A DNA stretch of 64,000 nt from Acidobacteriaceae bacterium (GTDB lineage: Bacteria; Acidobacteriota; Terriglobia; Terriglobales; Acidobacteriaceae): NCBI GenBank assembly GCA_003131585.1, contig PKVW01000056.1, positions 72,717-136,716 on the forward strand, given 5' to 3'. How positions within the stretch are numbered: position 1 is the first letter of the stretch; every line of letters starts with the position of its first letter. The notes below the pieces were generated by a model, which saw only the letters and a list, made by a program, of their open reading frames with translations, was not told the origin of the DNA and did no database searches. Positions 1-64,000 of this stretch are shown one piece after another. A program made the position numbers and the translations under genes.

Positions 1-79
1 GGGTGGCCCAGGCTTTTGATCTCGCTGGCATCAGCAACACCGGGGTGCCCCGTCCTTCGCGTTCTTTGCGAAGGGCGGG
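1..79. repeat. REP-like arm, left of RAYT transposase
   Basis: This arm matches, in inverted orientation, the segment at 695-774. Two blocks are conserved: GGGTGGCCCAGG at the outer edge and GGGTGCCCCGTCCTT further in, followed by a small hairpin (CCTTCGC/GCGAAGG). The sequence between the blocks differs. Paired inverted arms around a RAYT gene are the known genomic arrangement of REP/REPIN elements. The arm begins at the first base of the window, so the element may extend further left. Confidence 0.75.
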
Positions 80-108
80 AGTCGGAAATGCCTGCATAAG
101 TGGGTGGA

Positions 109-663
109 TCACGCCGGCCGATCCCCAAACGAAATCTTCGTCCAGCCTTCATTCACTCGCACCGCCCCGGCTTCGTCCAAAAGATAGAAACGATAACTGC
201 TCCACCGCCATTGCTCCGGCGAGCCCACCAAGCCGCGCTTCACCGGATTGCGATGCATGTACCTCAGCTTCTCCACGCGTTTGTTCGTCGTCCACACGTT
301 GAAGTCGTAGAAACGGGCCTGCCAGAAAGCGGTGCACAGAATAGCATCCGGAAATAGGCGGCATTGGCGCGCGTCCGCCCGCTTTCCCTTCGGCAACAAG
401 GCGCGGGCCGTTCGCTGTTTTAACACTTGCATCACCGTGGACGGAGTTCCAACCTCCGGTTCGGTGATGAGCAGGTGGATGTGTTCCGGCATGACGACAT
501 ATCCCACGACCACGAACCGATAGCGCTCGCGGGTCTGTTCCAGAATCGAGAGAAAGCGGTCCCGGCGGCTCGCGGTGCTCAGATGTGGTAATCGCCGATA
601 GCACGAGCAGGTGATAAAGTGCAAGTGATGTGCGCCATAGCTCCGATGCAAGCCGCGTGGCAT
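109..663 (-). CDS. REP-associated tyrosine transposase (RAYT, Y1_Tnp/IS200-like)
   Basis: This is a 184-residue protein of the HUH single-strand transposase family, which handles hairpin (REP) DNA. The HUH metal motif is visible as MPEHIHLL, and the C-terminal YMHRNPVKRGLV segment is the catalytic-tyrosine region typical of RAYTs. The start MPRGLHRSYG at 663 is chosen because the family begins shortly before the conserved HFITCSCYRR strand; the upstream extension reads through the REP arm. It has no second ORF (TnpB), which fits a domesticated RAYT rather than a full IS200/605 element. The gene sits between two inverted REP-like arms. Confidence 0.9.
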   Translation of the reverse strand: MPRGLHRSYGAHHLHFITCSCYRRLPHLSTASRRDRFLSILEQTRERYRFVVVGYVVMPEHIHLLITEPEVGTPSTVMQVLKQRTARALLPKGKRADARQCRLFPDAILCTAFWQARFYDFNVWTTNKRVEKLRYMHRNPVKRGLVGSPEQWRWSSYRFYLLDEAGAVRVNEGWTKISFGDRPA

Positions 664-694
664 GACAAACAAAATAGTACAGGCAGCATCGCTG

Positions 695-774
695 CCCGCC
701 CTTGCAAACCCCGCAAGGACGGGGCACCCACTGTACCGGAACGGGAAGGGAAAACACAGAAACCTGGGCCACCC
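695..774. repeat. REP-like arm, right of RAYT transposase
   Basis: This is the inverted partner of the arm at 1-79. Read on the minus strand it starts GGGTGGCCCAGG (774-763), then after a divergent spacer GGGTGCCCCGTCCTT, then a hairpin-forming GC-rich end. The arms are almost the same length (80 and 79 bp), with the RAYT gene between them. The right edge abuts a truncated coding region. Confidence 0.75.
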
Positions 775-779
775 GCCCA

Positions 780-1517
780 GCTCCATATACTTACGTAAAG
801 AGTGGCGGCGTAGCCGGAACTTCAGTGGGCTGGCTCGACTATTACAACGAAATGCTTCAGTGGGGTGAGCTTCAGACCCCTTACATGAAGTTCTTTACTC
901 CTCTGAATGCCGTCGGTAGCGACCTCGATTACGGAACCCAAGAGGCTGGCGCCGCCGCAAGCAGTTCGAACGGCCACGGATTCATTGATGGCTTCGGCAG
1001 CCAGGGCCTGTCCCTTCTGGACTACAACAACTGCGCCAGCTCGGCATCCAACTGGTGCACTATGTTTGGCACTTGGTATCCAGGCACGATGCCACTCGAA
1101 CTACAGCAGGTATCTTTGTCAGACGAGCAGGATGAAAACTGCACGACGCAGAGCCCTCCTCCTAACAACGCCTGTGGAACCCCACCAGGAGACTCGGGAG
1201 ACCTACGGGTCTGGCTGCCCTACGCAGTCACCAACCACCTCACCGCACTGGAGGTCTACTACCTCGACGCCGGCCTCGCATTTGATCCGAATTACTGCGC
1301 GAGTTTCACGGCTCCTCCTTCCGTGCGATGCGTCGGTGGGTATAACATAGGCAGCAACACGTTTCTCACAACGACCCTTCAGGCGACGTTTATGAACGCC
1401 GTAGGTCAAGGATCAAATTGCAACCCTCCGGTTTCCGGAGCCGGCGGCGCAAGCACTGGCAACTGCGCTTACGCGACGACAATCAACAACGCGCATGGCG
1501 CCCACCAGGTGCAATAG
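780..1517 (+). pseudogene. 3' remnant of a secreted protein truncated at the REP arm
   Basis: An open frame of about 245 codons runs from the REP-arm edge to a stop at 1515-1517. Its composition is that of a secreted protein, rich in Ser, Asn, Gly, Tyr and paired Cys (for example NNCASSASNWCTMFG and PNYCASFTAPPSVRC). There is no signal peptide: upstream of about 786 the frame only translates the REP-like arm, so the N-terminal part of the gene is missing. I do not recognise the family. It could also be an intact but unusual small gene using a start inside the repeat, which is less likely because that N-terminus would be repeat-derived. Confidence 0.55.
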
Positions 1518-1651
1518 TTTTTCTGGCGAGGTCGCAACTAGGCTTGTGCCGCCCCCAAAAGCGGTATATGCTTTTCTTCAGATGTGGGCTCCGCCCCGAG
1601 CTGGCTCATCCCCCGAGCCCCTATTGAAATCTCACATCAAGAGGGAATGCC

Positions 1652-3145
1652 ATGAAAATCTGCCAGATCACACCATGGAAGCCCGCCGGAAGGCTGAAGT
1701 CAGCGACTAGTGTGACAATCGCTCGATTCGCTCTGCTGCTCATCGCGGCCACCGCGAGTTCCGGCCAGACCGTTCGCGACGTTTACAATTTCACGGGGCA
1801 AAATTCGTCCGCCATTCCGTCGAATGTAACGCCTGCGCAGGGACGCGACGGAAGCCTTTACGGCACCACCTTTGGGCAGGGCGGCACAAATTACGGCACC
1901 ATCTTCAAACTGACCACCGCCGGAGCGTTCAAACAACTGTACACCTTTGGTAGCACAGCCGGCTCCCAGCCAAACGCTGGCGTAACGCTCGCAAGCGATG
2001 GCAACTTCTACGGCACAGCCTTTTCCGGCGGAAGCTCGAATGAGGGAGTGCTTTTCAAGATAACGCCCAGCGGCACCTACACCGTGCTGCACGACTTCGC
2101 AGGTGGGGCAGATGGTGCCGGTCCCGCAGCGGCTCCCATCGTGGGGACCGATGGTAACCTTTACGGCACAACCAACGGGAATCCGACCACCCCCTCCACG
2201 ATCTACAAGTACACTCGGTTTTCCGGTACATTTACCACGATTTATCAATTCGACCAGGCCCACGGCCAGTTCGTGGGCGCGCCTCTGATCCTTGCTACAG
2301 ATGGAAACCTGTACGGAACCGCGGCCCAGGGAGGTGCGGCGAATTGCGGAACCATTTTCAAGATCACAACTTCGGGCACACTGCTCTGGTATTACAGCTT
2401 TCCGTGTACGCCGGGTGCAAATCCTGCCGGGCCGCTAATACAAGCCGCGGACGGGAATTTCTATGGAACAACCAGCCAAGGCGGGAATCCAGGCGTCGGA
2501 ACCGTCTTTAAGCTCAACCAAAAGGGCGCGGTTTACGTTCTCTACAGCTTCAAGGGCTTTTATAGGGGCGCAACAGATGGCTCGACCCCTTTAGCAGGTC
2601 TGGTTCAAGCGACCGATAGCAAGCTATACGGTGCCGCGTCAGCAGGAGGTACCGCTAATCAAGGAACGCTGTTTCAGATCACGACCAGCGGTACCTACAA
2701 GCAGCTATACAGTTTTACCGACGCAGGCAGCGGCCCGGCCGCTGCGCCTTTGCAGGATACGAATGGATTTCTTTATGGGACGACTTTCCAGGGCGGGACA
2801 TTTAACTTTGGAGTCGTGTACAGCCTGAACATGAATCTTGGGCCGTTTGTGGCGCTCGTTACTTATGCAGGCAAGGCGGGGAGCACCGCGCAAATTCTCG
2901 GCCAAGGATTCATTGGAACAACCAACGTTGCATTTAACGGTGTTGCGGCCAGTTTTACCGTGGTTTCCGACACCTACCTAAGGGCGGTTGTACCGAATGG
3001 AGCAACGACCGGGCCGGTGCTAGTTACAACTCCCAGTGGCGCGCTGACGAGCAACAAGAGTTTCAGAATAGTTGGTGCCGCAGCTAACGCGACAAGAGCG
3101 AAAGCCGGACAGCCGATTTCCCACGCCGCGAAGAAAACGAACTGA
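1652..3145 (+). CDS. Secreted GloVer tandem-repeat protein with TIG-like C-terminus
   Basis: This 497-residue exported protein has an N-terminal signal segment (about residues 20-38, ALLLIAATASSGQ). About seven repeats follow of the form D-G-N-L-Y-G-T-T...G-G...G-T-I-F-K-I...Y-S-F, at residues 50-390; this matches the repeat known as GloVer (TIGR03803 family). A C-terminal immunoglobulin-like segment (about 395-470, with GKAGSTAQILGQGF and FNGVAASFTVVSDTYLRAVVP) resembles IPT/TIG domains. The ATG has a GAGGG ribosome-binding site 7 nt upstream. Repeats of this kind probably form a beta-propeller-like surface domain; ligand and function are unknown. No anchoring motif is visible at the C-terminus. 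Confidence 0.85.
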   Translation: MKICQITPWKPAGRLKSATSVTIARFALLLIAATASSGQTVRDVYNFTGQNSSAIPSNVTPAQGRDGSLYGTTFGQGGTNYGTIFKLTTAGAFKQLYTFGSTAGSQPNAGVTLASDGNFYGTAFSGGSSNEGVLFKITPSGTYTVLHDFAGGADGAGPAAAPIVGTDGNLYGTTNGNPTTPSTIYKYTRFSGTFTTIYQFDQAHGQFVGAPLILATDGNLYGTAAQGGAANCGTIFKITTSGTLLWYYSFPCTPGANPAGPLIQAADGNFYGTTSQGGNPGVGTVFKLNQKGAVYVLYSFKGFYRGATDGSTPLAGLVQATDSKLYGAASAGGTANQGTLFQITTSGTYKQLYSFTDAGSGPAAAPLQDTNGFLYGTTFQGGTFNFGVVYSLNMNLGPFVALVTYAGKAGSTAQILGQGFIGTTNVAFNGVAASFTVVSDTYLRAVVPNGATTGPVLVTTPSGALTSNKSFRIVGAAANATRAKAGQPISHAAKKTN

Positions 3146-3198
3146 TCCCGGCAGCCGCGCGGCTACGTACCTTATAAAGTACAACACGTGGCTGTCAA

Positions 3199-3237
3199 GT
3201 CTACTTTAGTAGTCATCAGACCCCCTCGAAAGTAGAC
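3199..3237. repeat. 9-bp perfect inverted repeat
   Basis: GTCTACTTT at 3199-3207 is matched exactly by AAAGTAGAC at 3229-3237, with a 21-nt spacer. There is no T-run after either arm, so this is not a classical terminator. It could be an operator or a degraded mobile-element end. Confidence 0.5.
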
Positions 3238-3333
3238 ATCCCTTCCCCGGCCTAACCCCTTGAATCCATTGATCCGCCCAAAGGCTCGCACCGGGAATCA
3301 ACAACTTACGCCGCCAATTTTCTGCAAAGTGAA

Positions 3334-3353
3334 ATGTTCCCATGGGAACATTC
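3334..3353. promoter_or_regulatory. 20-bp perfect palindrome upstream of S53 peptidase
   Basis: AATGTTCCCA at 3334-3343 is followed directly by its exact complement TGGGAACATT (3344-3353). A spacer-free palindrome of this length is typical of a dimeric repressor site. It lies about 165 bp upstream of the peptidase start. The binding protein is unknown. Confidence 0.5.
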
Positions 3354-3518
3354 CGCCCAACCTTCCGCCCCGGAGGCCCTCAAGCCTCCCCGGCAATGTC
3401 CTTCACAGCAGTGCAGCCCGCTGGTGACTCCCGTCACCTGGAACGCCGGGCTGATCCCTCAAGTGTGCCCTCGCCCCGCCGATGAAGACTAAGAGCCGCA
3501 TCTCGTCTCGGAGGCTGA

Positions 3519-5708
3519 ATGTCCCGTCCGTTCGCCGCGTCCCGGCAGCGTCGCGCATTTTCATTTCTAACCTTAACAATTCTCTTACCGTTTCTTTCCC
3601 TGAACCTGCCCACATGGGCGCAGCTAGCAGACGATCCGCCGAGTCCTCTGTTCATACAGCCCCCGTTCGCGCAGCCGAAAGACCGCGTCACCAGCTTCAT
3701 TGACGACGAGCAACGAGTGACACTCGGCGGCAACCTTCATCCCCTGGCCCTCGCCCAATACGATGCCGGCGTAGTGGCGCCCGACTACCCCATGCAGCAC
3801 ATGCTGCTCACCCTGCTGCCAGACGCCACCCAGCAAGACGCCCTCAACCAGTTACTGGACGCACAGCACAACCCCGAGTCTCCTTACTACCATCAGTGGC
3901 TCACCCCGGAACAGTTTGCCGAGCGCTTCGGCGTTTCCGAAACCGACGCCGCCCAGATCGGAGGCTGGCTGCAGGACCATGGCATGGAAGTGGAAGAGGT
4001 CACAGCCGGCCGCCGCTCCATCGTTTTCAGCGGCACCGCCGCCCAGGTCGAATCGGCCTTCCACACCCAGATTCACACTTACAAGATCGGCGACGAGCTC
4101 CACCACGCCAACGCCAAGGATCCTGAAATCCCCGCCGCTTTGGCTCACGTCGTGGGAGGCGTGGTTTCGCTTCACGACTTTCGCAGCCAACCGATGCACG
4201 GTTTGGTCCGGAAACCAGCCCCTGACTTTACTGCCAGTGGCTTGTACTACCTCGCACCCGCAGACTTTGCCACCATCTACGACCTCGACCCGCTTTACCA
4301 ACAATCCATCAACGGCAACGGCCAGTCCATCGCCATCGTCGGCCGCTCCAACATCCACATCGCCGACGTTCGCCAGTTCCGCACATCTTTTGGCTTGCCC
4401 GCCAATGACCCCCAGATCATCGTGAACGGAACGGACCCAGGAATTTTCAGTTCCGGCGAAGAAACCGAAGCCGATCTCGACGTGGAGTGGTCCGGTGCTG
4501 TGGCCCGGAACGCCACCATCAAGTTTGTCGTCTCGAAATCGACGAATTCCAGCGATGGTGTGGATCTCTCGGCGCAATACATCGTCAACCACAACCTTGC
4601 GCCCGTCATGAGCACGAGCTTCGGTCTTTGCGAGGCCGCGCTCGGTTCTTCCGGAAACAGCTTCCTCAACAGCCTGTGGCAGCAGGCGGCATCGCAAGGC
4701 ATCACGGTCTTCGTTTCCTCCGGAGACAACGGCGCCGCCGGCTGCGATTCCTCCTCTGCCTCAAGGGCGACGCACGGACGCGGCGTGAACGGCCTCTGCT
4801 CGACGCCCTACAGCGTTTGTGTCGGCGGCACCGAGTTCAACGACGCGTCCAATCCCGCGCTCTATTGGTCGGCCTCGAACGCTTCCAGCACGCAGTCCTC
4901 AGCTTTAAGCTATATCCCAGAAACGGTCTGGAACGAAAGCGGGCCCGGCGCAGGGCTGTGGTCGAGCGGCGGCGGCGCGAGTTCCATCTACGCGAAACCC
5001 TCCTGGCAAGCTGGCCCGGGCGTTCCCGCCGATGGCAAACGCGACGTTCCCGACGTTTCCCTCACCGCCGCCGGCCACGATGGCTATCTTATGTATCAAA
5101 ATGGCGGACTCTACGCGGTCGGTGGCACCTCGGTTTCTTCTCCGTCGTTGGCCGGGGTCATGGCGCTCGTGGTCCAGCACACCGCGGTCCGGCAGGGCAA
5201 TGCCAACACCTCGTTCTATTCCCTGGCCAGTAAACAGCGGGCGGGCGGAGCATCCGTTTTTCACGACATCACCAGCGGCAACAACAGCGTTCCCGGACAA
5301 ACTGGCTTCAGCGCGACAGCGGGATACGATCAGGCGACCGGACTCGGTTCCATCGATGCCTCAGTCATAGTCAGCCACTGGAGTGACGCCAGCATCCTTC
5401 CGACCTTTCACGCGACGCTTTCGGCGAATTCCCTTGCGGTGACTGCCGGATCGAACAACCACACTACGCTGAATGTCACAGTCGGCGGAGGCTTCAATAC
5501 GGCGGTCGCCTTCTCCGTGACCGGATTACCCAGCGGAGTCTCGGCCGCTTTCACTCCCGCCTTTCTGTCCGCTCCCGGATCAGGCAGCAGCGTCCTCAAG
5601 CTCACAGCGAGCAAGAGCGCCAAGCCGGGCGTTTATTCCGCCACGGTGTCGGCAGCGGGCGGCTCGACTAGGCAGCAGATGGCGGTCTCGGTTACGATTA
5701 AGCGCTAG
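3519..5708 (+). CDS. Pro-kumamolisin (sedolisin, peptidase S53) secreted protease
   Basis: This is a 729-residue secreted serine-carboxyl protease. The order is signal peptide (about 1-35), pro-kumamolisin activation domain (about 60-220, with PYYHQWLTPEQFAERFG), S53 catalytic domain (about 240-620) and a C-terminal beta-sandwich-like segment (about 630-729). Catalytic residues are visible: E317 and D321 in ETEADLDVEW, the oxyanion-hole D403 in SSGDNG, and the nucleophile S538 in GGTSVSSP. The calcium-site region FHDITSGNN...GYDQATGLGSID follows. The start has a GGAGG site 5 nt upstream. Such proteases act in acidic medium, matching an acidophilic soil lifestyle. The C-terminal extension may bind cell wall or substrate (inference). 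Confidence 0.95.
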   Translation: MSRPFAASRQRRAFSFLTLTILLPFLSLNLPTWAQLADDPPSPLFIQPPFAQPKDRVTSFIDDEQRVTLGGNLHPLALAQYDAGVVAPDYPMQHMLLTLLPDATQQDALNQLLDAQHNPESPYYHQWLTPEQFAERFGVSETDAAQIGGWLQDHGMEVEEVTAGRRSIVFSGTAAQVESAFHTQIHTYKIGDELHHANAKDPEIPAALAHVVGGVVSLHDFRSQPMHGLVRKPAPDFTASGLYYLAPADFATIYDLDPLYQQSINGNGQSIAIVGRSNIHIADVRQFRTSFGLPANDPQIIVNGTDPGIFSSGEETEADLDVEWSGAVARNATIKFVVSKSTNSSDGVDLSAQYIVNHNLAPVMSTSFGLCEAALGSSGNSFLNSLWQQAASQGITVFVSSGDNGAAGCDSSSASRATHGRGVNGLCSTPYSVCVGGTEFNDASNPALYWSASNASSTQSSALSYIPETVWNESGPGAGLWSSGGGASSIYAKPSWQAGPGVPADGKRDVPDVSLTAAGHDGYLMYQNGGLYAVGGTSVSSPSLAGVMALVVQHTAVRQGNANTSFYSLASKQRAGGASVFHDITSGNNSVPGQTGFSATAGYDQATGLGSIDASVIVSHWSDASILPTFHATLSANSLAVTAGSNNHTTLNVTVGGGFNTAVAFSVTGLPSGVSAAFTPAFLSAPGSGSSVLKLTASKSAKPGVYSATVSAAGGSTRQQMAVSVTIKR

Positions 5709-5743
5709 ATCTCCCGTCCGCTCTGCCACGATAGGATACTCCT

Positions 5744-5766
5744 GTGATACAATAGTATTGCATCAC
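5744..5766 (+). promoter_or_regulatory. Candidate HigA operator overlapping the higBA promoter
   Basis: This 23-bp near-perfect palindrome has half sites GTGATaCAATA and TATTGcATCAC that mirror each other except at one base per half and the centre. It lies 16 bp before the higB start and includes a -10-like hexamer TACAAT (5748-5753). Autorepression through an upstream palindrome is the known mode for HigA antitoxins; assignment to this HigA is inference. Confidence 0.65.
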
Positions 5767-5782
5767 GGTAGTATGGACCTTC

Positions 5783-6064
5783 ATGATCGCGAGTTTCCGG
5801 GACGGGGAGACGGAGCGGCTGTGGCAATCGGGAAAGAACCGAAGGCTTCCCGCCGATTTGCAGCGAAGGGCGTTCAAGAAACTCGCCCTTTTGAATGCGG
5901 CGGCGACGCTGGACAATTTGAAGGTACCGCCGGGGAATCAATTGGAAGCGCTGCGAGGAAACCGTACTGGGCAACACAGCATCCGAGTGAACCATCAATA
6001 TCGCGTGTGTTTCGTGTGGCGGGACGGCAATGCATTTGAAGTAGAGATCGTGGACTATCACTAG
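5783..6064 (+). CDS. higB: HigB-like toxin (RelE/ParE superfamily mRNA interferase)
   Basis: A 93-residue protein of exactly the usual HigB length, reading from MIASFRDGETERLW to VEIVDYH. Family marks are the central LEALRGNRTGQHSIRVN segment and the closing YRVCFVWRDGNAFEVEIVDYH region, with basic residues expected at the ribosome-dependent RNase site. It precedes its antitoxin by 14 bp, the higB-first order characteristic of higBA operons. The toxin cleaves ribosome-bound mRNA when the antitoxin is degraded (family knowledge). Confidence 0.92.
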   Translation: MIASFRDGETERLWQSGKNRRLPADLQRRAFKKLALLNAAATLDNLKVPPGNQLEALRGNRTGQHSIRVNHQYRVCFVWRDGNAFEVEIVDYH

Positions 6065-6078
6065 CAGGCTGGAGAGTT

Positions 6079-6393
6079 ATGACGAAGAGAAAGATCTTCG
6101 CGGTGCATCCGGGAGAGATTCTCAAAACCGAGTTCATGGAACCGATGGGTGTGAGCGCTTATGCATTGGCGAAGGCGCTCAACTTTCCCGGGATCTATGA
6201 CGTGATTCGCGGGGACCGGGCCATCAGTGCCGATACTGCCATTCGCCTGGGAAGGTATTTTGGCCTGCCGGCCCAGTTCTGGATGAATCTTCAGAACGAC
6301 TACGACCTTAGAATTGCCGAAGGCAGCGGAATTGGCAGAGGGATCAGACCTCGAAACGCTGGGTCTCGGGCCGAGCTTGCAGGTACGCGCTAG
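6079..6393 (+). CDS. higA: HigA-family antitoxin (XRE helix-turn-helix)
   Basis: A 104-residue protein beginning MTKRKIFAVHPGEIL, the typical HigA opening. The HTH spans about residues 22-60 (VSAYALAKALNFPG and ISADTAIRLGRYFG), followed by the conserved FWMNLQNDYDLRIAE helix. It neutralises HigB and should repress the palindrome at 5744-5766. The last 20 or so residues are Gly/Arg-rich and poor in the acidic residues usual there. A small frameshift near 6315 is possible, because the neighbouring frame stays open (AAELAEGSDLETLGLGPS), but this cannot be settled by eye. Confidence 0.9.
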   Translation: MTKRKIFAVHPGEILKTEFMEPMGVSAYALAKALNFPGIYDVIRGDRAISADTAIRLGRYFGLPAQFWMNLQNDYDLRIAEGSGIGRGIRPRNAGSRAELAGTR

Positions 6394-6550
6394 AGCGTAC
6401 AAACCGCGCGCACTCCTTCGGCTTCGCCTGGGGGCAGGCTGTTTTTTCAAGGTGCGCGCAAGGATGCGGACCCGCGTCGTCGGGGGTATGGGTAAGAAAG
6501 AGGGAGGGTGACTGCCATCGTGCATCTCCGTCTCTATTGACCTTTGTGCA

Positions 6551-6571
6551 ACGCGACGGCCCCCGTCGTGT
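6551..6571 (+). terminator. Possible terminator hairpin after higBA
   Basis: CGACGG (6554-6559), loop CCC, CCGTCG (6563-6568) forms a tight 6-bp stem, extendable by three weaker pairs. Only a short T stretch follows, so factor-independent termination is uncertain. Confidence 0.35.
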
Positions 6572-6730
6572 TTCAGCGGTCTCTTCAGTCTGCCATTCCT
6601 ACTTCGGGAATGGGAGTCGGTCCTTCTCTTAACTCCTAGGAGGGAGGTATTTTACACCCGCTGTGCCGTCCTGCGTGCTGTTTTCTTCTTTCGCGCGCGC
6701 GCGATCTAAGTTCAGCAGTCTGGGTGCTGG

Positions 6731-6760
6731 TTGACGCATCTCAATTCGGGCGCTTATCAT
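6731..6760 (+). promoter_or_regulatory. Sigma-70-type promoter for the DksA-like gene
   Basis: TTGACG at 6731-6736 and TATCAT at 6755-6760 are separated by 18 nt. The predicted start lies about 65 nt before the gene at 6834. Confidence 0.55.
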
Positions 6761-6811
6761 TTTCGTTTGACGCCGACCACGGGCGGCGTGGGGGAGCCGT
6801 CACGGATTTTA

Positions 6812-6833
6812 GAAGTGAGCTTGAAGTGAGCTT
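6812..6833 (+). repeat. 11-bp tandem duplication abutting a start codon
   Basis: GAAGTGAGCTT occurs twice in a row and ends directly at the ATG at 6834. No clear Shine-Dalgarno sequence is present apart from the weak GAAGTGAG inside the repeat. Confidence 0.6.
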
Positions 6834-7202
6834 ATGGATAAGAAGAAGTTAGAAGCGTTCAGGAAGCGGCTGGAGACGCGGCAGCAGGATCTGCGCCGCA
6901 CGGTCTCCCGCACCCAGGCCGATGGCCGCTCCGCCGACGAAGACACGGCGCAGGACATCGCCGACCGCGCCGCCAGCTCCTACACCAAAGAATTTCTCTT
7001 CAGCCAGAGCAACAACGAGCGGCAGCTACTGCAGATGGTGGAGAAGGCGCTGGCGCGCATCCGCGAAGGCAACTTCGGCGAGTGCATCCATTGCGGCAAG
7101 GAAATCAACGCCAAGCGCCTGGAGGCCGTGCCCTGGACGCGCCACTGCATCGAGTGCCAGGAGAAACTCGAGCAGGGATTGCTGGAGGAAGCTCCCCGGT
7201 AA
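6834..7202 (+). CDS. dksA: DksA/TraR-family zinc-finger transcription factor
   Basis: This 122-residue protein enters the RNA polymerase secondary channel and, with (p)ppGpp, tunes promoter activity (family knowledge). The coiled-coil arms flank residues 41-46, DIADRA, which keeps the DxxDxA tip motif needed for DksA function in E. coli. The C4 zinc finger is C84-x2-C87...C105-x2-C108. It is shorter than the 151-residue E. coli protein, mainly at the N-terminus, as is common outside Proteobacteria. It is monocistronic, with its own promoter upstream. Confidence 0.9.
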   Translation: MDKKKLEAFRKRLETRQQDLRRTVSRTQADGRSADEDTAQDIADRAASSYTKEFLFSQSNNERQLLQMVEKALARIREGNFGECIHCGKEINAKRLEAVPWTRHCIECQEKLEQGLLEEAPR

Positions 7203-7214
7203 GCGGAGGTAGCA

Positions 7215-7269
7215 GCGCCTGAAGGCGCGATTGGCAATGTGGCACGTACGGTATGCCTGAAGGCATACC
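7215..7269. repeat. Two perfect hairpins sharing a TGAA loop
   Basis: GCGCC-TGAA-GGCGC (7215-7228) and GGTATGCC-TGAA-GGCATACC (7250-7269) are perfect stems with the same loop. Neither is followed by a T-run. They lie between the DksA-like gene and the next promoter and may be short REP-type units or mRNA-end structures. Confidence 0.55.
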
Positions 7270-7310
7270 CTAATACGAATCTCACGGGTACCGGGCTGAA
7301 GCACGCGGCT

Positions 7311-7340
7311 TTGACGGTGCTGTTTTCCGGCTGATAAACT
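7311..7340 (+). promoter_or_regulatory. Sigma-70-type promoter for the TPR protein
   Basis: TTGACG (7311-7316) and TAAACT (7335-7340) are separated by 18 nt, about 68 nt upstream of the GTG start at 7409. Confidence 0.5.
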
Positions 7341-7408
7341 AATAGTTTGACCCACCAAGGCAGAGAGTCAACGACATCGACTCAAGAGACTGAGACTGGA
7401 AGGTAGTC

Positions 7409-8134
7409 GTGCGCGCAGAAACCCGCCATCAACTTAAACAGGATGCATTCAGCCGGGTCACCCTCGGAGCCGCCGAGAAGACCGCGCACTGGAGCGTGGA
7501 ACACAGGAACACTCTCGCGGTCGCCGGCGCCGCCGTTGTGGTGATCGTCGCCGTCGTGCTGGGCGGGTGGTATTACCTGAGCGCGCAGGATGAGCAGGCC
7601 AGCTTCGATTTATCGCAGGCGGTCAGAACTCTGGATACGCCGCTTCGCCCGGCGGGAACGCCTGCGCAGCCCGACGTTCCCAGCTTCACCTCCGCGAAGG
7701 AGCGCTCCGAAGCCGCCAAGAAACAATTCCAGGCGATCACGGACAAGTATCCGCACACCCGCACCGCGGATATGGCGCGCTACTTTTTGGGGGTGACGTC
7801 AGCGACCGCGGGCGACAACGCCGCCGCCGAAAACAACTTCAAGGCGGTGGCTTCGACGGGCAACAAAGAGCTGGCTTCGGTGGCGAAGCTCGCGCTGGCC
7901 GCTCTCTACGGCAACTCGAACCGCACCAAGGATGCCGTGGCGCTTTACCAGGAGCTGATCAATAAGCCCACGGCTTCGGTGAGCAAAGTGACGGCGCAGT
8001 TACAACTGGCGGAACTTTACCAGACCAGCAATCAGCCGCTCGACGCCAAGCGTATCTACGAGCAGATCAAGAAAGACAATCCCAGCACGGAAGCGGGACA
8101 GCTGGCGACACAGAAACTGGCGGAACTGAAGTAG
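7409..8134 (+). CDS. YfgM-like membrane-anchored TPR protein
   Basis: This 241-residue protein has a cytoplasmic N-terminus (about 1-35), one transmembrane helix (about 36-56, TLAVAGAAVVVIVAVVLGG) and tetratricopeptide-type helices from about 95 to the end (for example FQAITDKYP, VALYQELI, RIYEQIKKDNPSTEAGQLA). This layout is that of YfgM/UPF0070 proteins, which assist the SecYEG translocon or outer-envelope chaperones. The start is GTG, preceded by a GGAAGG-type ribosome-binding site. The TPR family call is firm; equivalence to YfgM is moderate. Confidence 0.8.
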   Translation: MRAETRHQLKQDAFSRVTLGAAEKTAHWSVEHRNTLAVAGAAVVVIVAVVLGGWYYLSAQDEQASFDLSQAVRTLDTPLRPAGTPAQPDVPSFTSAKERSEAAKKQFQAITDKYPHTRTADMARYFLGVTSATAGDNAAAENNFKAVASTGNKELASVAKLALAALYGNSNRTKDAVALYQELINKPTASVSKVTAQLQLAELYQTSNQPLDAKRIYEQIKKDNPSTEAGQLATQKLAELK

Positions 8135-8226
8135 GATCACGCTCGCGCGTCGCCGCTTTCATTTTCCTTCCTAAACCCTTGTTTATTCTTAGTTCCGATT
8201 GCCATCCGTGGTCCCGGCGGAGATGA

Positions 8227-9879
8227 CTATGGAACAGCCGCGGGCATCGGCTGGCCTACGGTCAGCTTGAAGATTTTGATGTTGCCGCCAAACGACACGA
8301 GATGTACGTCGTGAAACTCCGCGAAGTGTCTCTGCAATTCCTCGAGAAGATCCACTCCCCATCCCGCCTGAAGAATCCAGACGGCGGTGCCCGGTCTGAG
8401 ACGATAGGATTGCACGAATCGCTGCCACTCGTTGGGGAAATTCTCAAGCGAAAATACCCATTCAGCAGTGGTGGAAACGACGCGGTGGCCGCCGCAGAAG
8501 AATTGTTCGAAGCCGACGGGGGCGGCGTCCAAGGAAACGGGACGCTGCCGGCACAGATAGTGACCGACAATAAGATCGGTCTGGTAGTCGGTGACGATGA
8601 GATCGGACTGATGAATATTCCCGATAAACTCCATGGCGGCCGCCATGTGCGTCCGGCTTTGATCGGCCCGGTCCATCCGGGGCGGGCGCGGGTTGACAAA
8701 GGCGATGCAGGCCGCGATGACAAGGGCCGCGATCGCAAGTCCGCGCGCCCATCTTTCTTCCGTCGAACCCGCGGCCAAACGCGCGATTGCCACACTGACA
8801 CCGGCCACTCCCGGGATGACCAGGAATGCCAGGTGGCGTGTGCCGCCGTACGGATAAACATGAGCCAGGCTGGCGCCGCCGGCAATCGCGAACGGAAGGA
8901 GCAGGAACAATCCCAACGGACGCGTGGAGGGTCGAGCCGCCGGGAAGCCTTTCCCGCGCAGTAGCAACACGACTCCCACCACAAACAAAAGGCCCATGGC
9001 ATCGCCCACGGCAAGCTGCCCGAAGAAATATTGAAAGACCCCAAAGGTGTGACCCGCCAAAAACACGATGGGGTTATCGTGAGCGCGATCGAAATACGAG
9101 CGGTGCAGATGGAGTTCGCTCGTCCAGAGTGCGCCCGTCCAGCCTTGCGGTGCCGTTGTTGATTTGCCTGCGCCCAGTTTGGACACATGGGTCTCGTACA
9201 GGAACAGTGCAAGAGCGAGCGCGGCGAGTTGTCCGATTGCCCAAGCCGACACCAGGCGGGCGGGCGAATGTTCCGTGAAGATTCTGAGCAGAACATAAAT
9301 GCCGAGCGCGGTGGCGAACAAGAACGCCGAGTAGTGAGACAGCATGGCGAGGCACAGGCAAAGCGAAAAGGCCGCCATCCGGCTCGTCGAGTTTTTCGCG
9401 AAGGCTTCATCCAGGAAGTAAAGAGAGCTGGCCAGGAATGCCAGGAGCAAAGCATACTGGCGTACCTCCGCCGCGAGCAGGACCACGGGCGGAAGCAAAG
9501 CGACGAAGAGAAGTCCGATGAAACCGGCAAGGCTGCCCGCGGCATTGCCGAGCCATTTGTAAAACATCCAGCAAAAAACCGCGCCCGCGAGAACCGAAGG
9601 CAGGCGCAGCCAGAGTTCCGAGGCGCCGAACGCGCGCCAGAAATGGAGCACCAAGGTGAGAAGCGGAGGATGAAAAGCGGTGAGACCCGCTTTGTAGGCG
9701 AGGGCCATGGAGACCTGGTTAGCCAGGCGGAAATGCAGCGCCTCATCAGGATTGAGGAATGTTCCGGAAGCCGTCCAAAGACGCGCCACGAGACCCAGCA
9801 GAGTGACGGCGAATGCCGCCAGCTCGGCGTGACCGCGGATCCAATCACTTTTGCGGTTCTCTCGCGAATTCCCCATCAT
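8227..9879 (-). CDS. GT39/ArnT-type polytopic membrane glycosyltransferase
   Basis: This 550-residue GT-C-fold protein has about 10-12 hydrophobic segments. The first extracytoplasmic loop carries NPDEALHFR (about residues 42-50), the acidic pair that marks GT39/PMT-like enzymes using polyprenyl-phosphate sugars. A soluble C-terminal segment (about 400-550) ends near residue 540. It transfers a sugar from a lipid carrier to a protein or lipid outside the membrane; the acceptor is unknown. It is divergent from yceD and shares that intergenic region, including the 15-bp repeats at 9963-10007. A long opposite-frame reading exists but lacks family features. Confidence 0.85.
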   Translation of the reverse strand: MMGNSRENRKSDWIRGHAELAAFAVTLLGLVARLWTASGTFLNPDEALHFRLANQVSMALAYKAGLTAFHPPLLTLVLHFWRAFGASELWLRLPSVLAGAVFCWMFYKWLGNAAGSLAGFIGLLFVALLPPVVLLAAEVRQYALLLAFLASSLYFLDEAFAKNSTSRMAAFSLCLCLAMLSHYSAFLFATALGIYVLLRIFTEHSPARLVSAWAIGQLAALALALFLYETHVSKLGAGKSTTAPQGWTGALWTSELHLHRSYFDRAHDNPIVFLAGHTFGVFQYFFGQLAVGDAMGLLFVVGVVLLLRGKGFPAARPSTRPLGLFLLLPFAIAGGASLAHVYPYGGTRHLAFLVIPGVAGVSVAIARLAAGSTEERWARGLAIAALVIAACIAFVNPRPPRMDRADQSRTHMAAAMEFIGNIHQSDLIVTDYQTDLIVGHYLCRQRPVSLDAAPVGFEQFFCGGHRVVSTTAEWVFSLENFPNEWQRFVQSYRLRPGTAVWILQAGWGVDLLEELQRHFAEFHDVHLVSFGGNIKIFKLTVGQPMPAAVP

Positions 9880-9962
9880 TCCCGCATTCCCACCCGGTTA
9901 CAAATGCGCCCAGTTATTTTACTGGCAGGCGCGCAGCCAGCATTGGCCACGCGCTCGTCCGC

Positions 9963-10007
9963 GACGATCCTCTCCACGACGATCCTCTCCGCGACGACCC
10001 TGTCGAC
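9963..10007. repeat. 15-bp tandem repeat, 3 copies
   Basis: The unit GACGATCCTCTCCAC occurs at 9963-9977, 9978-9992 (one change) and 9993-10007 (diverged), possibly with a fourth degenerate copy upstream. It ends 13 bp before the -35 box of the yceD operon promoter. Confidence 0.85.
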
Positions 10008-10020
10008 CGTGAACTGAACC

Positions 10021-10049
10021 TTGACACTGCTTTCTCTCACCTTTATCCT
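10021..10049 (+). promoter_or_regulatory. Promoter of the yceD-rpmF-plsX-fabD operon
   Basis: A consensus -35 TTGACA (10021-10026), a 17-nt spacer and TATCCT (10044-10049) lie about 90 nt upstream of yceD. This is the best-matching promoter for a housekeeping operon in the window. Confidence 0.65.
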
Positions 10050-10137
10050 TGATTCTTGCTCCTTGCGGTACTTGCGCCTTCTTGGCGCGCTTCCGCGGGC
10101 CTGGGGCGGCAACTGGACGGGGCGCGGGGGTTTCCCG

Positions 10138-10689
10138 ATGTTCTTCGAGATCAAAGACTTGGAGCTTCATCCCGTGGGGTTTGCGGAGAAGTTCGAACCG
10201 GGCATGATCGACCTGGGAGCGGAGTATCGCCAGTGCATGCCGATCGAAAGCAGCGGGCGGGTGGATCTGGTGGAGGAGCATCACGGCAAGCATACGATCA
10301 TACAAGACATACGCGTCAAGGGCCGGCTCGCGACCAGCCTGGAATCGAACTGCGCGCGCTGTCTCGAACCGATTACTCAGGACGTGAAGCGCGAGTTCGA
10401 TCTGTTGTATCGTCCCCAGGCGGCGGGCGCGGGGCGGGATGAGATGTCGGTGACCGACGCGGAGGCCGAGATCGGCTATTATGAGGGCGAAGGGATTTCG
10501 CTGGACGATGTGGTGCGCGAGCAGGTACTGCTGGCGGTTCCGTTGAAGGTCACGTGCCGCGAGGATTGCAAGGGCCTGTGCCCGCACTGCGGCAAGAACC
10601 TGAACCAGGAACAGTGCTCGTGCGCAGTGGCGCTGGAAGAACCGCGGTGGGCGGCGTTAAAGGAAATCCGCGGCAAGCTGGCGCATTAA
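10138..10689 (+). CDS. yceD: YceD/DUF177 protein (23S rRNA accumulation)
   Basis: This 183-residue protein starts at MFFEIKDLEL; the frame stays open upstream but has no support there. The family core includes CARCLEPI (about residue 78-85) and a C-terminal zinc-ribbon-like cysteine set, CREDCKGLCPHCGKNLN...CSC. YceD proteins are linked to 23S rRNA/50S biogenesis and are normally encoded directly before rpmF, as here (67 bp apart). It is the first gene of a classical ribosome/fatty-acid operon. Confidence 0.9.
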   Translation: MFFEIKDLELHPVGFAEKFEPGMIDLGAEYRQCMPIESSGRVDLVEEHHGKHTIIQDIRVKGRLATSLESNCARCLEPITQDVKREFDLLYRPQAAGAGRDEMSVTDAEAEIGYYEGEGISLDDVVREQVLLAVPLKVTCREDCKGLCPHCGKNLNQEQCSCAVALEEPRWAALKEIRGKLAH

Positions 10690-10755
10690 GAGCTGGGATA
10701 CAGAGATCGATTGCAGGCGAGGCCGAAGGGCCTCGGCGAGAGGAAGTTTGAGACT

Positions 10756-10941
10756 ATGCCGAATCCAAAACGAAGACATTCTCAGAAGCGCACCTCGACC
10801 CGGCGGGCGCACGATGCGCTGAAGAGCCACTCGCTTTCCGAGTGCCCGAACTGCCACGAGAAAAAGATGCCGCATCGCGCTTGTGCCAAGTGCGGTTACT
10901 ACAAAGGCCGCGAAGTTCTGGAAGTTAAGGAAGCCAGCTAG
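10756..10941 (+). CDS. rpmF: 50S ribosomal protein L32
   Basis: A 61-residue protein opening with MPNPKRRHSQKRTSTRRAHD, the conserved basic L32 N-terminus. A zinc ribbon follows with C-x2-C (CPNC) and C-x2-C (CAKC), so it is the zinc-binding form. It lies between yceD and plsX, 12 bp upstream of plsX. Confidence 0.97.
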   Translation: MPNPKRRHSQKRTSTRRAHDALKSHSLSECPNCHEKKMPHRACAKCGYYKGREVLEVKEAS

Positions 10942-10953
10942 CTCCCTTTCACC

Positions 10954-12057
10954 ATGCCTAGCGTGATCGCGCTGGATGCGATGGGTTCGGACCGGGCCCC
11001 CAAGCCTGAAGTCGAAGGCGCAATCCATGCCGCGCGCAACTACGGCGTGCGCGTGCTGCTGGTCGGTCCGGAAACCACGATCAAAGCGGAACTGGACCGT
11101 CACCCGGCGGCGGCCCGGCTGTCCATTGAGATCGTCCATGCCAGCCAAGTCATCACCATGGAAGATAAGGCGGTGCAGGCGGTGCGCGCCAAGCGCGACT
11201 CCTCCATGCGAGTAGGACTGCGGCTGGTGCGCGAGGGACGGGCGGCGGGCTTCGTCACCGCCGGCAATACCGGCGCCGCGATGGCTTCGGCCAAGATGGT
11301 GCTGGGCGCGTTGCGCGGGGTGGACCGGCCGGCGCTGGCGGCGGTTTTTCCCACGGCTCCGGGCACGGCCGCGATCTTGCTGGATGTCGGCGCGAACGTG
11401 GACTGCAAGCCCCACAATCTCGAACAGTTCGCCGTGATGGGCGAGATTTATTTTCGCTCCATGTTTGGGAACATGTTTGGCAACACGTTCGACAACAAAA
11501 CGTCCGGCCGATCGATGTTCGGCGCCGGGAGACGGCCGCGCGTGGGATTGCTCTCGATTGGCGAAGAGGAAACCAAAGGCAACCAACTGACGCGCGCGTC
11601 GTTCCAGTTATTGAAGCGGCTGCCCTTGAACTTTGTGGGCAACGTCGAGGGCCGCGACCTGTTCAATGGCCATGTCGATGTGATTGTGGCCGATGGATTC
11701 GTGGGCAACGTGGCGCTGAAGATTTCCGAGGGCGTGGCGAACCTGGTGCGCACAGTTCTGAAAGAATCGCTAAAAGCGACGATTACGCGGCAGGTCGGCT
11801 ACATGCTTTCGCGCAGCGCATTTTCCGATTTCAAAAAGCGCATCGACCACACCGAATACGGCGGCGCACCCCTGTTGGGGTTGAAGGGCGTGTGCATTAT
11901 CACGCACGGTTCGTCGAACGCGAACGCGATCAAGAATGCGGTGCGGGTGGCTGCGGAGTTCGCCGAGCGGCGCATCAATACGTCGATCGAGCAGGGACTG
12001 GCCCAGCTTCGTCCGGCACGGGTGGAAGTGGAAGTGGAAGTCGCACCGGCTCACTAA
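10954..12057 (+). CDS. plsX: Phosphate acyltransferase PlsX
   Basis: PlsX converts acyl-ACP and phosphate into acyl-phosphate for phospholipid synthesis. The protein is 367 residues, longer than the usual 330-350. Family marks are [19 protein letters not shown] at the N-terminus, [22 protein letters not shown] and [14 protein letters not shown]. The excess length comes from an in-frame insertion of about 18 residues near 172-190, where [12 protein letters not shown] are 12-bp tandem copies and RSMFG recurs on both sides. The C-terminus ends in a VEVEVEV repeat. It sits 14 bp upstream of fabD. Confidence 0.96.
11461..11496 (+). repeat. 12-bp tandem repeat inside plsX, 3 copies
   Basis: ATGTTTGGGAAC, ATGTTTGGCAAC and ACGTTCGACAAC are consecutive in-frame units encoding MFGN, MFGN and TFDN in a region where other PlsX proteins have no insertion. 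Confidence 0.8.
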
Positions 12058-12071
12058 CTTCTGGCACGATC

Positions 12072-13061
12072 ATGACGGAATCAACAGACCCGGCTACGGC
12101 GGCCACACCAAGGATCGCATTCATTTTTCCCGGCCAGGGATCGCAGGCCGTGGGCATGGGCCGGGATCTCGCCGAGAAGTACCCCATCGCGCGGCAGACG
12201 TTTGAAGAGGCCGACGAGGCGCTCGGCTACAAATTGTCGCAGGTGTGCTTTGAGGGTCCGGAAGAGCAGTTGCGCCTGACTGAGATCACGCAGCCGGCGA
12301 TTCTCACTGTATCGATCGCGGCGTTGAGAGTTCTCGAGGGCCGCATCCCCAAGCCGGGCTTTGTGGCGGGCCACAGCCTGGGCGAGTATTCGGCGCACGT
12401 GGCGTCGGGGACGATGAGCTTTGCGGATGCCGTGCGCACCGTGCGCAATCGCGGCAGGTATATGCAGGAGGCGGTCCCGGTGGGAGTGGGCGCGATGGCG
12501 GCAATTCTGGGCATGGGATTGGAGATGGTTGCCGCGGTTTGCCGGGATGCGGCGCAAGGCGAAGTCTGCGCTCCCGCCAATATTAATTCGCCGGAGCAGA
12601 TTGTCATCTCCGGCAACACCGCGGCGGTGGAGCGTGGAGCGAAGCTCGCCGACGAGCGGGGAGCGAAACGCGCGAAGCTGCTGCCCGTGAGCGCGCCGTT
12701 CCACTGCTCGCTGATGAAGCCCGCGCAAGACCGTCTGGAAGTGGACCTGAACGCGCTGCAGACGCAGAAACCGGTATACCCGGTGGTTTGCAATGTGGAA
12801 GCGTCTTTGGTCAGCGATGAACAGCGGGCGCGGGCCACGCTGGTCGGCCAGGTGACCGGGTCGGTGAAGTGGGAACAGAGCATGCGCCTGCTGATCGGGG
12901 AGGGCGTGCAGACCTTCGTGGAAATCGGGCCGGGGAAAGTTCTGTGTGGGCTGATGCGGCAGATTGATAGATCGAAGACTTGCCTGAATGCCGGAGACGA
13001 GGCGTCCCTGACCAAAGCGCTGGAGCAGTTCGGAAGTTGGGGGAGGAGTCCCCAGGCCTGA
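12072..13061 (+). CDS. fabD: Malonyl-CoA:ACP transacylase
   Basis: A 329-residue enzyme that loads malonate onto acyl carrier protein. The ATG at 12072 is chosen because the conserved core begins soon after (RIAFIFPGQGSQAVGMG); the open frame upstream overlaps plsX. The nucleophile is S102 in GHSLGEYSAH and the catalytic base is H211 in SAPFHCSLM. ANINSPEQIVISG is the usual FabD signature. It is the last gene of the yceD operon; a short minus-strand gene follows convergently. Confidence 0.96.
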   Translation: MTESTDPATAATPRIAFIFPGQGSQAVGMGRDLAEKYPIARQTFEEADEALGYKLSQVCFEGPEEQLRLTEITQPAILTVSIAALRVLEGRIPKPGFVAGHSLGEYSAHVASGTMSFADAVRTVRNRGRYMQEAVPVGVGAMAAILGMGLEMVAAVCRDAAQGEVCAPANINSPEQIVISGNTAAVERGAKLADERGAKRAKLLPVSAPFHCSLMKPAQDRLEVDLNALQTQKPVYPVVCNVEASLVSDEQRARATLVGQVTGSVKWEQSMRLLIGEGVQTFVEIGPGKVLCGLMRQIDRSKTCLNAGDEASLTKALEQFGSWGRSPQA

Positions 13062-13105
13062 GAATGGAGTTCGCGATTTGCTCTGCAGTTTGGGCGCCGA
13101 TCGTC

Positions 13106-13564
13106 TCAGCGAAATTCCAGATCGCAGGGCGGTGAGCTGATCGTCTTATCCGTTTTGTCCACGTATAACTGGGCGTGCTGCGCGCGCTCGTTCACGATCA
13201 GGTCGATGACCACGCCGCTTCCACCGCCGGGACAGTTACTGGCGCCATAAATCTGAAAGCTCTTGACGGTGCCCCACTCTCCGCCCGGTCCCCAGTCTTG
13301 CCGGAACTCGTTGAACGGATACTGCGCGTGATTTTGCAGATGCCGCTTCCAGCCGGGATCGGCGTAGTAAACGCCGTAGGCAGTTTCGAAGTCTTGCTGC
13401 TGCAGCGAAGAAAAGAATTTATCGGCGACGCGCTTTTCCGGCCAGAAACGATTCCACCATACGAGAAGAGCGACGACGAGCACAAGAACGATTGCCGAGA
13501 TCATCCGGATTCTCTTCTTCCGCTCTTTTTCGGGATGGTACTCTTTGGGGTCCAGGAGGGTCAT
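13106..13564 (-). CDS. Hypothetical membrane-anchored protein
   Basis: This 152-residue protein has a basic cytoplasmic start (about 1-20), a single transmembrane helix (about 21-39, ISAIVLVLVVALLVWW) and a soluble domain outside with two cysteines (CPGG and PPCDLEF). The segment FFSSLQQQDFETAYGVYYADPGWKRH resembles small NTF2-like or DUF4878-type stress-domain openings, but no family can be named with confidence. A purine-rich AGAAGG precedes the ATG. It is convergent with fabD. Confidence 0.7.
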   Translation of the reverse strand: MTLLDPKEYHPEKERKKRIRMISAIVLVLVVALLVWWNRFWPEKRVADKFFSSLQQQDFETAYGVYYADPGWKRHLQNHAQYPFNEFRQDWGPGGEWGTVKSFQIYGASNCPGGGSGVVIDLIVNERAQHAQLYVDKTDKTISSPPCDLEFR

Positions 13565-13780
13565 CGCCTTCTAGAATAACGGACGCGGCCGGTAAGTCAA
13601 AAAGTTCCAGGGGCCGGTTCACCGCCGAACACGCCGGGAGCGCTGAGAAGTTCGCGCGAAACATTGAATCGAGTGACCTTAATTTCCTCCGAGATATCCG
13701 ACGACGGTGCTCTCCCTAGTCGGTCGCTTGAGTGCGGCTGCGATTTCTCAGGGCTGAAGGCGGCCGTAGCTGGAAACGAG

Positions 13781-14272
13781 TTAAGGGAACGGAACCATTG
13801 CCTTGATTTCGATCGACGAGCCGCTCCGCCTTCCGTCTTCGGTGACGGCCTTGACGGCATAAAAGTATGTTCTTCGGGGTTTAACACCGGTGTCGACACA
13901 CCGGGTTCCTTGCAGGGGTAATTCGCTCATCCGGTCGCTCTCGGCGTACGTGTGCGACCTGAGGCTCCGGTATATGTAATAGCCCTTGATTGTGTCTCGT
14001 GGTGAATGGGACGCGGGAACGGCCGCATTCCACGAGAGGGTCACAGAATGCGGATGCGGGTTGACTTGCGACGGCGCGTGCGCGGGGGAGGAACCGGACG
14101 CGCCGTTACACAGTGGGATATCCCCCGGCCGCGGCAACGCTTTGGCGCCTCCCGGGCTCGGAGTTGGCGTGGCCTGATTCTTGACCTGGCCCATGCCGCT
14201 CATGGTCAGGAAGACGACTACCGCCAGAACCGCCGCCCCCGAGATCTTGATCGGGATCGATAAGCTTTTCAT
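13781..14272 (-). CDS. Exported fibronectin type III domain protein
   Basis: The protein is about 163 residues from MKSLSIPIKI; an upstream ATG at 14329 would add 19 residues ahead of the signal segment and lacks a ribosome-binding site. There is a signal or anchor helix (about 8-28), a Pro/Ser-rich linker, then one Fn3 fold (about 70-160) with VTLSWNAAVP, GYYIYRS and YFYAVKAVTEDGRRSG. Function is unknown; single-Fn3 exported proteins are common in this phylum. Confidence 0.7.
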   Translation of the reverse strand: MKSLSIPIKISGAAVLAVVVFLTMSGMGQVKNQATPTPSPGGAKALPRPGDIPLCNGASGSSPAHAPSQVNPHPHSVTLSWNAAVPASHSPRDTIKGYYIYRSLRSHTYAESDRMSELPLQGTRCVDTGVKPRRTYFYAVKAVTEDGRRSGSSIEIKAMVPFP

Positions 14273-14415
14273 CTGGAATCTTTTTACCCCAATCGTTTTT
14301 CGGAACGCTTCAGCCATCCAGTCAGCCATCGCGAGTTTAGCCGACCTCGGAGAGCATGCGCTGCAAGGCCGATGGTCCCAAGTTTACCTGCACGGGTCTA
14401 GAATAGAAGCGTTTT

Positions 14416-14435
14416 GTGGGCAACCGCTTGCCCAC
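14416..14435. repeat. 8-bp perfect hairpin
   Basis: GTGGGCAA-CCGC-TTGCCCAC lies between two divergent genes. There is no flanking T-run long enough for a terminator; it may be an operator or mRNA leader structure. Confidence 0.4.
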
Positions 14436-14577
14436 CGTGAAGTGACCTCAGTAACTCCCGGTAGGACATAAAGTAATCATTTTAGACATCTTAGTGGCAC
14501 CGAGGGGCCATTCTCCTTGGATCGGCATTGCGTTAGTACTAGTACAGGCGGCCAATTTTGGCGCTCACTTAAAAGTT

Positions 14578-15066
14578 ATGCGGACAGATTGGTTTAACGC
14601 GATTCTCCCATACAAGGCAGCAATTCTGCTGGCAGGTCTGGGTCTGTGTCGACCAGCACTGGCGCAAGAGGTCTCTTTCGCGCTGCTTCAACCCGAGGTC
14701 ATGGAAGCCGCGCCGATGGTGAAGTCGTTCCAACCCGCACCGCTGCCTGAAGCGCCCAGCCAGCATCGATTCTGGGACCGTGAGAATAGCGTTCTATTTG
14801 CGACAAGTGCCGCCTTCAGCGCCGCCGATTTCGTCGTAACCCGGGACAACCTGCACAATGGCGGCCAGGAACTGAACCCTGTAACACGGATGTTCAGCGG
14901 CAGCACCACGGGACTTGCAGTGAATTTCGCCGGTGAGACCGCCGGCGTGGTCGGGCTCAGCTATGTCTTCCACAAGACCGGACATCATAAACTGGAGCGG
15001 GTCGTCTCCATGCTGAACATCGGTTCCTCGGCGGCAGCCGTGACCTTTGACCTTGCCCATCGATAA
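14578..15066 (+). CDS. Hypothetical exported protein
   Basis: The protein is 162 residues from MRTDWFNAIL; a GTG at 14494 would extend it by 28 residues. The signal peptide runs to about residue 29 (AILLAGLGLCRPALAQ). The mature part contains a hydrophobic stretch with DFVVTRDNLHNGG and QELNPVTRMF, a pattern (an Asn-Pro after an acidic residue in a small membrane protein) reminiscent of DUF5658-like proteins, without firm assignment. It converges on the exosortase gene, leaving 13 bp between the stops. Confidence 0.65.
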   Translation: MRTDWFNAILPYKAAILLAGLGLCRPALAQEVSFALLQPEVMEAAPMVKSFQPAPLPEAPSQHRFWDRENSVLFATSAAFSAADFVVTRDNLHNGGQELNPVTRMFSGSTTGLAVNFAGETAGVVGLSYVFHKTGHHKLERVVSMLNIGSSAAAVTFDLAHR

Positions 15067-15079
15067 GCTAGATCTCCTT

Positions 15080-15985
15080 TCAATCGGCGCTTCCCGCCCC
15101 GATTCCTGGTTTTGCCTCTTCGCCACGGCGCAAAATCCAAAGAAGCAGGAATATCGCCGCCAACGCGATAAGAAAAAAGATGATTCCGCCCTGGCGGTGG
15201 AGTCTCCCAGTCAGGAAACTCGGGTCGACGCGCGTGGCGAGCATCGCGATGGTAAATATGCGAAGGCCATTCTTGGCGACGGAAAGAGGGATTGCCACGG
15301 CGATGACCAAGGCCTTTCGCCAGGCTGAGCGCAAGAGAAGATGCGCCAGGACCATGGTTGTGACCAGCAACATCAAGCTGGAGCGGATGCTGCTGCACTC
15401 CCGGGCAACCTCGACGGTCAACCCTGGAATGTGCACCAGCACGCCACGCTGCGCCACCGGAACACCTGCCGCTGCGAAAAGCAAATGGGTGGCCGCAGCA
15501 GAGCCTTGCTGCAGCAGGCTTACGACCGGGTTCAAAACGAACGCGGGAAAAGGAACCATCCAGAACAAGAAACACAGAGGAAAGAGTGCGCGCCGGAAAG
15601 CATGACTACCGAAACAAAGGATAAAAGCTGCGATCCACCACACCACCAATGCCAGCATGTTCACCGAAAGTTGCACATCGGAAGGCAGCGCGATCACTCT
15701 CCATCTCACACCGGCAGTCACCAAAACAGCGATGACCAGCAAGACTGAACCAATGCGTAGACTCAATCGAGCGGCGGGCGCGGGCGATTTCCAGTCCAGG
15801 AATATCAAGGCCGCGCTAATGGGGAGAATCAGCAGCAGGTGAGTGTATTGGTCGTCGTGCAAGGCCAAAGCGAACGAAGACGCGAGCGGACCCCACCACA
15901 GCGCGAGCGAAATTGCGCCGAGAATGGAAAAGACCAGAAACGGCGACAATTTGGCGATCGATTCTCGGTTGGATTTATTCGGCAC
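15080..15985 (-). CDS. Exosortase (EpsH/Xrt family), probably acidobacterial type
   Basis: This 301-residue protein has about eight membrane helices. Exosortases are transpeptidase-like enzymes that process C-terminally tagged exported proteins. The three invariant residues are present: C197 in VARECSSIRSS, R242 in KNGLRIFTIAML and H263 in GRLHRQGG. The length and eight-helix plan fit a stand-alone exosortase without the EpsI extension. From memory an acidobacterial subtype (XrtJ) exists and could fit, but this is not verified. The only visible substrate candidate is the VPEGG-tailed protein at 59019-59465. Confidence 0.92.
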   Translation of the reverse strand: MPNKSNRESIAKLSPFLVFSILGAISLALWWGPLASSFALALHDDQYTHLLLILPISAALIFLDWKSPAPAARLSLRIGSVLLVIAVLVTAGVRWRVIALPSDVQLSVNMLALVVWWIAAFILCFGSHAFRRALFPLCFLFWMVPFPAFVLNPVVSLLQQGSAAATHLLFAAAGVPVAQRGVLVHIPGLTVEVARECSSIRSSLMLLVTTMVLAHLLLRSAWRKALVIAVAIPLSVAKNGLRIFTIAMLATRVDPSFLTGRLHRQGGIIFFLIALAAIFLLLWILRRGEEAKPGIGAGSAD

Positions 15986-16305
15986 AACGTCCTGTCTAGA
16001 GAGTCGTTTCTCGGATCTTGTACCGCGGCGGCCTATCCTCTTATGACCGCGACCACGCCGGTAATGTTACGCCAGCAGGCAAGTAGCGCCATGCGTTAAA
16101 GGTATAGTCCTGCGCCATCTTCGGACTAGATCGTTCTTGAGACCTGCCCGCAAGCATCTGTCACCTCGGCAGCGGGACTTGCGCATCTCATGCTCAAAAT
16201 CGCGGTAGCATGAAGGGTTAGGGATGACCGGACCCGCGCGTGAGCGATTGACTCCATAAATTCGGGTGGCGTAGCGTACGATCAACGGAGAGCCGGGAGG
16301 AGTAG
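15986..16305. other. Intergenic interval, exosortase to aminotransferase
   Basis: This 320-bp stretch between divergent genes has no credible coding frame. A TTGACT (16248-16253) upstream of the aminotransferase could be a -35 box, but no good -10 box follows. Nothing else stands out. Confidence 0.5.
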
Positions 16306-17169
16306 TTGGCATTAGGAACCGGATGGTCCAAGACGTGGACCTATTTCGAGGGAGACTGGCATGAGGGCAACGTGCCGATCATGGGTCCGCGCACCCATGC
16401 CGCCTGGCTTTGCTCCCTGGTATTCGACGGCGCCCGCGCGTTCGAAGGGGTCACGCCCGACCTTGACCTCCATTGTGGGCGCGTGAATGATTCCGCAAAG
16501 AAGCTCTTCCTCAAGCCCACGGTCTCGACCGAAGAATGGGTAAAGCTCGCGCGGGAAGGGATAAAGCGGTTCGATAAGGACGCCGCTCTTTACATTCGAC
16601 CGATGTACTGGGCGGAGAAAGAGGGACCGTGGGTTCAGGCACACGATCCCGAATCCACCCGGTGGTGTCTCTCGATCTATGAAGCACCGATGCGCGTGCC
16701 CAAGGGCTTTTCGATTACGTTGTCTCCGTATCGCAGGCCAACCATTGAAACCATGCCTGTCGATGCCAAAGCCGGATGTCTTTATCCCAGCAATTCTCGC
16801 GCGCTTTTTGAGGCGCACGCCCGGGGCTTCGACAATGCGATTGTCTGCGACATGCTGGGCAACGTCGCCGAGCTCGCCACATCCAACGTTTTCATGGCCA
16901 AGGACGGTGTAGTTCTTACGCCAATCCCGAATGGAACATTTCTGGCGGGCATTACCCGGCAAAGAGCGATCGGACTATTGCGCGAAGCTGGCGTGACGGT
17001 GGTCGAGAAAACCCTCACCTACCAGGACTTTGAGAAGGCGGATGAGATTTTCGCGACTGGAAACTACTCCAAGGTAGTTCCGGTGACTCGGATCGGCGAC
17101 CATCCACTGCAATTCGGCCCGCTCTACGCCCGGGCCCGGGAACTCTATTGGGCATTCGCGCATTCATGA
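16306..17169 (+). CDS. Class IV aminotransferase (branched-chain type)
   Basis: A 287-residue fold-type IV PLP enzyme. It transfers amino groups between branched-chain or related amino acids and 2-oxo acids. The Schiff-base lysine is K155 in VDAKAGCLYPSNS; other marks are FDGARAFEG, YIRPMYW and FLAGITRQRAIGLL. The start is TTG, with a strong GGGAGGAG ribosome-binding site about 6 nt upstream. It heads a plus-strand trio with the carrier protein-thioesterase and ThDP genes, so it may serve a dedicated pathway rather than bulk Ile/Leu/Val synthesis (inference). Confidence 0.9.
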   Translation: MALGTGWSKTWTYFEGDWHEGNVPIMGPRTHAAWLCSLVFDGARAFEGVTPDLDLHCGRVNDSAKKLFLKPTVSTEEWVKLAREGIKRFDKDAALYIRPMYWAEKEGPWVQAHDPESTRWCLSIYEAPMRVPKGFSITLSPYRRPTIETMPVDAKAGCLYPSNSRALFEAHARGFDNAIVCDMLGNVAELATSNVFMAKDGVVLTPIPNGTFLAGITRQRAIGLLREAGVTVVEKTLTYQDFEKADEIFATGNYSKVVPVTRIGDHPLQFGPLYARARELYWAFAHS

Positions 17170-17260
17170 CCTCCGGAGTCTCAGGCAACGTGGAGTCTAA
17201 GTTGGCCTCCTCATTGGCGCGCGGCCCGGATGCGCTGTCCGGGTGTGCTATTGGTGTGCT

Positions 17261-18313
17261 GTGAAGGGCAAGCCCACTGCTGCGACGGTCGAGGCACTCA
17301 CTCAGATTTGGCGGCGCGTGCTGCAGCGGTCCCCCATCGGCGCCGAGGATGATTTTTTCGATCTCGGCGGCAATGATTCGCTAGCGGACACTGTATTCGC
17401 CGAGATCGCGCAGGTGTTTGGCCGGGAACTGCCGAGTGCTACGATTTGCCACGCTCCGACGATTACGGCGCTGGCTGGCCTGTTGGAGCAGGCCACTGTT
17501 CCGCGGTTCTCACCCTTCGTCCCGCTGAAGGCTGGCAGCGAGAAGCCGCCGATCCTCATTACCCATGGACTGGGTGGGCGTGCGAGTTTCTCCGAACTCG
17601 CAAAGCATATTCGCACCGGGCATCCGGTCTATGGGATTCAGGCCAAGGGCGTTGACGGTAGAGAGGAACCGTTTTACCGCATTGAGGATATGGCGGAGTA
17701 CTATCTCGATGCGCTCGACGAACTACAGACGCAGGGTCCTTATCTTCTGGTCGGTTATTCATTCGGTGGTCTAGTGGCTCTGGAAATGGCACAACGCCTG
17801 TCCGCGAACGGAAAAAATGTCGCACTGTTGGCGCTCGTGGATACGTATCCGCATCCACGCTACTTGCCAACAGGCCAGCGCCTATGGCTCATCGCAAAAC
17901 GGACCGTAGGCCACATCTCCCAGATGACGCAAATGCCCATCGGTGACGCATTTTCATACCTCGTTCGCAGGCTTGCGAATCGATTGCACATGGCTGGAGC
18001 TCACAACCGCGGCATACTTCTTCCAGACACGTCTCGCCTATCGTTCGCCCAGACAACTTTGCGGGTTAAGGAAAGTGATTTCGCGGCCATGGAACGCTAT
18101 CGGCCGCGTTTTTATCGAGGCAAAATAAGGTTCGTGAGGCCCGAGGCCAACTCTTACCTCCCGAACGATCCCACCGCGGTTTGGAAAAAACTGGCGGCTG
18201 AACTTGAGGTCGAGACCGTGCCGGGCGATCATCTGGGAATGGTGGGCACGCACTTCGAGAGTCTGGCCGCAGTACTTACTCGTTATGTCGAAGGATCAGT
18301 CGATAGGAAATGA
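17261..18313 (+). CDS. Carrier protein-thioesterase didomain (NRPS-like PCP-TE)
   Basis: The protein is about 350 residues. An N-terminal phosphopantetheine carrier domain (about 8-75) carries DLGGNDSLAD with the attachment serine. A type I thioesterase/alpha-beta hydrolase follows (about 95-345) with the nucleophile elbow GYSFGGLVALEMA and a late GDHLGMVG histidine. This is the tail of an NRPS module with no adenylation or condensation domain. GTG at 17261 is preferred; a GTG at 17243 would add a Cys/Trp-rich hexapeptide. It probably tethers an amino-acyl or acyl group and releases it; the partner adenylating enzyme is not obvious, the acyl-CoA ligase at 20007 being one candidate. Confidence 0.85.
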   Translation: MKGKPTAATVEALTQIWRRVLQRSPIGAEDDFFDLGGNDSLADTVFAEIAQVFGRELPSATICHAPTITALAGLLEQATVPRFSPFVPLKAGSEKPPILITHGLGGRASFSELAKHIRTGHPVYGIQAKGVDGREEPFYRIEDMAEYYLDALDELQTQGPYLLVGYSFGGLVALEMAQRLSANGKNVALLALVDTYPHPRYLPTGQRLWLIAKRTVGHISQMTQMPIGDAFSYLVRRLANRLHMAGAHNRGILLPDTSRLSFAQTTLRVKESDFAAMERYRPRFYRGKIRFVRPEANSYLPNDPTAVWKKLAAELEVETVPGDHLGMVGTHFESLAAVLTRYVEGSVDRK

Positions 18314-18320
18314 GCCAACG

Positions 18321-19910
18321 ATGAACGGCGCAGAGAGTTTAGTTCGCGCGCTTGTCGCCGGAGGCGTGGACACTTGCTTCGCGAACCCCGGCACTTCGGA
18401 AATAAACATCGTTGCGGCACTGGACCGGGTGACGGGAATGCGCTGCGTGCTCGGTCTGTTTGAAGGCGTGGTCACGGGCGCTGCGGACGGGTATGCGCGC
18501 ATGGCCGGGAAGCCGGCATGCACTCTTCTTCACCTGGGCCCCGGCCTCGCCAACGGTTTGGCGAATCTGCACAATGCCAGCCGGGCGCAGGCGCCAATCG
18601 TCAACGTGGTCGGCCAGCATGCCACGTATCATCTGTGCCACGACACGCCCCTCACTGCCAATATCGAAGCCATCGCGCGTCCCTATTCCAGATGGTTGCG
18701 GACCTCTCAAGCTGCGGCCGAAGTCGGCCGCGATGCGGCGGAAGCGATCGCCGCGGCCCGCACAGCGCCGGGCCGGATCGCTACGTTGATCGTTCCTGCC
18801 GATGTTGCATGGTCCAAGGTGATCGCGTCCAAGGTGATCGGGTCCAGCGTTATTCGGAGCGAAGGCGGAGCCGTCGCCGGGATCCCCGCTCCACCGCAGC
18901 CGCCCATGCCCGCTGTCGAAAACGTAGAGCGCGCCGCGGCCATGCTCCGGTCGGGTTTGCGAACCGGTCTGCTGATCGGCGGGAGTGCGCTCCATGGCGA
19001 TGGACTCGTAGCTGCCGGGCGCATCGCTGCGGCAACTGGCGCCAAGCTGCTGGCTCCCTACCCCATCGCGCGCCTGGAACGCGGCGCTGGCATCGCGCCA
19101 GTCGAACGAGTTCAATACGTCCTTGAGCAGGCGGTCGAACAATTAAAGGAGTTTCGTCAGCTTATCCTGGTGGGCGCTCCAGTTCCCGTGGCATATTTCG
19201 CTTCTCCAGGTAAGAACGCCGTACTCACATCGGCGGAGTGTGCGATCCACACCTTGGCGGGTCCAGAAGAAGATTGTGTTGGCGCGCTCGAAGCGCTGGC
19301 CGCGACATTATCGCTGCGCGGAACTCAGCCACCGCCAGACACGACCGAACGGCCGCCGGTGCCGAGCGGGAAGATCACATTGCCCGGTCTTGCCGCCGCT
19401 GTGGGAGCGCTCCTGCCTGAAAATGCCATTGTGGTGGACGAATCCATGACCTCAGGTCGAGGCATGATGGCAGCCACAAGAGGCGCTCCGCCTCACGACT
19501 GGCTGGGGAACACCGGGGGCTCGATTGGGATTGCCTTGCCTCTGGCTGTGGGTGCGGCAGTGGCATGCCCGGAGCGCCGTGTGCTGTGCCTGACGGCCGA
19601 TGGCAGCGGCATGTACACACTGCAAGCGCTGTGGACCATGGCACGCGAAGGGCTCAAAGTCACGACGGTGGTGTTCGCCAATCGCGACTATGCCGTCCTG
19701 AAGCGCGAGTTTTCTTATCTGGGGATTGGCAATCCGGGGCGCTGCGCTTTGGATATGTTCGAGATCGGACGTCCGGATCTCGACTGGGCACGCTTGGCGA
19801 AAGGCATGGGGGTGCCGGGCGCGCGTGTGACCTCGTTGGAAGGATTTGCGAAGGCGTTGCGGGAAGGGTTTGAAAACGAAGGTCCGAGCCTGATCGAAGT
19901 GCCTCTATAA
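18321..19910 (+). CDS. ThDP-dependent enzyme, acetolactate synthase/benzoylformate decarboxylase-like
   Basis: This 529-residue enzyme has the usual three domains. The catalytic glutamate lies in GLFEGVVTGAADGYAR (about residue 51) and the Mg-ThDP site is TADGSGMYTLQALW followed by VVFANRDY. Sequence style is closer to the single-subunit benzoylformate decarboxylase/sulfopyruvate group than to IlvB. The ATG at 18321 is chosen for homology; an ATG at 18285 overlaps the upstream gene. Residues 165-179 are three 15-bp tandem units (SKVIA, SKVIG, SSVIR) in the domain linker. It is 7 bp from the PCP-TE stop and likely cotranscribed. It could make or decarboxylate a 2-oxo acid exchanged with the aminotransferase. 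Confidence 0.88.
   Translation: MNGAESLVRALVAGGVDTCFANPGTSEINIVAALDRVTGMRCVLGLFEGVVTGAADGYARMAGKPACTLLHLGPGLANGLANLHNASRAQAPIVNVVGQHATYHLCHDTPLTANIEAIARPYSRWLRTSQAAAEVGRDAAEAIAAARTAPGRIATLIVPADVAWSKVIASKVIGSSVIRSEGGAVAGIPAPPQPPMPAVENVERAAAMLRSGLRTGLLIGGSALHGDGLVAAGRIAAATGAKLLAPYPIARLERGAGIAPVERVQYVLEQAVEQLKEFRQLILVGAPVPVAYFASPGKNAVLTSAECAIHTLAGPEEDCVGALEALAATLSLRGTQPPPDTTERPPVPSGKITLPGLAAAVGALLPENAIVVDESMTSGRGMMAATRGAPPHDWLGNTGGSIGIALPLAVGAAVACPERRVLCLTADGSGMYTLQALWTMAREGLKVTTVVFANRDYAVLKREFSYLGIGNPGRCALDMFEIGRPDLDWARLAKGMGVPGARVTSLEGFAKALREGFENEGPSLIEVPL
18813..18857 (+). repeat. 15-bp tandem repeat in frame, 3 copies
   Basis: TCCAAGGTGATCGCG, TCCAAGGTGATCGGG and TCCAGCGTTATTCGG encode the pentapeptides SKVIA, SKVIG and SSVIR inside the ThDP enzyme. 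Confidence 0.85.
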
Positions 19911-19953
19911 AATGGACGCCTTTACGTTCTTCAGCGCGCCTGAAGGCTGATGC

Positions 19954-20012
19954 GGCCGTCTTTATCCGGCCGTCTTTTATCCGGCCATCTTGTGTGCGGC
20001 CATCTTTTATCC
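19954..20012. repeat. 14/15-bp tandem repeat, 4 copies, between convergent genes
   Basis: Units GGCCGTCTTTATCC, GGCCGTCTTTTATCC, GGCCATCTTGTGTGC and GGCCATCTTTTATCC run from 19954 to 20012. The last unit contains the stop codon (TAA, 20007-20009 on the minus strand) of the acyl-CoA ligase gene. Confidence 0.85.
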
Positions 20013-21572
20013 GGCGATTTTGGCGAGCTCGGCCTTGACAACTTTTCCAGTCGGAGTGACCGGCATGGCGGGAACGAGGAGAATCTGCGACGGCCGTTTG
20101 TACGGAGCAAGATGCTGGGCGGCATATTCCGCCAGATCGGTAACCGTCACTAACGAGTCCGGCAGTGGCTGAACGAAAGCGACAACTTCCTCGTCTCCTT
20201 CCACCGATCGGCCAATCACCGCCGACTGCACGACCGCGGGATGACCGTTCAACACCGCCTCGACCTCGGCCGGGTAGACGTTGAAGCCACGACGGACGAT
20301 CAAATCCTTCGTTCGTCCGACGATGAAAAGATTTCCATCTTCCAACCGGGCAAGGTCGCGTGTATTGAACCATCCTTCCGCATCGATGGCGGCGGCAGTT
20401 TCCTCGGGGGCGCGATAGTAACCCTTCATGACGTTAGGTCCGCGCACCCATAGTTCACCGGCTTCTCGCTCGGCCACCGGTTTGCGATCCGGCCTAACCA
20501 ACTTGATTTCAACTCCTGGGAACGGCGGTCCGATCGAGGTATCGCTGCGAGGCGCTTCGACCCGGGTTTGAGCGATGGTGGGAGAGCATTCCGTCACGCC
20601 ATAGCCGTTGTGAAGCGGCATGCCGAAAAGTCTCTCCACGGCTGACTTGGTAGAAGCGTGGAGTGGCGCGCCGGAAGAAGAAATGATGCGAAGCGCGGGA
20701 AACTTCAGCGACTCGATCCCTCTAAACTTTGCATATTGGAGGAATTGGGTGAATGTGGCCGGGGCGCCCAGCATCACTGTCAACCGCTCTCTCTCCAGCG
20801 TCAGGCGTGCGGTGATGGGATCAAAACGCGGCGATAAATAAAGCGACGCGCCGCTTAGCAGCGAACCCAGAAGGACCACGGAGAGGCCCACGGCATGAGA
20901 CATCGGTAGAACGCCATAGAGGCGGTCGGCGGCCGTCAGGGCTCGTATCTTCGCCGATCCGGCCGCCAGAAATAACAGGCTCCGGTGGCTCAACATCACA
21001 CCCTTGGGAAGACCCGTAGTACCGGACGTGTAAATTAAGGCGGCGACGCGGTCCGCAATGTTCGCGTCTTCATCTATAGGCTCGGGTTCGACATTCTCGT
21101 TCAGAGGGCCGAGGCCGATCGATCCCAAACCATTCACTTCTTCGAGCACCGCGCCGTGCCGCTGGGCGTGATCGGTAGCGTGCGGCGATATGCTTGTGGT
21201 GTAGAGCACACGACGGGCGCCGCAGTGATCCCGGATCTCGTCGATCTCGCGCCCGGAGAGACGTGCGTTCACCAGCACTGGCCATGCGTCGAGGCCGGCC
21301 GAAGCCAGGAGAATTGCTACAAACTCCCGGCAGTTCTCGCCGACGATCATGACGCGATCGCCCGGACGTACGCCCGACTTGCGAAGCCACATCTGCGTCC
21401 CAGAGATTGCGGAATCCAATTGCCGGTACGTCCAGGTCCCGGAGGTCTCGACCAGGGCCGGCCGGTCCGGCGAACTCTCCGACCATGGCTTCACCACGTC
21501 GCTGATGCGGGCGGAAAGCATCCTCAACATCTCAGACGCCTGGTTTTCACTGGTTGGTGCTGGAGCAATCAT
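20007..21572 (-). CDS. AMP-dependent acyl-CoA synthetase/ligase
   Basis: A 521-residue ANL-superfamily enzyme that activates a carboxylic acid as the acyl-AMP and then the thioester. The P-loop-like A3 motif is YTSGTTGLPKGVML. Later marks are GYGVTECSPT, ELWVRGPNVMKGYY, the TRDLARLEDGNLFIVGRTKDLI hinge and the catalytic lysine near the C-terminus in TPTGKVVKAEL. It is the last gene of the minus-strand EPS super-locus, 33 bp after metA. Stand-alone acyl-CoA ligases recur in exosortase-associated EPS loci. It could load the free ACP (25607) or the PCP-TE. Confidence 0.9.
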   Translation of the reverse strand: MIAPAPTSENQASEMLRMLSARISDVVKPWSESSPDRPALVETSGTWTYRQLDSAISGTQMWLRKSGVRPGDRVMIVGENCREFVAILLASAGLDAWPVLVNARLSGREIDEIRDHCGARRVLYTTSISPHATDHAQRHGAVLEEVNGLGSIGLGPLNENVEPEPIDEDANIADRVAALIYTSGTTGLPKGVMLSHRSLLFLAAGSAKIRALTAADRLYGVLPMSHAVGLSVVLLGSLLSGASLYLSPRFDPITARLTLERERLTVMLGAPATFTQFLQYAKFRGIESLKFPALRIISSSGAPLHASTKSAVERLFGMPLHNGYGVTECSPTIAQTRVEAPRSDTSIGPPFPGVEIKLVRPDRKPVAEREAGELWVRGPNVMKGYYRAPEETAAAIDAEGWFNTRDLARLEDGNLFIVGRTKDLIVRRGFNVYPAEVEAVLNGHPAVVQSAVIGRSVEGDEEVVAFVQPLPDSLVTVTDLAEYAAQHLAPYKRPSQILLVPAMPVTPTGKVVKAELAKIAG

Positions 21573-21605
21573 TCGGCGGTGAAAGCGTGAAGCGCGCTTG
21601 GATGG

Positions 21606-22676
21606 CTACGATACCGCGGACCGTTTTCGCTGGACTTGGGCATAAGACGCCGTTGCAGCCGCGAACCGCGATGTCTCGGCCTTCCTCGACAACACGTACT
21701 GCAACCAGTTGCGATACACGTATATAGCCGAGGATTGCCAGGTGTTCTGCAATGCCTCGACCGCGATCGCCTCAGGAAAGAACACCAACTGGTCTTCACG
21801 CGGATGGGCAAGAGCAGTCTCTCGAAACTCGGTGAGAAGTTTGGCCGCTGCCGCATCGAAGTATCCATGCGGCATCGTCGGATACGTTTCTCTTTCCTGA
21901 CGCAGGAATCTCTTTATGTCTCTGCGGTATTCCTTCAACAGAGTCCGCGCCCCATACTCCGGATGACCCTGGAAATGCACGAACAGGCTCTTCTTTTTTC
22001 TTTTCACAAACAAGTCGACGCCAGCCTGGGCCGATTTGGTCAGCACCGCATAGCCACAGGAAGTCAGCGAGTCCTCTCGCACCTCGTTCCATCGAGAATG
22101 CGGAAATCGCATTGTCCGCGTGGCGTGCCGGGTAAGTTCATGGTCACAGACTCTCGCCGACTCAAAGACGCCGAAATGTTTGTCATTCAGCGGGTGGCGC
22201 CGAATGCCGTCGCTGTGGAGAACGCCGGCGTGTGCCGCCAGACAGGACAGGACCGCGGAAACAGTATTGCGCTCGGCCCAATCGAGGACGTCGGCCATAG
22301 CGGACCAGTATGGTTCTTCCCGCAAGTCGGGCTGACGCGGCTCGGTCCCCGTTACAATGACGGCGTCAAACCGCGCATTCCAAAGGTCGCCGATGCTGGA
22401 ATAGAAGCTGCCTAAATGCTCCTCTCCCCGATCACCGCGGGGAATTCTGGGCAACGAGTAAAGCTTGAGCCGCACAGGAATGTCGCCGGAGGCGGCGTCG
22501 AGAAGTTCCATGAATTGCATCTCGGTCTCCTCCAGCGCCGCATCCGGCATGTTGTTGACGAGGGCGATTCTTACGCCTTCCGTCCCAGAGTCGTAACGGC
22601 CGTTCGACACAGAAGGCAGACCCTTCTTCTCCGCCCAGCGAGGCGGGATCCGGCCTCCGTCGATTAGCAGCGCCAT
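21606..22676 (-). CDS. metA: Homoserine O-acyltransferase, MetA/HTS type
   Basis: The protein is 356 residues from MALLIDGGRIPP; a GGGAGG site lies 8 nt upstream, and the longer frame upstream has none. The fold is a class I glutamine amidotransferase-like acyltransferase that activates homoserine. The nucleophile is C145 in LSCLAAHAG, the histidine is in FQGHPEYG, and ALVNNMPDAALEETEMQF is the family opening. MetA makes O-succinyl- or O-acetyl-homoserine. It is downstream of the MetY gene (43 bp), giving a two-step route to homocysteine. Divergence from the E. coli sequence leaves the acyl donor open. Confidence 0.85.
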   Translation of the reverse strand: MALLIDGGRIPPRWAEKKGLPSVSNGRYDSGTEGVRIALVNNMPDAALEETEMQFMELLDAASGDIPVRLKLYSLPRIPRGDRGEEHLGSFYSSIGDLWNARFDAVIVTGTEPRQPDLREEPYWSAMADVLDWAERNTVSAVLSCLAAHAGVLHSDGIRRHPLNDKHFGVFESARVCDHELTRHATRTMRFPHSRWNEVREDSLTSCGYAVLTKSAQAGVDLFVKRKKKSLFVHFQGHPEYGARTLLKEYRRDIKRFLRQERETYPTMPHGYFDAAAAKLLTEFRETALAHPREDQLVFFPEAIAVEALQNTWQSSAIYVYRNWLQYVLSRKAETSRFAAATASYAQVQRKRSAVS

Positions 22677-22719
22677 GACGTACCTCCCAAATCGCTGACC
22701 GCGATGATTTTCGCAAATC

Positions 22720-23997
22720 TCATGGTGTAGCTTTATCCAGTGCCTGGGAGAGGTCAGCAAGAATATCGTCGATATGCTCGATGCCCACGCTCAGCCGAAT
22801 CATCTCCGGGGTCACACCGACCTTTTGTTGTTCTTCGGGCGTCAGTTGCCGGTGCGTGGTCGACGCCGGATGACATGCCAGCGACTTGGCGTCGCCCATG
22901 TTGACCATTCGTTTGAAGAGCTTCAGAGCGTTGAAACATTTCGTCCCCGCTTCAAATCCGCCTCTCACTCCAAACGTCAGCAGGGAGCAGCGTTGGTCGC
23001 CCAGATATCGTTGCGCCATGGGATATAGGGGGTTGTCGGAGAATCCCGCGTAATTGACCCAATCGACCATGCGATGGCCGCGCAGGTGTTCCGCGACTTT
23101 GCGGGCGTTTTCGACATGGCGTTCGACGCGGAGCGCAAGCGTCTCGACTCCCTGAAGCAGCAAGAAGCCGTTAAAAGGAGACAAGGTGGCGCCCGTGTTG
23201 CGCTGGCAAACCGTCCGGCAACGCGCCACATAAGCGGCGTCGCCATAGTGGTCGACGTAGACCACGCCGTGATAGGCGATTTCCGGCCGGTTCAGCATGT
23301 AAAAGCGTTCGGGATAGTCGCGCCAGGGAAATTTACCGCTGTCCACAATCATGCCGCCCAGTGTCGTGCCGTGTCCTCCCATGAACTTCGTCATGGAATG
23401 CACCACAACATCGGCGCCGTATTCGATCGGCCGCAACAGAATCGGCGTCGCGATCGTGTTGTCGACAATCAAAGGCACCCCATGCTTATGCGCGACCGCC
23501 GCCAGTCCCTCGATGTCGGCAACGTTGCCGGCTGGATTGCCAACGCTTTCGCAAAAGACCGCTCGAGTGTTTTCGTCAATCAATTTTTCAACGTCGCCGG
23601 GATGGTCGGTCTTTGCAAACCGTCCCTCGATTCCCCGTTTCGGAAAGATGTGTGCCAGCAAAGTATAGGTAGCGCCATAGAGCTGCGGAAGAGAAACAAT
23701 GTTGTTGCCTGACTCGGCGATATTGATGAGCGAGTACTCGATGGCGGCCATTCCGGAACTCACGCTGAGCGCATCCACTCCGCCTTCGAGCGCGGCGACG
23801 CGTTTTTCCAGAACCGCGTTGGTGGGGTTCCCGATCCGCGTGTAGATGTTCCCTTGAACTTCCAGATTGAATAAGGCTGCGCCATGCTCCGCGCTGTCGA
23901 ACTCAAAGGCTATGGTCTGATAGATCGGCACCGCTACGGCCTTGGTGGTGGGGTCGCCGTCATAGCCGGCGTGAATGGCGATGGTCTCTCTCTTCAT
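22720..23997 (-). CDS. metY: O-acetylhomoserine sulfhydrylase (MetY-type)
   Basis: A 425-residue Cys/Met-metabolism PLP enzyme. The PLP lysine is K204 in HSMTKFMGGHG; SVSSGMAAIEY and YTRIGNPTN are family signatures. MetY uses O-acyl-homoserine and sulfide (or other nucleophiles) to make homocysteine or an aminocarboxypropyl product. It pairs with metA directly downstream. The location at the distal end of an EPS locus is unusual; it may be ordinary methionine synthesis that happens to adjoin it. Confidence 0.93.
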   Translation of the reverse strand: MKRETIAIHAGYDGDPTTKAVAVPIYQTIAFEFDSAEHGAALFNLEVQGNIYTRIGNPTNAVLEKRVAALEGGVDALSVSSGMAAIEYSLINIAESGNNIVSLPQLYGATYTLLAHIFPKRGIEGRFAKTDHPGDVEKLIDENTRAVFCESVGNPAGNVADIEGLAAVAHKHGVPLIVDNTIATPILLRPIEYGADVVVHSMTKFMGGHGTTLGGMIVDSGKFPWRDYPERFYMLNRPEIAYHGVVYVDHYGDAAYVARCRTVCQRNTGATLSPFNGFLLLQGVETLALRVERHVENARKVAEHLRGHRMVDWVNYAGFSDNPLYPMAQRYLGDQRCSLLTFGVRGGFEAGTKCFNALKLFKRMVNMGDAKSLACHPASTTHRQLTPEEQQKVGVTPEMIRLSVGIEHIDDILADLSQALDKATP

Positions 23998-24026
23998 GCG
24001 TCTCGTTCTTGTGTGCGGGACCGATT

Positions 24027-25316
24027 CTAGGATCCGGAAGCGGCGCCGGCTTTCTCACGCGGCTCCGGCGCCTTCATTTCGCGAAGTTCATCCCGGCGTG
24101 GAACCGAAATCGACGCAGACTCCCGCGCCAGCGACTTCCTCACCGCGCGCGTGAGAGTACGGGCTGCGAAGCCAGCACCGTAAGCGAACCGCATCACCGG
24201 TCCAAAGCTGTTTGCGGCCGTGATCCCGGCAAAATACAGGCCGGGCAGGGACGACTCGAAACTGGACGAGAGCACAGGCGCGCCGTCCACAACCTCGAGT
24301 TTCGAGCGTAGCTCCGAACTAAGAAATTTCAATCGATCAAGATCTACTTTGTAGCCGGTTGCGGCGATGACATGCTCGGTTAGGATTTCACGCTCACTAC
24401 CGTCGGCGGCACGAAGATGCAGCCGTACGCGGCCGTTCTGGATCTCGGCGCGCTCCGGCGTGTATCCCAGAAGCAGTGGGACCCGCCCCATCACTTTCTC
24501 TTTGGTGAACCATCCTCCAGCAGGGCCTAATACTCTTCGGACAGCTTCCAGCCGGAGGCTCTGGGGAAAGTAATGAAACGCCAGGGGCGCGTCGGCACAA
24601 AAGCGCAACCGCCAGCCGGGGCCAATCCCCGATTGCGGACGTTGGATTTTCTGCCACCAGGAACGAGGCTTGCCCGCCTGCGGCATGCCGTGGAACTTCA
24701 ATGAGGTTCGGCGAGAAACCAGCTGTACATCGGAGCCAGCTTCGTGAAGCAAACCGGCCAGGTCAGTCGCCGAAGAACCGCCCCCAATCACAACTACGTT
24801 GCGGCCCCGGAACGATGCCAGGCTGTGATGGCGGAAGCTGTGCGAGAGAAACTCCGGCGGCAGATTTGCCAGGCCGGCGGGCACGTGTTCGAAGTGGGTG
24901 ATGCCAACGGCGAGCACGACCCGCCGGGCGGTTACGGTTTCGCCGTTGTCGAGGCCCAGACGAAATCCGCTGGGCAAGCGATCCACGCTGGTGACCAGCT
25001 TGTCTTCCAGTTGCGGCACCTTTCGTTCCTTGAACGCCAGACCGTAGGCACTGAAAGTGTCGAGGCGTACCGGAATCCCGGCGTCGGAGTACTCGATTCC
25101 CCGCTCCGCGCAAAAATGTCGCAAGGTAAAGTCGCCGTCGGGATCGTAGATGTTGGAGGCGAAGCCGTCAGACTTGAGACACATGCCTTTGGGCATGTGC
25201 GCCTGCCAGCTATCCATCAGGCGGCCGAAAATGCGGAAGGGTATTCCTCGACGCCGGAAATGCGCGGCGATTGAAAGACCATAAGGACCCGCGCCAATGA
25301 TCGTAGCTTCTAGCAT
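24027..25316 (-). CDS. Flavin-dependent oxidoreductase (NAD(P)-binding monooxygenase-like)
   Basis: A 429-residue two-dinucleotide-domain flavoprotein. The FAD Rossmann motif at the N-terminus is IIGAGPYGLS and the NAD(P) site is VVVIGGGSSATDLAG (about residue 175). ATGYKVDLD and LYFAGITAANSFGP are family marks late in the protein. It resembles lysine/ornithine N-monooxygenases and FMO-like enzymes. Substrate is unknown; a free amine, or a tethered acyl group on the neighbouring ACP, is possible. It is separated from the ACP gene by 290 bp with no credible gene. Confidence 0.82.
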   Translation of the reverse strand: MLEATIIGAGPYGLSIAAHFRRRGIPFRIFGRLMDSWQAHMPKGMCLKSDGFASNIYDPDGDFTLRHFCAERGIEYSDAGIPVRLDTFSAYGLAFKERKVPQLEDKLVTSVDRLPSGFRLGLDNGETVTARRVVLAVGITHFEHVPAGLANLPPEFLSHSFRHHSLASFRGRNVVVIGGGSSATDLAGLLHEAGSDVQLVSRRTSLKFHGMPQAGKPRSWWQKIQRPQSGIGPGWRLRFCADAPLAFHYFPQSLRLEAVRRVLGPAGGWFTKEKVMGRVPLLLGYTPERAEIQNGRVRLHLRAADGSEREILTEHVIAATGYKVDLDRLKFLSSELRSKLEVVDGAPVLSSSFESSLPGLYFAGITAANSFGPVMRFAYGAGFAARTLTRAVRKSLARESASISVPRRDELREMKAPEPREKAGAASGS

Positions 25317-25606
25317 AGTTTTAAGAAGAACTCATTTGACTATTTAGTTCTGGCAGCAGCCGCAAAAAATGGCCCGGACTAACTTTGGGGATTGAGAAGG
25401 GGAAGGAATCTAGGAAAATCATATCATGGCACTTATGTTTCAACGCATCGAAAATACCCTAAGGTCACAAGGTTGGGATGTACAGTTCCAAGCTCGGATA
25501 GGCGCCACTCTAACTGTCTTGTTATGAAGGATATAGACCGAGAGCGTGCATCCGCTTGGGAAGACTGCCGGGCAGCCGTTGCGGCCCGGGGGGCAACTGG
25601 CGCTCG

Positions 25607-25864
25607 CTAGGCCTTGCTCCCCAGCTTTCTCGCGACAAATGCAACAGCCTTGTGTACCGAGTCGAGGTTGTCCGTAGTCACCTCTTCATCATCAACCCTG
25701 ATGGCGAAACGCTCTTGAAGAAAGACTACGAACTCGACGACGCCGTGGGAATCAATGACCTTGTCTAGAAGTGGCGCATCGTCGCGCAGCTCTTCGTTGC
25801 GCCCAAAGAGAAAGGTATCCACCAGGAAGCCGCGAATTTCGCGCTCGATGTCGGTTGTTTGCAT
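25607..25864 (-). CDS. Free-standing acyl carrier protein
   Basis: An 85-residue acidic helical protein. The phosphopantetheine site is VIDSHGVVEFV, with the serine present but the usual DSL replaced by DSH. Length and helix pattern (PLLDKVIDSHGVVEFVVFLQERF then VTTDNLDSVHKAVAFV) match dedicated ACPs of secondary pathways rather than fatty-acid AcpP. It is 18 bp downstream of the sugar-transfer ATP-grasp gene. Candidate partners in the locus are the FkbH-like protein (40996), the acyl-CoA ligase (20007) and the acyltransferases. Confidence 0.85.
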   Translation of the reverse strand: MQTTDIEREIRGFLVDTFLFGRNEELRDDAPLLDKVIDSHGVVEFVVFLQERFAIRVDDEEVTTDNLDSVHKAVAFVARKLGSKA

Positions 25865-25882
25865 GCTTCGGATGGCCCTGGT

Positions 25883-27151
25883 TCAGATCGCCTTCGCGGC
25901 CGCTCTCTTCAAATGATAATTGTAGTAAGTAATGAATTGCGTATCGGATAAAGATATGCGATGCGGAAGTATGGTGAGATCGACATCCCACCATGCATTG
26001 CCCTCAAGCACAACCGGCCCGTCCCTTAAAATCGCGATATCCCAACCTACAAACGGCATGCTGGGAAACGCCGCGTGGGCTTGCTTCGCAAGATCGAGAA
26101 CTTCCCGCCAGCACGGCAATTGCGCGCCGGCGAGATCGAAGCCGGTGTCGGGATGTTTCTCGAACCAGGTGACTCCGGTCGCTTTGTCCTTTTGAATCGC
26201 TGGGCCACAAATTTTTCCGGTGGCAAGATCCACCGGGGCGGCCAGGCCGCCTTGCGCGATGTTATCGACGATCGCTTGCCCGATCGGCATTCGTATCGCG
26301 GGCGGCAAGAAGTCGACCGCACCGTCGGGAGTGCGGCAGGTTACGAGGCGGACCGTGGCCAATCCGCCATTGGTTAGAGACCCAGCCATGGACGAATGGT
26401 TCGAAACCTTCTCCTGCACGACGATTCGGCCTGACTTCGACTCGGCACAGAGTTTTTCAATGAGAGTCTCCTGGTCATGACTTTCACCGGACAGCGCGTT
26501 GACATACCTGCCCGCAGACTTGTAAAGCCACAGGTTTGCGCCAATGCCACACCAGTACTCGGAGGGCTTTGAAAACAGGTCCACTGGAGGAAATACCGCC
26601 TCGCGCTCGTTGCTCCCGGGCGGATGGACAATCATTTTGCCTTCCGCAAATTCAGCTAGCAGTGGAACCGATGGAAGTCCTATTTCGGAGCACCGTTGGG
26701 CAAATCGATGTTTGCTCTGGAGCCAGGGAAAATCTTCGCAACGGCTGACATCGATGAGGTACTGCTGCATCGGCAAAATCTCCGAGAAGCCGAAGTGCCG
26801 GGCTCTCAGTTTGCGATTCTCAGCCACGTACAACTGATACATGTAAAACTTTTCTGGCAAGATGCGGTAAGACAAATGGTCCGAAGATAGACAGCGGAAC
26901 TGTTCGGAGAGGCTGATGCCGTATTGTCGCCGAACCCCAGGGCCATAGCGGCCTATTCCCCGCAGTCCATGGGAGATCGCCAGGGGAATCGACAATTGAC
27001 GCCCGGCGATGTGCCGCAGTCGGGTGAGAAAACTCCGGCGATATCGATTGACGACCGCCAAATTCGCGCGGAACTCGCTTATATCGGCATCCGATGCGGT
27101 CACCACGCGGGCGCCTTCAACTAGCGGAGGCCGTTCCGCCAGGCGCGAATG
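25883..27151 (-). CDS. Sugar-transfer-associated ATP-grasp protein
   Basis: The protein is about 422 residues from MHSRLAERPP. A GTG at 27232 would add 27 residues and overlap asnB by 49 bp; neither start has a strong ribosome-binding site. The C-terminal half matches the ATP-grasp family found in polysaccharide loci (ATPgrasp_ST), with LATVRLVTC, FLPPAIRMPIG, VGWDIAILRDGPVVLEGNAWWD and acidic metal ligands in the last motif. Such enzymes are thought to join an amino acid or acid to a sugar or peptide with ATP; substrate is unknown. It lies between asnB and the ACP gene. Confidence 0.82.
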   Translation of the reverse strand, partial: HSRLAERPPLVEGARVVTASDADISEFRANLAVVNRYRRSFLTRLRHIAGRQLSIPLAISHGLRGIGRYGPGVRRQYGISLSEQFRCLSSDHLSYRILPEKFYMYQLYVAENRKLRARHFGFSEILPMQQYLIDVSRCEDFPWLQSKHRFAQRCSEIGLPSVPLLAEFAEGKMIVHPPGSNEREAVFPPVDLFSKPSEYWCGIGANLWLYKSAGRYVNALSGESHDQETLIEKLCAESKSGRIVVQEKVSNHSSMAGSLTNGGLATVRLVTCRTPDGAVDFLPPAIRMPIGQAIVDNIAQGGLAAPVDLATGKICGPAIQKDKATGVTWFEKHPDTGFDLAGAQLPCWREVLDLAKQAHAAFPSMPFVGWDIAILRDGPVVLEGNAWWDVDLTILPHRISLSDTQFITYYNYHLKRAAAKAI

Positions 27152-27183
27152 CATCGGCTGTTCAGCAAGCAGGGATCGTTGAG

Positions 27184-29235
27184 TCACAGAGGAGATCCCG
27201 CATGGGCCGTGTTCATACATACGGGCTCGCACAGTACAGGGGTCGCTTCGGCCTTGACATGCTGCTGCAGCACGTAGGCATTGACGACGGGCCAGACTGG
27301 ATCGATGCTCGCGTTTCCCGCTACCGCTTGTTCGACGGCAACCTGCGCGGCCTTACCGTTCCACGCGGATGCTTCCAGGAAGGCTCGGCTCGCAGCGATA
27401 TCGAGCAGCCAGGAACCCAAACCCTGGCGGGCCCAGTCGCTAATCGGGGAAGAAAAGTGGACTTTCTTGGTTCGCAGGCGAACGGAATCGGGCATGAGGT
27501 CTTGCATCGCCAACCGGAGCACCCGCTTGGTATAGCCTCCGCCAATCTTGCTTTCATCGGGCAAGGCAAAGCCAAAAGTCACGAGCCGCCAATCCATGAA
27601 CGGCATGCGCACCTCGATGCCGTGCGCCATGGAAGCCCGGTCAATGCAGCGCAAAAACGTTGGCAGGACGCTGGCATGGAAAAACTCGAACAACATCTTC
27701 TGCAGCGCCGACCCGCCTTTCGGGCCGTGCCGCAGGGCATCGCAATCGAGACTTTTCCCGGACCCTGCCCAAGGCGGCAGAATCGGATCGGACGGCGACG
27801 TGCCCAACAGCCAGGACTGGCCGCGCGTACGGACCGATCGGATTGGCTCCAGGATGCCAAGCCGTTCCAAACCGCGCGTGATGCCGCGCCTGGCAACGCT
27901 GCGGAGATCGGAGGCGATCCCACCATGCTTTAGGAGCTCACCGCTGCCACCAACTTTGGTACCGCCAGCCAGCCCGGCGCGAACCCGCTTCAGGTCAAGG
28001 TACCGCCCCGGCCGGAAGGCCGTCCCGAACTGCTCCTCAATCGCCGCCTGAACGAAGAAATGGTAGCCCCCGAGAAGCTCATCGGCGCCATGGCCATCGA
28101 GGCTGACCCGCATGCCGCAGCGCCGCATCTCCCGATAGATGGACCAGGCTCCCACCAGCGGCACGTACCATACGTCTTCCAGATCAAAGATGACTTTCTC
28201 GATTTCCTGGACCGCCACGTTGACGTCGACGGTAGAGTAATGCGGACGCATGCCCGTATGCGCGACGATCCGCTCGGCATAGCTTCGTTCGTCGAGATCC
28301 GTACCCGGAAAGCAAGCGACAAATGCACGTTGCCAATCCTCCGGAACGTGATCGACCGCGCCCCGCCGGCCAAGCTCGGAGATGGCGCAGGCGACCGCAC
28401 TCGAATCCAGTCCTCCACTCAGGGACGTGGCTATGGCCACATCGCTGCGCAGCCGCAGCCGGCAGGCGTCGAGAAAAATCTCGCGGAAGCGCTCGGACTG
28501 TCCAGCCAGATCCGCTGGCGGCACGGGCAGGTGTTCGAGCGTGTTCCACCACTGGACAATATGCGTTTGGACGCTGCCTGTCGCCTCTTGCCCGACCGTC
28601 ATGCAGTGTCCTCCCGGCAGCCGCTTGACGCCGGGGAGCAGGGTGTGAGGTGTGCATTCCTGGCCTACGACATTCCGCAGCGTTTCCGCGAGCACCTGCT
28701 CATCCAGTCCGCCGCGGCACCAGGCAAGCTGCCGGAAAGCCTTGAGTTCCGATGCGAACGAGAAGCAGCCATCGACCTCGGCATAGTGAAGGGGCTTGAC
28801 GCCGAACCGGTCGCGGGACAGGAAGAGGCGTTTATCGCGCGCATCCCAGATCGCGAAGGCCCACATGCCGTTGAAACGCAACTGGCAATCCGGTCCCCAT
28901 TCGGCATAGGCGGCGAGAATGACTTCGCTGTCCGTTTCCGAAACAAAGCGGTGCCCGAGTTGCCGCAAGCTTTCGCGCAGCTCGATGAAGTTGTAAATCT
29001 CCCCATTAAAGGTGAGCCAGTAGCGCCCATCGGCGTAGGACATCGGCTGCCTGCCGCGCTCGGACACATCGATGACCGCCAGCCGCCGGTGGCCCAACCA
29101 CAACCGATCGGAAGGGAAGCGCTCCAGCCCACGCCCATCCGGCCCGCGATGCGCGAGACTATCCGTAAATGCCCGGAACTCGGCCGCGCCCAGCTCCCGG
29201 CCCGCGTATGCCCAATGTCCTGTAATCCCACACAT
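27184..29235 (-). CDS. asnB: Asparagine synthase (glutamine-hydrolysing), EPS-locus type
   Basis: A 683-residue enzyme from MCGITGHWAY; the open frame continues upstream across the glycosyltransferase genes but without support. C2 is the glutaminase nucleophile. The Ntn domain shows AHRGPDGRG and FNGEIYN; the synthetase domain (from about 235) has the PPi loop SLSGGLDSSAVA. AsnB homologues of this size occur in exosortase-type EPS loci (amidotransferase annotations), where they may amidate a uronic acid or amino-acid residue rather than make free asparagine. Confidence 0.93.
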   Translation of the reverse strand: MCGITGHWAYAGRELGAAEFRAFTDSLAHRGPDGRGLERFPSDRLWLGHRRLAVIDVSERGRQPMSYADGRYWLTFNGEIYNFIELRESLRQLGHRFVSETDSEVILAAYAEWGPDCQLRFNGMWAFAIWDARDKRLFLSRDRFGVKPLHYAEVDGCFSFASELKAFRQLAWCRGGLDEQVLAETLRNVVGQECTPHTLLPGVKRLPGGHCMTVGQEATGSVQTHIVQWWNTLEHLPVPPADLAGQSERFREIFLDACRLRLRSDVAIATSLSGGLDSSAVACAISELGRRGAVDHVPEDWQRAFVACFPGTDLDERSYAERIVAHTGMRPHYSTVDVNVAVQEIEKVIFDLEDVWYVPLVGAWSIYREMRRCGMRVSLDGHGADELLGGYHFFVQAAIEEQFGTAFRPGRYLDLKRVRAGLAGGTKVGGSGELLKHGGIASDLRSVARRGITRGLERLGILEPIRSVRTRGQSWLLGTSPSDPILPPWAGSGKSLDCDALRHGPKGGSALQKMLFEFFHASVLPTFLRCIDRASMAHGIEVRMPFMDWRLVTFGFALPDESKIGGGYTKRVLRLAMQDLMPDSVRLRTKKVHFSSPISDWARQGLGSWLLDIAASRAFLEASAWNGKAAQVAVEQAVAGNASIDPVWPVVNAYVLQQHVKAEATPVLCEPVCMNTAHAGSPL

Positions 29236-29252
29236 AGCGCGTTTATGCTTTC

Positions 29253-29837
29253 TTACTTCGCAACCGTGTTGCCATCTTCGTGGACGAACGATGCCAGCGC
29301 AGTCTTCTCTATTGGAGCGTTGCTCCGGTCCGCTGAGATTGCTGGATCTAGCCGATACGGATGACCTTCGAGGAAGGCGCGAATGGTAGCGATGAGACGC
29401 GGCGAAGCCTGCGCATGAATTCGATCGGTATTCCCCAGAGTGAGGGCGTGGTCCAGCCTTTCCGGCAGATCTTGCTCGTCGTTCGCCACGAGGATCGTGC
29501 CTTGCGCGCCGAAGCGCGCCGCGGTCGCGACTTGATGGTCGTTGCGGGTCTCGCGAAAATCCGCGCGCCGGGGCATTACGACAATGGGCTTGCCCAGTTC
29601 GAGCGCCGAAATGATCGATCCCATTCCCGCGTGAGCCACGATGACACGGGCTTCCTGAATTACCCGGTTGAACTCCGAAGGTTCGATAAAGTGCGTGAAC
29701 TCGATGTGCTGGGGACGAAACGTAGAACTCGCGATCTGGGCGAACACATCGGATCGAGCGCACAGTCCGGCCCATTCGTCGACGGCACGGATCAGCCGAT
29801 CGAACGGCTCCTGGGAACCGACGGTGACGAAGATCAC
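29253..29837 (-). CDS. Glycosyltransferase, Alg13/PssE-like catalytic subunit
   Basis: The protein is 194 residues from a GTG at 29837 (VIFVTVGSQEPFDRLI). The frame stays open upstream but the GTG overlaps the previous gene's TGA as GTGA, and homology starts here. It corresponds to the C-terminal half of GT28 enzymes; the UDP-sugar site is HAGMGSIISALELGKPIVVMPR. With the Alg14-like gene upstream it forms a split membrane transferase such as PssDE or Cps14FG. It adds a sugar to the lipid-linked repeat unit at the cytoplasmic face. Confidence 0.9.
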   Translation of the reverse strand: MIFVTVGSQEPFDRLIRAVDEWAGLCARSDVFAQIASSTFRPQHIEFTHFIEPSEFNRVIQEARVIVAHAGMGSIISALELGKPIVVMPRRADFRETRNDHQVATAARFGAQGTILVANDEQDLPERLDHALTLGNTDRIHAQASPRLIATIRAFLEGHPYRLDPAISADRSNAPIEKTALASFVHEDGNTVAK

Positions 29838-30304
29838 AGGACCGATCCTCCGTAATGCGGACCTTCCGCCTTTGCCAGGTGCGGCCATTGCGTGAGCCAG
29901 AGGTCCGCGTAGCGGCCGGCGCGTGATCCGGACATCGAGAGGTCCTCGATGTTGGCCATGCTGTCGATCCAAATCGTTTTCGCTCCGAACCAACGTCCGA
30001 GTAGTATGGCAAAGTATCCCGGCGCCGCGCCCGTGGAGATGACCACCGACGGCCTTTCCTTAACGATGATCCAGGCCAGCCTGAGCGCCAGCCGAATCAA
30101 ACCCAGCTTGTTCCAGCGGGTGGCGTCGTTCACGGAATAAAACCTGTTTTCTGGCACCTGCGAGCGATACGCTTCGATGACTGTGACGTAGACGACCTCG
30201 GAATCGGCAAATGCCGGAACGAGCCGCCGCAATTGCACCCAATGGCCGCCGCTGGAGGCAACCGCCAATACCTTGTTGCGATTGTGAGCTTCTTTCACCG
30301 GCAT
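29834..30304 (-). CDS. Alg14/PssD-like membrane subunit of a glycosyltransferase
   Basis: A 156-residue protein with VLAVASSGGHWVQLRRL at the N-terminus, the Alg14 glycine-rich motif, and PSVVISTGAAPGYFAILLG, the central conserved motif. It recruits the Alg13-like catalytic subunit to the membrane and binds the lipid acceptor. Its TGA overlaps the next gene's GTG by 4 bp, giving equimolar translation. The upstream deacetylase gene overlaps it by 10 bp. Confidence 0.9.
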   Translation of the reverse strand: MPVKEAHNRNKVLAVASSGGHWVQLRRLVPAFADSEVVYVTVIEAYRSQVPENRFYSVNDATRWNKLGLIRLALRLAWIIVKERPSVVISTGAAPGYFAILLGRWFGAKTIWIDSMANIEDLSMSGSRAGRYADLWLTQWPHLAKAEGPHYGGSVL

Positions 30305-31023
30305 AGTTCCCTTAGCGGCTTGATCTGGAAAGATTCCTTCTGGGCGACGTCCAAAAGTACCGCGGTCAATTCGAGCACGAAATCATTTCGTGGCCGCGTC
30401 CGGTCCAGGTCGTGCATCAAGACGATGCCACCGCCCTCGCTACGCAGCCGGTCCGCCACCTGGCTCGCGCTGGGCAGCAGGTCGTGGGTGTCTCCCGAAT
30501 CGATGGTCCACCACCAGACCGGAGCGCCCCGGCGGCGGATCGACCAATAAGTGGGCAGGGTCATTTTGCCGTGTGGCGGACGGAACATTCCATCCGGCTG
30601 AATCCACGGGGAAAGCCGTTTATATCCAGCATCGATGTCGGCGACGGCTTCCCACGGCAGCACCTTCCAGGCGTTAAGGTGTTGGTCGGAATGGCAGCCG
30701 ACGTCATGGCCTTCTTCAATGACGCGGTCGACAATCTGCGGATGCTGCTGCGCGTGCCGGCCCAGCATAAAAAAGGTGGCGCGGGCGCCGCGGCGCTGTA
30801 GCAGATCGAGGAGTTGCGGAGTGAGCGCACTGCTTGGACCATCGTCATACGTCAGGACGAGGATTCGGTTCCTGACCAGTTCTCTTCGAACGCGATTCAT
30901 CCGATGGCGCCGCCACAACCAAGGCGAGAAATAAGCGGCGGAGCCCGCCAGTCCGATCGTGGCCGCCAAGGCTGTAGTCATTGTTTTGCGCATTCTCGTT
31001 TTGCGCATTTTCGTTTTGCGCAT
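30295..31023 (-). CDS. Polysaccharide deacetylase (NodB/CE4 family), membrane-anchored
   Basis: A 242-residue protein with an N-terminal helix (about 16-35) and a CE4 domain. Motifs are TYDDGPS (catalytic Asp and metal Asp), HSDQH (metal His pair) and RPPHG. It removes N-acetyl groups from amino sugars. The N-terminus consists of three 15-bp units that each carry an in-frame ATG (MRKTK, MRKTR, MRKTM), so the true start among M1, M6, M11 and M15 is ambiguous; all lie before the membrane helix. It overlaps the Alg14-like gene by 10 bp. Confidence 0.88.
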   Translation of the reverse strand: MRKTKMRKTRMRKTMTTALAATIGLAGSAAYFSPWLWRRHRMNRVRRELVRNRILVLTYDDGPSSALTPQLLDLLQRRGARATFFMLGRHAQQHPQIVDRVIEEGHDVGCHSDQHLNAWKVLPWEAVADIDAGYKRLSPWIQPDGMFRPPHGKMTLPTYWSIRRRGAPVWWWTIDSGDTHDLLPSASQVADRLRSEGGGIVLMHDLDRTRPRNDFVLELTAVLLDVAQKESFQIKPLRELCR

Positions 31024-31035
31024 TTTCGTCTAACG
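30991..31035. repeat. 15-bp tandem repeat carrying start codons, 3 copies
   Basis: CATTCTCGTTTTGCG, CATTTTCGTTTTGCG and CATTTTCGTCTAACG each contain CAT, read as ATG on the minus strand. This multiplies the start codon of the deacetylase gene. A shorter fourth piece lies at 30979-30990. Confidence 0.85.
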
Positions 31036-31084
31036 CTGATTCGCCGGATGCATGCCGTCTGAGGTGTCGAGAAATCCAAGGAGG

Positions 31085-31936
31085 CTAGGCGGTGGCGCGG
31101 GATGTTTTGTCGCGCTCCCAACCAGCCGTGCCACCCCGAAGGCGCTTTTGGGCTCGACGCTTTGCGATGGTTGTAACCAGACAATAGATCGCCAGCTTGA
31201 ACCACAGCCGCGGATTCTTGAATAACCGAATTAGCGACCGATTGTTGCTTTCGCCCCGGTTTTGCCAGAGTCTCGGAAACCGGCTCGCCAATTCGAACGA
31301 GCCGTAGTGGGCACGGGTCTTCGTGGCAATCAGGTGCTTGAGGGTCCGCGGCGGAAACACCGTCGAACTGGCGGAACGAATTGTTTCGCGTTCCTCTTCG
31401 AGAAACTGGATGCGGACGTAACCATCGTCCGCGGTCAGCGTGGGAAACTGGCGAAAGCGGCCGCGCCCCGCCTCAGACAGGGCATATACCCCGGAGCCAC
31501 CGATGCCTTCCTGAGCGGAAGGAAGCCGGGACCGGATGTCGAAACAGGCGCGAACGGCCCAGGAGCAACCGGCAAGATCGAAGTTCGGCGTCGGAGCGAC
31601 GGCGAGCAGGTCTCCCCGTTTCAGACGGCGCGTCAACCGCCGAATAGAGTCCAGCGTAATCACCACATCCGCATCCGCGTAGATGCGTGGGAAACCTTGG
31701 GCGGCTTCGTCCCCAAGGTTAAGCGCGTGCGTCTTGCTCGCGATGTCAGTCTCGATGACTCGCACGGGCGGCCGAAAGCGGCGCGCCACGGCCGCGGTGT
31801 CATCGGTGCATCCGTTACAAACCACGATCAAGTCCAGTTCGCCCGGCTGGGCGCCCCCGGTCATCGCTTTTAAGATTCGAGCGATCACTGAACTTTCGTT
31901 GTGCGCGGGGATGATGACAGAAATCATATCGATCAT
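31085..31936 (-). CDS. Glycosyltransferase family 2
   Basis: A 283-residue GT-A enzyme. MISVIIPAHNESSVIARIL is the nucleotide-sugar opening, the metal motif is YADADVV, and a hydrophobic C-terminal segment (about 240-255) may attach it to the membrane. It adds one sugar to the polyprenyl-linked unit; donor unknown. The start directly follows the stop of the acyltransferase gene upstream. Confidence 0.88.
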   Translation of the reverse strand: MIDMISVIIPAHNESSVIARILKAMTGGAQPGELDLIVVCNGCTDDTAAVARRFRPPVRVIETDIASKTHALNLGDEAAQGFPRIYADADVVITLDSIRRLTRRLKRGDLLAVAPTPNFDLAGCSWAVRACFDIRSRLPSAQEGIGGSGVYALSEAGRGRFRQFPTLTADDGYVRIQFLEEERETIRSASSTVFPPRTLKHLIATKTRAHYGSFELASRFPRLWQNRGESNNRSLIRLFKNPRLWFKLAIYCLVTTIAKRRAQKRLRGGTAGWERDKTSRATA

Positions 31937-32599
31937 TCAGCGGTTCGGCGTTGCCCTGTAAGCGCTGCTCGATCCCAGCACCCACTCTCCCTTTGAGGGG
32001 TCGAACTGCTTTACCACCCGGGCCGGGTTGCCGGTTACAACGGAATTCGGAGGTATGCTTCGGCTCACCACGGAGTTCGCGCCGATCACGGAGTTTTTCC
32101 CTATCACCAGTTCGCCCTTGCCGCAGACAATGGCTGCTCCGAAGCCAATCCAGCATCCCTCTTCGATTCGGATGGTTCCTCCCGGCGTGATTCCCTGGCG
32201 CTTGATGGGAACGTTCACGTCTTCAAAAGCGTGGTTGTGATCCATCACCAGGACAGAAGGAGCAAAGACAACATTGCGCTCGAAATGAATCCGGTTTCTC
32301 GCCGAGATCACGCATCGCCGCCCGATCTTGCACCCCTCATCAAACAAAATCACCGGCTCACTGCCGTTGGGGGCAACTGGAATGTTGATCCACACGTCCC
32401 GGTCCAGAAGAACCGAATCGCCGATCTGGATATGGGGGGCAATCGAGCGTTTCAGGTCACACGAGTAATGAACGCAGAAGTTGCCGCCCACAGACGCGAA
32501 AGGGTAAGTTCGCAGCATCCACTGGCTGCGGAACTTGTTGGCAATGCGGGCCAGCCACGAAAGTGGGTCCTCCAAAGTATCGTGGGTCGATTTGCTCAT
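31937..32599 (-). CDS. Hexapeptide-repeat acyltransferase (WcaF/NodL-like), copy A
   Basis: The protein is 220 residues from MSKSTHDTLE. A left-handed beta-helix of hexapeptide repeats spans about 60-200, with the catalytic-type histidine in VMDHNHAFEDV and the loop GCWIGFGAAIVCGKG. It acetylates or otherwise acylates a sugar. It resembles the gene at 33619-34278 along the whole length (YPFASVGGNFCVHYSCD versus YHFAEFGRGVAVHYSCD), so the two are duplicates flanking a methyltransferase. Confidence 0.88.
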   Translation of the reverse strand: MSKSTHDTLEDPLSWLARIANKFRSQWMLRTYPFASVGGNFCVHYSCDLKRSIAPHIQIGDSVLLDRDVWINIPVAPNGSEPVILFDEGCKIGRRCVISARNRIHFERNVVFAPSVLVMDHNHAFEDVNVPIKRQGITPGGTIRIEEGCWIGFGAAIVCGKGELVIGKNSVIGANSVVSRSIPPNSVVTGNPARVVKQFDPSKGEWVLGSSSAYRATPNR

Positions 32600-32627
32600 T
32601 GAGCTTTCTTGACCAACGTGGCGGCAA

Positions 32628-33635
32628 TCACCTTTGCGGGCCGCCGGGAGCCTTTCTGAAAACCACTTCCAGACTTGGTCCCGCGCCAGCGAAGGAAGCG
32701 AGCCGAGCAAAGGGCGCGGCAACAAACACACGAAGCCCCCTGCGAACAACCTTCAGGGGAAGACTCGCCAGTTGCGGCTTTGCCTGAGGCGTCGGGGAGA
32801 AACCCAGCTTCTCGAGCAGGCTGGAACAGACATATCCCGCGCTACGCTCCATGTAGGAAACCGGTGGTGTCTTTACGCATACTTCCTCGAACCCAAGCTC
32901 GGTCATCAAGTACCGGAGCGAACGGGGTGAAAAATGCGACAGGTGCCGCGGCAGCTCAAGACCAAACCAGTGTGTGCCGAAGAACCGGGCTTCCCACGAA
33001 TCGATGTTGGGCATCATGGCGTAGAAGATGCCGCCTGGCTTCAGCCATTCCAACACCCTGGTCAAGACTTGTCGGGGAGAGTAGACGTGCTCCAGCACGT
33101 CGAAGCAGGTGACGACATCGAAGCTTGCCGGCAAGAAGGAAGCCTCCACCGCGTCCCCTACAAACACTTCCGCGCCGGTGGTGGCCCTGGCTCGCTCCGC
33201 CGTCGATTCTTCCATCTCGATTCCGTATAGCTCCCAGGCAGATCCCCTCATCGTGCTCAAGAAACCGCCGGAACTGCAACCGAGGTCAAGGATCGCTCCT
33301 CCGGTCTTGTAATGCGAAATCAGTTTCACCTGGTCTTTCCAGCGGCGGGCGGCGGACCCTTCTCCGGCGGTAACGATGGCCTTGTGGTAATCCTCGGTGT
33401 AGTGGCGCCCCATTTCCTCGGGCTGCGGCGCGCTCGCGAGCCAGACGCCGCCGCAGGAATGACAGCGAACCAGGCGATACATCTGCTTGCGTAAATGAAA
33501 CCGGTCGGGCGCGGCCAGCAAATCAACCAGTTGGCCGCCGCCACAGATCCGGCATGTTTCGGGTTGCCGACTGGTTTCTCCAGCCGCGTTTGCCACCGTC
33601 TCCGTGTCGCTCACAATGTCAAGCGTGCTGCTCAT
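32628..33635 (-). CDS. SAM-dependent methyltransferase with zinc-type N-terminus
   Basis: A 335-residue protein. The N-terminal CRICGG...CHSCGGVW pair of CxxC motifs (about residues 28-64) probably binds zinc. The SAM site is ILDLGCSSGGFLSTM, followed by VVTCFDVLEHVYSP. Proteins of this plan (Methyltransf_23 class) methylate sugars or tailoring intermediates in surface polysaccharide loci. It overlaps the upstream acyltransferase gene by 17 bp. Confidence 0.88.
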   Translation of the reverse strand: MSSTLDIVSDTETVANAAGETSRQPETCRICGGGQLVDLLAAPDRFHLRKQMYRLVRCHSCGGVWLASAPQPEEMGRHYTEDYHKAIVTAGEGSAARRWKDQVKLISHYKTGGAILDLGCSSGGFLSTMRGSAWELYGIEMEESTAERARATTGAEVFVGDAVEASFLPASFDVVTCFDVLEHVYSPRQVLTRVLEWLKPGGIFYAMMPNIDSWEARFFGTHWFGLELPRHLSHFSPRSLRYLMTELGFEEVCVKTPPVSYMERSAGYVCSSLLEKLGFSPTPQAKPQLASLPLKVVRRGLRVFVAAPFARLASFAGAGPSLEVVFRKAPGGPQR

Positions 33636-34278
33636 CCGCTCTCACCCATTTTCCGCTTTGTTGGTCGTACATCTTTATAAGTTTCGCCGGGTTCCCGGCA
33701 ATCACACTGAAAGGCGGAAAGCTTTGGGTCACAACCGCATTCGCGCCGACAACGCTGTTGCGTCCGAGGTTCAGATCTCCGGAGGCGCATGCGATCACGC
33801 AGCCAATCCCGAGCCAGCAGTTCCGCCCGATAAAGATCCGCCCGCCGCCGGGAACACCTGGCGTTTGAGTTCGCTTCTCGATGTTGGAACCCTCATGGTT
33901 GTGGTCCAGGATTAAGACCGAGGGTGCCAGCAATACGTCCGCTTCCAGGGTGATTTGATTCCTGGCAGAGATCGTGGAACGCCTTCCAATTGCGCTTCCA
34001 CTTCCAATGACAATCTTCGGCTCCAGGCCGGGTGAGCCAGGGGCGACGTCGATCCACACGTCCGGAGCCAGATAGACGTCATCGCCCAATCGAATCTCCG
34101 GCGATGTGGATCGCCGAATATCGCACGAGTAATGCACGGCCACGCCCCGGCCGAACTCCGCGAAATGATAGGTACGTCGCAGCCAAAGGCTGTTGAGTTT
34201 GGTCCCAATCCGCGGAATCGAGGCCAGCGCATCCTCGCCAATCGCACCGTTCTCCTGGTCTGCGCTCATGTCCGCCAC
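33619..34278 (-). CDS. Hexapeptide-repeat acyltransferase (WcaF/NodL-like), copy B
   Basis: A 219-residue protein with the same architecture as the gene at 31937: HYSCDIRRS, VLILDHNHEG with the catalytic-type histidines, and NCWLGIGCVIACASGD. It starts at GTG 34278, sharing one base with the flippase stop (TAGTG); ATG 34269 is an alternative. Two related acyltransferases imply two acylation sites or two donors. Confidence 0.88.
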   Translation of the reverse strand: MADMSADQENGAIGEDALASIPRIGTKLNSLWLRRTYHFAEFGRGVAVHYSCDIRRSTSPEIRLGDDVYLAPDVWIDVAPGSPGLEPKIVIGSGSAIGRRSTISARNQITLEADVLLAPSVLILDHNHEGSNIEKRTQTPGVPGGGRIFIGRNCWLGIGCVIACASGDLNLGRNSVVGANAVVTQSFPPFSVIAGNPAKLIKMYDQQSGKWVRADEQHA

Positions 34279-35879
34279 TAAGTGAGGCTCTCCGCACAGC
34301 GTTGTTCGGCATTCATCCGTCGTGGAAGAACAATGCTAATGAGAGCCTTCCCCTCAGCCCCGGTTACGGACTTGGTCAGCGCCAGGGCAGGCCACGCGGC
34401 CAGCAGACATGCCAGGGAAACCTTTCCTAACTCCAGAACCGCCAGCCAGCGGACACTCGAAATAGCGGGCAGCGGGATCCGGGTGGCGATGGCGCCAGCC
34501 AACAGAACCGCCGCGCTCGCCACCGTCAATTTCAGGGCATCGGGCAGCAGAGATTTTGGGTGAAAAGCGCGAAAGGTTTTGGTAACCGCATACAGCATGA
34601 ATACCATTCCGATGAATTCTGTTAAGGCCAGGCCTGCCAGCACGCCGTAAAAACCCTCGTGGCGGGCAAAGGCCACGATCGAGAGCAAGCAGACAATACG
34701 CAGAGCCTGCCGAATGTTGTCCAGAAGCGCGTTTCCCGAAACTCTGTATAACACCAGTCCCAGGACGGAGAATGCCTGAAAGAAGCCCGCGGCGCATACC
34801 AGCCAGAGCGCGATTTGCAACGACGAATCGGCTTGTCCGGTCCAGGCAAACACCATCGTCGGTCCGAAAGCCGCAATGAAAGCCAGCGGAAAAAGGCACA
34901 AGCCCAAGGTGATTTTGAATGACTTCGTAATCAACCTGCGCATCGCTTCCTGGGAGCCGGATGCATACACCATCGCGCCTCCGGAAAGAATGGGCACCAG
35001 GAAAGCGTCCGACAGCATCACCGCCGACATCACCAGCCTTGTGGCGACCGCATAAATGCCCGACGCGTCAGCGCCAAAGACCCGGAGCACCGCCACCGGG
35101 AGGATGGAAACGTAAAGCACCTCGAGAACGTTCACTAGTTGATAGCTGCCCGCGAATCGGACCAGTTCTGGTATCACCTTCCTGGTCACGAACATTCTGC
35201 TTACGCGCACCTGCGGCAGGATTTTCTTCGAGCTGACATAACAGCAGAGTACGAATCCGACTTCGGAAGCGGCCATGACCGAGGCCATGGCAAACAGGCC
35301 GTAGCCAAAATGCAGAAGAATGACAATGGCTACCGCTTCGGCGACGGTGAAGAAGGTCGCGAAATTCCGGGCCAGGTCAATCCGGTGGCCGCCCATCACA
35401 ATGGCTTCGTAGACGGCGCCCACATTGGACAGAACCATGATCACCGCGAGGACGGAGGTTGACTCAGCCGCAGAATGCAAGAACTCCGGCGGCACTCCGG
35501 CGGCCCGCGCCAATGCGGTCGAGAACCACGCCACCGGAATCAACACCGCAACCGACAGAGCGAGCATCGCGGCACAGCCAGTGCTCAGAAGTTGGTTCGC
35601 CGTCTGGAAGTCGCCATTGCCGGTCGCTTCCGCGACATATTTTTGGAAGGCCGACTTGATGCCCACGCTGCCGAAGCGCATATAGGCCGCGGTGGTCATG
35701 ATGATCGACCAGATCCCATATCCCCCCAGGCCGAGATGGGCAATCACGATCGGTATCGTCACCAGCCGCGTTGCCACCTGGGCAAATCTGGAAACCACGC
35801 CGAAGACAGTGTTCCGCCCGATGGTTTGCGCCAGATTGCGAACTAAGGCAGGACTGGAAGATGAAGCCGTTGATTTCAT
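34278..35879 (-). CDS. Oligosaccharide flippase (Wzx, MOP superfamily)
   Basis: A 533-residue integral membrane protein with about 12-14 helices. The N-terminus (RNTVFGVVSRFAQVATRLVTIP) and LGLGGYGIWSIIMTTAAYMRFG loop are typical of the polysaccharide transporter family. It flips the lipid-linked repeat unit across the inner membrane. It is coupled by one base to the downstream acyltransferase gene. No soluble domain is present. Confidence 0.9.
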   Translation of the reverse strand: MKSTASSSSPALVRNLAQTIGRNTVFGVVSRFAQVATRLVTIPIVIAHLGLGGYGIWSIIMTTAAYMRFGSVGIKSAFQKYVAEATGNGDFQTANQLLSTGCAAMLALSVAVLIPVAWFSTALARAAGVPPEFLHSAAESTSVLAVIMVLSNVGAVYEAIVMGGHRIDLARNFATFFTVAEAVAIVILLHFGYGLFAMASVMAASEVGFVLCCYVSSKKILPQVRVSRMFVTRKVIPELVRFAGSYQLVNVLEVLYVSILPVAVLRVFGADASGIYAVATRLVMSAVMLSDAFLVPILSGGAMVYASGSQEAMRRLITKSFKITLGLCLFPLAFIAAFGPTMVFAWTGQADSSLQIALWLVCAAGFFQAFSVLGLVLYRVSGNALLDNIRQALRIVCLLSIVAFARHEGFYGVLAGLALTEFIGMVFMLYAVTKTFRAFHPKSLLPDALKLTVASAAVLLAGAIATRIPLPAISSVRWLAVLELGKVSLACLLAAWPALALTKSVTGAEGKALISIVLPRRMNAEQRCAESLT

Positions 35880-35976
35880 CGTGTGCTGTACCGCTGGGCG
35901 ATTTTACTGGCCACAAAGCTCCGAAGGGGAGGGATGGACGCCCACTGGTTACGTTTGCCAGCCGGAAGCGCGACCA

Positions 35977-37416
35977 TCAGTTCCCGAGACCCTGGCAAGC
36001 GATCTCCGATTCCCTCGTCCCCAGACCAGCCGCTTCTTCCGCAGGTTGCGTAACCAGGCTGACCTTATCCGATGGAGCTCCGAACTGGACCTGGTTCAAC
36101 TCTCGTTTCGGGCGAACCGCAATCGCCGCTGGAATCATGGCCAGCAGCGCATACCACGCCACCATGGTTTGATCGAAGTAAGAAATGCCAAAGAACGCAA
36201 CCACGTTGGCAAACAATGCCGACCCCAGCGCCCAAATGAAAAGGGCCGTCTTCTTGTCTTTTGCGGCAGCGCGCCGGGCCCCGCCCAAATACTTGAAGCC
36301 GTAAACGAGGACCGCCAGAAACAGAAGGAAGGGAAGAAGTCCGGAACTATCGCACAGGCCAACGTACTGATTTGCCGTGTCCCACATGTCCCAGCCCCAA
36401 ACGCCGGTGTCCTTTACGCCGAGAAGCCACCAATCCCCAAAATGGCGGATACATTGATCGACCAGCATGAATCGGTGCCAGGACGAAGAGCCGCCCGTGA
36501 TATCGATCCTGGTTATCAAGTGCCAAACCGGATTCTTCAGCAGTAATTGGAGGGAGATTAGAGTGAGCACGATTCCCCACCGCAGGGCGCGCATCCATCG
36601 GCGCAACGGCCAGAGGCAGAGCGCCAGCACACCGGCCGCATAGCCCAACACCGGGGTGCTGGAGTTGCAGGCCTCCGTAATCACGGTAGCCGAAACGATT
36701 CCCAGGACTGCCATCGTGCGATATTTCCTGCCCTTGCACCATAATCCAACGAACAACGGCATCAGGACCGCGCCAAAGGTTCCAGCCAGAATGGAATGAG
36801 CAAAAGGCCCCTGTGCGCGAAAGCGATCGTCCCGCACCGCGAGCGACGCGTATTGTGAAACTCGCGCTCCGCCCAGCATTGCGTATGGGTTGTGCCCGGT
36901 CGCCAGTTCGTACGTCATGACCACGGCAACGATGGCTCCGACACAGGCGAGCGTCTGAATCGTGCGTAGAACGTCTTCTTCGTCTCGGATCAGGAAGCGC
37001 AGCAGGAAGTAAACCCCGAAGACCGTGTAGAGGTTCCCCAACTCATTGATGACCTCTCCGGACGCCTGGAACAAAAGAATTCCGTTTGCCGCGATGAACA
37101 CCGTTAGGAGAATGACCGCCCAATCAATCTTGTTCATCCCTTGACTAAATACACGCGACTGCGAAGAAATTTTATCCTTGACGATTCGAACGATGCCGAA
37201 CAGGATCAGAATGCGCAGCATGAAGAAATGCCACGATCCGACCAGCAGAACCTGGTCCATGGGAATCAGGAGGGAGGCTGCGAGGAATGCAACCATCGCA
37301 TTCTTTCTTGGCCTGACGCATATCAAGACGCCCGCAACGAGAACCACGATCAGCACAGCCGGGTGGAGGATGGTCTCCGATACACCCCCGCCGAATTTGA
37401 GGCGATCCGGTCCCAT
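35977..37416 (-). CDS. O-antigen polymerase/ligase-like membrane protein (Wzy candidate)
   Basis: A 479-residue protein with about 11-12 hydrophobic helices and one large loop (about 290-360, containing WHRFMLVDQCIRHFGDWW and GVKDTGVWGWDMWDTANQYV). A big extracytoplasmic loop and the position beside a flippase gene fit a Wzy polymerase or O-antigen-ligase-type enzyme, which are too divergent to separate by motif. Confidence 0.72.
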   Translation of the reverse strand: MGPDRLKFGGGVSETILHPAVLIVVLVAGVLICVRPRKNAMVAFLAASLLIPMDQVLLVGSWHFFMLRILILFGIVRIVKDKISSQSRVFSQGMNKIDWAVILLTVFIAANGILLFQASGEVINELGNLYTVFGVYFLLRFLIRDEEDVLRTIQTLACVGAIVAVVMTYELATGHNPYAMLGGARVSQYASLAVRDDRFRAQGPFAHSILAGTFGAVLMPLFVGLWCKGRKYRTMAVLGIVSATVITEACNSSTPVLGYAAGVLALCLWPLRRWMRALRWGIVLTLISLQLLLKNPVWHLITRIDITGGSSSWHRFMLVDQCIRHFGDWWLLGVKDTGVWGWDMWDTANQYVGLCDSSGLLPFLLFLAVLVYGFKYLGGARRAAAKDKKTALFIWALGSALFANVVAFFGISYFDQTMVAWYALLAMIPAAIAVRPKRELNQVQFGAPSDKVSLVTQPAEEAAGLGTRESEIACQGLGN

Positions 37417-37426
37417 GATCTAGAAG

Positions 37427-38140
37427 TTACCTTCCAACATTCGACCCTGCCTTCACTTTATTCGCGGGAAATCCGCCGACTACGGTCCACGACTTGACCA
37501 ATCCGCAAAATCGCTCCGGAACTAGGTTTGCTCCCGGGAAGATGGCCCTGAGCTCGGTCTTGCCGAGCAGGCGGACCTCCTCGACGAGCTTGCGGGCCCC
37601 CGATGCGTCGGCACACGGGCCGCGCCACCCGCATCTCCACCGCTGGATCATCGCCGTTCGAAGGCGCACCGGCATCCATTGCCAGCCCGGCACCTGGAAG
37701 TGTGGCTCCATGGGGAACCAGAAGTTGGGCGTCTGCACCCAGAAAGCCTTGCCAACCCGTTGGATCTCCGAGGCCATCCGACGCTGGCTCTCGAAAGTAA
37801 AGAGGTGCTCGATTACTGAGTTGCTAAATGCCACATCGAAGCTGCGGTCGGCGAATTGGGCGAGGTCGGTTGCGTCCCCCGCGAGCGGCTTGATGTTTTC
37901 GTGCCGCGGCTTTTCCGGTACAAGGTTCACGCTGCATATCTGGATATCATTGCGCCCGGCCCAGCCACGTTTTTCCCAGAAATCGTTGGTGCCTCCAACG
38001 TCGAGAATGCGCAACGGCCGCGGCATGGACGCAACCAGCGCCTCGAACTGCCAGAAGCGGCGGGCGCGGAGCTTGTTGGAGAACGATTTTGGGTTTTCGT
38101 CGTCCGCGAGCCACCGCAAATTTGGCATTGAAAATTCCAT
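37427..38140 (-). CDS. SAM-dependent methyltransferase (class I)
   Basis: The protein is 237 residues from MEFSMPNLRWL, chosen because an AGGAGG site lies 8 nt upstream; an upstream frame adds 16 residues without support. The SAM site is ILDVGGTNDFWEKRG; SFDVAFSNSVIEHLF is motif II. It probably methylates a sugar or uronate of the EPS. It begins 10 bp after the end of the polymerase-like gene in genomic coordinates. Confidence 0.85.
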   Translation of the reverse strand: MEFSMPNLRWLADDENPKSFSNKLRARRFWQFEALVASMPRPLRILDVGGTNDFWEKRGWAGRNDIQICSVNLVPEKPRHENIKPLAGDATDLAQFADRSFDVAFSNSVIEHLFTFESQRRMASEIQRVGKAFWVQTPNFWFPMEPHFQVPGWQWMPVRLRTAMIQRWRCGWRGPCADASGARKLVEEVRLLGKTELRAIFPGANLVPERFCGLVKSWTVVGGFPANKVKAGSNVGR

Positions 38141-38355
38141 GCGACAAACCTCCTGCGCCACGGATCTCACAATGGATCGACGATCCACGAATGGACGCGA
38201 ACTCGGGCAATAGGCCAGGAACCTCGGACATGAAGGACGAACTGAAAAAAGTAGTCAGGCAGCAGCAATTTGGATCGTCGCCGCGATCGAGGCATGGTAA
38301 AACCGCGCTGGGAACGGGGACCGAAGCGGGATTTCACAAAAAGAGCAGGCTGTCG

Positions 38356-40092
38356 CTATTGCACAACTGCCGCAAGGCCTGTTGGGGCTTGCGGCGCTCC
38401 GCCACTTGCGAACTGGTACGCTCCAATTTGCCACTCTCCGGAAGTCGGACGGGCCACCGGGGTTCTGGCGGGCCATGAGACGGTGTGATCGGCTGAATTG
38501 TAGCTAACCCCCAGCGTCGTGTCGCTCAAGCAGGCGCTCCCAGCGGCCGCATTGATGCTGGAGATCGTAGAGCACAGCGACATCAGATTGGCCGCAGTTC
38601 CAATCGTCGCGGCCGCGGTGGAATCGAGCGGAGCGAAAGGATAGGTCTCAGTGAAATTCAGATTGCCCGTGCCGTTGCCCGACCCAATGGGAGCGCAGAT
38701 CAGGGTTCCACCGAAGTTCGTCGTGGTGATTCCGCCACAGGTTTTGGAGTTGTTGGGACTTGATGTGAGGCTGCCCGACCATCCACTGTGATTTAGTACT
38801 GCTGGCCCCCCCGAGCTGTTGCTGGACACGCCGAAATTATTGTAGTCGAAAACGCTAGCGGCATTTCTGAGCCCGACGCAGATGTATCCTGCATTTGGAT
38901 CTACTCCGCATTCTTCCGTGTTCTGGAAATAGTAGTAGGTGCCACCCTGGCCAGCCCCTGAGAATGAACTCGTGTCGTAGCCGTTGGGCTGGTACATGCC
39001 CGTGTTCACGTTGTTGAAGTAATAAACGGTGGCCGAGTCCTCTTCCACCTCCAGATTTTCCGCGTTGACATTTGTGCAATCGACATTGTTGTTGTAAATG
39101 AGTTCGTTGAACGAACTTGGCATGGTCCCAAAGACGTGAATGCAGTTGCCGTGCGGCTCGCTCCCATTGTTCGGGTAAAACGTGGTCGCGATGTTCCTCA
39201 TGGTGTTGTCGTGAACCAGTAGGATCGTCTCGTCGTTGGAAGGACTGGATGGGTTGAAGATGACGTTATCGAGTCCGCTGAAATAGTTGTTGTACACGTT
39301 TCCGGTGTAGACGCCCTGGCAGCAATCCGCGCCGCCATCGGAGTTGTCGATAACGCTGTCGTGAAAACTAGAGCCGGCATCCCGCGGCATCCAGAACAGC
39401 GCACCCGTATTCGCCGGGTCCGTGCTGGTTGGGTACGCGGTATGCGTCACATTGTGAGCGTAGAGGTTTTTCAACTCCCAGTTGCCTCCGGTGCCGCTCA
39501 AGTATCCGTGCCAACTAATGTATCCGCAAGCGTTGAAGTTGACGTTGCAATTCGTCCCGCTCCAGTACAGTCCGGTGAATTCGATATTGTCCAGAACCAG
39601 GTAGCTCGCCTGGTGCGCAGCATCGCTCAGAAGGCTTCCGGTATTGGAGTTATAGCCACTGCCCTTGCCCCCGCTGAAGATTGGCCGCGACCATGACCCA
39701 CCTGTAAACCAGCCGGGGTCCGGCCCCATGTAGTCAGGCGCTCCGCTGGCTCCGCCCCACGGCAGGCTCGCTGGCCAGCAGCGATCATCGACGGTCACGC
39801 CCCCCTTGAAAATCCAGCCTTCGCCAGAGCCGGATGTGTGAGCCGTCGCTGCGCCTGTAGCGTTCGCGCACGTCGGAAGATGTTGCCAGGGGCTCGATTC
39901 CGACGTACCAGCGTTCGAATCGCTCCCGCCGGCGTAATCGATGAAATAAAACGAGGTCACCCCGTTCGGGATATTTGCCGGGCAAGCGCCGGATGCAAAC
40001 CCGGAACACGATCCCCCGGTTGCGGAGGCAGTTCCGGGGATTATGATGCCGACGGTCAACATGAGGAGGGCGAGGCGAAGCAAACGATTCAT
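38356..40092 (-). CDS. Secreted right-handed beta-helix-type protein
   Basis: A 578-residue exported protein with signal peptide (about 1-24, LALLMLTVGIIIPGTASA). The body is rich in Asn, Gly, Ser and paired Cys, with repeats such as NLYAHNVTHT, NVYNNYFSGLDNV and LIYNNNVDCTNVN that suggest a right-handed parallel beta-helix, the fold of polysaccharide lyases and hydrolases. It ends in the opening of an Fn3-like segment (APQAPTGLAAVVQ) and then stops. By location it may be the EPS lyase or depolymerase that trims the product; no catalytic residues are identified. Confidence 0.75.
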   Translation of the reverse strand: MNRLLRLALLMLTVGIIIPGTASATGGSCSGFASGACPANIPNGVTSFYFIDYAGGSDSNAGTSESSPWQHLPTCANATGAATAHTSGSGEGWIFKGGVTVDDRCWPASLPWGGASGAPDYMGPDPGWFTGGSWSRPIFSGGKGSGYNSNTGSLLSDAAHQASYLVLDNIEFTGLYWSGTNCNVNFNACGYISWHGYLSGTGGNWELKNLYAHNVTHTAYPTSTDPANTGALFWMPRDAGSSFHDSVIDNSDGGADCCQGVYTGNVYNNYFSGLDNVIFNPSSPSNDETILLVHDNTMRNIATTFYPNNGSEPHGNCIHVFGTMPSSFNELIYNNNVDCTNVNAENLEVEEDSATVYYFNNVNTGMYQPNGYDTSSFSGAGQGGTYYYFQNTEECGVDPNAGYICVGLRNAASVFDYNNFGVSSNSSGGPAVLNHSGWSGSLTSSPNNSKTCGGITTTNFGGTLICAPIGSGNGTGNLNFTETYPFAPLDSTAAATIGTAANLMSLCSTISSINAAAGSACLSDTTLGVSYNSADHTVSWPARTPVARPTSGEWQIGAYQFASGGAPQAPTGLAAVVQ

Positions 40093-40210
40093 GACTGGGG
40101 ATCCCCTGCTAAAATCTCACGCTTGCTCTTTGCAAGCCTGAGGACAGGGTATACCGGGTCAAAAGCCGAGCCAAGAACACACAAGGACATGAACCGGGCA
40201 TGCACCAAGA

Positions 40211-40999
40211 TCACGCGGAAACCGCACAAGGTGCGTGGCCTTTTGGATTCCCGTTTTGAACCCCAACTTCCGCCAGCGCTTCTCGCACGGTTAGAATCCG
40301 GCAACCGCTTCGAACGGCGCAAGATAGCGCCGCTTCCAGCAGCGAAGGCGTGCAACCGAACGCCGAAGGTCTTGGACGCACGTCATGCGTATAGAAAATC
40401 AACCAGGTCTTTCGTTTCGCGTTTTCCAGGATCAACTTCTCCGCCCGCCCGGCGCTATCGAGATCGCCGTAGAGGCTGTTCGCCCGGAGCAGGTTCAGAT
40501 CGATGTCTGGCCCGTTGCAACCGGGAGCGATGCTTCTCGCACTGCCGGGCCCGAGCCTCAGGGTGCGCTTGGCCTGGAGCGTGACATGGCCAAACGGATA
40601 GGCGAAATTCGTGGAGTCCACGCCGGTTACTTCCTCAATTGCCTTCCTACCCTTTTCCACGTCCTCGCGGAATGCGGCACAGGAAACCGAGCGGCAGGAA
40701 ATGTGGCTGAAGGTGTGGCTGGCTAATTCGTGGCCCCTTTCCAGCAGAGAATCCATATCCTCGGAACGGAACTGCTCCCCGAGCTCGTTCGAGGCGTTCA
40801 TCAGCCCAAAAGCCGCGTAGTATGTCCCCCGAACTCCAAACCGTTCCAAAACAGCCCCACCCGCCGAATAAGCGGTGCGGGGGAAATCGTCGAAGCTGAA
40901 CGATACGATGGGCCCGCGATTCCCCAACGGCACCGTGCGCCGGTACAGCGAGCACAGCACTTTGCGCCGCACCGCACCCAGCCCGGAACGGAGGCTCAT
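40211..40999 (-). CDS. Polysaccharide deacetylase-family protein (second copy)
   Basis: A 262-residue CE4-fold protein. Motif 1 is FSFDDFPRTA (Asp pair), motif 2 SHTFSH (metal histidines) and motif 3 AYPFGH, close to the exosortase-locus deacetylase subgroup. It has no signal peptide. It starts by ATGA overlap with the FkbH-like gene stop, so the two are translationally coupled. Whether it deacetylates a lipid-linked sugar in the cytoplasm or the exported polymer is unknown. Confidence 0.85.
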   Translation of the reverse strand: MSLRSGLGAVRRKVLCSLYRRTVPLGNRGPIVSFSFDDFPRTAYSAGGAVLERFGVRGTYYAAFGLMNASNELGEQFRSEDMDSLLERGHELASHTFSHISCRSVSCAAFREDVEKGRKAIEEVTGVDSTNFAYPFGHVTLQAKRTLRLGPGSARSIAPGCNGPDIDLNLLRANSLYGDLDSAGRAEKLILENAKRKTWLIFYTHDVRPRPSAFGCTPSLLEAALSCAVRSGCRILTVREALAEVGVQNGNPKGHAPCAVSA

Positions 41000-42864
41000 G
41001 CTGGCGTCACCAGGAGCGCGTCTTCGGTAATGATGTCAATGACGCCGTCGTCCGGAACCTGTCTTTCCTTAGGAAACCTCAGGGATAGAACTCCGTCCCT
41101 GTTTTGTGTCTCTTCCTTTTGTGTCTCTTCGTTTTGTGTCTCTTCCATGGCCAGGTCGGCAAACACCTGCCCCGACGGAGCATTCCGCGGAGTCTTGCGG
41201 TAATCAGCGTAAAAATCCTTGCCGGTTTCGGCGATGTACCTGCGCATCATCCAGGTCAGAAACGCGTGTTCGACGCGCTTGGATTGAATGCGGCAACTGA
41301 ACATCAGATCGGTCATTCTCGGTTCGCGGCGATCGACGATGGAAAAACCGATCACTCCATAGCTGCCAAACCGGTCCTCGCAAGTGAGGACAAACGTATC
41401 CAGATGCGGGTTGGACAGTAGATTCCTCAACACCTCGCGATCGTACCGGTTCCCGGAAAAGTTCATCTGGTTCGTTCGTTGGGTCAACTCGTGGACGCGC
41501 TCCAGATTCTCTTCGCTCATCGGACGAACCGTCAGTTGAATCTGGCAGTGCCGGAGGAATGCCATGTAGTCGTTGCTGAAGCTCTGCGCCACCGTCTGCC
41601 GGCTCGCCTCTACTTGATACAGCTTGCGCCGTTGCTGGCTTTCGGAAGTGATGGGAACTTGGCACTCGCCCCGTTCCGGCAGAGTACGGTACTGTTCCGC
41701 ATTCAGAACTTGCACCTCCGGACAGACCGCCTTCACTTCCTCCAGCTCGAACTTGGAGTCGTCGATGAACAGAATGCTGTCCATGCCAATGTTTAGCTGT
41801 TGGGCAATGGCTTTGATTCCCTGGCTTTTCGGTTGCCAGGAGATCTGTGGGCACAGGAAGTACTGATCAAGCTGGAACTTCTTAATCACTCGCAGCGCAT
41901 CTTCCGAATTGTTTTTGCTGGCGATCGAGTGCAGGATTCCGCGCCGATCCAGTGCCTGAATGACGGCGGCGATGTCCGGCTTCAGTTGCAGGCGTTCTGG
42001 ACCGTCCTCGACCAATACGCCGTCCCACAGCGTGTTGTCGAGGTCCCATACGACGCACTTGATTTTCTTGCCGGTCGTGTCAGGCTTCTTGCCGGGCTCG
42101 TCAGCCTTCTTGCTTTCCGCCAGCTCGGTTACAAACTCCATCAGGCCAAAGTAAAGGGTTGTCTCATGGGCCTCGTCGTTGGGGATAAGATCGATGCCAA
42201 ACGGTTGCCGAAGATCGATCAACGCGGTAATTTCCTCCAACGGAACCCGGATGCGGTGAAATCCCGGGGTCAGATCGATCAGTTTTTGGAACGGCATCCT
42301 GGAGCGCTCATCAATCGCGCGCATGGTCAGCGACAGGCGAACATCGTGCGATTCTGGGTTGTAGCATTCCAGAAGAAAGCACGCCGGGAATGCGTGGCCG
42401 TTGGATGCCGAGCTGGCCATTCTCTTCTTGAAACCATAGCGCTTGGCCGTGGCCGTGATCTTTACGAGCGACGGCAAAGGGAATCGCTGCAGCGCGCTTC
42501 CGATCCGGTAGTCTCTTCTTTCAAGCCGTTCCGCTTTCTCCGCCGTATGCAATCGGATATTGCCGGGGGTCCACAGTTTCCCCCAGCGCTTAAAGCGAAT
42601 CTTCAAAAGGTAGGGATTCACGGCCGACGGGGATTCGATTCTCACCATTCCGTCCGCGAACCTCCGGCATCTTCCGTCCTGCCGGGGACTGTACAGATCG
42701 CAGGATGTGTAGCAGGTGGGCCACACACACTCCGTGCAGTGCTCGCTCCATGGGAGCACCGTTCGAGCCCGTATCCGTCCTATGAGATGTTCGAACGAAC
42801 GCATTGCCTCAACAGGAAGTTGAGCCGGACTTTCGGTATTGTAATTTGCTTCTGTCTCGTACAT
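40996..42864 (-). CDS. FkbH-like HAD-IIIC phosphatase with extra N-terminal domain
   Basis: A 622-residue protein. Residues about 1-240 are an extra domain with a cysteine cluster (CTECVWPTCYTSCDLYSP) and a beta-sandwich-like stretch. Residues about 265-400 are a HAD-IIIC phosphatase (VVWDLDNTLWDGVL, ASKNNSED, ILFIDDSKFELEEVK). The C-terminal part (about 430-580) is GNAT-like. FkbH proteins move a glyceryl unit from 1,3-bisphosphoglycerate to an acyl carrier protein. The C-terminus carries three 15-bp units coding EETQN, EETQK and EETQN. It is coupled to the deacetylase by ATGA overlap. Confidence 0.85.
   Translation of the reverse strand: MYETEANYNTESPAQLPVEAMRSFEHLIGRIRARTVLPWSEHCTECVWPTCYTSCDLYSPRQDGRCRRFADGMVRIESPSAVNPYLLKIRFKRWGKLWTPGNIRLHTAEKAERLERRDYRIGSALQRFPLPSLVKITATAKRYGFKKRMASSASNGHAFPACFLLECYNPESHDVRLSLTMRAIDERSRMPFQKLIDLTPGFHRIRVPLEEITALIDLRQPFGIDLIPNDEAHETTLYFGLMEFVTELAESKKADEPGKKPDTTGKKIKCVVWDLDNTLWDGVLVEDGPERLQLKPDIAAVIQALDRRGILHSIASKNNSEDALRVIKKFQLDQYFLCPQISWQPKSQGIKAIAQQLNIGMDSILFIDDSKFELEEVKAVCPEVQVLNAEQYRTLPERGECQVPITSESQQRRKLYQVEASRQTVAQSFSNDYMAFLRHCQIQLTVRPMSEENLERVHELTQRTNQMNFSGNRYDREVLRNLLSNPHLDTFVLTCEDRFGSYGVIGFSIVDRREPRMTDLMFSCRIQSKRVEHAFLTWMMRRYIAETGKDFYADYRKTPRNAPSGQVFADLAMEETQNEETQKEETQNRDGVLSLRFPKERQVPDDGVIDIITEDALLVTPA
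41102..41146. repeat. 15-bp tandem repeat in frame, 3 copies
   Basis: TTTTGTGTCTCTTCC, TTTTGTGTCTCTTCG and TTTTGTGTCTCTTCC. On the minus strand they encode a pentapeptide series (EETQN, EETQK, EETQN) in the FkbH-like protein. Confidence 0.9.
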
Positions 42865-42936
42865 GGGGTGGCTTTGCCCGGTCTGGCTCGGTCTTTTAAC
42901 GGAGGCGGTAGACGCGACGGCGGTGCATCCGTTGGA

Positions 42937-43965
42937 TCATGCGACTTTCCTGCCGGCCTCTAAGGGCTTGAGCTTCGCTCCGCCCACCCACTGCAGGCAG
43001 GCGAGACTTCTCTTGAACCTGGCGACGGTGCGAGGTCTTTGCGATGGCGAGCACAGATAGATGAAGGCGGAGCCCAGCAGCCGGACCGAATGATGGACGG
43101 CAAACGCAACCAGAAAGCCGAGTTGAGCCAGCCCACCGTGATGCTTTCGCCAGTATTGCCAGGTGGCGCGGTACAGCTCCAGATAAAAGCGCACCGGCGC
43201 ATGGGAGGAACTCGCTCCGCCATAGTGAATCGCGCCGGCTTCCGCAAAGAAAACGACCGTCTCTCCGGCTTTTCGGAAGCGGTAGCACCAATCCACATCT
43301 TCTCCGTACATGAAGAACTGCGGATCCAGAAGGCCGACTCGTTCGACTGCGCTTCCGCGAACCAGGAGAAACCAGCCATTCAGTACTTCGACAGGCGCCG
43401 TCGTCCGGTGATCGAAATCGGTCATCAACAGACCCCCAAACGAGCGGGATCTCTTGAACAGGGAATCGAGTCCAATGGCCCTGCAGAAGTTGTTCCAGAC
43501 GGTGGGAAAGCGCATCGTGGAGCGTCTCACCTCGCCGTTTGCCGCCAACATCCTCGGTCCCAGCATGCCCACCCCAGGATGGTCCGCCAGGTAGCGGATC
43601 ATGGGCGAAATGCAATCGTCGATGAACTTTACGTCCGAGTTCACCAGGCAAATGTAATCCCCCGAACTCTGCGCGATCCCAATGTTGTTGGCCTTGGCGA
43701 ATCCGAAGTTTTCCGGGTTGCGAATCAACTTAAATTCCGGAAATACTTCCGCAACCAGTTCCGGGGTTCCGTCCGTGGAAGCGTTATCGACGACGATCAC
43801 TTCGGAGCAAGCTTTCTCGCAGTGTTCTCGCAACGACTCAAGACACTCCAGCACGTACTCCTTGGCATTCCACACCACGATGACCACTGAGACTCGCGAT
43901 GGCCCAGCCTGGGGCCGCGGCGACTGCAATGCAAGCGTTCTGGATTCGGCGATCATCTTTGACAT
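42937..43965 (-). CDS. Glycosyltransferase family 2 (rhamnosyltransferase-like)
   Basis: A 342-residue GT-A enzyme of the WbbL/RfbN type. The opening is VSVVIVVWNAKEYVLECL; VNSDVKFIDDC contains the DxD-type metal motif and MYGEDVDWCYRFRKAG is the conserved catalytic loop. A C-terminal hydrophobic stretch (about 280-310) may associate it with the membrane. It lies between the FemAB-like and FkbH-like genes. Confidence 0.9.
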   Translation of the reverse strand: MSKMIAESRTLALQSPRPQAGPSRVSVVIVVWNAKEYVLECLESLREHCEKACSEVIVVDNASTDGTPELVAEVFPEFKLIRNPENFGFAKANNIGIAQSSGDYICLVNSDVKFIDDCISPMIRYLADHPGVGMLGPRMLAANGEVRRSTMRFPTVWNNFCRAIGLDSLFKRSRSFGGLLMTDFDHRTTAPVEVLNGWFLLVRGSAVERVGLLDPQFFMYGEDVDWCYRFRKAGETVVFFAEAGAIHYGGASSSHAPVRFYLELYRATWQYWRKHHGGLAQLGFLVAFAVHHSVRLLGSAFIYLCSPSQRPRTVARFKRSLACLQWVGGAKLKPLEAGRKVA

Positions 43966-44097
43966 CTGGAACTCGATGGATGCATCCCGTCGGGATACGC
44001 AGTTGATTGAAATCGGTCGGCTGAACCGCGCACTCGCCGGGTCACGTGTAGCTCATCAGCCAGGAACTTCCGGCCCCGGCAAAAGACAAGCCATTTC

Positions 44098-45210
44098 TTA
44101 TCCAACGTGTCTGTATAAAACCCGGCCAGCGAAGGAAAGAACGCCAGGCTGCATGCGGGCCAGCAAGTACTTTGCCATTCGGGCTTGCCAGTTCGCGGCA
44201 GACGACTCGAACATGTGGGTGACATTGTCTGAAAGGCCGTACCTCGAATAGATCAGGGTGGACTGCGTGGCGCCCCATCGCTTCTTGAAGGTGATGAGCC
44301 CCTGTTGACCCGCTTCGGTCCGCCCGAAATCAAAGAAATGCAGTCCGGAAGTCTTGGCCTCCTGGATAGCCCTCCAGAGCAGCAAGTGCATGCCGCCAAG
44401 ATTGTTGAATCGGGAGTCGCTGCCGCCGTACTTGTACACCAGAGTATCCCTGTGGCAAATGGTGAGCACCGCCGCCAATGGCCGATCGTCCTTAAACGCT
44501 ACCCGAATGTTGAGGGCGGATCCGAAGCCATCCATCAAATTCACAAACCACTTCCGGGGCTGCGGCGGCCGCCTGTGCCGTTTGCGCGTAATTGTATGAA
44601 GCTTGTAGAAGTAGTCCAGCAGTTCTTCCGTGCATCCCTGGCGATGGCGCAAACCTTCGCGGTCCGCCCGGCGAATTTTCCTCTGGATCGAATCCTTGTG
44701 AAAATTGCGGAACAGCGTATCGATCTCCGGTCCAAGGTCAAGTTGATGGAAAGTGTAGGGTACGGTCGCGTGCTGCAGGGAAGTGACGATTTCGCACCGT
44801 TGCAGAGGACGCATCTCTATGTATCGCCATCGTCCGCAGCGGGATTCCCGCTCCAGAGCCGCCGTGATGGCCGCCAGGTCCTCGGGCGTGTCCACTAAGG
44901 GGTCGCAGTGATCGGAGAATGGCAGCGAGACCAGGCGTCGCCCGGTCAGCCAGCTTTCCACCCGGCACAACACCATGCCGCTCTCCAGTTTCTGGCCAGC
45001 CGGAGACGTTGTATAGGCGATGGGCTTGTATCCATAGGTGCGGGAGAGCGCCCCTAGCCACGCCGAGGAGTGAAAGACGGAGGCTCGGGGATGTCTCTGC
45101 ACGAATTCATCCCAGCGACGATCCTTCAGTGGCTCGATGCAATGAGCCACCTTTGGCTCGCCGCTCGACGGGGGCGCCTCGGTCTCGTTGCGGCACTCAA
45201 GCAAAGACAT
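44098..45210 (-). CDS. FemAB-like peptidyl/aminoacyl transferase (GNAT_6)
   Basis: The protein is about 370 residues from the ATG at 45210; a TTG at 45243 would add 11 residues. It has a double GNAT fold, with HPRASVFHSSAWLGALSRTYGY in the first half and YKYGGSDSRFNNLGGMHLLLWRAIQEA followed by FDFGRTEAGQQGLITFKKRWGA in the second, the typical FemAB-family motif. FemAB-like proteins encoded in exosortase-linked EPS loci transfer an amino acid or acyl group; the usual donor is aminoacyl-tRNA, but no tRNA-binding arm is visible. Confidence 0.88.
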   Translation of the reverse strand: MSLLECRNETEAPPSSGEPKVAHCIEPLKDRRWDEFVQRHPRASVFHSSAWLGALSRTYGYKPIAYTTSPAGQKLESGMVLCRVESWLTGRRLVSLPFSDHCDPLVDTPEDLAAITAALERESRCGRWRYIEMRPLQRCEIVTSLQHATVPYTFHQLDLGPEIDTLFRNFHKDSIQRKIRRADREGLRHRQGCTEELLDYFYKLHTITRKRHRRPPQPRKWFVNLMDGFGSALNIRVAFKDDRPLAAVLTICHRDTLVYKYGGSDSRFNNLGGMHLLLWRAIQEAKTSGLHFFDFGRTEAGQQGLITFKKRWGATQSTLIYSRYGLSDNVTHMFESSAANWQARMAKYLLARMQPGVLSFAGRVLYRHVG

Positions 45211-45318
45211 AGCGGTCAAGAATATCCTATCCTCAACTACCAACCGCCCGTGGCACGACGACTACCTGACGTTGAACACAGCGTGGACGGGCCGACGGGG
45301 CTCGTGGGAGCGCTCAAG

Positions 45319-46527
45319 CTAAAAAGCGTCATCGCTGAACAAGGCTCTTGGCGTTTGCGCCAGGATTTGAAGGTCCAGCCATAAAGACCAGGTACGCACG
45401 TATTGCAGATCCAGACGCACCATGTCGTCAAAGCGTATCCGGCTGCGTCCTCTTATTTGCCACAGGCCGGTGATTCCGGGCTTGACCTCAAGCACGCGGC
45501 GGCGATGCCAAATGTCATATTCCTTGCATTCGTATGCGATCGGCGGTCTCGGGCCAACCAGGGACATATCCCCTCTCAGGACATTGATAAATTGCGGAAG
45601 TTCGTCCAAGCTGGTCCGGCGCAGGATCCATCCCATCCTTGTGATTCGCGGGTCGTTCGTCATCTTGTAAACGGACCGGCTTCCCCCCTCGGTCCGCCCA
45701 TCGTGATCGCCTTTGATAACGCGCTTCATGAATTCCTGATGGATCTGGCGGTCATTGTTCGCATACATCGACCGGAATTTAAGGAAAGTAAAAGTTTTGC
45801 CGAACTGGCCAAGGCGCTCCTGCTTGAAAAGAATCGGCCCCTTGGAACTTAGCTTGACGAGGACCGCGGCAATCAGAAAGATGGGAGATAACAAAACGAG
45901 CGCAATCGCACTGCCAACGATGTCCATCAGGCGCTTCGTCATGCGGCTGAATTTCTGAGCTTCGTTGCGATTTACAAAGTCGGGATAGAGGGTCGGATTG
46001 CCGTGTGCGCTTTCCTGATCCCAGTCCTCCGGGAAAACGTGCATCGAAATGCTGATCTGGCTGAATTTCTCCAGGCTCAAATTGTTGCGCAGCGTTTCGC
46101 TAACCCGGCTCATCATGGTGCCCAGAATCGATTCCCGATCGTCGGCGCTGATGTCCGTAAACATGACGCCCACGATCGATTGGTTTTTGTACCAACCCGT
46201 CACATCGGTCTCGCGGGTGGACAACGACAAGGCCGACAGGATTTTTCCCAGCACGCGTCCGCTTCGATCCGAAGGCAGGCAGTTGCCCGCGTCGAGGAGC
46301 ATGAGCAGGAACGGTTTTCCCGAGCGTTCGGTCCGCTTTCTCTCCAGCGCGATCATGCGATGAAAGGGCTTTTCCCCCAGCACGCCGTAGGTTTGGCCCG
46401 GGACGGGCAGACCTCGCGGCGCGAACACGGATGCATTGGGTGGACTCAACTTCACAACTTGTCTCCCTGGCTCCGCTCCAATTTGTTTGGAAGCGGAAAC
46501 GAACGAGTTACCGAGTAGTTTGGACAT
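45319..46527 (-). CDS. Initiating sugar transferase fused to a GGDEF-like N-terminal domain
   Basis: A 402-residue protein. Residues about 200-400 are a polyprenyl-phosphate sugar transferase (WcaJ/ExoY type): [20 protein letters not shown] membrane helix, [45 protein letters not shown] and VGPRPP. It starts the repeat unit on undecaprenyl phosphate. Residues about 50-175 form a domain that also exists alone at 49446-49976: [19 protein letters not shown] and [22 protein letters not shown]. It looks like a diguanylate-cyclase fold without the GGDEF signature, replacing the usual transmembrane half of such enzymes. Confidence 0.9.
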
Positions 46528-46600
46528 TTGAATATGTGAAGCCCAGGCAGAGGGACTGGTTTACGCACTCTCTGTTTGGGCGGTTAGGGTCTGCGATCGT

Positions 46601-48229
46601 CTACTGTTCCCGGTCGGGATGGTGGTTGGTCTGTACGTTGACCTGCAGGGGCTCGCAGAGCCGATAGTAGTTTTCATCTTCGGCCAGGGTTCGGTTCAAA
46701 GGATTCCCCAGCCGGAATTCCCGATGGATACTGGCGAGCGCCGCTTGTGTGTCTTTCTTCGCCACCACGAAGGAGATGGTGCACTCCGATGAGCCTTGCG
46801 CGATCGCGATGAGATCCACCTCATCCCGGCCCAGCGCTCCGAAAGTACGGCCGACCGTGCCGGGAACAGACCTCATGTTCTGACCGACTACCGTAACCAT
46901 GGCAACGGTTGCATCGAGAGTGATGTGTTCCATGGGTTCGTGCGCCAGATCATGAGCAAACTCATGGCGCAGCGCCTCCACCGTGCACTTGGCGAGCGCG
47001 GATGGAACGACCAGGCACAGGTCGTTTTGCGAGGATGCTTGCGAGATCAGCAGCACATCGGCTCGAACGGCCGCCATTGTCCGGAAGGTGCGGCCCAGTA
47101 CATCCTGCACCCCGGCAAAGCCCGGGCCGCCGACGGTGATCAATACCGCGTCGCCGATGGCGGTGAGCGCCTTCACTCCTGCGCCGCTCGGTGAGCCCGC
47201 GGGCGTAATCTTCGTTCCCAGACGTTCTGGCGCGAACGTGTTGCGCACCCAGAGAGGAATGCCGCACGGCATTATGGCCCGGAGAGTCTTCGGATGCAGC
47301 ACTTTAGCGCCGAAGTATGCCAGTTCGGCCGCCTCGCGGTACGAGACTTCTGGGATGGTGCACGCGCCCGGCACCAGGCGCGGGTCGGCCGTCTGCAAGC
47401 CGTCCACGTCCGTCCATAGGATTACTTCGTCCGCATCGAGGACCGCGCCCAGAATCGTCGCGGAATAGTCCGAGCCGCCGCGGCCGAGCGTGGTGAGCAC
47501 TCCGTCTGGCGCGGCGCCGATGAAACCGGTCACCACGGGAACGATGCCCTGCTGCAAGAGGGGAAGCAGGCGCGCTTCGCAGCGTTCTCGCGTTAACTCC
47601 ATGTTTGGGTCAGCGGCGCCATGGCACGCGTCCGTGACCACCAGCTCCGTGGCCTCGATGGCTGCGCTGGCCACGCCGCGCTCGGCCAGCGCAGCCGCAA
47701 CGAGAGGAGTAGAGAGGCGCTCACCAAGACTCGAAAGCGCATCACGGGTTCGCGGTGTCAACTCGCGCAGCAGGATCGTGCCCTGGCACAGGCGGTCGCC
47801 TTCTTGAAACAACTCCGTCATCTTGCGGCCGAGGCGGCTCCGTTCCGCAGTCGAATGGATCAATGCGTTGGCGGCTGCGTCGTGCTGCTGGTGCAGCTCG
47901 CCGAAAATCGCAGCGACCGATTTGTAGTCTCCTGACTCCGATTGGCTGGCGGCCGCGACCAAACGGTTGGTCACGCCGCTCATGGCGGAGACGACCACCA
48001 CCACGTCACTCTCCCGCGAGGCGGTTCGTATGATCTCAACCACCCGCCCAATGCAGGACGCGTCGCCCACCGACGTCCCGCCAAATTTCATCACTCGAAG
48101 TGGCTTCTTCCCCGCGCTGCGAAAGCGGTCTGGGACGCTGCGATGCCGCCGGAGGCGCTCGGGAAAAAGCTCCGAGGCCGGGCCAGGTAATTCGGCGCCT
48201 GCGGCGTGATCCTTGCGTCGAGTTGTCAT
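46601..48229 (-). CDS. lysC: Aspartate kinase with two ACT domains
   Basis: The protein is about 542 residues from ATG 48229, which overlaps the ATP-grasp gene's TGA as ATGA. An N-terminal tail of about 45 residues precedes the kinase domain, which starts VMKFGGTSVGDASCIGR and contains GRGGSDYSATILG and ILWTDVDGLQTADPR. Two ACT modules follow (about 370-520, ALTAIGDAVLITVGGPGF and MVTVVGQNMRSVPGTVGR). It phosphorylates aspartate, the entry to Lys/Thr/Met and homoserine. It lies inside an EPS operon, coupled to an ATP-grasp gene. No fused homoserine dehydrogenase is present. Confidence 0.93.
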   Translation of the reverse strand: MTTRRKDHAAGAELPGPASELFPERLRRHRSVPDRFRSAGKKPLRVMKFGGTSVGDASCIGRVVEIIRTASRESDVVVVVSAMSGVTNRLVAAASQSESGDYKSVAAIFGELHQQHDAAANALIHSTAERSRLGRKMTELFQEGDRLCQGTILLRELTPRTRDALSSLGERLSTPLVAAALAERGVASAAIEATELVVTDACHGAADPNMELTRERCEARLLPLLQQGIVPVVTGFIGAAPDGVLTTLGRGGSDYSATILGAVLDADEVILWTDVDGLQTADPRLVPGACTIPEVSYREAAELAYFGAKVLHPKTLRAIMPCGIPLWVRNTFAPERLGTKITPAGSPSGAGVKALTAIGDAVLITVGGPGFAGVQDVLGRTFRTMAAVRADVLLISQASSQNDLCLVVPSALAKCTVEALRHEFAHDLAHEPMEHITLDATVAMVTVVGQNMRSVPGTVGRTFGALGRDEVDLIAIAQGSSECTISFVVAKKDTQAALASIHREFRLGNPLNRTLAEDENYYRLCEPLQVNVQTNHHPDREQ

Positions 48230-49449
48230 AGGCGTGGGAGGCGCACCGCCGAAAGAGTCCGGACCGGAGTTTGGGAAAAATCCAAAGCGCCCGGCTTCCG
48301 CAGCCTGCGCACGCAGGCCCGCAACAGCTCGGGTTCTTCCCAAGGAACATCGTGGTAGCCCGACTGCAGAAATGCGCTCTCCGGATCCCTCATCCACTCC
48401 TGCGGGAACAGCGCGATCGTGTCGTTTTCCGTGACCTTCGGAGCCGCTCGCACAGCCTCGCCGGAGAGGGCCGCGTACAAGGCAGCGGGAAGATCCCGCC
48501 CGGGACCGAGCGTCAGGTGCCCCACTTGAGTCGCGCGGGGATTAATTTCGATGAGATACGCATTTCCCGTGTGGGTCTCCAGCATGAAATCAAACCCGTG
48601 CAGACCGGAAAGATTAAGCCGCCGGACCATCCCTTCGGCGGCGGCTGACATTTCGGCATTCGCTATCAAGCGCACGACGCTGGAGGGCCCGGCCGAATCC
48701 CGCTTATGGAGCACTTCGAAATGGAGGCTGGCCAGGACGGTTCCTTGCCAGCACGCGACGGCGCTGGTGGCTTCGCGGCCGGCCACAAATTCCTGGGCAT
48801 TCACGATGGATCGGCGACGAAGCAGCGAAGGCCAAACCAGCGTCTTGTCCTGGTCCACCAGTGCCCGCTTTACGGCCCGCGGGAAGAGTGGAGGAGCCTG
48901 CAGCGCCCGCAAGGCGCGTTCCGCCTCTTCGAGCCTGTGGACGATTCTTACGCCGTCTCCGCCCGACGTGCCGTTCGCCTTCAGCACCGTCGGAAACCCC
49001 ATCCGGCCCACCCACTTCTTGAGGGCAAGGGCGTTCGCAATCACCTCGGTCTTCGGAGCGCGGATGCCCTCTTCTTGGGCCAGTTCCATAAACCTGGTTC
49101 TCGCATACACTACCGGAAAACTTTCCGGCATTCCGAGGGAACGTTCGATTAGCGTCGCCGTTTTCCTGCCGCGTCCTTCTTGCCCATGCAGGCGGTGTAG
49201 GTGGAGGGTCGCGAGGTCGTCGCCGGGTACGATCAAATCCGGACGGGTCTCGGCGATCGCGCGCGCGAAAGACATTAAGGGTGTTAGTCCGCGGTAAGCA
49301 TAGGTTTGGCGAATGTCGCTGACCTTGCCGAGCGGATGGCGGGCGGGGCACACAGCATCCACGATGCACCCGGCATGCGCCAGAGCCATCGCCAGCCGGG
49401 CGGTCGGGAGCCAGCGGGACGTCGTGGCAATCAAGACGGTGGGCTTCAC
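48226..49449 (-). CDS. ATP-grasp ligase (carboxylate-amine type), substrate unknown
   Basis: A 407-residue protein starting at GTG with MKPTVLIATTSRWLPTARLA, the pre-ATP-grasp fold, and an ATP-grasp core (about 120-330): PTVLKANGTSGGDGVRIV for nucleotide binding, GFDFMLETHTGNAYLIEINPRATQVG for the metal-binding end. It is similar in style to D-Ala-D-Ala/carbamoyl-phosphate-like ligases. It is coupled on both sides: its GTG overlaps the GGDEF-like gene stop, and its TGA overlaps the aspartokinase start. It may join aspartate or a derivative to another acid or amine (inference). Confidence 0.85.
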   Translation of the reverse strand: MKPTVLIATTSRWLPTARLAMALAHAGCIVDAVCPARHPLGKVSDIRQTYAYRGLTPLMSFARAIAETRPDLIVPGDDLATLHLHRLHGQEGRGRKTATLIERSLGMPESFPVVYARTRFMELAQEEGIRAPKTEVIANALALKKWVGRMGFPTVLKANGTSGGDGVRIVHRLEEAERALRALQAPPLFPRAVKRALVDQDKTLVWPSLLRRRSIVNAQEFVAGREATSAVACWQGTVLASLHFEVLHKRDSAGPSSVVRLIANAEMSAAAEGMVRRLNLSGLHGFDFMLETHTGNAYLIEINPRATQVGHLTLGPGRDLPAALYAALSGEAVRAAPKVTENDTIALFPQEWMRDPESAFLQSGYHDVPWEEPELLRACVRRLRKPGALDFSQTPVRTLSAVRLPRL

Positions 49450-49976
49450 CTTTGGACCAGCCTCCCTGCCTCGTCACGGGTTGCGGGATCGGGATACAAA
49501 GGTGCATCGCCACGCATCGCAGGAATTCGCTCGTCGCGTTCTTCCGGAAAGAGATGGAAAGAAATACTTACCAGATTGAATTGCCGTGAACTCAGACGGC
49601 TTCGCAGAGCTTCGCTCACGCGGTTCATGACTGTGGTCACAATCGAACTTCCATCCTCGATCGTGATTTCCGTGAACATCACGCCTAGCACGGAATCGTC
49701 CTTGTACCAACCCGTCACATCGGTCTCTCGGGTGGTCGGGGCCAGCGCAGACAATATCTTCGCGAGCGCCGCGCCATTCCTCTCCGAAGGGAATTGGGCG
49801 TCCATTTCGATCAGCATCAGCAGAGAAGGCTTCCCGGAGCGTTCGGCTCTCTTTCTCTCGTGCCAGATCACCCGGAGAAAGGCTTCCTCGCGCAAAGTGC
49901 CGCGGTCCGCAGCCGGCACCGGTCCCGCCGGACGTGGACTCGAGTGCGAATCCTTATTGGAGCGACGTACGTTCAT
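49446..49976 (-). CDS. Stand-alone GGDEF-like (degenerate cyclase-fold) protein
   Basis: The protein is 176 residues from MNVRRSNKDS, supported by a GGAGGGA site 8 nt upstream; a longer frame to 50030 lacks it. The core HERKRAERSGKPSLLMLIEM and [22 protein letters not shown] matches residues 50-175 of the sugar transferase at 45319, and neither copy has the GGDEF active-site loop. The C-terminus contains a Leu/Phe-rich SISFHLFPEERDERIP segment like the linker before that transferase domain. It may bind, or antagonise binding of, a nucleotide or the transferase (inference). Confidence 0.78.
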   Translation of the reverse strand: MNVRRSNKDSHSSPRPAGPVPAADRGTLREEAFLRVIWHERKRAERSGKPSLLMLIEMDAQFPSERNGAALAKILSALAPTTRETDVTGWYKDDSVLGVMFTEITIEDGSSIVTTVMNRVSEALRSRLSSRQFNLVSISFHLFPEERDERIPAMRGDAPLYPDPATRDEAGRLVQR

Positions 49977-50092
49977 GATTCCCTCCGCCTGTTCCGCTTC
50001 TTTGGGGAGCGGATACAAGTGAATCAGCAAGCTGCTTTGTGTTGGGGGGATATGCAGAACCAGACAGTGTTAACCGCTTCGCTTACGATCGC

Positions 50093-51007
50093 CTACTTCT
50101 TCGAGCGGGCAGACTCGGGGGATGACGCTGCCGGACCGTATCGTTGATAGTAGTCGCTGTGCGCCGCATCGGCGGAACCGTTCACCAATGCGCCCAGGAG
50201 CTTCGCGGGCTCGAGCGCTTCCAGCCCGCGCTGTAGTTGCCGCTTTTCGGTGACGCTTTTTCGCGTAACCAATAGAACTCCATCCGCCAGCCGGGCCCAG
50301 ATGCTGGTGTCGGCCAGCGGCAGCACCGGCGGAGAATCGATGATGATCCAGTCGAACCACGAGGTCAACTGCTCCATCAAGGGTGAAAGTTTTCCGGACT
50401 GCATCAACTCCAGCGGGTTTTCGGGCGCATTCCCCGCCGGCAAGACCCAAAGCCCTAGAGCATCGAGCCGGTAAACGTTCATGCCTTCGGTTTCGCCACG
50501 GAGGCATTCGCTTAAACCCGGAACTTTGCCCAACCCAAATTTCTGCGCCACCGTCGGCCTCCGCAGATCGCCTTCCAGCAGCAGCGTTTTATGCTGTTTC
50601 CTTCTGGCCAGGGTACAAGCCAGGTTGGCCGCGACCGTGCTCTTTCCTTCCTGGGGAATCGTGCTCGTAATCAGGACCTTCTTCAGCGGCCGGGTTTGCC
50701 CAAGTTGCCTCAAGCGAACCGCCAGGAACCGGAACTTCTCGGCCCCGAGGCTTCCCTCTTCCCCGATGGACACTAACCGGCTGTTCGGCAGGATGGAAAC
50801 CGGCAGCGACCGAAACTGTTCCAGGGAATTCGACGCGTCGGGGGTGGCGGCATTCGCGCTACTCGGCGCGCTCCCCGCTCGCCTCTTGCGCTCCGCGGCC
50901 TGGAGCAGTTCTGTCGCGACAGAGAACGTGGATGGTTCCGCGAGGGACGATTCCTCCCCCAGGCGTTCCGCTTCCGATCTTTGCAATGCATCAAATATAT
51001 GGCTCAT
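50093..51007 (-). CDS. CpsD/CapB-like tyrosine kinase (BY-kinase) of the EPS system
   Basis: A 304-residue cytoplasmic kinase. MSHIFDALQRSEAERLG is the standard opening in exosortase-linked EPS kinases. Walker A is IPQEGKST with K122; Walker A' is LLLEGDLRRP, where the usual first Asp is Glu; Walker B is DWIIIDSPPVLP. The C-terminus carries DYYQRYG, a short tyrosine cluster for autophosphorylation. It regulates polymer length together with the separate chain-length protein (52003). Coupled by ATGA overlap to the ExeA-like ATPase gene. Confidence 0.92.
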   Translation of the reverse strand: MSHIFDALQRSEAERLGEESSLAEPSTFSVATELLQAAERKRRAGSAPSSANAATPDASNSLEQFRSLPVSILPNSRLVSIGEEGSLGAEKFRFLAVRLRQLGQTRPLKKVLITSTIPQEGKSTVAANLACTLARRKQHKTLLLEGDLRRPTVAQKFGLGKVPGLSECLRGETEGMNVYRLDALGLWVLPAGNAPENPLELMQSGKLSPLMEQLTSWFDWIIIDSPPVLPLADTSIWARLADGVLLVTRKSVTEKRQLQRGLEALEPAKLLGALVNGSADAAHSDYYQRYGPAASSPESARSKK

Positions 51008-51990
51008 TGTTCGGTCACCCGGGGTTCAGTCACTCGGACGGGCACACGCGCTGCCAGTTCCTCTTCCCGCGCTTGCTCGCCCTGCAGGTGGGCATATAGT
51101 TCGAGCAGTGTCTTGGCTGCTTTCCGCACGTCGAGTTCTTCGGTTTTTTTCTTTGTTTCCACCGGGGGCGTGTGGATTCCGAGGCGGAAGTCGGTCGCGA
51201 TCGCGTCGATAATGTCTGGAGTCACTCCGCTTGCCTGCCGGGCATAGGCCGCAATCAATGCGTTCTCGCAGATGGTATTGATCAGCCGGGGGATCCCCCG
51301 GGAATGCCGGTGGACCGCGGCGACGGTCTCCGGCGGAAACAGCCCAGAGGCGTCGGGACTCCCCGCGAGCTGGAGCCTGCGCTCGATATAGCCCTGGGTT
51401 TCGTTCAGATCCAGCGACGCCAGCCGGGAGCGCAGGGCAATTCTCTGTTTCAGTTGCCGCAAATCGACGGAGTCCAGTTTCTCGTCCAGTTCGGGCTGCC
51501 CGACCAGAAGGATCTGCAGCAACTTCTCGTCCGCAGTCTCCAGGTTCGTCAAGAGGCGGATCTCTTCAAGAATGTCGGTCGACAGAAGATGCGCTTCGTC
51601 GACCACCAGCACCGTCGTCAATTTTTTCTCGCCGCGCGAGACCACGTAACCCGCCAGCTGAAGCAGAAGCTCGCTCTTGTTCTTGCCCGAGGCCGGCAAT
51701 CCTAGATCGCCGGCAATGTACTGCAGGAACTCAAAGGGGGACAGCCGTCCGTTAAATACGTACGCGTACTTGACGTCGGCGCTCTGCCTCAGAGATTGCA
51801 GCAGGCACCGCAGCAGAAGGGTTTTGCCCGTTCCCACCTCTCCGGTTAAGACCACGAACCCTTTGTGCCGCCGGACACCGTAGTAAAGAGCGGCCAAAGC
51901 TTCGTTGTGCCTCCGGGTCGGAAACAGGAACGAAGGGTCTGGAGTAATCTCAAACGGATTACGCTTCAAGGTGTAAAAGGCTTTGTACAT
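51004..51990 (-). CDS. ExeA-like AAA ATPase of the exosortase/EPS system
   Basis: A 328-residue protein. MYKAFYTLKRNPFEITPDPSFLFPT opens the family; Walker A is LTGEVGTGKTLLLRCLL and Walker B is VLVVDEAHLLS; GIPRLINTICENALIAAYA is sensor 2. In EPS loci this ATPase is a constant neighbour of the kinase; its role is thought to be assembly of the secretion channel through energy coupling. It lies 12 bp from the chain-length gene. Confidence 0.92.
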   Translation of the reverse strand: MYKAFYTLKRNPFEITPDPSFLFPTRRHNEALAALYYGVRRHKGFVVLTGEVGTGKTLLLRCLLQSLRQSADVKYAYVFNGRLSPFEFLQYIAGDLGLPASGKNKSELLLQLAGYVVSRGEKKLTTVLVVDEAHLLSTDILEEIRLLTNLETADEKLLQILLVGQPELDEKLDSVDLRQLKQRIALRSRLASLDLNETQGYIERRLQLAGSPDASGLFPPETVAAVHRHSRGIPRLINTICENALIAAYARQASGVTPDIIDAIATDFRLGIHTPPVETKKKTEELDVRKAAKTLLELYAHLQGEQAREEELAARVPVRVTEPRVTEQ

Positions 51991-52002
51991 GGGTGAATGT
52001 CG

Positions 52003-53616
52003 CTAGCCGCGCAAGTAACTGAGGGCCGACCCCAGCAAAATCGTTACCGATACGAGAACTGCCGTTGCCCAGCCGATCCACAGCCGCCGGCGCTCACTTT
52101 GCTCGTCTGCCGCAGCCGCCAGGGCCGGGATTTCCGAGATCACCGCAACCGGCAGGAGCTTCTGCAGTTCTTTCTCGTCATAAATCCGGTCATCCATCAT
52201 TTCGAAGGCTCCAGCCACGATGATGCCCAGCGCCAATCCGATGCCCAGCCCAATCACACAGAACTTCAGCCGATTGGGGAAGTCGGGTTTCACGGGCAGG
52301 CTGGGAGGATCGATAATGCGAAAGCGCTCACCCTGCTGGAGCAGTTCCATGCTGGTGGCCATGGCCGACTCATTCTTCTTCTTCAAGAGCTCGTCGTAAT
52401 TCGCTTTGGATTGATCGTAGCCCCGGGTCAGGTCGGAGAGCTGTTGCTCCCGCACCGGCTCCTGATTCAGCCGTGCCTGGTAGTCAGTGACCTTTGTCTT
52501 CAGTTCCACGATCCCGTGCTCGCGATTGGCAATCTCGACCCGGTTCGCCTGGAGTTGCCCCTGCAACTGCACCATCGGGGCCGACGCGTCCCGTGACTCA
52601 GCTGGATCTGAGGCTGGCGCCGTTGCGTTAGAGTCGCCCTGGCCGCCAGAAGCTTTCGTTTTCTTATCGGCGACGAGCTGGCTTCTCATCTTTTCGGTCT
52701 TGGCGATTTGCTCCTTAACCTTGCGCACGTCAGGATGGCGGTCGGTGTAATGCGAGCTCAAATCCGCTAGTTGCGCCCGCAGTTTATCCAGCTCCTCGTC
52801 GAGCGCATTCAAACCCACAGACGCCCCGCTCTCGCTTTTCGGCGAGCCTTGCAGCGAGCGGTATTGATTGACCAGCGTCTCCAGGTAGACGCGCTGCTGT
52901 TTGGCTGTATTGAGCGCGTCTTCTTCGGTTTGCAACTGGGACTGCAAGCCGGCCAGAATCTGCAGATTACTCCCCACTTGGGTGGGCAGCTCCCCGATGT
53001 GTTGCCCCTTGAACTCGCGAATCTTCCCTTCCTGGTCAGACAAGGTCTTGCGTGCGGTTTCCAACTGGCCCTGGAGAAACTTCGTGGTGTCTTCCGACTG
53101 CTGCTGGCGCACCTCCAGATTCTCGCTGATGAAGAGGTTGGTGAGTTCGCTGGTCACCTGTTGGGCAACATGAGGATCGTGGGAGGAGTAGTAAACGTTA
53201 AAGGCGCTGACCCGGTTTTCGGGATCGCGCACCAATTCGATTTCGATCTCTTTGCGCATCCGCTCCACCTTCTCGTCGGATGTTAGATGGCCGTTCGAAT
53301 CCGCGTACAGGTTTAGCTGATCGATAATGTGCAGCAAGCGGGTACGGCTGAGAATCTGCTGGGTAATGCTCCGCAACCGGTCTTGCAGATCGTCGTTCAC
53401 GTTGGGCGTGACATAGTCCTTCGGCATGGTGGGCTGTTCCACCAGAATCAGTGTGCCCGAGCGATAGCGTGAGGGGAGAACCCAGCTGGCCCCCCATACT
53501 ACAAGCCACCCGAGAAGCAGCGGGATCAGGAACTGCATGTGACGGCGGCGGGCCATCCCGAGGTAATGCGGGAGATCGAACCGGTCCGAGTTTTTTTCTT
53601 CGAGATCTTCAGCCAT
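52003..53616 (-). CDS. Polysaccharide chain-length determinant (Wzz/GumC-like, no kinase)
   Basis: A 537-residue inner-membrane protein with one helix near the N-terminus (about 28-48, MQFLIPLLLGWLVVWGASW), a long periplasmic coiled-coil (about 130-470, with LQTEEDALNTAKQQRVYLETL), the IDPPSLPVKPDFPNRLKF proline-rich segment and a second helix (about 470-490, FCVIGLGIGLALGIIVAGAF), plus an extra C-terminal helix. It controls polymer length together with the separate BY-kinase. The upstream gap of 72 bp holds a 14-bp tandem repeat. Confidence 0.92.
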   Translation of the reverse strand: MAEDLEEKNSDRFDLPHYLGMARRRHMQFLIPLLLGWLVVWGASWVLPSRYRSGTLILVEQPTMPKDYVTPNVNDDLQDRLRSITQQILSRTRLLHIIDQLNLYADSNGHLTSDEKVERMRKEIEIELVRDPENRVSAFNVYYSSHDPHVAQQVTSELTNLFISENLEVRQQQSEDTTKFLQGQLETARKTLSDQEGKIREFKGQHIGELPTQVGSNLQILAGLQSQLQTEEDALNTAKQQRVYLETLVNQYRSLQGSPKSESGASVGLNALDEELDKLRAQLADLSSHYTDRHPDVRKVKEQIAKTEKMRSQLVADKKTKASGGQGDSNATAPASDPAESRDASAPMVQLQGQLQANRVEIANREHGIVELKTKVTDYQARLNQEPVREQQLSDLTRGYDQSKANYDELLKKKNESAMATSMELLQQGERFRIIDPPSLPVKPDFPNRLKFCVIGLGIGLALGIIVAGAFEMMDDRIYDEKELQKLLPVAVISEIPALAAAADEQSERRRLWIGWATAVLVSVTILLGSALSYLRG

Positions 53617-53627
53617 AATTATTTTCC

Positions 53628-53697
53628 CAGGACTATCTTCCCCGGCCTATCTTCCCCGGCCTATCTTCCCCGGCCTATCTTCCCCGGCCTATCTTCC
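53628..53697. repeat. 14-bp tandem repeat, 5 copies, supplying a stop codon
   Basis: Units of CCGGCCTATCTTCC follow one diverged copy (CAGGACTATCTTCC), running 53628-53697. The last unit contains the TAG stop (53689-53691, minus strand) of the barrel-protein gene, and the rest fills the gap to the chain-length gene. Confidence 0.9.
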
Positions 53698-55116
53698 CAA
53701 CGGTCTGGCAAATTGATACGAGATGGCAACCCACTCCCGGTTCGTGTCCGGGTTTGCGGAAATGAAGCTGTAGGTCTGGTGCAGCCGCGTGTACCCAAGC
53801 TGTAGATTCAGATGCTCACCGACTTGTCGTTGCAGAGAAGCGCTTCCGGAAACGGAATGGCCGCCCAAAGCGGAAACGGCGAGGACGCCATTGTTCGCGT
53901 AAGCTCCAGTCAGCGAGGCGCTAAAGTTGCGCGTGATCTGTTGCCGCACCGACGCATTCGCGCTGTCGAGCTTCACCGCTCCAATCAGCCCGCCGCCGCC
54001 GCTAACACTCCGCGAATAGCTGACCGCCATGGCGGTGTGCCGCGCCTGCCAGTTCAAGCTGGCGCCGGCTGCCGGGGACCAGGATTGCGAAGCCGGCACC
54101 GGGGACAGTGCCGCGCTGGGGTATTGCGGGCCCGCGCTGTAGTATTGCGGACCGCCAAACAACGAAAAAGAGAACGCGGGCGCCCGATAGAACGTATAAA
54201 AAAGGAAAACGCCATGCGTCTGCGTCTCGTTCGTCGCTGCGGCCGGGTAAGAGAGCAGTTGCTGGTATTGATACGTCGCACCGATATAGTGCCGCCTGGA
54301 GAGGCGGTAACTGTAGAAGGCCGATGCCCCTCGCGAAGCTGCATCGTAAAGTCCCGGCACTTCGGCTGGGTTCGGGTAGTGCAGATTGGTAAAGGTCCCG
54401 CTCGCCCCGATCATGGCGTTGGCGCTGAATTGATAGGTAATTCCCGCGTTGCCGATATTGCCGAGCCGGTCGGCCAGCGGCGCAATCACGGAATCGTTGG
54501 CGGCCTGCGCGGAGCCGGAAACTGCGCCGGCCAGGCCTTGATCCGGCTGATTGAATACGTCGGACGACTTTTGGAACGAATCGCGCAAGCTGACCGTCAC
54601 ATGCGGACTCAACCGGTATTGGAAGTCCAGCGACAGATTCTGATCCGTCTCGTTGCGGGAGCTGGTGCGCTGATAGAACGTGAATCCCGGAGCGTACGAC
54701 AGAACCCAGTGCAGCCGCGACCGGGTCTGATCCAGCGCCAGCGTGGGCCAGACCGAATAACTCACGTCGCTCACCGGGCTGGCGCTGGTCGCCCCCAACA
54801 CATTGTCGGAGTAGGCGGTGTTGAAGGTAACGCCGCCCCGCAGATAGTTGGCTCGTTCCTCGGAAGTAAAGGAGAGCGGGTAGGTTTCTCCGCTCACCGG
54901 AGGAGGGGTCAGCATCTGGTTTTCGTCATTGTCACTATTCAGGGAGACGGCGCCGATGGGGCCGGTCGCCGCCGGTGGTGGAACGGTGCGTTGCTGCTCC
55001 TGCGCCCAAAGCGGCGCGCTGGCCAGCAGGACCAATCCCAACCAGGCTGTATCGAAGATTCTCATGGTCACGATTCTCATGCTCACGATTCTCATGGTGA
55101 CGATTCTGATGGTCAC
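53689..55116 (-). CDS. Outer-membrane beta-barrel protein of the EPS system
   Basis: A 475-residue exported protein. The signal peptide is at about residues 21-42 (TAWLGLVLLASAPLWAQEQQ). The remainder alternates amphipathic strands with aromatic belts (FNTAYSDNVLG, YAPGFTFYQRTSS, YQYQQLLSYP), the architecture of EPS-locus barrels (BBP2/TIGR03016-like). The N-terminus encodes MTIRIVTMRIVSMRIVTMRIF from the 15-bp repeats at 55057-55116, so start codons are redundant; the first is GTG at 55116, overlapping the Wza-like gene stop. Confidence 0.88.
   Translation of the reverse strand: MTIRIVTMRIVSMRIVTMRIFDTAWLGLVLLASAPLWAQEQQRTVPPPAATGPIGAVSLNSDNDENQMLTPPPVSGETYPLSFTSEERANYLRGGVTFNTAYSDNVLGATSASPVSDVSYSVWPTLALDQTRSRLHWVLSYAPGFTFYQRTSSRNETDQNLSLDFQYRLSPHVTVSLRDSFQKSSDVFNQPDQGLAGAVSGSAQAANDSVIAPLADRLGNIGNAGITYQFSANAMIGASGTFTNLHYPNPAEVPGLYDAASRGASAFYSYRLSRRHYIGATYQYQQLLSYPAAATNETQTHGVFLFYTFYRAPAFSFSLFGGPQYYSAGPQYPSAALSPVPASQSWSPAAGASLNWQARHTAMAVSYSRSVSGGGGLIGAVKLDSANASVRQQITRNFSASLTGAYANNGVLAVSALGGHSVSGSASLQRQVGEHLNLQLGYTRLHQTYSFISANPDTNREWVAISYQFARPLGR
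55057..55116. repeat. 15-bp tandem repeat carrying start codons, 4 copies
   Basis: GATTCTCATGGTCAC, GATTCTCATGCTCAC, GATTCTCATGGTGAC and GATTCTGATGGTCAC. On the minus strand they code for V-T/S-M/I-R-I units and give several in-frame ATG and GTG codons at the start of the barrel-protein gene. The final unit also overlaps the stop of the Wza-like gene. Confidence 0.9.
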
Positions 55117-55772
55117 GGTACGATGATGGTGTCGCCGGGCTGAAGTTTAACGTTCTGCGACATATTCTTGCCTTGACTGACATCCTTATAGTTAAACGGG
55201 AGGCGGGACTCCCCGGTGGGGCTCTGCCGGAGAACATACAGGGATTTCTGTTTTGCAAAATCACGGAACCCGCCGGCCAGCGCAATCGCGTCGAGCACGG
55301 TGGGAGAATTGGCGATCCCGTACGATCCCGGCCGCACCACTTGTCCCAGAATGTTGAATTTCTGGCTGTTGACCTGCTGGACCATCACCGTAACTTCCGG
55401 CTCCGAGATGTAATTCTTCAGCTTGCTGGCGATGTCTTTTTCCAGCCGCAACGGAGTGAGTCCGGCGGCCTGGACTTCCCCCACCAGCGGGAGCGAGATT
55501 TTTCCGTCCGATCGGACTGGAATCGAGCGCGAGATATCCGGTTCCTTCCAGACATTGATCGCCAGCACGTCGTCGTTGCCGATCACGAAGCTGTCATCGT
55601 GCGGTTTCGCGGCGGAGGCTTCCGCTTGGGAGCCCGGCGAAGCCGTTTTTGCAGATGGGTCGATGCGGCTTGTGCCGGCCCCGGTTTGCGCGCAGAGCGA
55701 ACCGGACAAAAGAGCGCACAGCAAGAGCATGGTCAGTCGTTCAATCCACCAGATGCAGGGGTTTATGGTCAT
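55113..55772 (-). CDS. Polysaccharide export protein (Wza-like, SLBB)
   Basis: The protein is 219 residues from MTINPCIWWIERL, chosen because a signal peptide follows (about 12-29, LTMLLLCALLSGSLCAQ); an open frame extends upstream without support. The poly-export domain starts DSFVIGNDDVLAINVWKEPDI and SLPLVGEVQAAGLTPLRLEKDI, followed by one SLBB repeat (FNILGQVVRPGSYGI). It forms, or feeds, the outer-membrane channel for EPS. The start of the next gene overlaps its stop as GTGA. Confidence 0.92.
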   Translation of the reverse strand: MTINPCIWWIERLTMLLLCALLSGSLCAQTGAGTSRIDPSAKTASPGSQAEASAAKPHDDSFVIGNDDVLAINVWKEPDISRSIPVRSDGKISLPLVGEVQAAGLTPLRLEKDIASKLKNYISEPEVTVMVQQVNSQKFNILGQVVRPGSYGIANSPTVLDAIALAGGFRDFAKQKSLYVLRQSPTGESRLPFNYKDVSQGKNMSQNVKLQPGDTIIVP

Positions 55773-55819
55773 AGCTGCTCCTTGTCGAGTGCCTCCAGGC
55801 GTATTCCGAGTGGCTCGCT

Positions 55820-57370
55820 TCAACTTGCCTTTCCGTTGCCCTTGACATCGTTGCCGTATGCCGAAAACTCGTCGGCCGGCAGCGGGGAAAGAAACGGCTC
55901 CGGAGCGCGCATGTGGTATTGCCCGATCTTGTACAACAATGTGCGATAGCTGACCCGAAGCAATCGCGCCGCCGCCTTCCGGTTCCACCCGGTTCTCTTC
56001 AGCGCGGCTCCGATCGCATTTTGTTCCGCTTCCGACTTGATACCCTGGATCAGGGACTTCAGCGATTCGGGCTTGGGCGGTTTCTGCTCCGAACCTCGCT
56101 GCTCCCATGGAGTCGCTGCCAGTCTAAGTGGCCGCGAGAGGAAAGTATTGTCGGTACGGTCTGCGGAGTCTAACCCCATTTCACCCAGAGTCAACTCCTG
56201 GTCGCCGGCTACCAGGTAGCGTTTCACGAACGTTTCCAGTTCTTTCAAGTTTCCCGGCCAGGAGTGATGCTGGCAGGCATCCAGCACGGTGGATGAGAAT
56301 CCGCGGGCAGGAAGGCTGTAGTGCTTTGCCAGCTTGTGCATGAAGTACCGCAGCAGGATTGCAATCTCGTCTCTGCGCTGGCGCAACGGAGGCACATGCA
56401 CGGTGAAGGCGCTCAGGCGATAGTACAAATCTTCCCGGAGCCGCTTCTCCGCCAAAGCACGCCCGAGGTTGGCGCTGCTCGTCGCCAGTATTCTTACGTC
56501 GGCGGGCACGGCGTCGGCACTGGCCGGCCTGCGGAACTCGTGGTTTTGCAATACCTGCAGCAGCCTGGATTGCAGTCCCGCAGGCAGGGCGGCGATTTCG
56601 TCCAGGAAAATCGTGCCCTTTTCGCCCGCTGCGAACTTCCCCAAACTCGTCCGGCGGGCAGAGGAGGCATGATCGTCCCCAAACAACTCGGCTTCCAGCA
56701 GAGGCTCCGGCATTCCCGCACAATTTACTCTGAGAAGCTTGAACCCGGAACGGACGGAGAGCTTGTGAATCAGGCTGGCAACCGTGTATTTCCCGCTTCC
56801 GGTCTCTCCTAGAATGAGCACCGGAACATCGGTTTTCGCCAGCAATGCCGCCTGGGCGCGAAGCTTCTGCATAATCGGGCTGGCACTCACGAAGAATGCG
56901 TCCTCGCCAAGCTGTTCGACATTTTCGCCGACGATTTCCGCTTCTCCGTTTCCCGCCGGCCCGAGATGCCGCCGGATCACAGATTCGAGCTGTTGCCCGT
57001 CGAAGGGCCTGACCAGAATCTCCTGCGCGCCGAGGCTTATTGCTTCTTTCCTAGCGGCATCGTCCGGGTAGCAGAGCACGACAACCAGAAGATCGGGGCG
57101 GAGCCGGCGCAGCCACCGCAAGAGTTGCAGGCCGTCGGAGTCGCCGCGGGGAAGATCCAGCAATAGCAAGTGGGGCGCTACCCCGGATTGCACCTGCTCC
57201 ATGGCATCCCAGCCGCTCGGCGCTGTTTCCAGATGCCAGGAGTTGGGTTCTTCCATCGACCAGAGCATACGAAGAACTGCCGGTTCCCTGCTCACGGCCA
57301 GCAAGCGCGTTGTTTCGATTCTGTTTTCCGTCAAGGGTGAGTAGATCCTTACCGGGGGAAAGAGAGCCAT
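55820..57370 (-). CDS. NtrC-family regulator with pseudo-receiver and no GAFTGA
   Basis: A 516-residue protein. Residues 20-135 are a receiver-like fold: D72 (LLLLDLPRGDSDG) is kept, but the acidic pair at its start is replaced by SRE and the late Lys by Arg (LVRPFD). An AAA+ domain (about 160-390) has Walker A GETGSGKY and Walker B GTIFLDEIA, but the loop that should read GAFTGA is HASSARR (234-240). The Fis-type HTH at about 455-495 (ALKRTGWNRKAAARLLRVSYRTLL) is normal. It probably regulates EPS without activating sigma-54 in the usual way. Confidence 0.88.
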   Translation of the reverse strand: MALFPPVRIYSPLTENRIETTRLLAVSREPAVLRMLWSMEEPNSWHLETAPSGWDAMEQVQSGVAPHLLLLDLPRGDSDGLQLLRWLRRLRPDLLVVVLCYPDDAARKEAISLGAQEILVRPFDGQQLESVIRRHLGPAGNGEAEIVGENVEQLGEDAFFVSASPIMQKLRAQAALLAKTDVPVLILGETGSGKYTVASLIHKLSVRSGFKLLRVNCAGMPEPLLEAELFGDDHASSARRTSLGKFAAGEKGTIFLDEIAALPAGLQSRLLQVLQNHEFRRPASADAVPADVRILATSSANLGRALAEKRLREDLYYRLSAFTVHVPPLRQRRDEIAILLRYFMHKLAKHYSLPARGFSSTVLDACQHHSWPGNLKELETFVKRYLVAGDQELTLGEMGLDSADRTDNTFLSRPLRLAATPWEQRGSEQKPPKPESLKSLIQGIKSEAEQNAIGAALKRTGWNRKAAARLLRVSYRTLLYKIGQYHMRAPEPFLSPLPADEFSAYGNDVKGNGKAS

Positions 57371-57382
57371 TTCCTAAGCACT

Positions 57383-57937
57383 TCAGACAGGTTCGACTTC
57401 GTATCCTTCCACGCGAACCGCCAGTGAGCGCTGGATCGCATCCACGGAAATGACCAGTGAGCGATCTCCATTGCGGGAGACGAGTATGCCCTCCAAGCCA
57501 TCGAGTGCTCCGCTGCGGATTCGCACTCGCTGCCCGATCTTGAGGAAGGGATGAGAAGACCAGGGCAGTTGCCCTTCCACCAGGCTCCGAACCGCTTCGA
57601 TTTGCGCGTCCGGAATGGGCGCGCCCTCGCCCCGGGCGCCGACTAGCCGGAATACTCCGTCCACGCGGAGAACGCGTAATCGATCCGACCGGTTCGGAAC
57701 AAATTTCGCGAACACATAACAACTGAACAGCGGCATCCGCACTGACTTCTTGCGGTCACTCCAGCGGTGCACCTCGGTGACGAGAGGCAGGAAGGTCGTC
57801 ACACCCCACTCTTCAAGTCGCTGGACCACCATCTTTTCGTGCCGGGCGCGGGTCTGCAGCCCGTACCAGTTTTCAGCTTCCGTTTCGATGAGTGGAGCCG
57901 GCTGCGGAGACTCCCATGACAAGCTGCTGACGGCCAT
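57383..57937 (-). CDS. UpxY/NusG-like transcription antiterminator
   Basis: The protein is 184 residues from MAVSSLSWES, with GAGGG 9 nt upstream; a TTG 39 nt earlier is unsupported. The NGN domain starts NWYGLQTRARHEKMVVQRL and continues LFSCYVFAKFVP; a KOW motif is in GQRVRIRSGALDGLEGILV. It is the first gene after the promoter and leader at 58 kb, the position typical for UpxY/RfaH proteins that let RNA polymerase read through long polysaccharide operons. Confidence 0.9.
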   Translation of the reverse strand: MAVSSLSWESPQPAPLIETEAENWYGLQTRARHEKMVVQRLEEWGVTTFLPLVTEVHRWSDRKKSVRMPLFSCYVFAKFVPNRSDRLRVLRVDGVFRLVGARGEGAPIPDAQIEAVRSLVEGQLPWSSHPFLKIGQRVRIRSGALDGLEGILVSRNGDRSLVISVDAIQRSLAVRVEGYEVEPV

Positions 57938-58002
57938 AGCTTCGCCCTCTAAGTCACCTTTCCAGGTTGACCCCAAATGACGTTCAAGACTGTTCCTGTC
58001 GA

Positions 58003-58020
58003 GATCTCAGCGGCGAGATC
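58003..58020 (-). promoter_or_regulatory. Leader hairpin 2 (near antiterminator gene)
   Basis: GATCTC (58003-58008) and GAGATC (58015-58020) are exact complements around AGCGGC. The hairpin lies 66 nt before the antiterminator start in the minus-strand transcript. Confidence 0.5.
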
Positions 58021-58040
58021 CAAGGGGGATACCACATTGG

Positions 58041-58071
58041 GCGGGAAACCGGGGGGGAGCTGATTTCCCGC
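58041..58071 (-). promoter_or_regulatory. Leader hairpin 1
   Basis: GCGGGAAA (58041-58048) and TTTCCCGC (58064-58071) form a perfect 8-bp stem around a G-rich loop in the leader of the EPS transcript. It is a candidate pause or antitermination element for the UpxY-like protein. Confidence 0.55.
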
Positions 58072-58088
58072 TAACTCAATTGCGCTTT

Positions 58089-58118
58089 ACTTAGACAATC
58101 GTTACTTAAACAATCGTT
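58089..58118. repeat. 15-bp tandem duplication in the EPS leader
   Basis: ACTTAGACAATCGTT is followed by ACTTAAACAATCGTT, differing at one base. Confidence 0.8.
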
Positions 58119-58209
58119 CAGTTACTCAATACGATTTCCGTTTCCGGGCCACTGTTGCCTGGCTGAAGTCACATGGAGCAGGTCCATTGCCAAAAGATGA
58201 TCCGCCTAA

Positions 58210-58238
58210 ATAATCACTACTATGCCTATAGTGATTAT
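58210..58238. promoter_or_regulatory. 10-bp inverted repeat overlapping the EPS promoter
   Basis: ATAATCACTA (58210-58219) and TAGTGATTAT (58229-58238) are perfect complements with a 9-nt spacer. The right arm includes most of the -10 hexamer of the promoter below, so a protein bound here would block or control initiation. Confidence 0.65.
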
Positions 58239-58260
58239 AGCATCCAGCATTAACCGTCAA
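58234..58260 (-). promoter_or_regulatory. Promoter of the EPS locus (minus strand)
   Basis: Read on the minus strand: TTGACG (58260-58255), a 15-nt spacer and the consensus TATAAT (58239-58234). The spacer is shorter than the ideal 17. Transcription would begin near 58227 and give a leader of about 290 nt before the antiterminator gene. Confidence 0.55.
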
Positions 58261-58673
58261 GCGGCGGGGTTCACCTCAACAGATCTCTTAGCCGTCACAC
58301 GCACAGATTTACCGCGGAACCATCGGGCGGGGGAGAACCACTGCCGACCTGATAGTCGGCTTGCCCTGATGACAATGAGCTTACACGGGATTGCAGATCG
58401 TTGCAAGGGGTTACAGTACCCAGCTGGAAGTTACTCTTGGTCCTTGCCTATGGCATCTCATGACAATGAGAAGAATGAACCTAAAAGTTCGGTGTTCTTT
58501 GTTGTAGCCCGCCTGTTCTACCTGCGAGTCGAAAGTACCAAGCGTAAACCACCTAAGTTATTGATTATACTAACTTTTAGCACCAAGAGACCTCGATTTT
58601 ACACCAGACGTGTTGGTTGCACACTCGCGAAACACAACGGCACCCCAAAACCAGACCTCCCGCACTGACCAGT

Positions 58674-58689
58674 GTGCAAGATTTTGCAC
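58674..58689. promoter_or_regulatory. 16-bp palindrome
   Basis: GTGCAA-GATT-TTGCAC is a perfect inverted repeat with a 4-nt centre, in the non-coding interval upstream of the EPS promoter. It is a possible operator. Confidence 0.4.
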
Positions 58690-58910
58690 TTTATGTCCAT
58701 GACTTGCTACATTACCATCAAGCCCTAGTGACAGGAGACTGCACAGAGGCTGTGTCTCCGGAGCCATGGAACAGGTAGCCTGCGAGGAGATTCATCACAG
58801 ATGATGATGACGGCGAAGCAGATCGACGAAGTTCAAGCGGAGGCCAGCGCTTGGCCTTTCCGGAAAGGGATCTTACCGGCTCCAAAAGAGGACCCGGCCG
58901 GCACCTGTGC

Positions 58911-58938
58911 TGAGGATAAACCAGTGAGGATAAACCAG
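58911..58938. repeat. 14-bp perfect tandem duplication
   Basis: TGAGGATAAACCAG occurs twice in succession, about 80 bp past the stop of the VPEGG-protein gene. Confidence 0.8.
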
Positions 58939-59018
58939 AAAGACGCAGCGATGAGAAACGGCGTGCCCGATTTCTGCACGCCGGGTGGATTTCGAATTGG
59001 TCCGGGTCTGAACCCAGA

Positions 59019-59465
59019 CTAAGAGAGGATCTTGCTGGTTCCGCGCATGGACGCTTGCCGCCGGGAGCGTAAAACCATGGCTCCGAGGCAACAGAGACTA
59101 GCAAGCGATAGGTACATCAAGGCTGTCCCGCCCTCGGGCACTGGCGTGCAGCACCCCCCGCCGTTGCCGCCACCTCCACCCCATCCATCGTCCCATCCTC
59201 CTCCGCCCCATCCTCCTCCGCCTCCACCTTGGTTGCCGCAACCGTCACCGCCGCCTCCGTGGTCGCGGTCCCTGTGGTCACGATCCACGTGGTCGCCGCT
59301 GGGACTGAGAGCGAAGGCTAAGAAACTGGAGGACGCGTAGTTTAGAACGTGATTTTCCGTCCCCGCCAGCTTACTGTTGACCGTACTTTGGCCAAACGCG
59401 CAAGGCGCGCAGCACAAAAACGCGGCAAAAGCTACCCACGCCGAAAACCTAGCTAGCAATTTCAT
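59019..59465 (-). CDS. Exosortase-substrate candidate with VPEGG C-terminal tail
   Basis: A 148-residue exported protein. The signal helix is about 8-25. The middle is rich in His, Asp and Gly (HVDRDHRDRDHG, then Gly-rich pentads with Trp, coded by the 15-bp repeats at 59192-59221). The C-terminus is a tripartite sorting signal: VPEGG (109-113), a membrane helix (114-131) and a basic tail RSRR. This TM-motif-TM plan, with VPEGG, fits acidobacterial exosortase targets; from memory a family of XrtJ-associated TM-motif-TM proteins exists, unverified. A GAGGAG ribosome-binding site precedes the ATG. Confidence 0.82.
   Translation of the reverse strand: MKLLARFSAWVAFAAFLCCAPCAFGQSTVNSKLAGTENHVLNYASSSFLAFALSPSGDHVDRDHRDRDHGGGGDGCGNQGGGGGGWGGGGWDDGWGGGGGNGGGCCTPVPEGGTALMYLSLASLCCLGAMVLRSRRQASMRGTSKILS
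59192..59221. repeat. 15-bp tandem repeat in frame, 2 copies
   Basis: CCCATCCTCCTCCGC twice in a row; on the minus strand it encodes the pentads GGGGW in the VPEGG-tailed protein. Confidence 0.75.
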
Positions 59466-59781
59466 CGTAGATTCTCCTCATTATTTCGGGCGAACAGGGA
59501 GGGAGAGGGAGGGCGGATGCTGCGGCACAACTACATCCTCCACTCTAGCGCGAAGGCCAGAACTGTCAAGACTGATAATTTCTGCGACCCGGTTGCAGCG
59601 AATTGCAACTCTCAAACAACCAGCTTTGATGTCAATAAGATAAGGGAAGGGGCCACTTGAGGCTCGCGCAAAGAACATGGGGTGGATGAAGCCGCCTGTG
59701 CAAGCCAGACAGCCTTCCGCAAGAGCCATTGCAGCGAACCGGCGCACCCCGACCCGACACTAGATATTTGGACAGCGACGG
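59466..59781. other. Intergenic interval
   Basis: This 316-bp stretch separates two minus-strand genes. I see no gene, hairpin or strong promoter in it; the ribosome-binding site of the VPEGG-protein gene lies at its left edge. Confidence 0.5.
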
Positions 59782-61725
59782 TTATGGCGGAGGAATCACG
59801 GCCTGGACAGGGGTGGAAGGCGCGCTCTCTTCGTTACTCGAATTCACCGCGGTCGTCTCGTAATAGTATGTCTGGCCGTCCGCCACGGATGCGTCGGTGT
59901 AGGCCGTTGTGGCATCCAGCACGGTGTTGATCTGCTGGTAGCCCCCACTGGTCCCGGTGCGGCGATAAACGTTGTAGCCCGTCACATTAGGGGACGAACT
60001 CGCGGTCCACGAGAGATTCACTGCGTGAATGGGCGCCGCCACTCCGGTGCCGGTGACAGTTGCAGAGGTTGGCGAGTTCGAAGCGTCGCTGGTAAATGAA
60101 ACGTTCACCGAGGCAAAGCCGCTCGTCTGGGGCGTGAATGTCACCGTAAAGTTCAAGCTCTGCCCCGCGGCGATGGTGACCGGGAAAGAAAGGCCGCTAA
60201 GAACAAACTCCGAACTGCCCACATTGACAGAGGAGACCGTGACGCTTGCACCGGTGGCGCTCAGCCTCCCGGTTTGAGTTCCACTGGTCCCGACCGTGAC
60301 ACTCCCCACGCTGATCGTCGTGGGACTAACGCTCAACTGCCCTTGAGTCTGCGCGGTCCCCGATCCGCTCAATGGGATGATCAGGTTCGAATTGGACGCG
60401 TTCGAAGTAATCGTCACGCTTCCGCTGAAATTGCCCGAAGACTGCGGCGCAAAGGCCACGTTGAAAGAGGCGCTTTGTCCTGGCGTCAAGGTCACCGGTG
60501 TGGTTAGTCCTGAGATGCTGAATCCCGTACCGGTAGCTGTCGCCTGAGAGATCGTGACATTCTCGCCCCCAGAATTCTTCAACGTTTCGGTCTGCGATTC
60601 ATTGCTTCCGACTTGAACGCTTCCGAAACTGACGCTGCTCGGACTTGCAGTAACGCCCCCCGCCGTGACTGCGGAACCAGAAAGCGGGATGTTCAGGGGG
60701 CTGGTGGAGCCATCGTTGATGAGCGCCAGATTCCCGCTCGCGCTCCCAGCGGACTGGGGGGTAAAGACGACGCTGAAAGTCGCGCTTTGTCCAGGCGTCA
60801 AAGTCAAAGGTGTGCTGAGTCCTGAGACGCTGAAACCCGCGCCGGTAACCGTGGCCAGCGAGATCGTCCCGTTCGTGCCGCCAGTGTTTCTCACGGTTTC
60901 AGTTTGCGCCTGATTCTGACCGACCTGGACGTTGGCAAACGTCAGACTCGCAGGGTTTGCGGTCAGGGTAGCCGGCGTCACTCCAGTTCCAGAGAGAGCA
61001 ATATCGAGCGAAGTGCTCGATCCGCTTATCGTGATCGATAGACTGCCATTGCCGGGGCCTGCGGTCGTTGGCGCGAAAACGACACCAAATGTCATGCTTT
61101 GGTTGGGCGCCAGCGTCAGCGGCAGGCTCAAGCCGGTATAGCTGAAACCCGCACCGGTAACGGCCGCCTGAGAAATCGTGAGATTCCCGCCCCCCGAGTT
61201 CTTCAAAGTTTCGGTCTGTGTCTGACTGGCGCCCACCTGCACGTTACCGAAGCTGAAGCTGGTCGGATTTCCGGTAAGGCTCCCCGCCATAACTGCCGTC
61301 CCGGAAAGCGCGATATTTAGCGGGCTGCTGGAGGCGTCGTTGGTGAGTGCCAGATTCCCGCTCGCGCTACCGGCCGATTGCGGGCTAAAGACGACGCTAA
61401 AGGTAGCGCCTTGTCCAGGAGCCAGGGTCAAGGGGAGATTCAAGCCGGTGGCGCTAAAGCCCGGCCCGGTAACGGCCGCCTGCGTAATGGTGAGACTTGT
61501 TCCGCCAGTATTACTCAACGTGCCGGACTGAGTTTGGCTTGTCCCAATCTGCACGTTGCCGAAGTTTACGCTCGGAGGCGCGGCACTCAGCGCGCCTGGC
61601 ACGGGGTTCTGCGTGCCCTGACCTTGCGAGCCAGGTTTGCCCGTGCTCAGTCCCTGGCAGCCCAGCATGGTGGCTAGGGCCAGCAGGACGGCCAGCGCAT
61701 TCCAGCGATTGGGGAAGTGGCGCAT
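59782..61725 (-). CDS. Choice-of-anchor-D repeat protein with Fn3 C-terminus
   Basis: The protein is about 647 residues from MRHFPNRWNALAVLL; a start at 61815 would add 30 residues with no signal peptide. The signal may be lipoprotein-type (ALATMLGCQG, atypical box). Five repeats of about 100 residues follow, each with VNFGNVQIGTSQTQS or similar, LTLAPGQGATFSVVFSPQS and a closing SGTAV (the ASPM-SPD-2-Hydin-like, choice-of-anchor-D fold). A final Fn3 domain (VNLSWTASSSPNVTGYNVYRR) ends the protein. It is a surface or periplasmic scaffold of unknown ligand. Confidence 0.88.
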   Translation of the reverse strand: MRHFPNRWNALAVLLALATMLGCQGLSTGKPGSQGQGTQNPVPGALSAAPPSVNFGNVQIGTSQTQSGTLSNTGGTSLTITQAAVTGPGFSATGLNLPLTLAPGQGATFSVVFSPQSAGSASGNLALTNDASSSPLNIALSGTAVMAGSLTGNPTSFSFGNVQVGASQTQTETLKNSGGGNLTISQAAVTGAGFSYTGLSLPLTLAPNQSMTFGVVFAPTTAGPGNGSLSITISGSSTSLDIALSGTGVTPATLTANPASLTFANVQVGQNQAQTETVRNTGGTNGTISLATVTGAGFSVSGLSTPLTLTPGQSATFSVVFTPQSAGSASGNLALINDGSTSPLNIPLSGSAVTAGGVTASPSSVSFGSVQVGSNESQTETLKNSGGENVTISQATATGTGFSISGLTTPVTLTPGQSASFNVAFAPQSSGNFSGSVTITSNASNSNLIIPLSGSGTAQTQGQLSVSPTTISVGSVTVGTSGTQTGRLSATGASVTVSSVNVGSSEFVLSGLSFPVTIAAGQSLNFTVTFTPQTSGFASVNVSFTSDASNSPTSATVTGTGVAAPIHAVNLSWTASSSPNVTGYNVYRRTGTSGGYQQINTVLDATTAYTDASVADGQTYYYETTAVNSSNEESAPSTPVQAVIPPP

Positions 61726-62028
61726 ATATAACTTAAGCTGTGCTTTGTCGGCTCCCAAACTTGAAAGGTTAGTGTGCCCTCTGTACATTGACCGCGTAAG
61801 GTCTCGAAAGGGCATGTTAGGAGAGCCCGGAAGATGCCTTGGCTGACTGGTCGGCGGTTATCCGCTGGATGATCCCGGGGCTGGAAGAACCCATGCGACC
61901 TGATTTTCACCGCGGCGCACACGTGGCATCCGCGTTACGAAACGCGGAGAGTGGGGGAAACGCGTCCTAGGCGCGGCTGATACAGTTGCGCCAGGCACGA
62001 GAAGCTTAAGCAAATTCAGGTGAAATGC

Positions 62029-62838
62029 ATGGTCAGCTTTTTCTCTATCCTCGCGGTTGGATTTTTTCTGGGGATGCGCCACGCCACCGATCCCGACCAC
62101 GTTATTGCGGTCACAACCATCGTCAGCAATCAGCGCAACGGCCTGCGGGCGGCCCTGATCGGGGCATTCTGGGGCGTGGGCCACACCCTTACCATCTTCG
62201 TGGTCGGCGCTGGAATCATTCTCTTCAATCTCGTTATTCCAGCGCGGGTCGGGCTCAGCATGGAGTTGTCCGTCGCAGTGATGCTGATTATCCTGGGCCT
62301 GATGAATGTGGCCGGGTTTCTGCGCTCAATGCCTGCCGGATCAAACCAAAATCAGGATGGAGCGGAAGTCATCCGCTCGCATCCCTACAGTCACGGGGAC
62401 GACATCCATAGCCAGCCCCACGGTCACCAGCCGGAGGTCCATCCTCATCCGCACGACGATACGCCGCTGGCGTGGATGGACCGGGCATTTGGAAGGATCG
62501 GCCTTTATCAATACCTGCGGCCGTTCGTGGTAGGCGTGGTTCACGGACTTGCCGGTTCGGCGGCTGTTGCTTTGCTGGTCTTAACCACGATCCGAAATCT
62601 CCGTTGGGCGATCGGTTACCTGTTGATCTTCGGCGTGGGCACCATTGCGGGCATGATGCTGATCACAATGAGCATTGCCTCCGCGTTCACGATGGCGGGA
62701 AACGGCCGTCAGAAGGTCTCCCATGGACTGGCATTGGCGTCGGGTCTGCTAAGTCTGGGCTTCGGTCTTTTCGTCACGTACCAGATCTGCTTTGTCTACG
62801 GCCTTTTCGCGGCCCATGCACGGTGGACGCCGCCGTAG
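62029..62838 (+). CDS. NicO/UreH-family nickel-cobalt transporter
   Basis: A 269-residue membrane protein with about six helices. RHATDPDHVIAVTT carries the HX4DH metal motif in the first helices, GVGHTLTIFVVG is the second signature, and a histidine-rich loop (about 120-150, YSHGDDIHSQPHGHQPEVHPHPHDD) is cytosolic or periplasmic. ATG 62029 is preferred over GTG 62020. It may export or import Ni/Co; no urease or hydrogenase gene is near. Confidence 0.88.
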   Translation: MVSFFSILAVGFFLGMRHATDPDHVIAVTTIVSNQRNGLRAALIGAFWGVGHTLTIFVVGAGIILFNLVIPARVGLSMELSVAVMLIILGLMNVAGFLRSMPAGSNQNQDGAEVIRSHPYSHGDDIHSQPHGHQPEVHPHPHDDTPLAWMDRAFGRIGLYQYLRPFVVGVVHGLAGSAAVALLVLTTIRNLRWAIGYLLIFGVGTIAGMMLITMSIASAFTMAGNGRQKVSHGLALASGLLSLGFGLFVTYQICFVYGLFAAHARWTPP

Positions 62839-62953
62839 GATGACTCCTCCGGGTAAGAGTCAGGAGCCCTGATCCTGCCCGTATAGCGATTCGAGCCGCT
62901 CGTGCATAATTCTCCGACCCAAACCGTCGCTCAGTCGTGGCCGGGGCAACGAC

Positions 62954-63601
62954 TCAGTTCGATCCGTGGGCACGAAGTTTCCGGTTGGGATGGGCGCCGC
63001 TCAGCACTAATTCGCAAAGAGAGTCGACAAAGTCGGACGTCAACTTGTCATGCCGTATGAGGAATCGCATGTAAATGGGCCCGTAGAGTGAATCAAGAAG
63101 CAGATCCAGGTCCACGTTCTCGCGCAGTTCGCCGCGTAGAATTCCCCGGCGGAGGGTGGCATAAGCCTCCTGGCGGCGCGGCCTGAGGAAGCGTTCGCGG
63201 AAAGCGGCGATGAGGTCTCTGTCGCTCTGGCCTCCGCCAAGAATGGCGGAGACGATGCGCCCGCGCCGGCTGCGAAAGATCTTGACGAGCTGGCGCATCT
63301 GCTGGCTCATGTCCGTGCGAACGGAGCCGGTGTCGGGGAAGTGGAGTTTCCGGGTCGCGCTGCTGGCGAACGCGTCCGCGATAAGGGCGGCCTTGTTGGG
63401 CCACCAGCGGTAAACGGTTGCCTTGCCAACGTCGGCATGAGCTGCCACGTCTTCAATGGTTAGCTCGAAAAAGCCATTCTCTCCCAGGAGTTCCAAAGTG
63501 CTGTGCAGGATGGCCACGCGCGCCTGTTCACTGCGCGGGCGGCCGGGCGAACGCTTGGGGCCTTTGCCGCCACTCTCGTGAGCCGGAGACTTCTGGCGCA
63601 T
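62954..63601 (-). CDS. TetR/AcrR-family repressor
   Basis: A 215-residue protein. The N-terminal HTH spans about residues 28-74 (ILHSTLELLGENGFFELTIEDVAAHADVGKATVYRWWPNKAALIADAF). The C-terminal ligand domain resembles the TetR_C_16/AcrR-like group. It is divergent from the RND permease gene and most likely represses that pump and itself from the 148-bp gap between them. Confidence 0.92.
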   Translation of the reverse strand: MRQKSPAHESGGKGPKRSPGRPRSEQARVAILHSTLELLGENGFFELTIEDVAAHADVGKATVYRWWPNKAALIADAFASSATRKLHFPDTGSVRTDMSQQMRQLVKIFRSRRGRIVSAILGGGQSDRDLIAAFRERFLRPRRQEAYATLRRGILRGELRENVDLDLLLDSLYGPIYMRFLIRHDKLTSDFVDSLCELVLSGAHPNRKLRAHGSN

Positions 63602-63678
63602 GACCTTAACCTACCATATAATTAACGTCGAGCCTTCAGAATCCAATACGCTTAGTATCGAATCTAAACCAAACCCGC

Positions 63679-63715
63679 GGGGTTGTCTTTGCATCCGTGC
63701 GGTGCAACCCCTTTT
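63679..63715 (+). terminator. Terminator-like hairpin upstream of the RND permease
   Basis: GGGGTTG (63679-63685) and CAACCCC (63705-63711) are perfect complements and are followed by TTTT. It sits only about 35 bp before the permease start, so as a leader it could act as an attenuator; it cannot terminate the TetR gene, which runs the other way. Confidence 0.5.
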
Positions 63716-63749
63716 ATATTCGTCCGAACTCTGGAGTGGTGCCTAACCG

Positions 63750-64000
63750 ATGTGGATTGTTGCGTTAGCTCTCAGGCGTCCCTACACATTCGTGGTGATG
63801 GCGCTCGTCATTATTCTTCTGACGCCGATTACGATTCTGCGGACGCCCACGGACATCTTTCCGAATATCGACATTCCGGTGGTTTCGGTGGTCTGGTTCT
63901 ATACGGGCATGTCGCCGTCAGATATGGCCGACCGCATCGTGTCCAACTCCGAACGTGGCATCAACATCACCGTAAACGACATCGAGCACATGGAGTCGCA
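63750..64000 (+). CDS. RND efflux permease (AcrB/HAE1 family), 5' end only
   Basis: The first 83 codons from ATG 63750 to the window end are seen. MWIVALALRRPYTFVVMALV is the first membrane helix and LTPITILRTPTDIFPNIDIPVVSVVW followed by MSPSDMADRIVS matches the start of RND permeases. The full protein would be about 1,000 residues, so the gene is cut by the end of the window. It is controlled most likely by the divergent TetR gene. Confidence 0.9.
   Translation, partial: MWIVALALRRPYTFVVMALVIILLTPITILRTPTDIFPNIDIPVVSVVWFYTGMSPSDMADRIVSNSERGINITVNDIEHMES

Follow-up and report, generated by a model that had tools for sequence, protein, structure and literature searches.

Bacterial tandem repeats of constant unit size and variable sequence have been described at 20-21 and at 52 nt (Subirana and Messeguer 2021, PMC8161180). 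As far as that report is drawn on here, its repeats resemble those found in the genome of a soil-dwelling member of the Acidobacteriaceae considered below (the source genome), in that one genome holds many arrays of one unit length with no common sequence, the size being a narrow range in the present case; they are patchy among related species and conserved only in part even between strains, with function and mechanism left unexplained. The differences lie in size (20-21 and 52 (51-53) nt, compared with 12-17 nt here), in sequence (species-specific short conserved sequences there, no strong motif here) and, to a degree, in copy number (at least four copies required there, mostly 2-4 here, with four or more whole copies in 20 of 88 noncoding arrays); in addition the present arrays, unlike that class, are also common in genes. 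The repeats of Borgs, which are archaeal extrachromosomal elements (Schoelmerich et al. 2023, PMC9879509), likewise have, in the portion of that account used, independent origins and unique sequences, occur in and between genes, keep to multiples of three within genes, mostly not outside them, and encode disorder-prone residues. By contrast with the imperfect, chromosomal arrays of the source genome, which lack an A bias and are concentrated at 12-17 bp, Borg repeats are perfect (the search for them having allowed no mismatches) and A-rich. Two Burkholderia species have satellites whose units, of 12, 14 or 16 nt, overlap in size with the present ones (Subirana and Messeguer 2019, PMC6749651); according to the parts of that report considered, they derive from C+G-rich microsatellites (units of 6-8 nt) and fall into sequence families, whereas the half-units of the present repeats are unlike each other.

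The 12-17-bp arrays look like a new size class of constant-size, variable-sequence repeats. The initial annotation of this DNA had stated that no described process was known to produce such arrays in acidobacteria; this stands insofar as the literature searched contained neither a 14-15-nt class nor a report on Acidobacteriota (the word Acidobacteri is absent from PMC6749651 and PMC8161180, in the text of each that was available), and has to be narrowed in that the 20-21- and 52-nt repeats are of the same general kind (PMC8161180, as far as drawn on).

The window, i.e. the whole stretch of 64,000 nt that was analysed (contig PKVW01000056.1 of assembly GCA_003131585.1), had been annotated with short tandem repeats at 12 loci, all of which were recovered, with TRF starts (6812, 9958, 11460, 18812, 19953, 30983, 41102, 53620, 55057, 58087, 58911 and 59192) within 8 bases of those given. 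Exact self-matches of at least 10 bp number 11 at lag 15 and three at lag 14, against a mean of 0.0 for each in 20 dinucleotide shuffles. The copies abut directly, with no spacer or insert between repeats, and differ by point mutations. Three arrays lie in frame within called genes: a 12-bp array of 3.2 copies (11460..11497; gene 10954-12057, plus strand), for which the nearest relative, G031, has no collinear sequence, and two 15-bp arrays at which G031 has none, i.e. one of 2.8 copies (18812..18853) in a TPP-enzyme gene (18321-19910, plus strand) and one of 3.0 copies (41102..41146), coding for EETQ(N/K) repeats near the C terminus of the product of gene 40996-42648 (minus strand). A further 15-bp array, of 4.1 copies (55057..55117), occupies the 5' end of gene 53689-55116 (minus strand), where G031 has a single related copy and no array. 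The 14-bp array of about six copies at 53613..53698 lies between that gene and gene 52003-53616 (minus strand), touching both; G031 has no array there. Between convergent genes, a 15-bp array of about 4.3 copies (19953..20021) overlaps the 3' end of an AMP-binding enzyme gene (20007-21521, minus strand) and sits between two collinear blocks; the roughly 4.2 kb that G031 has at this place contain no 12-17-bp array.

The remaining arrays of the window were labelled noncoding by a custom codon-usage gene caller, a label to be read with caution for those starting at 9958, 30983, 58911 and 59184, which overlap longer or uncalled ORFs. They comprise a 15-bp array of 3.1 copies between called genes (9958..10004), overlapped by long ORFs and without collinear sequence in G031; one of about four copies, the last degenerate, between called genes 30295-30900 and 31085-31936, both on the minus strand (30983..31043; no array in G031), into which an ORF longer than the first of these genes (30295-31023) extends; one of 2.1 copies outside called genes (58087..58118; G031 partly aligned, no array); a 14-bp duplication of two perfect copies, outside called genes and overlapped by an uncalled ORF (58911..58938; G031 mostly gapped, no array); and a 15-bp array of about seven degenerate copies, two of them perfect, overlapped by ORF 59019-59465 on the minus strand (59184..59294; G031 partly aligned, no array). 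The 11-bp repeat starting at 6812 is part of no clear excess, there being two lag-11 self-match runs in the window against 0.1 in shuffled sequence and a single noncoding period-11 array in the genome sample.

The wider picture comes from a sample of 1.196 Mb out of the 3.93-Mb genome, itself a draft of 75 contigs and 96% completeness; loci L001 and L022 were excluded from the sample because they overlap the window. With an array score of at least 14 (the cut-off of the later counts; two earlier scans used 11 and 16), the sample contains 161 tandem arrays with periods of 12-17 bp. The noncoding arrays number 88 with a gene model trained on the genome itself and 84 with a pooled model; the 88 are distributed as 8, 12, 23, 26, 13 and 6 at periods 12 to 17, with one at 11 and none at 18, a narrow, unimodal spectrum (mean 14.5, SD 1.3, n=88, mode 15). 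Ten randomised copies of the sample together gave three noncoding 12-17-bp arrays, i.e. 0.3 each against 88, which, with the shuffles, rules out chance as their source. The predicted genome-wide peak at 14-15 bp was thus found outside genes; the nearly constant period of 14 or 15 that had been proposed is more exactly a narrow distribution over 12-17 bp, with 12 or 15, and some 18, within genes. Noncoding arrays at the sizes of the known classes are few (one at 20, four at 21 and one at 52, against 88 at 12-17). Arrays are scattered almost as a Poisson process would place them, with a mean of 2.6 and a variance of 3.4 over 51 stretches of 20 kb.

Periods divisible by three make up 72 of 73 in genes and 34 of 88 outside (Fisher P 4e-18; periods 12-17 only). 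It is because of the reading frame that in-gene periods are 12 or 15, with some 18: within genes, selection retains in-frame lengths only. Codon-driven multiples of three do not account for the arrays as such, since 54 of the 88 noncoding periods are not divisible by three, as the initial annotation had argued from the repeats outside genes. In the in-gene 12- and 15-bp arrays Q, T, S, K and D are over-represented, and C, W and Y are scarce.

No strong motif common to the 88 noncoding units was found. The best k-mers were ACCCA, in 10 units (2.1 expected), and GATC, in 14 (5.1 expected), values uncorrected for multiple tests. The A fraction of units (0.227) is near background (0.218), and A+T is slightly higher in units than in the adjoining sequence (by 0.06, P 2e-5). 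Unit length does not correlate with unit G+C (Spearman -0.07, P 0.5, n 88), which argues against a ruler based on duplex stability, and stems of 4, 5 and 6 bp are no commoner than in shuffles, which argues against hairpin-driven births. Self-similarity of the units is 0.27 at lag 7 and 0.30 at lag 8, other lags giving 0.23-0.29; derivation as dimers of heptamers may account for several 14-bp exact matches, not for the class. A separate class of heptamer repeats is present, apart from the 12-17-bp class; the 12-17-bp units do not fit among STRR-like repeats, which have 7-bp units of recurrent sequence.

With respect to relatives, eight window arrays lie within blocks collinear with G031, which lacks an array at every one of these sites (8/8); its own four arrays in the same blocks are all at other positions. 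Noncoding array density in the source genome is about six-fold above that of twelve other sampled relatives and not above that of G012, a comparison between small samples (20-240 kb per relative; L042, which lies within G031, was excluded from the other-acidobacteria loci in later counts, L085 was ungrouped, and L115-L120 and L203-L204 were uncounted). The noncoding spectrum of G012 is similar (13 arrays at 12-17), and the rate would thus appear to be raised in the source species and at least one other sampled relative. The sister-family genome G020 has an apparent peak at 12-13 bp, over six arrays only. The source genome holds many arrays of independent birth, with unit length concentrated at 12-17 bp regardless of sequence. 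The combination of unrelated units with a shared narrow length suggests that mutation here favours a certain length, and does not suggest a spreading repeat family; a mobile sequence family or common motif as the main cause is rejected, as had been anticipated from the window, by the unrelated units, the lack of a strong motif and the eight collinear sites without an array in G031.

After birth, arrays grow and decay locally and stepwise. Of the 88 noncoding arrays, 20 contain four or more whole copies, and within these, copies are less alike the further apart they lie (identity 0.81, 0.76, 0.72 and 0.65 at distances 1-4), as in stepwise local growth. The first step can be seen in perfect two-copy duplications, of which the 1.196-Mb sample holds 29 at 12-17 bp and four at 18-60 bp, with about 0.8 and 0 expected. 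Microhomology of 0, 1, 2, 3 and 4 bp accompanies 12, 9, 2, 3 and 3 of the 29 events, against 15.9, 8.3, 3.2, 1.1 and 0.4 if none were required. Shorter perfect duplications also exceed expectation (19 against 6.6 for 8-11 bp outside genes; 24 against 10.8 for period 9 in genes), and births at 8-11 bp above chance make the lower limit soft; the upper limit is sharp. Already at the first duplication, lengths stop abruptly at around 17 bp, most events need hardly any microhomology, and no strong preference for sequence is seen.

A precedent for births of this kind is available in mammalian cells, in which Ku-dependent joining of filled-in 3' overhangs yields small tandem duplications (Schimmel et al. 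2021, PMC8355091). In the sections of that work considered, these need no repeat or homology, mirror the stagger in length and, in the Ku-dependent class, carry less microhomology than the TMEJ class; by contrast with the present case the system is mammalian, uses nickase-made overhangs of at least 43 nt and involves Pol alpha-primase, and the main text, so far as covered, does not contain the word bacteria. By analogy, fill-in and Ku/LigD joining of staggered ends may be the birth mechanism. The cuts in the two strands, made as a break or a pair of nicks, would lie no more than about 17 nt from each other and usually 12-17; the protruding ends would be filled in, by LigD primase-polymerase or by some other polymerase; and Ku/LigD would join them, so exactly doubling the stretch between the cuts. 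Cut spacing would be set by a protein footprint acting as a ruler, rather than by sequence or duplex stability, and later copies would arise via ordinary slippage or unequal exchange in existing homology, which would favour units of at least about 12 bp. Taken as a whole, this sequence of events is the best explanation, and we put it forward tentatively, its likelihood falling somewhat short of even. Points that weigh against it are the soft lower limit at birth, the two-copy events with 3-4 bp of microhomology, the slight A+T excess of units over flanks and the length of the mammalian overhangs. The more specific proposal that a molecular ruler not yet recognised operates in some Terriglobales, in the form of a nuclease or of a repair complex by which strands are cut or processed 12-17 nt apart at near-random sites, with repair stamping exact tandem duplications of that length, is speculative and rather unlikely.

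Ku was found in 28 of 31 genomes and LigD Prim-Pol in 15 of 15; both occur equally in low-density relatives and so leave the raised density unaccounted for. A staggering nuclease was not identified, which counts against the fill-in and Ku/LigD reading, and none of the gene families tested across the sampled genomes separates high- from low-density genomes. Eight of 12 genomes, high-density G012 included, have a stand-alone 5' nuclease, which was not detected in the source genome, G001, G008 or G011; given its presence in G012 and not in the source genome, it does not track density.

It may be, as a doubtful yet substantial possibility, that the arrays are ordinary minisatellites with a lineage-specific bias, born when replication or repair slips by a step of preferred length: a polymerase would let go and prime anew as much as about 17 nt back, over a distance fixed by the enzyme's footprint or by the loop sizes that escape repair. 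Growth after birth fits this well, adjacent copies being most alike and noncoding copy number ranging from 1.9 to 10.7, and the 6 of 29 two-copy events with 3-4 bp microhomology, a number above expectation (P about 0.005), suggest that slippage or microhomology may contribute; the excess of 8-11-bp births also agrees with slippage in giving no sharp lower limit. However, most of the 29 perfect two-copy births in the 12-17-bp range (21) show no more than 1 bp of homology, and just four births fall at 18-60 bp, a range where slippage should act too. The source genome, moreover, has two MutS-family genes, RecJ, ExoVII and a PolA-like gene with a 5' nuclease, which speaks against slippage and against loss of a repair gene; MutS-type matches occur in 12 of 12 genomes, ExoVII in 15 of 15 (the source copy being split over two contig ends) and RecJ in 12 of 15, the source genome included, and the 5' nuclease domain lies in a PolA-sized ORF of the source genome.

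That selection for array function (phased protein or RNA binding, nucleoid organisation or disordered linkers) holds the unit near 15 is improbable. Such roles were proposed for the 20-21- and 52-nt repeats (PMC8161180, as far as considered), and the in-gene enrichment of Q, T, S, K and D resembles the disorder-promoting amino-acid repeats of Borgs (PMC9879509, likewise in part); against this, the 88 units have no strong motif, scatter is near Poisson, identity decays with copy distance, none of the eight collinear sites is shared with G031, and unit size is equal in genes and between genes. Less probable again is that the arrays are scars of a mobile element, such as a casposon or target-primed retroelement, that made 14-15-bp target-site duplications with nothing left or inserted. 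The target-site duplications of some integrases fit 14-15 bp; however, Cas1 (E 0.001), Argonaute/Piwi and reverse transcriptase were not detected in the source genome, at 96% completeness (among 15 searched genomes, 12 have Cas1 matches and eight reverse transcriptase matches), and such scars would give two copies, whereas four or more whole ones occur in 20 of the 88 noncoding arrays. Without Cas1 and with copies that abut, the arrays do not resemble CRISPR arrays or casposon products. An assembly or sequencing artefact is extremely unlikely, even in a 75-contig draft and with repeats a known cause of assembly error, because frame preservation (72 of 73 in-gene arrays against 34 of 88 outside) refutes it in the main, copies have diverged by point mutation and much the same noncoding spectrum recurs in another genome, G012, though single copy numbers could still be wrong.

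Slippage, the usual explanation of tandem repeats, predicts broad length spectra and homology at birth. The source genome and its few-array nearest sampled relative offer a natural comparison for finding the enzyme that sets the length of small duplications, with a bearing on the unexplained 20-21- and 52-nt classes of other bacteria. In-frame tetra- and pentapeptide repeats are thereby added to proteins; if the proposed ruler exists, it would be a lineage-switchable mutator, continually making new disordered peptide segments and intergenic arrays.

All twelve of the window repeats cited in the initial annotation were recovered by TRF, with starts differing by at most 8 bases. When the window was compared with itself at a fixed offset (lag), exact self-matches 10 bp or longer numbered 11 at lag 15, with further clear excesses at lags 30 (5) and 14 (3), versus a mean of 0.0 over 20 dinucleotide shuffles. 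The near-constant period proposed in that annotation extends beyond the window, which occupies C28:72717-136716 of a genome of 3.93 Mb in 75 contigs (96% complete): in a 1.196-Mb sample of this genome, made up of the window and 60 further stretches and scored by lag self-similarity (match +1, mismatch -1, cut-off score at least 14), noncoding arrays with periods of 11 to 19 bp number 1, 8, 12, 23, 26, 13, 6, 0 and 2, respectively, i.e. they peak at 14-15 bp. The 88 noncoding arrays of 12-17 bp have a mean period of 14.48 (SD 1.34), compared with 3 summed over ten randomised copies. The scatter of the arrays along the sample is near Poisson (mean 2.63, variance 3.40, 6 empty among 51 stretches of 20 kb). 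Apart from a 7-8-bp class, shorter noncoding arrays are scarce (1, 2 and 1 at 9, 10 and 11 bp).

The size restriction is evident among births, i.e. perfect duplications with two copies only, which number 7, 3, 7, 8, 2 and 2 at 12 to 17 bp (total 29) and 4 at 18-60 bp, five randomised copies yielding 0.8 at 12 bp and no duplication from 13 to 60 bp. At 8, 9, 10 and 11 bp the excess is mixed (21, 27, 4 and 5, versus 18.6, 13.4, 2.0 and 1.4 in randomised copies); outside genes, 19 births at 8-11 bp compare with 6.6 expected, and 20 at 12-17 bp with 0.2. Thus, an upper limit near 17 bp operates already at birth; the lower one, soft at this stage, is sharp only among longer arrays. Within genes, perfect two-copy 9-bp duplications are also in excess over codon shuffling (24 versus 10.8) and may share the process behind the 12-17-bp births. 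Junction homology at the 29 births was 0, 1, 2, 3 and 4 bp in 12, 9, 2, 3 and 3 cases, versus 15.9, 8.3, 3.2, 1.1 and 0.4 expected if none is required; homology is unnecessary for most births and may be needed by a minority.

Births have an upper limit near 17 bp, with a mode of 14-15 bp, little homology and no strong sequence preference. It may be that they arise from two staggered cuts, the stretch between which would be doubled at the birth step, the staggered ends being filled in and then joined by Ku/LigD; the cut spacing would correspond to a protein footprint. There is a mammalian precedent, in which 3' overhangs are filled in and then joined with the help of Ku (PMC8355091). Of 31 genomes searched, 28 have Ku, and the LigD primase-polymerase occurs in 15 of 15; none of the gene families tested follows array density. 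The full account, from footprint-spaced staggered cuts to fill-in and Ku/LigD joining, is the most likely one, if still somewhat less likely than not. Its strongest competitor is length-limited slippage creating the duplications, which gains support from births at 8-11 bp and from the 3-4 bp of homology at six junctions.

The genome also encodes a PolA-sized ORF with a 5' nuclease, two MutS-family ORFs, RecJ and exonuclease VII, the large-subunit gene of the latter being split across contig ends (C53:157-555 and C75:4-390, with ~57 model positions absent between), probably by an assembly gap, possibly itself caused by a repeat. A stand-alone 5' nuclease of ~300 residues (PF02739), present in 8 of 12 searched genomes, was not found in this genome or in three relatives (G001, G008, G011). 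Cas1, Argonaute and reverse transcriptase were likewise not found in this genome, which speaks against an origin by casposon, CRISPR, guide-DNA or retroelement activity in it.

Once born, arrays grow by local steps. Where an array has four or more copies, the identity between copies at distances 1 to 4 falls from 0.81 through 0.76 and 0.72 to 0.65 outside genes (20 arrays; about level beyond, at 0.60-0.68, with few pairs), and from 0.76 through 0.69 and 0.65 to 0.61 within them (31 arrays), which argues for stepwise growth and not for selection for fixed positions.

Coding arrays include 18, 30, 1, 42, 5 and 12 with periods of 6, 12, 14, 15, 18 and 21 bp; at 12-17 bp there are 73, versus 8.6 per codon-shuffled copy. 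The period is a multiple of three in 72 of these 73, versus 34 of the 88 outside genes (Fisher P 4e-18), so that reading frames cannot cause the noncoding peak; with 54 noncoding periods not divisible by three, the initial proposal that the period persists where codon selection cannot act holds. The frame bias within genes implies exposure of the arrays to selection in living cells and in the main rules out an assembly or sequencing artefact. Within genes, the 12- and 15-bp arrays show enrichment of Q, T, S, K and D, with C, W, Y, L and F depleted, as expected for tolerated disordered linkers.

A mobile sequence family is ruled out as the main cause, since the 88 noncoding arrays lack a strong common motif in their consensus units, as the initial claim of unrelated units had anticipated; the best 5-mer, ACCCA, occurs in 10 (2.1 expected, uncorrected). 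Hairpin stems are not in excess over shuffles, unit length does not correlate with unit G+C (Spearman -0.07, P 0.5), and unit A+T is slightly above that of the flanks (difference 0.06, P 2e-5). None of 20 window proteins (10 searched against Pfam, 10 against NCBIfam) matched transposase or other mobile-element families at E 1e-5; a 677-residue window protein (59782-61815, minus strand) has four stretches matching ASPM-SPD-2-Hydin/Cep192-type Ig-like domains.

Other repeat classes occur in the sampled stretches (L) of this genome. A separate intergenic class of 7 bp (47 arrays; some of 8 bp), also present in relatives, has recurring related units (ACTGGCC, AAGTCAG, AAGCTAG and AATGACTC types), sometimes as inverted pairs (e.g. 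L112:6748-6818, L193:6962-7009, L095:10280-10322, L013:51-121). By contrast with the 12-17-bp arrays, an intergenic 30-bp element dimer (TAAGTCCTTTG...GGATTTTAG type) is a true sequence family, found in both orientations at seven places (L004:1363-1418, L018:19320-19375, L184:11746-11800, L186:12816-12871, L191:15643-15702, L199:1007-1062, L201:19103-19159). A CCTGATACGAA-like sequence, possibly a shared small element, lies in a 47-bp intergenic array and again within or next to two 17-bp arrays elsewhere (L016:4903-5116, L014:12561-12616, L021:7148-7206).

At 20-21 and 52 nt, Subirana and Messeguer report constant-size, variable-sequence tandem repeats in bacteria (PMC8161180), and for Borg elements unique, fast-evolving repeats with in-gene units in multiples of three are described (PMC9879509). 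The matches listed, from a search with most subscription literature outside its reach, included no report of such repeats in Acidobacteria or Sulfotelmatobacter; provisionally, the 12-17-bp arrays are a new size class. The narrower claim, of a size-limited duplication process without a sequence family, is very probably correct.

The nearest sampled relative, G031, is 83% identical to the window over 2 kb; six collinear blocks, together 41 kb, show 74-80% identity. Eight of the window's 11 arrays of 12-17 bp lie in these blocks, and G031 has no such array at any of the eight; the array at 19953 lies between blocks, where G031 has ~4.2 kb without one, and those at 9958 and 11460 have no collinear G031 sequence. 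None of G031's own four arrays in the blocks (15, 13, 12 and 15 bp) is at a window-array position.

At one locus, most of the named relatives are acidobacterial MAGs from peat and soil, including Acidobacteriaceae and Candidatus Sulfotelmatobacter. Exact lag-15 runs of at least 12 bp number 2 at 37 acidobacterial loci (554 kb), all surrounding one conserved gene, a setting that may be repeat-poor; the initial 808 kb of the present sample contain 51. No noncoding 12-17-bp array was found in E. coli K-12 (12 kb noncoding of 100 kb), and a mixture of loci from other phyla gave 2 in 51 kb. Genomes of the sister family differ, with 6 in 9 kb noncoding in G020, 2 in 8 kb in G021 and none in 28 kb from four others.

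Per Mb of noncoding DNA, with a pooled gene model, the density of noncoding 12-17-bp arrays is 402 in the present genome (84 in 209 kb) and 345 in another relative, G012 (13 in 38 kb), versus ~67 (12 in 178 kb; P 4e-12 against the present genome) in twelve other relatives, i.e. ten same-genus genomes, G031 (81, 3 in 37 kb; P 8e-4) and G032 (0 in 25 kb). The peak is hardly visible in these twelve (7, 12 and 6 arrays at 8-11, 12-17 and 18-23 bp, respectively), and the process may run weakly across the genus. The rate is lineage-dependent, the duplication process being strongly elevated in at least two species.

Follow-up and report, generated by a model that had tools for sequence, protein, structure and literature searches.

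An accessory aspartokinase coupled to an ATP-grasp ligase in an acidobacterial EPS locus, with a possible role in supplying a homoserine-derived unit

The exopolysaccharide (EPS) locus of this soil acidobacterium, a member of the Acidobacteriaceae, encodes, directly behind an ATP-grasp ligase, an aspartate kinase (AK) that is an accessory copy, and across the genus this AK co-occurs with homoserine-processing genes located in the same block. The most probable reading, to which we give a probability of roughly 0.6, is that the accessory AK is dedicated to a biosynthetic module in the EPS locus and that a homoserine-derived unit is ligated, likely to an EPS component.

The ligase and aspartokinase in the EPS operon

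The window, i.e., the whole 64,000 nucleotide stretch of DNA that was analysed, carries on its minus strand, in this order, genes for a BY-kinase, a GGDEF-like domain, the ATP-grasp protein, the AK and a polyprenyl sugar transferase. These and the other genes related to EPS are:

50093-53616, minus strand: BY-kinase, ExeA-like ATPase and Wzz genes of the EPS operon (from translation; order kept in relatives)
50093-51007, minus strand: BY-kinase (recognised from translation)
49446-50030, minus strand: GGDEF-like domain gene, 4-nt overlap with the ATP-grasp gene
48226-49449, minus strand: ATP-grasp carboxylate-amine ligase family protein (GTG start, 407 aa)
46601-48229, minus strand: accessory aspartate kinase, AK domain and ACT domains (542 aa; Pfam, NCBIfam)
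45319-46527, minus strand: polyprenyl glycosylphosphotransferase, the EPS priming sugar transferase (Pfam/NCBIfam)
44098-45243, minus strand: FemAB/GNAT-type protein, relative of the XrtA-associated FemAB family
27184-29235, minus strand: AsnB-like amidotransferase (from the MCGI start)
15080-15985, minus strand: exosortase, near the same EPS-type locus

A sequence-only reading of this DNA had placed the pair between the EPS kinase and the sugar transferase, with AsnB, MetA and MetY in the same block and the AK starting in the stop codon of the ligase gene. The neighbours are as it claimed, and the AK frame does overlap the TGA stop of the ATP-grasp gene as ATGA. Chance was rejected as the source of this overlap because the -4 start recurs: an in-frame ATG lies at exactly -4 in 8/17 pair loci where examinable (window, L155, L156, L157, L160, L165, L166 and L175, with a GTG in L161), and in L155 it is the sole in-frame start. 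As the first ~40 residues of the window AK are poorly conserved, a GTG/ATG just before the KFGGTS motif (~48094-48089) is an alternative candidate start.

Two successive 4-nt overlaps link the GGDEF-like, ATP-grasp and AK genes. The free-standing GGDEF-like gene aligns at 53% identity with the sugar transferase's N-terminal domain and is, by sequence, a truncated paralogue of it, so that a copy of this domain stands on either side of the ligase/AK pair. AsnB is a generic amidotransferase relative, with homologues near the pair in only some relatives.

The ligase belongs to the ATP-grasp superfamily by both its fold and its conserved active-site residues, K157, E301, N303 and R305 being invariant. 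The predicted model (pLDDT 90.8) is a full-length ATP-grasp fold that matches a PurK-type protein (3k5h_B, Z 24.9 over 325 residues, rmsd 3.4); the L-amino acid ligase 3vot matched no more strongly (Z 22.0), and PurK, biotin carboxylase, GAR synthetase/ligase and L-amino acid ligases scored about equally. The modelled fold points to no particular substrate. Pfam and NCBIfam assign the protein to generic ATP-grasp, and its score against the sugar-transfer-associated ATP-grasp family (PF14397) was below threshold (19.1 bits vs a gathering value of 31.4).

A second lysC and the regulatory domains of the accessory copy

The sequence-only reading had allowed that the window AK might be a relocated housekeeping gene and had proposed a search for a second lysC as one of its checks. 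Such a gene was found. The source genome (3.93 Mb, 96% complete) has another AK at C23:33233-34582, directly between asd and dapB (both recognised from translations), and this canonical asd-lysC-dapB arrangement argues that the window AK is not the relocated housekeeping gene.

The window AK passes the curated cut-off of TIGR00657 (381 bits vs 208.7), has the Pfam domains AA_kinase and ACT_9, and carries the catalytic motifs KFGGTS, SAMSxVT, GRGGSDYSA and WTDVDG; it is predicted to be a true aspartate kinase from its motifs and family, both of which it shares with the housekeeping LysC of the same genome. It differs from that enzyme in sequence (39% identity), in its operon and in its ACT motifs, which are conserved in LysC. 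The ACT1 and ACT2 effector motifs are altered in many EPS-type AKs, whereas they are invariant in the housekeeping LysC compared. Across eight genomes, EPS-type AKs have 66% identity in the catalytic region and 55% in the ACT region, which thus diverges faster; the housekeeping enzymes of the same genomes show the reverse (88% and 91%). Because its ACT motifs are degenerate and its ACT region is faster-evolving, the EPS-type AK is probably free of the usual tight feedback control, and fits a dedicated enzyme feeding the homoserine branch of the same locus.

It was also considered that the AK homologue might phosphorylate the carboxylate of some other substrate, e.g., one made by the ATP-grasp protein. 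Genes whose products act in one series of reactions are often joined by 4-nt overlaps, and the tight coupling of the reading frames speaks for this idea. Nevertheless, we judged it very improbable, given that nearly every EPS-type copy retains the catalytic motifs and that in one congeneric genome (G067, L068:8743-11411) the AK orthologue directly precedes asd, a sign of a true aspartokinase step. The closest solved structure is the aspartokinase of M. jannaschii, and many ligase orthologues have no AK beside them; both likewise count against a non-aspartate substrate. The assemblies of G061 and G067 yielded no further AK, so the AK may serve the cell at large there too.

Conservation of the pair and of the homoserine-processing module

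Of 45 congeneric genomes, 13 have a close AK orthologue (47-80%), the window's own genome among them. ATP-grasp orthologues were found in 11/36 congeneric relatives (one at 47%), a count that left out G061-G063 and G067, where orthologues were later found. The two genes adjoin in ten genomes (G001, G012, G015, G017, G024, G032, G033, G061, G062 and G063), usually with BY-kinase, sugar transferase and FemAB genes around them, and in some relatives the pair, or the AK alone, stands beside nucleotide-sugar genes (RmlC/RmlD-like, Gfo/Idh, DegT-like). Scanning GTDB with an alignment of the ATP-grasp proteins gave 80 loci, 31 close (at least 56% identity) and 49 distant. Conservation of the pair in the EPS loci of relatives, on which the earlier reading depended, is borne out in 17/31 close loci, where the AK lies directly downstream of the ligase; it is absent in the other 14 and was found near the ligase in 0/49 distant loci, which span Acidobacteriota, Alpha- and Gammaproteobacteria, Verrucomicrobia and others. 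Many distant loci have instead, next to the ligase gene, a relative of the window flavoprotein (24027-25316). Since the distant loci lack the AK and many have the flavoprotein, the ligase/flavoprotein unit is the widespread core and the AK looks like a Terriglobales addition; its absence from the 14 close and all 49 distant loci suggests that the ligase reaction can dispense with it.

Several other arrangements were seen around the ligase relatives. Flavoprotein and ATP-grasp genes stand together, often divergently and without AK or MetY, in L185, L188, L191, L207, L213, L227 and others; loci of this type are polysaccharide-type, occur in Acidobacteriota, Alpha- and Gammaproteobacteria and Verrucomicrobia, and contain a pair that has no name. 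An aspartyl/asparaginyl beta-hydroxylase family gene (PF05118) lies near the ligase in L160 (2716-3342), L165 (17578-18219) and L170 (15202-15999), two of which also have the AK; these genes count in favour of the main reading. In L170, L165, L172 and L173 the ligase is accompanied by further flavoprotein paralogues and by another ATP-grasp-like family (cluster 48).

The homoserine-processing module occupies 16.3-25.3 kb of the window, its MetA and MetY genes lying ~23 kb from the AK:

24027-25316, minus strand: flavoprotein oxidoreductase (Pyr_redox_3 family), adjoining ATP-grasp relatives in several phyla
22720-23997, minus strand: MetY-type O-acylhomoserine PLP enzyme (full-length copies in the genus 85-93% conserved)
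21606-22760, minus strand: MetA-type homoserine O-acyltransferase (start uncertain)
20007-21572, minus strand: AMP-forming acyl-CoA ligase, linked to MetA/MetY in relatives
18309-19910, plus strand: TPP enzyme (over the cut-off of NCBIfam PRK07586, 'acetolactate synthase large subunit')
17243-18313, plus strand: carrier-protein and thioesterase didomain
16306-17169, plus strand: class IV aminotransferase (PRK13356, branched-chain aminotransferase)

The first four genes form a conserved run in relatives, often with the TPP, carrier-thioesterase and aminotransferase genes nearby in opposite orientation. The nearest solved structures to the TPP enzyme are benzoylformate decarboxylases.

What is new here is that the AK co-occurs across the genus with the MetA, MetY, flavoprotein and TPP enzyme of the window. 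In the sample of 45 genomes, a single genus with incomplete and fragmented assemblies, AK and MetA were both present in 12, AK only in 1, MetA only in 2 and neither in 30 (Fisher p 3.9e-8); both MetA-only genomes are <80% complete, and for genomes at least 90% complete the counts are 10/0/0/17. The flavoprotein (at least 60% identity) is present in all 13 AK genomes (13/0/4/28) and the TPP enzyme in 12 of them (12/1/5/27). For MetY, at E 1e-100, the counts are 10/3/2/30, the three exceptions having contig-end or interrupted MetY pieces. The AK is patchily distributed on the lysC tree, with 8 changes, 6 of them forced by well-supported branches; MetA changes with it in 4-5 of 6 independent contrasts and against it in none, and with phylogeny thus corrected for the sign test yields no more than p ~0.06. 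This co-occurrence supports a dedicated aspartate- or homoserine-derived product.

That AK, MetA and MetY are instead methionine/threonine housekeeping genes relocated into the EPS block seems improbable to us, even though MetA is above its NCBIfam equivalog cut-off, MetY fits O-acetylhomoserine (OAH) sulfhydrylase models and G061 and G067 appear to have no other AK. The source genome has no MetX match by TIGR01392, so its MetA could also be used in methionine synthesis. MetX was rejected as the housekeeping acyltransferase, as TIGR01392 matches in the genus stay below cut-off and are uncorrelated with MetA. Relocation is opposed by the canonical lysC, by a MetY of the window type present solely in module-bearing genomes of the genus survey, and by the acyltransferases: both MetA and a MetX-like gene are lacking from eleven near-complete congeneric genomes, and the two occur independently of each other (p 0.76), so MetA/MetY can probably not be taken as just the genus's own methionine pathway.

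A proposed product and its relation to known systems

The sequence-only reading had proposed a dedicated aspartate- or homoserine-derived substituent on the polysaccharide or a carrier. A dedicated product is supported by the second lysC, the conserved pair and the co-occurrence of AK with MetA and MetY; attachment to the polysaccharide or a carrier is something that we infer from the location. In the pathway that we propose, flux would run from aspartate, which the AK would phosphorylate to aspartyl phosphate without the usual tight end-product control. Housekeeping Asd and Hom would convert this to homoserine (the genome has two Homoserine_dh matches), and the MetA of the locus would O-acylate it. 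By exchanging the acyl-oxy group, the MetY-type enzyme may then form a 4-substituted 2-aminobutyrate such as homocysteine or an amino acid related to it. The flavoprotein may oxidise this unit, and the ATP-grasp protein would link it through an amide-type bond to a second component, most probably a sugar or carrier-bound part of the EPS. Given that the AK is optional beside ATP-grasp orthologues, its part would be precursor supply, with no step on the ligase product.

The way in which the precursor would be supplied is that of the Fusarium fusaric acid (FUB) cluster, which the locus also resembles in gene content and which encodes an aspartate kinase (FUB3), a homoserine O-acetyltransferase (FUB5) and an OAH (thiol-)lyase (FUB7) (PMC6738028). 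The fusaric-acid-type set, in which a single locus encodes a dedicated AK along with a homoserine acyltransferase and an OAH PLP enzyme, is found in the window together with a flavin enzyme, and its MetY matches FUB7 structures strongly, although general OAH sulfhydrylases score higher. Unlike the FUB cluster, the window is bacterial and an EPS locus, its acyltransferase is of the MetA (HTS) family, its flavoprotein is Pyr_redox_3-type rather than FMN-dependent like FUB9, and an ATP-grasp ligase is present; no PKS, the key gene of the FUB cluster (FUB1), was recognised among the window ORFs. The module may accordingly make a free small metabolite that merely shares the EPS locus, with the ATP-grasp protein as its peptide-type ligase and the product fusaric-acid-like or another homoserine-derived non-proteinogenic amino acid or dipeptide. 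We regard this as the less likely course, though a serious one. In its favour, the locus has the AMP ligase and the carrier-protein/thioesterase didomain, and in G067 the flavoprotein/MetY/MetA/AMP-ligase run is contiguous, with the ATP-grasp gene directly after it and merely remote relatives (~40% identity) of the window EPS genes beside it. However, in several phyla the ATP-grasp/flavoprotein relatives have polysaccharide-type genes around them, and in most relatives the pair is inside an EPS operon or near nucleotide-sugar genes.

Ligation to an EPS component would have a parallel in Cj1438C of Campylobacter jejuni, a capsule amidoligase in which a TupA-like ATP-grasp domain is fused to a glycosyltransferase and which uses serinol-P or ethanolamine-P (PMC11800379). 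Both ATP-grasp proteins are encoded in polysaccharide loci, and the amide on a polysaccharide that is a feature of Cj1438C is what is proposed here; the window ligase differs in being stand-alone, in its PurK/biotin-carboxylase-like fold and in its AK partner. The FemAB-type protein, AsnB-type amidotransferase and exosortase recall XrtA/exosortase-type EPS loci (relatives of TIGR03019 and TIGR03108), but the window scores are under both equivalog cut-offs, and AK, MetA and MetY are outside the genes that those models describe.

A non-exhaustive search of the open literature gave no precedent for an aspartate kinase in EPS, capsule or polysaccharide loci; a paper on the K15 capsule mentions homoserine for an acetyltransferase fold only. 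We tentatively suggest, as a more specific and doubtful proposal, a previously undescribed EPS decoration, in which a relaxed AK and MetA/MetY provide a homoserine-derived amino acid that is installed by a new ATP-grasp/flavoprotein pair found in several phyla. If this is true, a homoserine-derived group is predicted on acidobacterial EPS, a new ligase/flavoprotein pair of several phyla would be named for amino-acid decoration, and an aspartokinase whose regulatory domains are relaxed by nature would be on offer. To our knowledge, it is rare for a polysaccharide locus to contain duplicated genes of primary amino-acid metabolism.

Elsewhere in the EPS operon, an FkbH-domain protein is encoded at 40996-42864 of the window. 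This domain, which carries out glyceryl-type acyl transfer in other systems, is another hint of acyl decorations.
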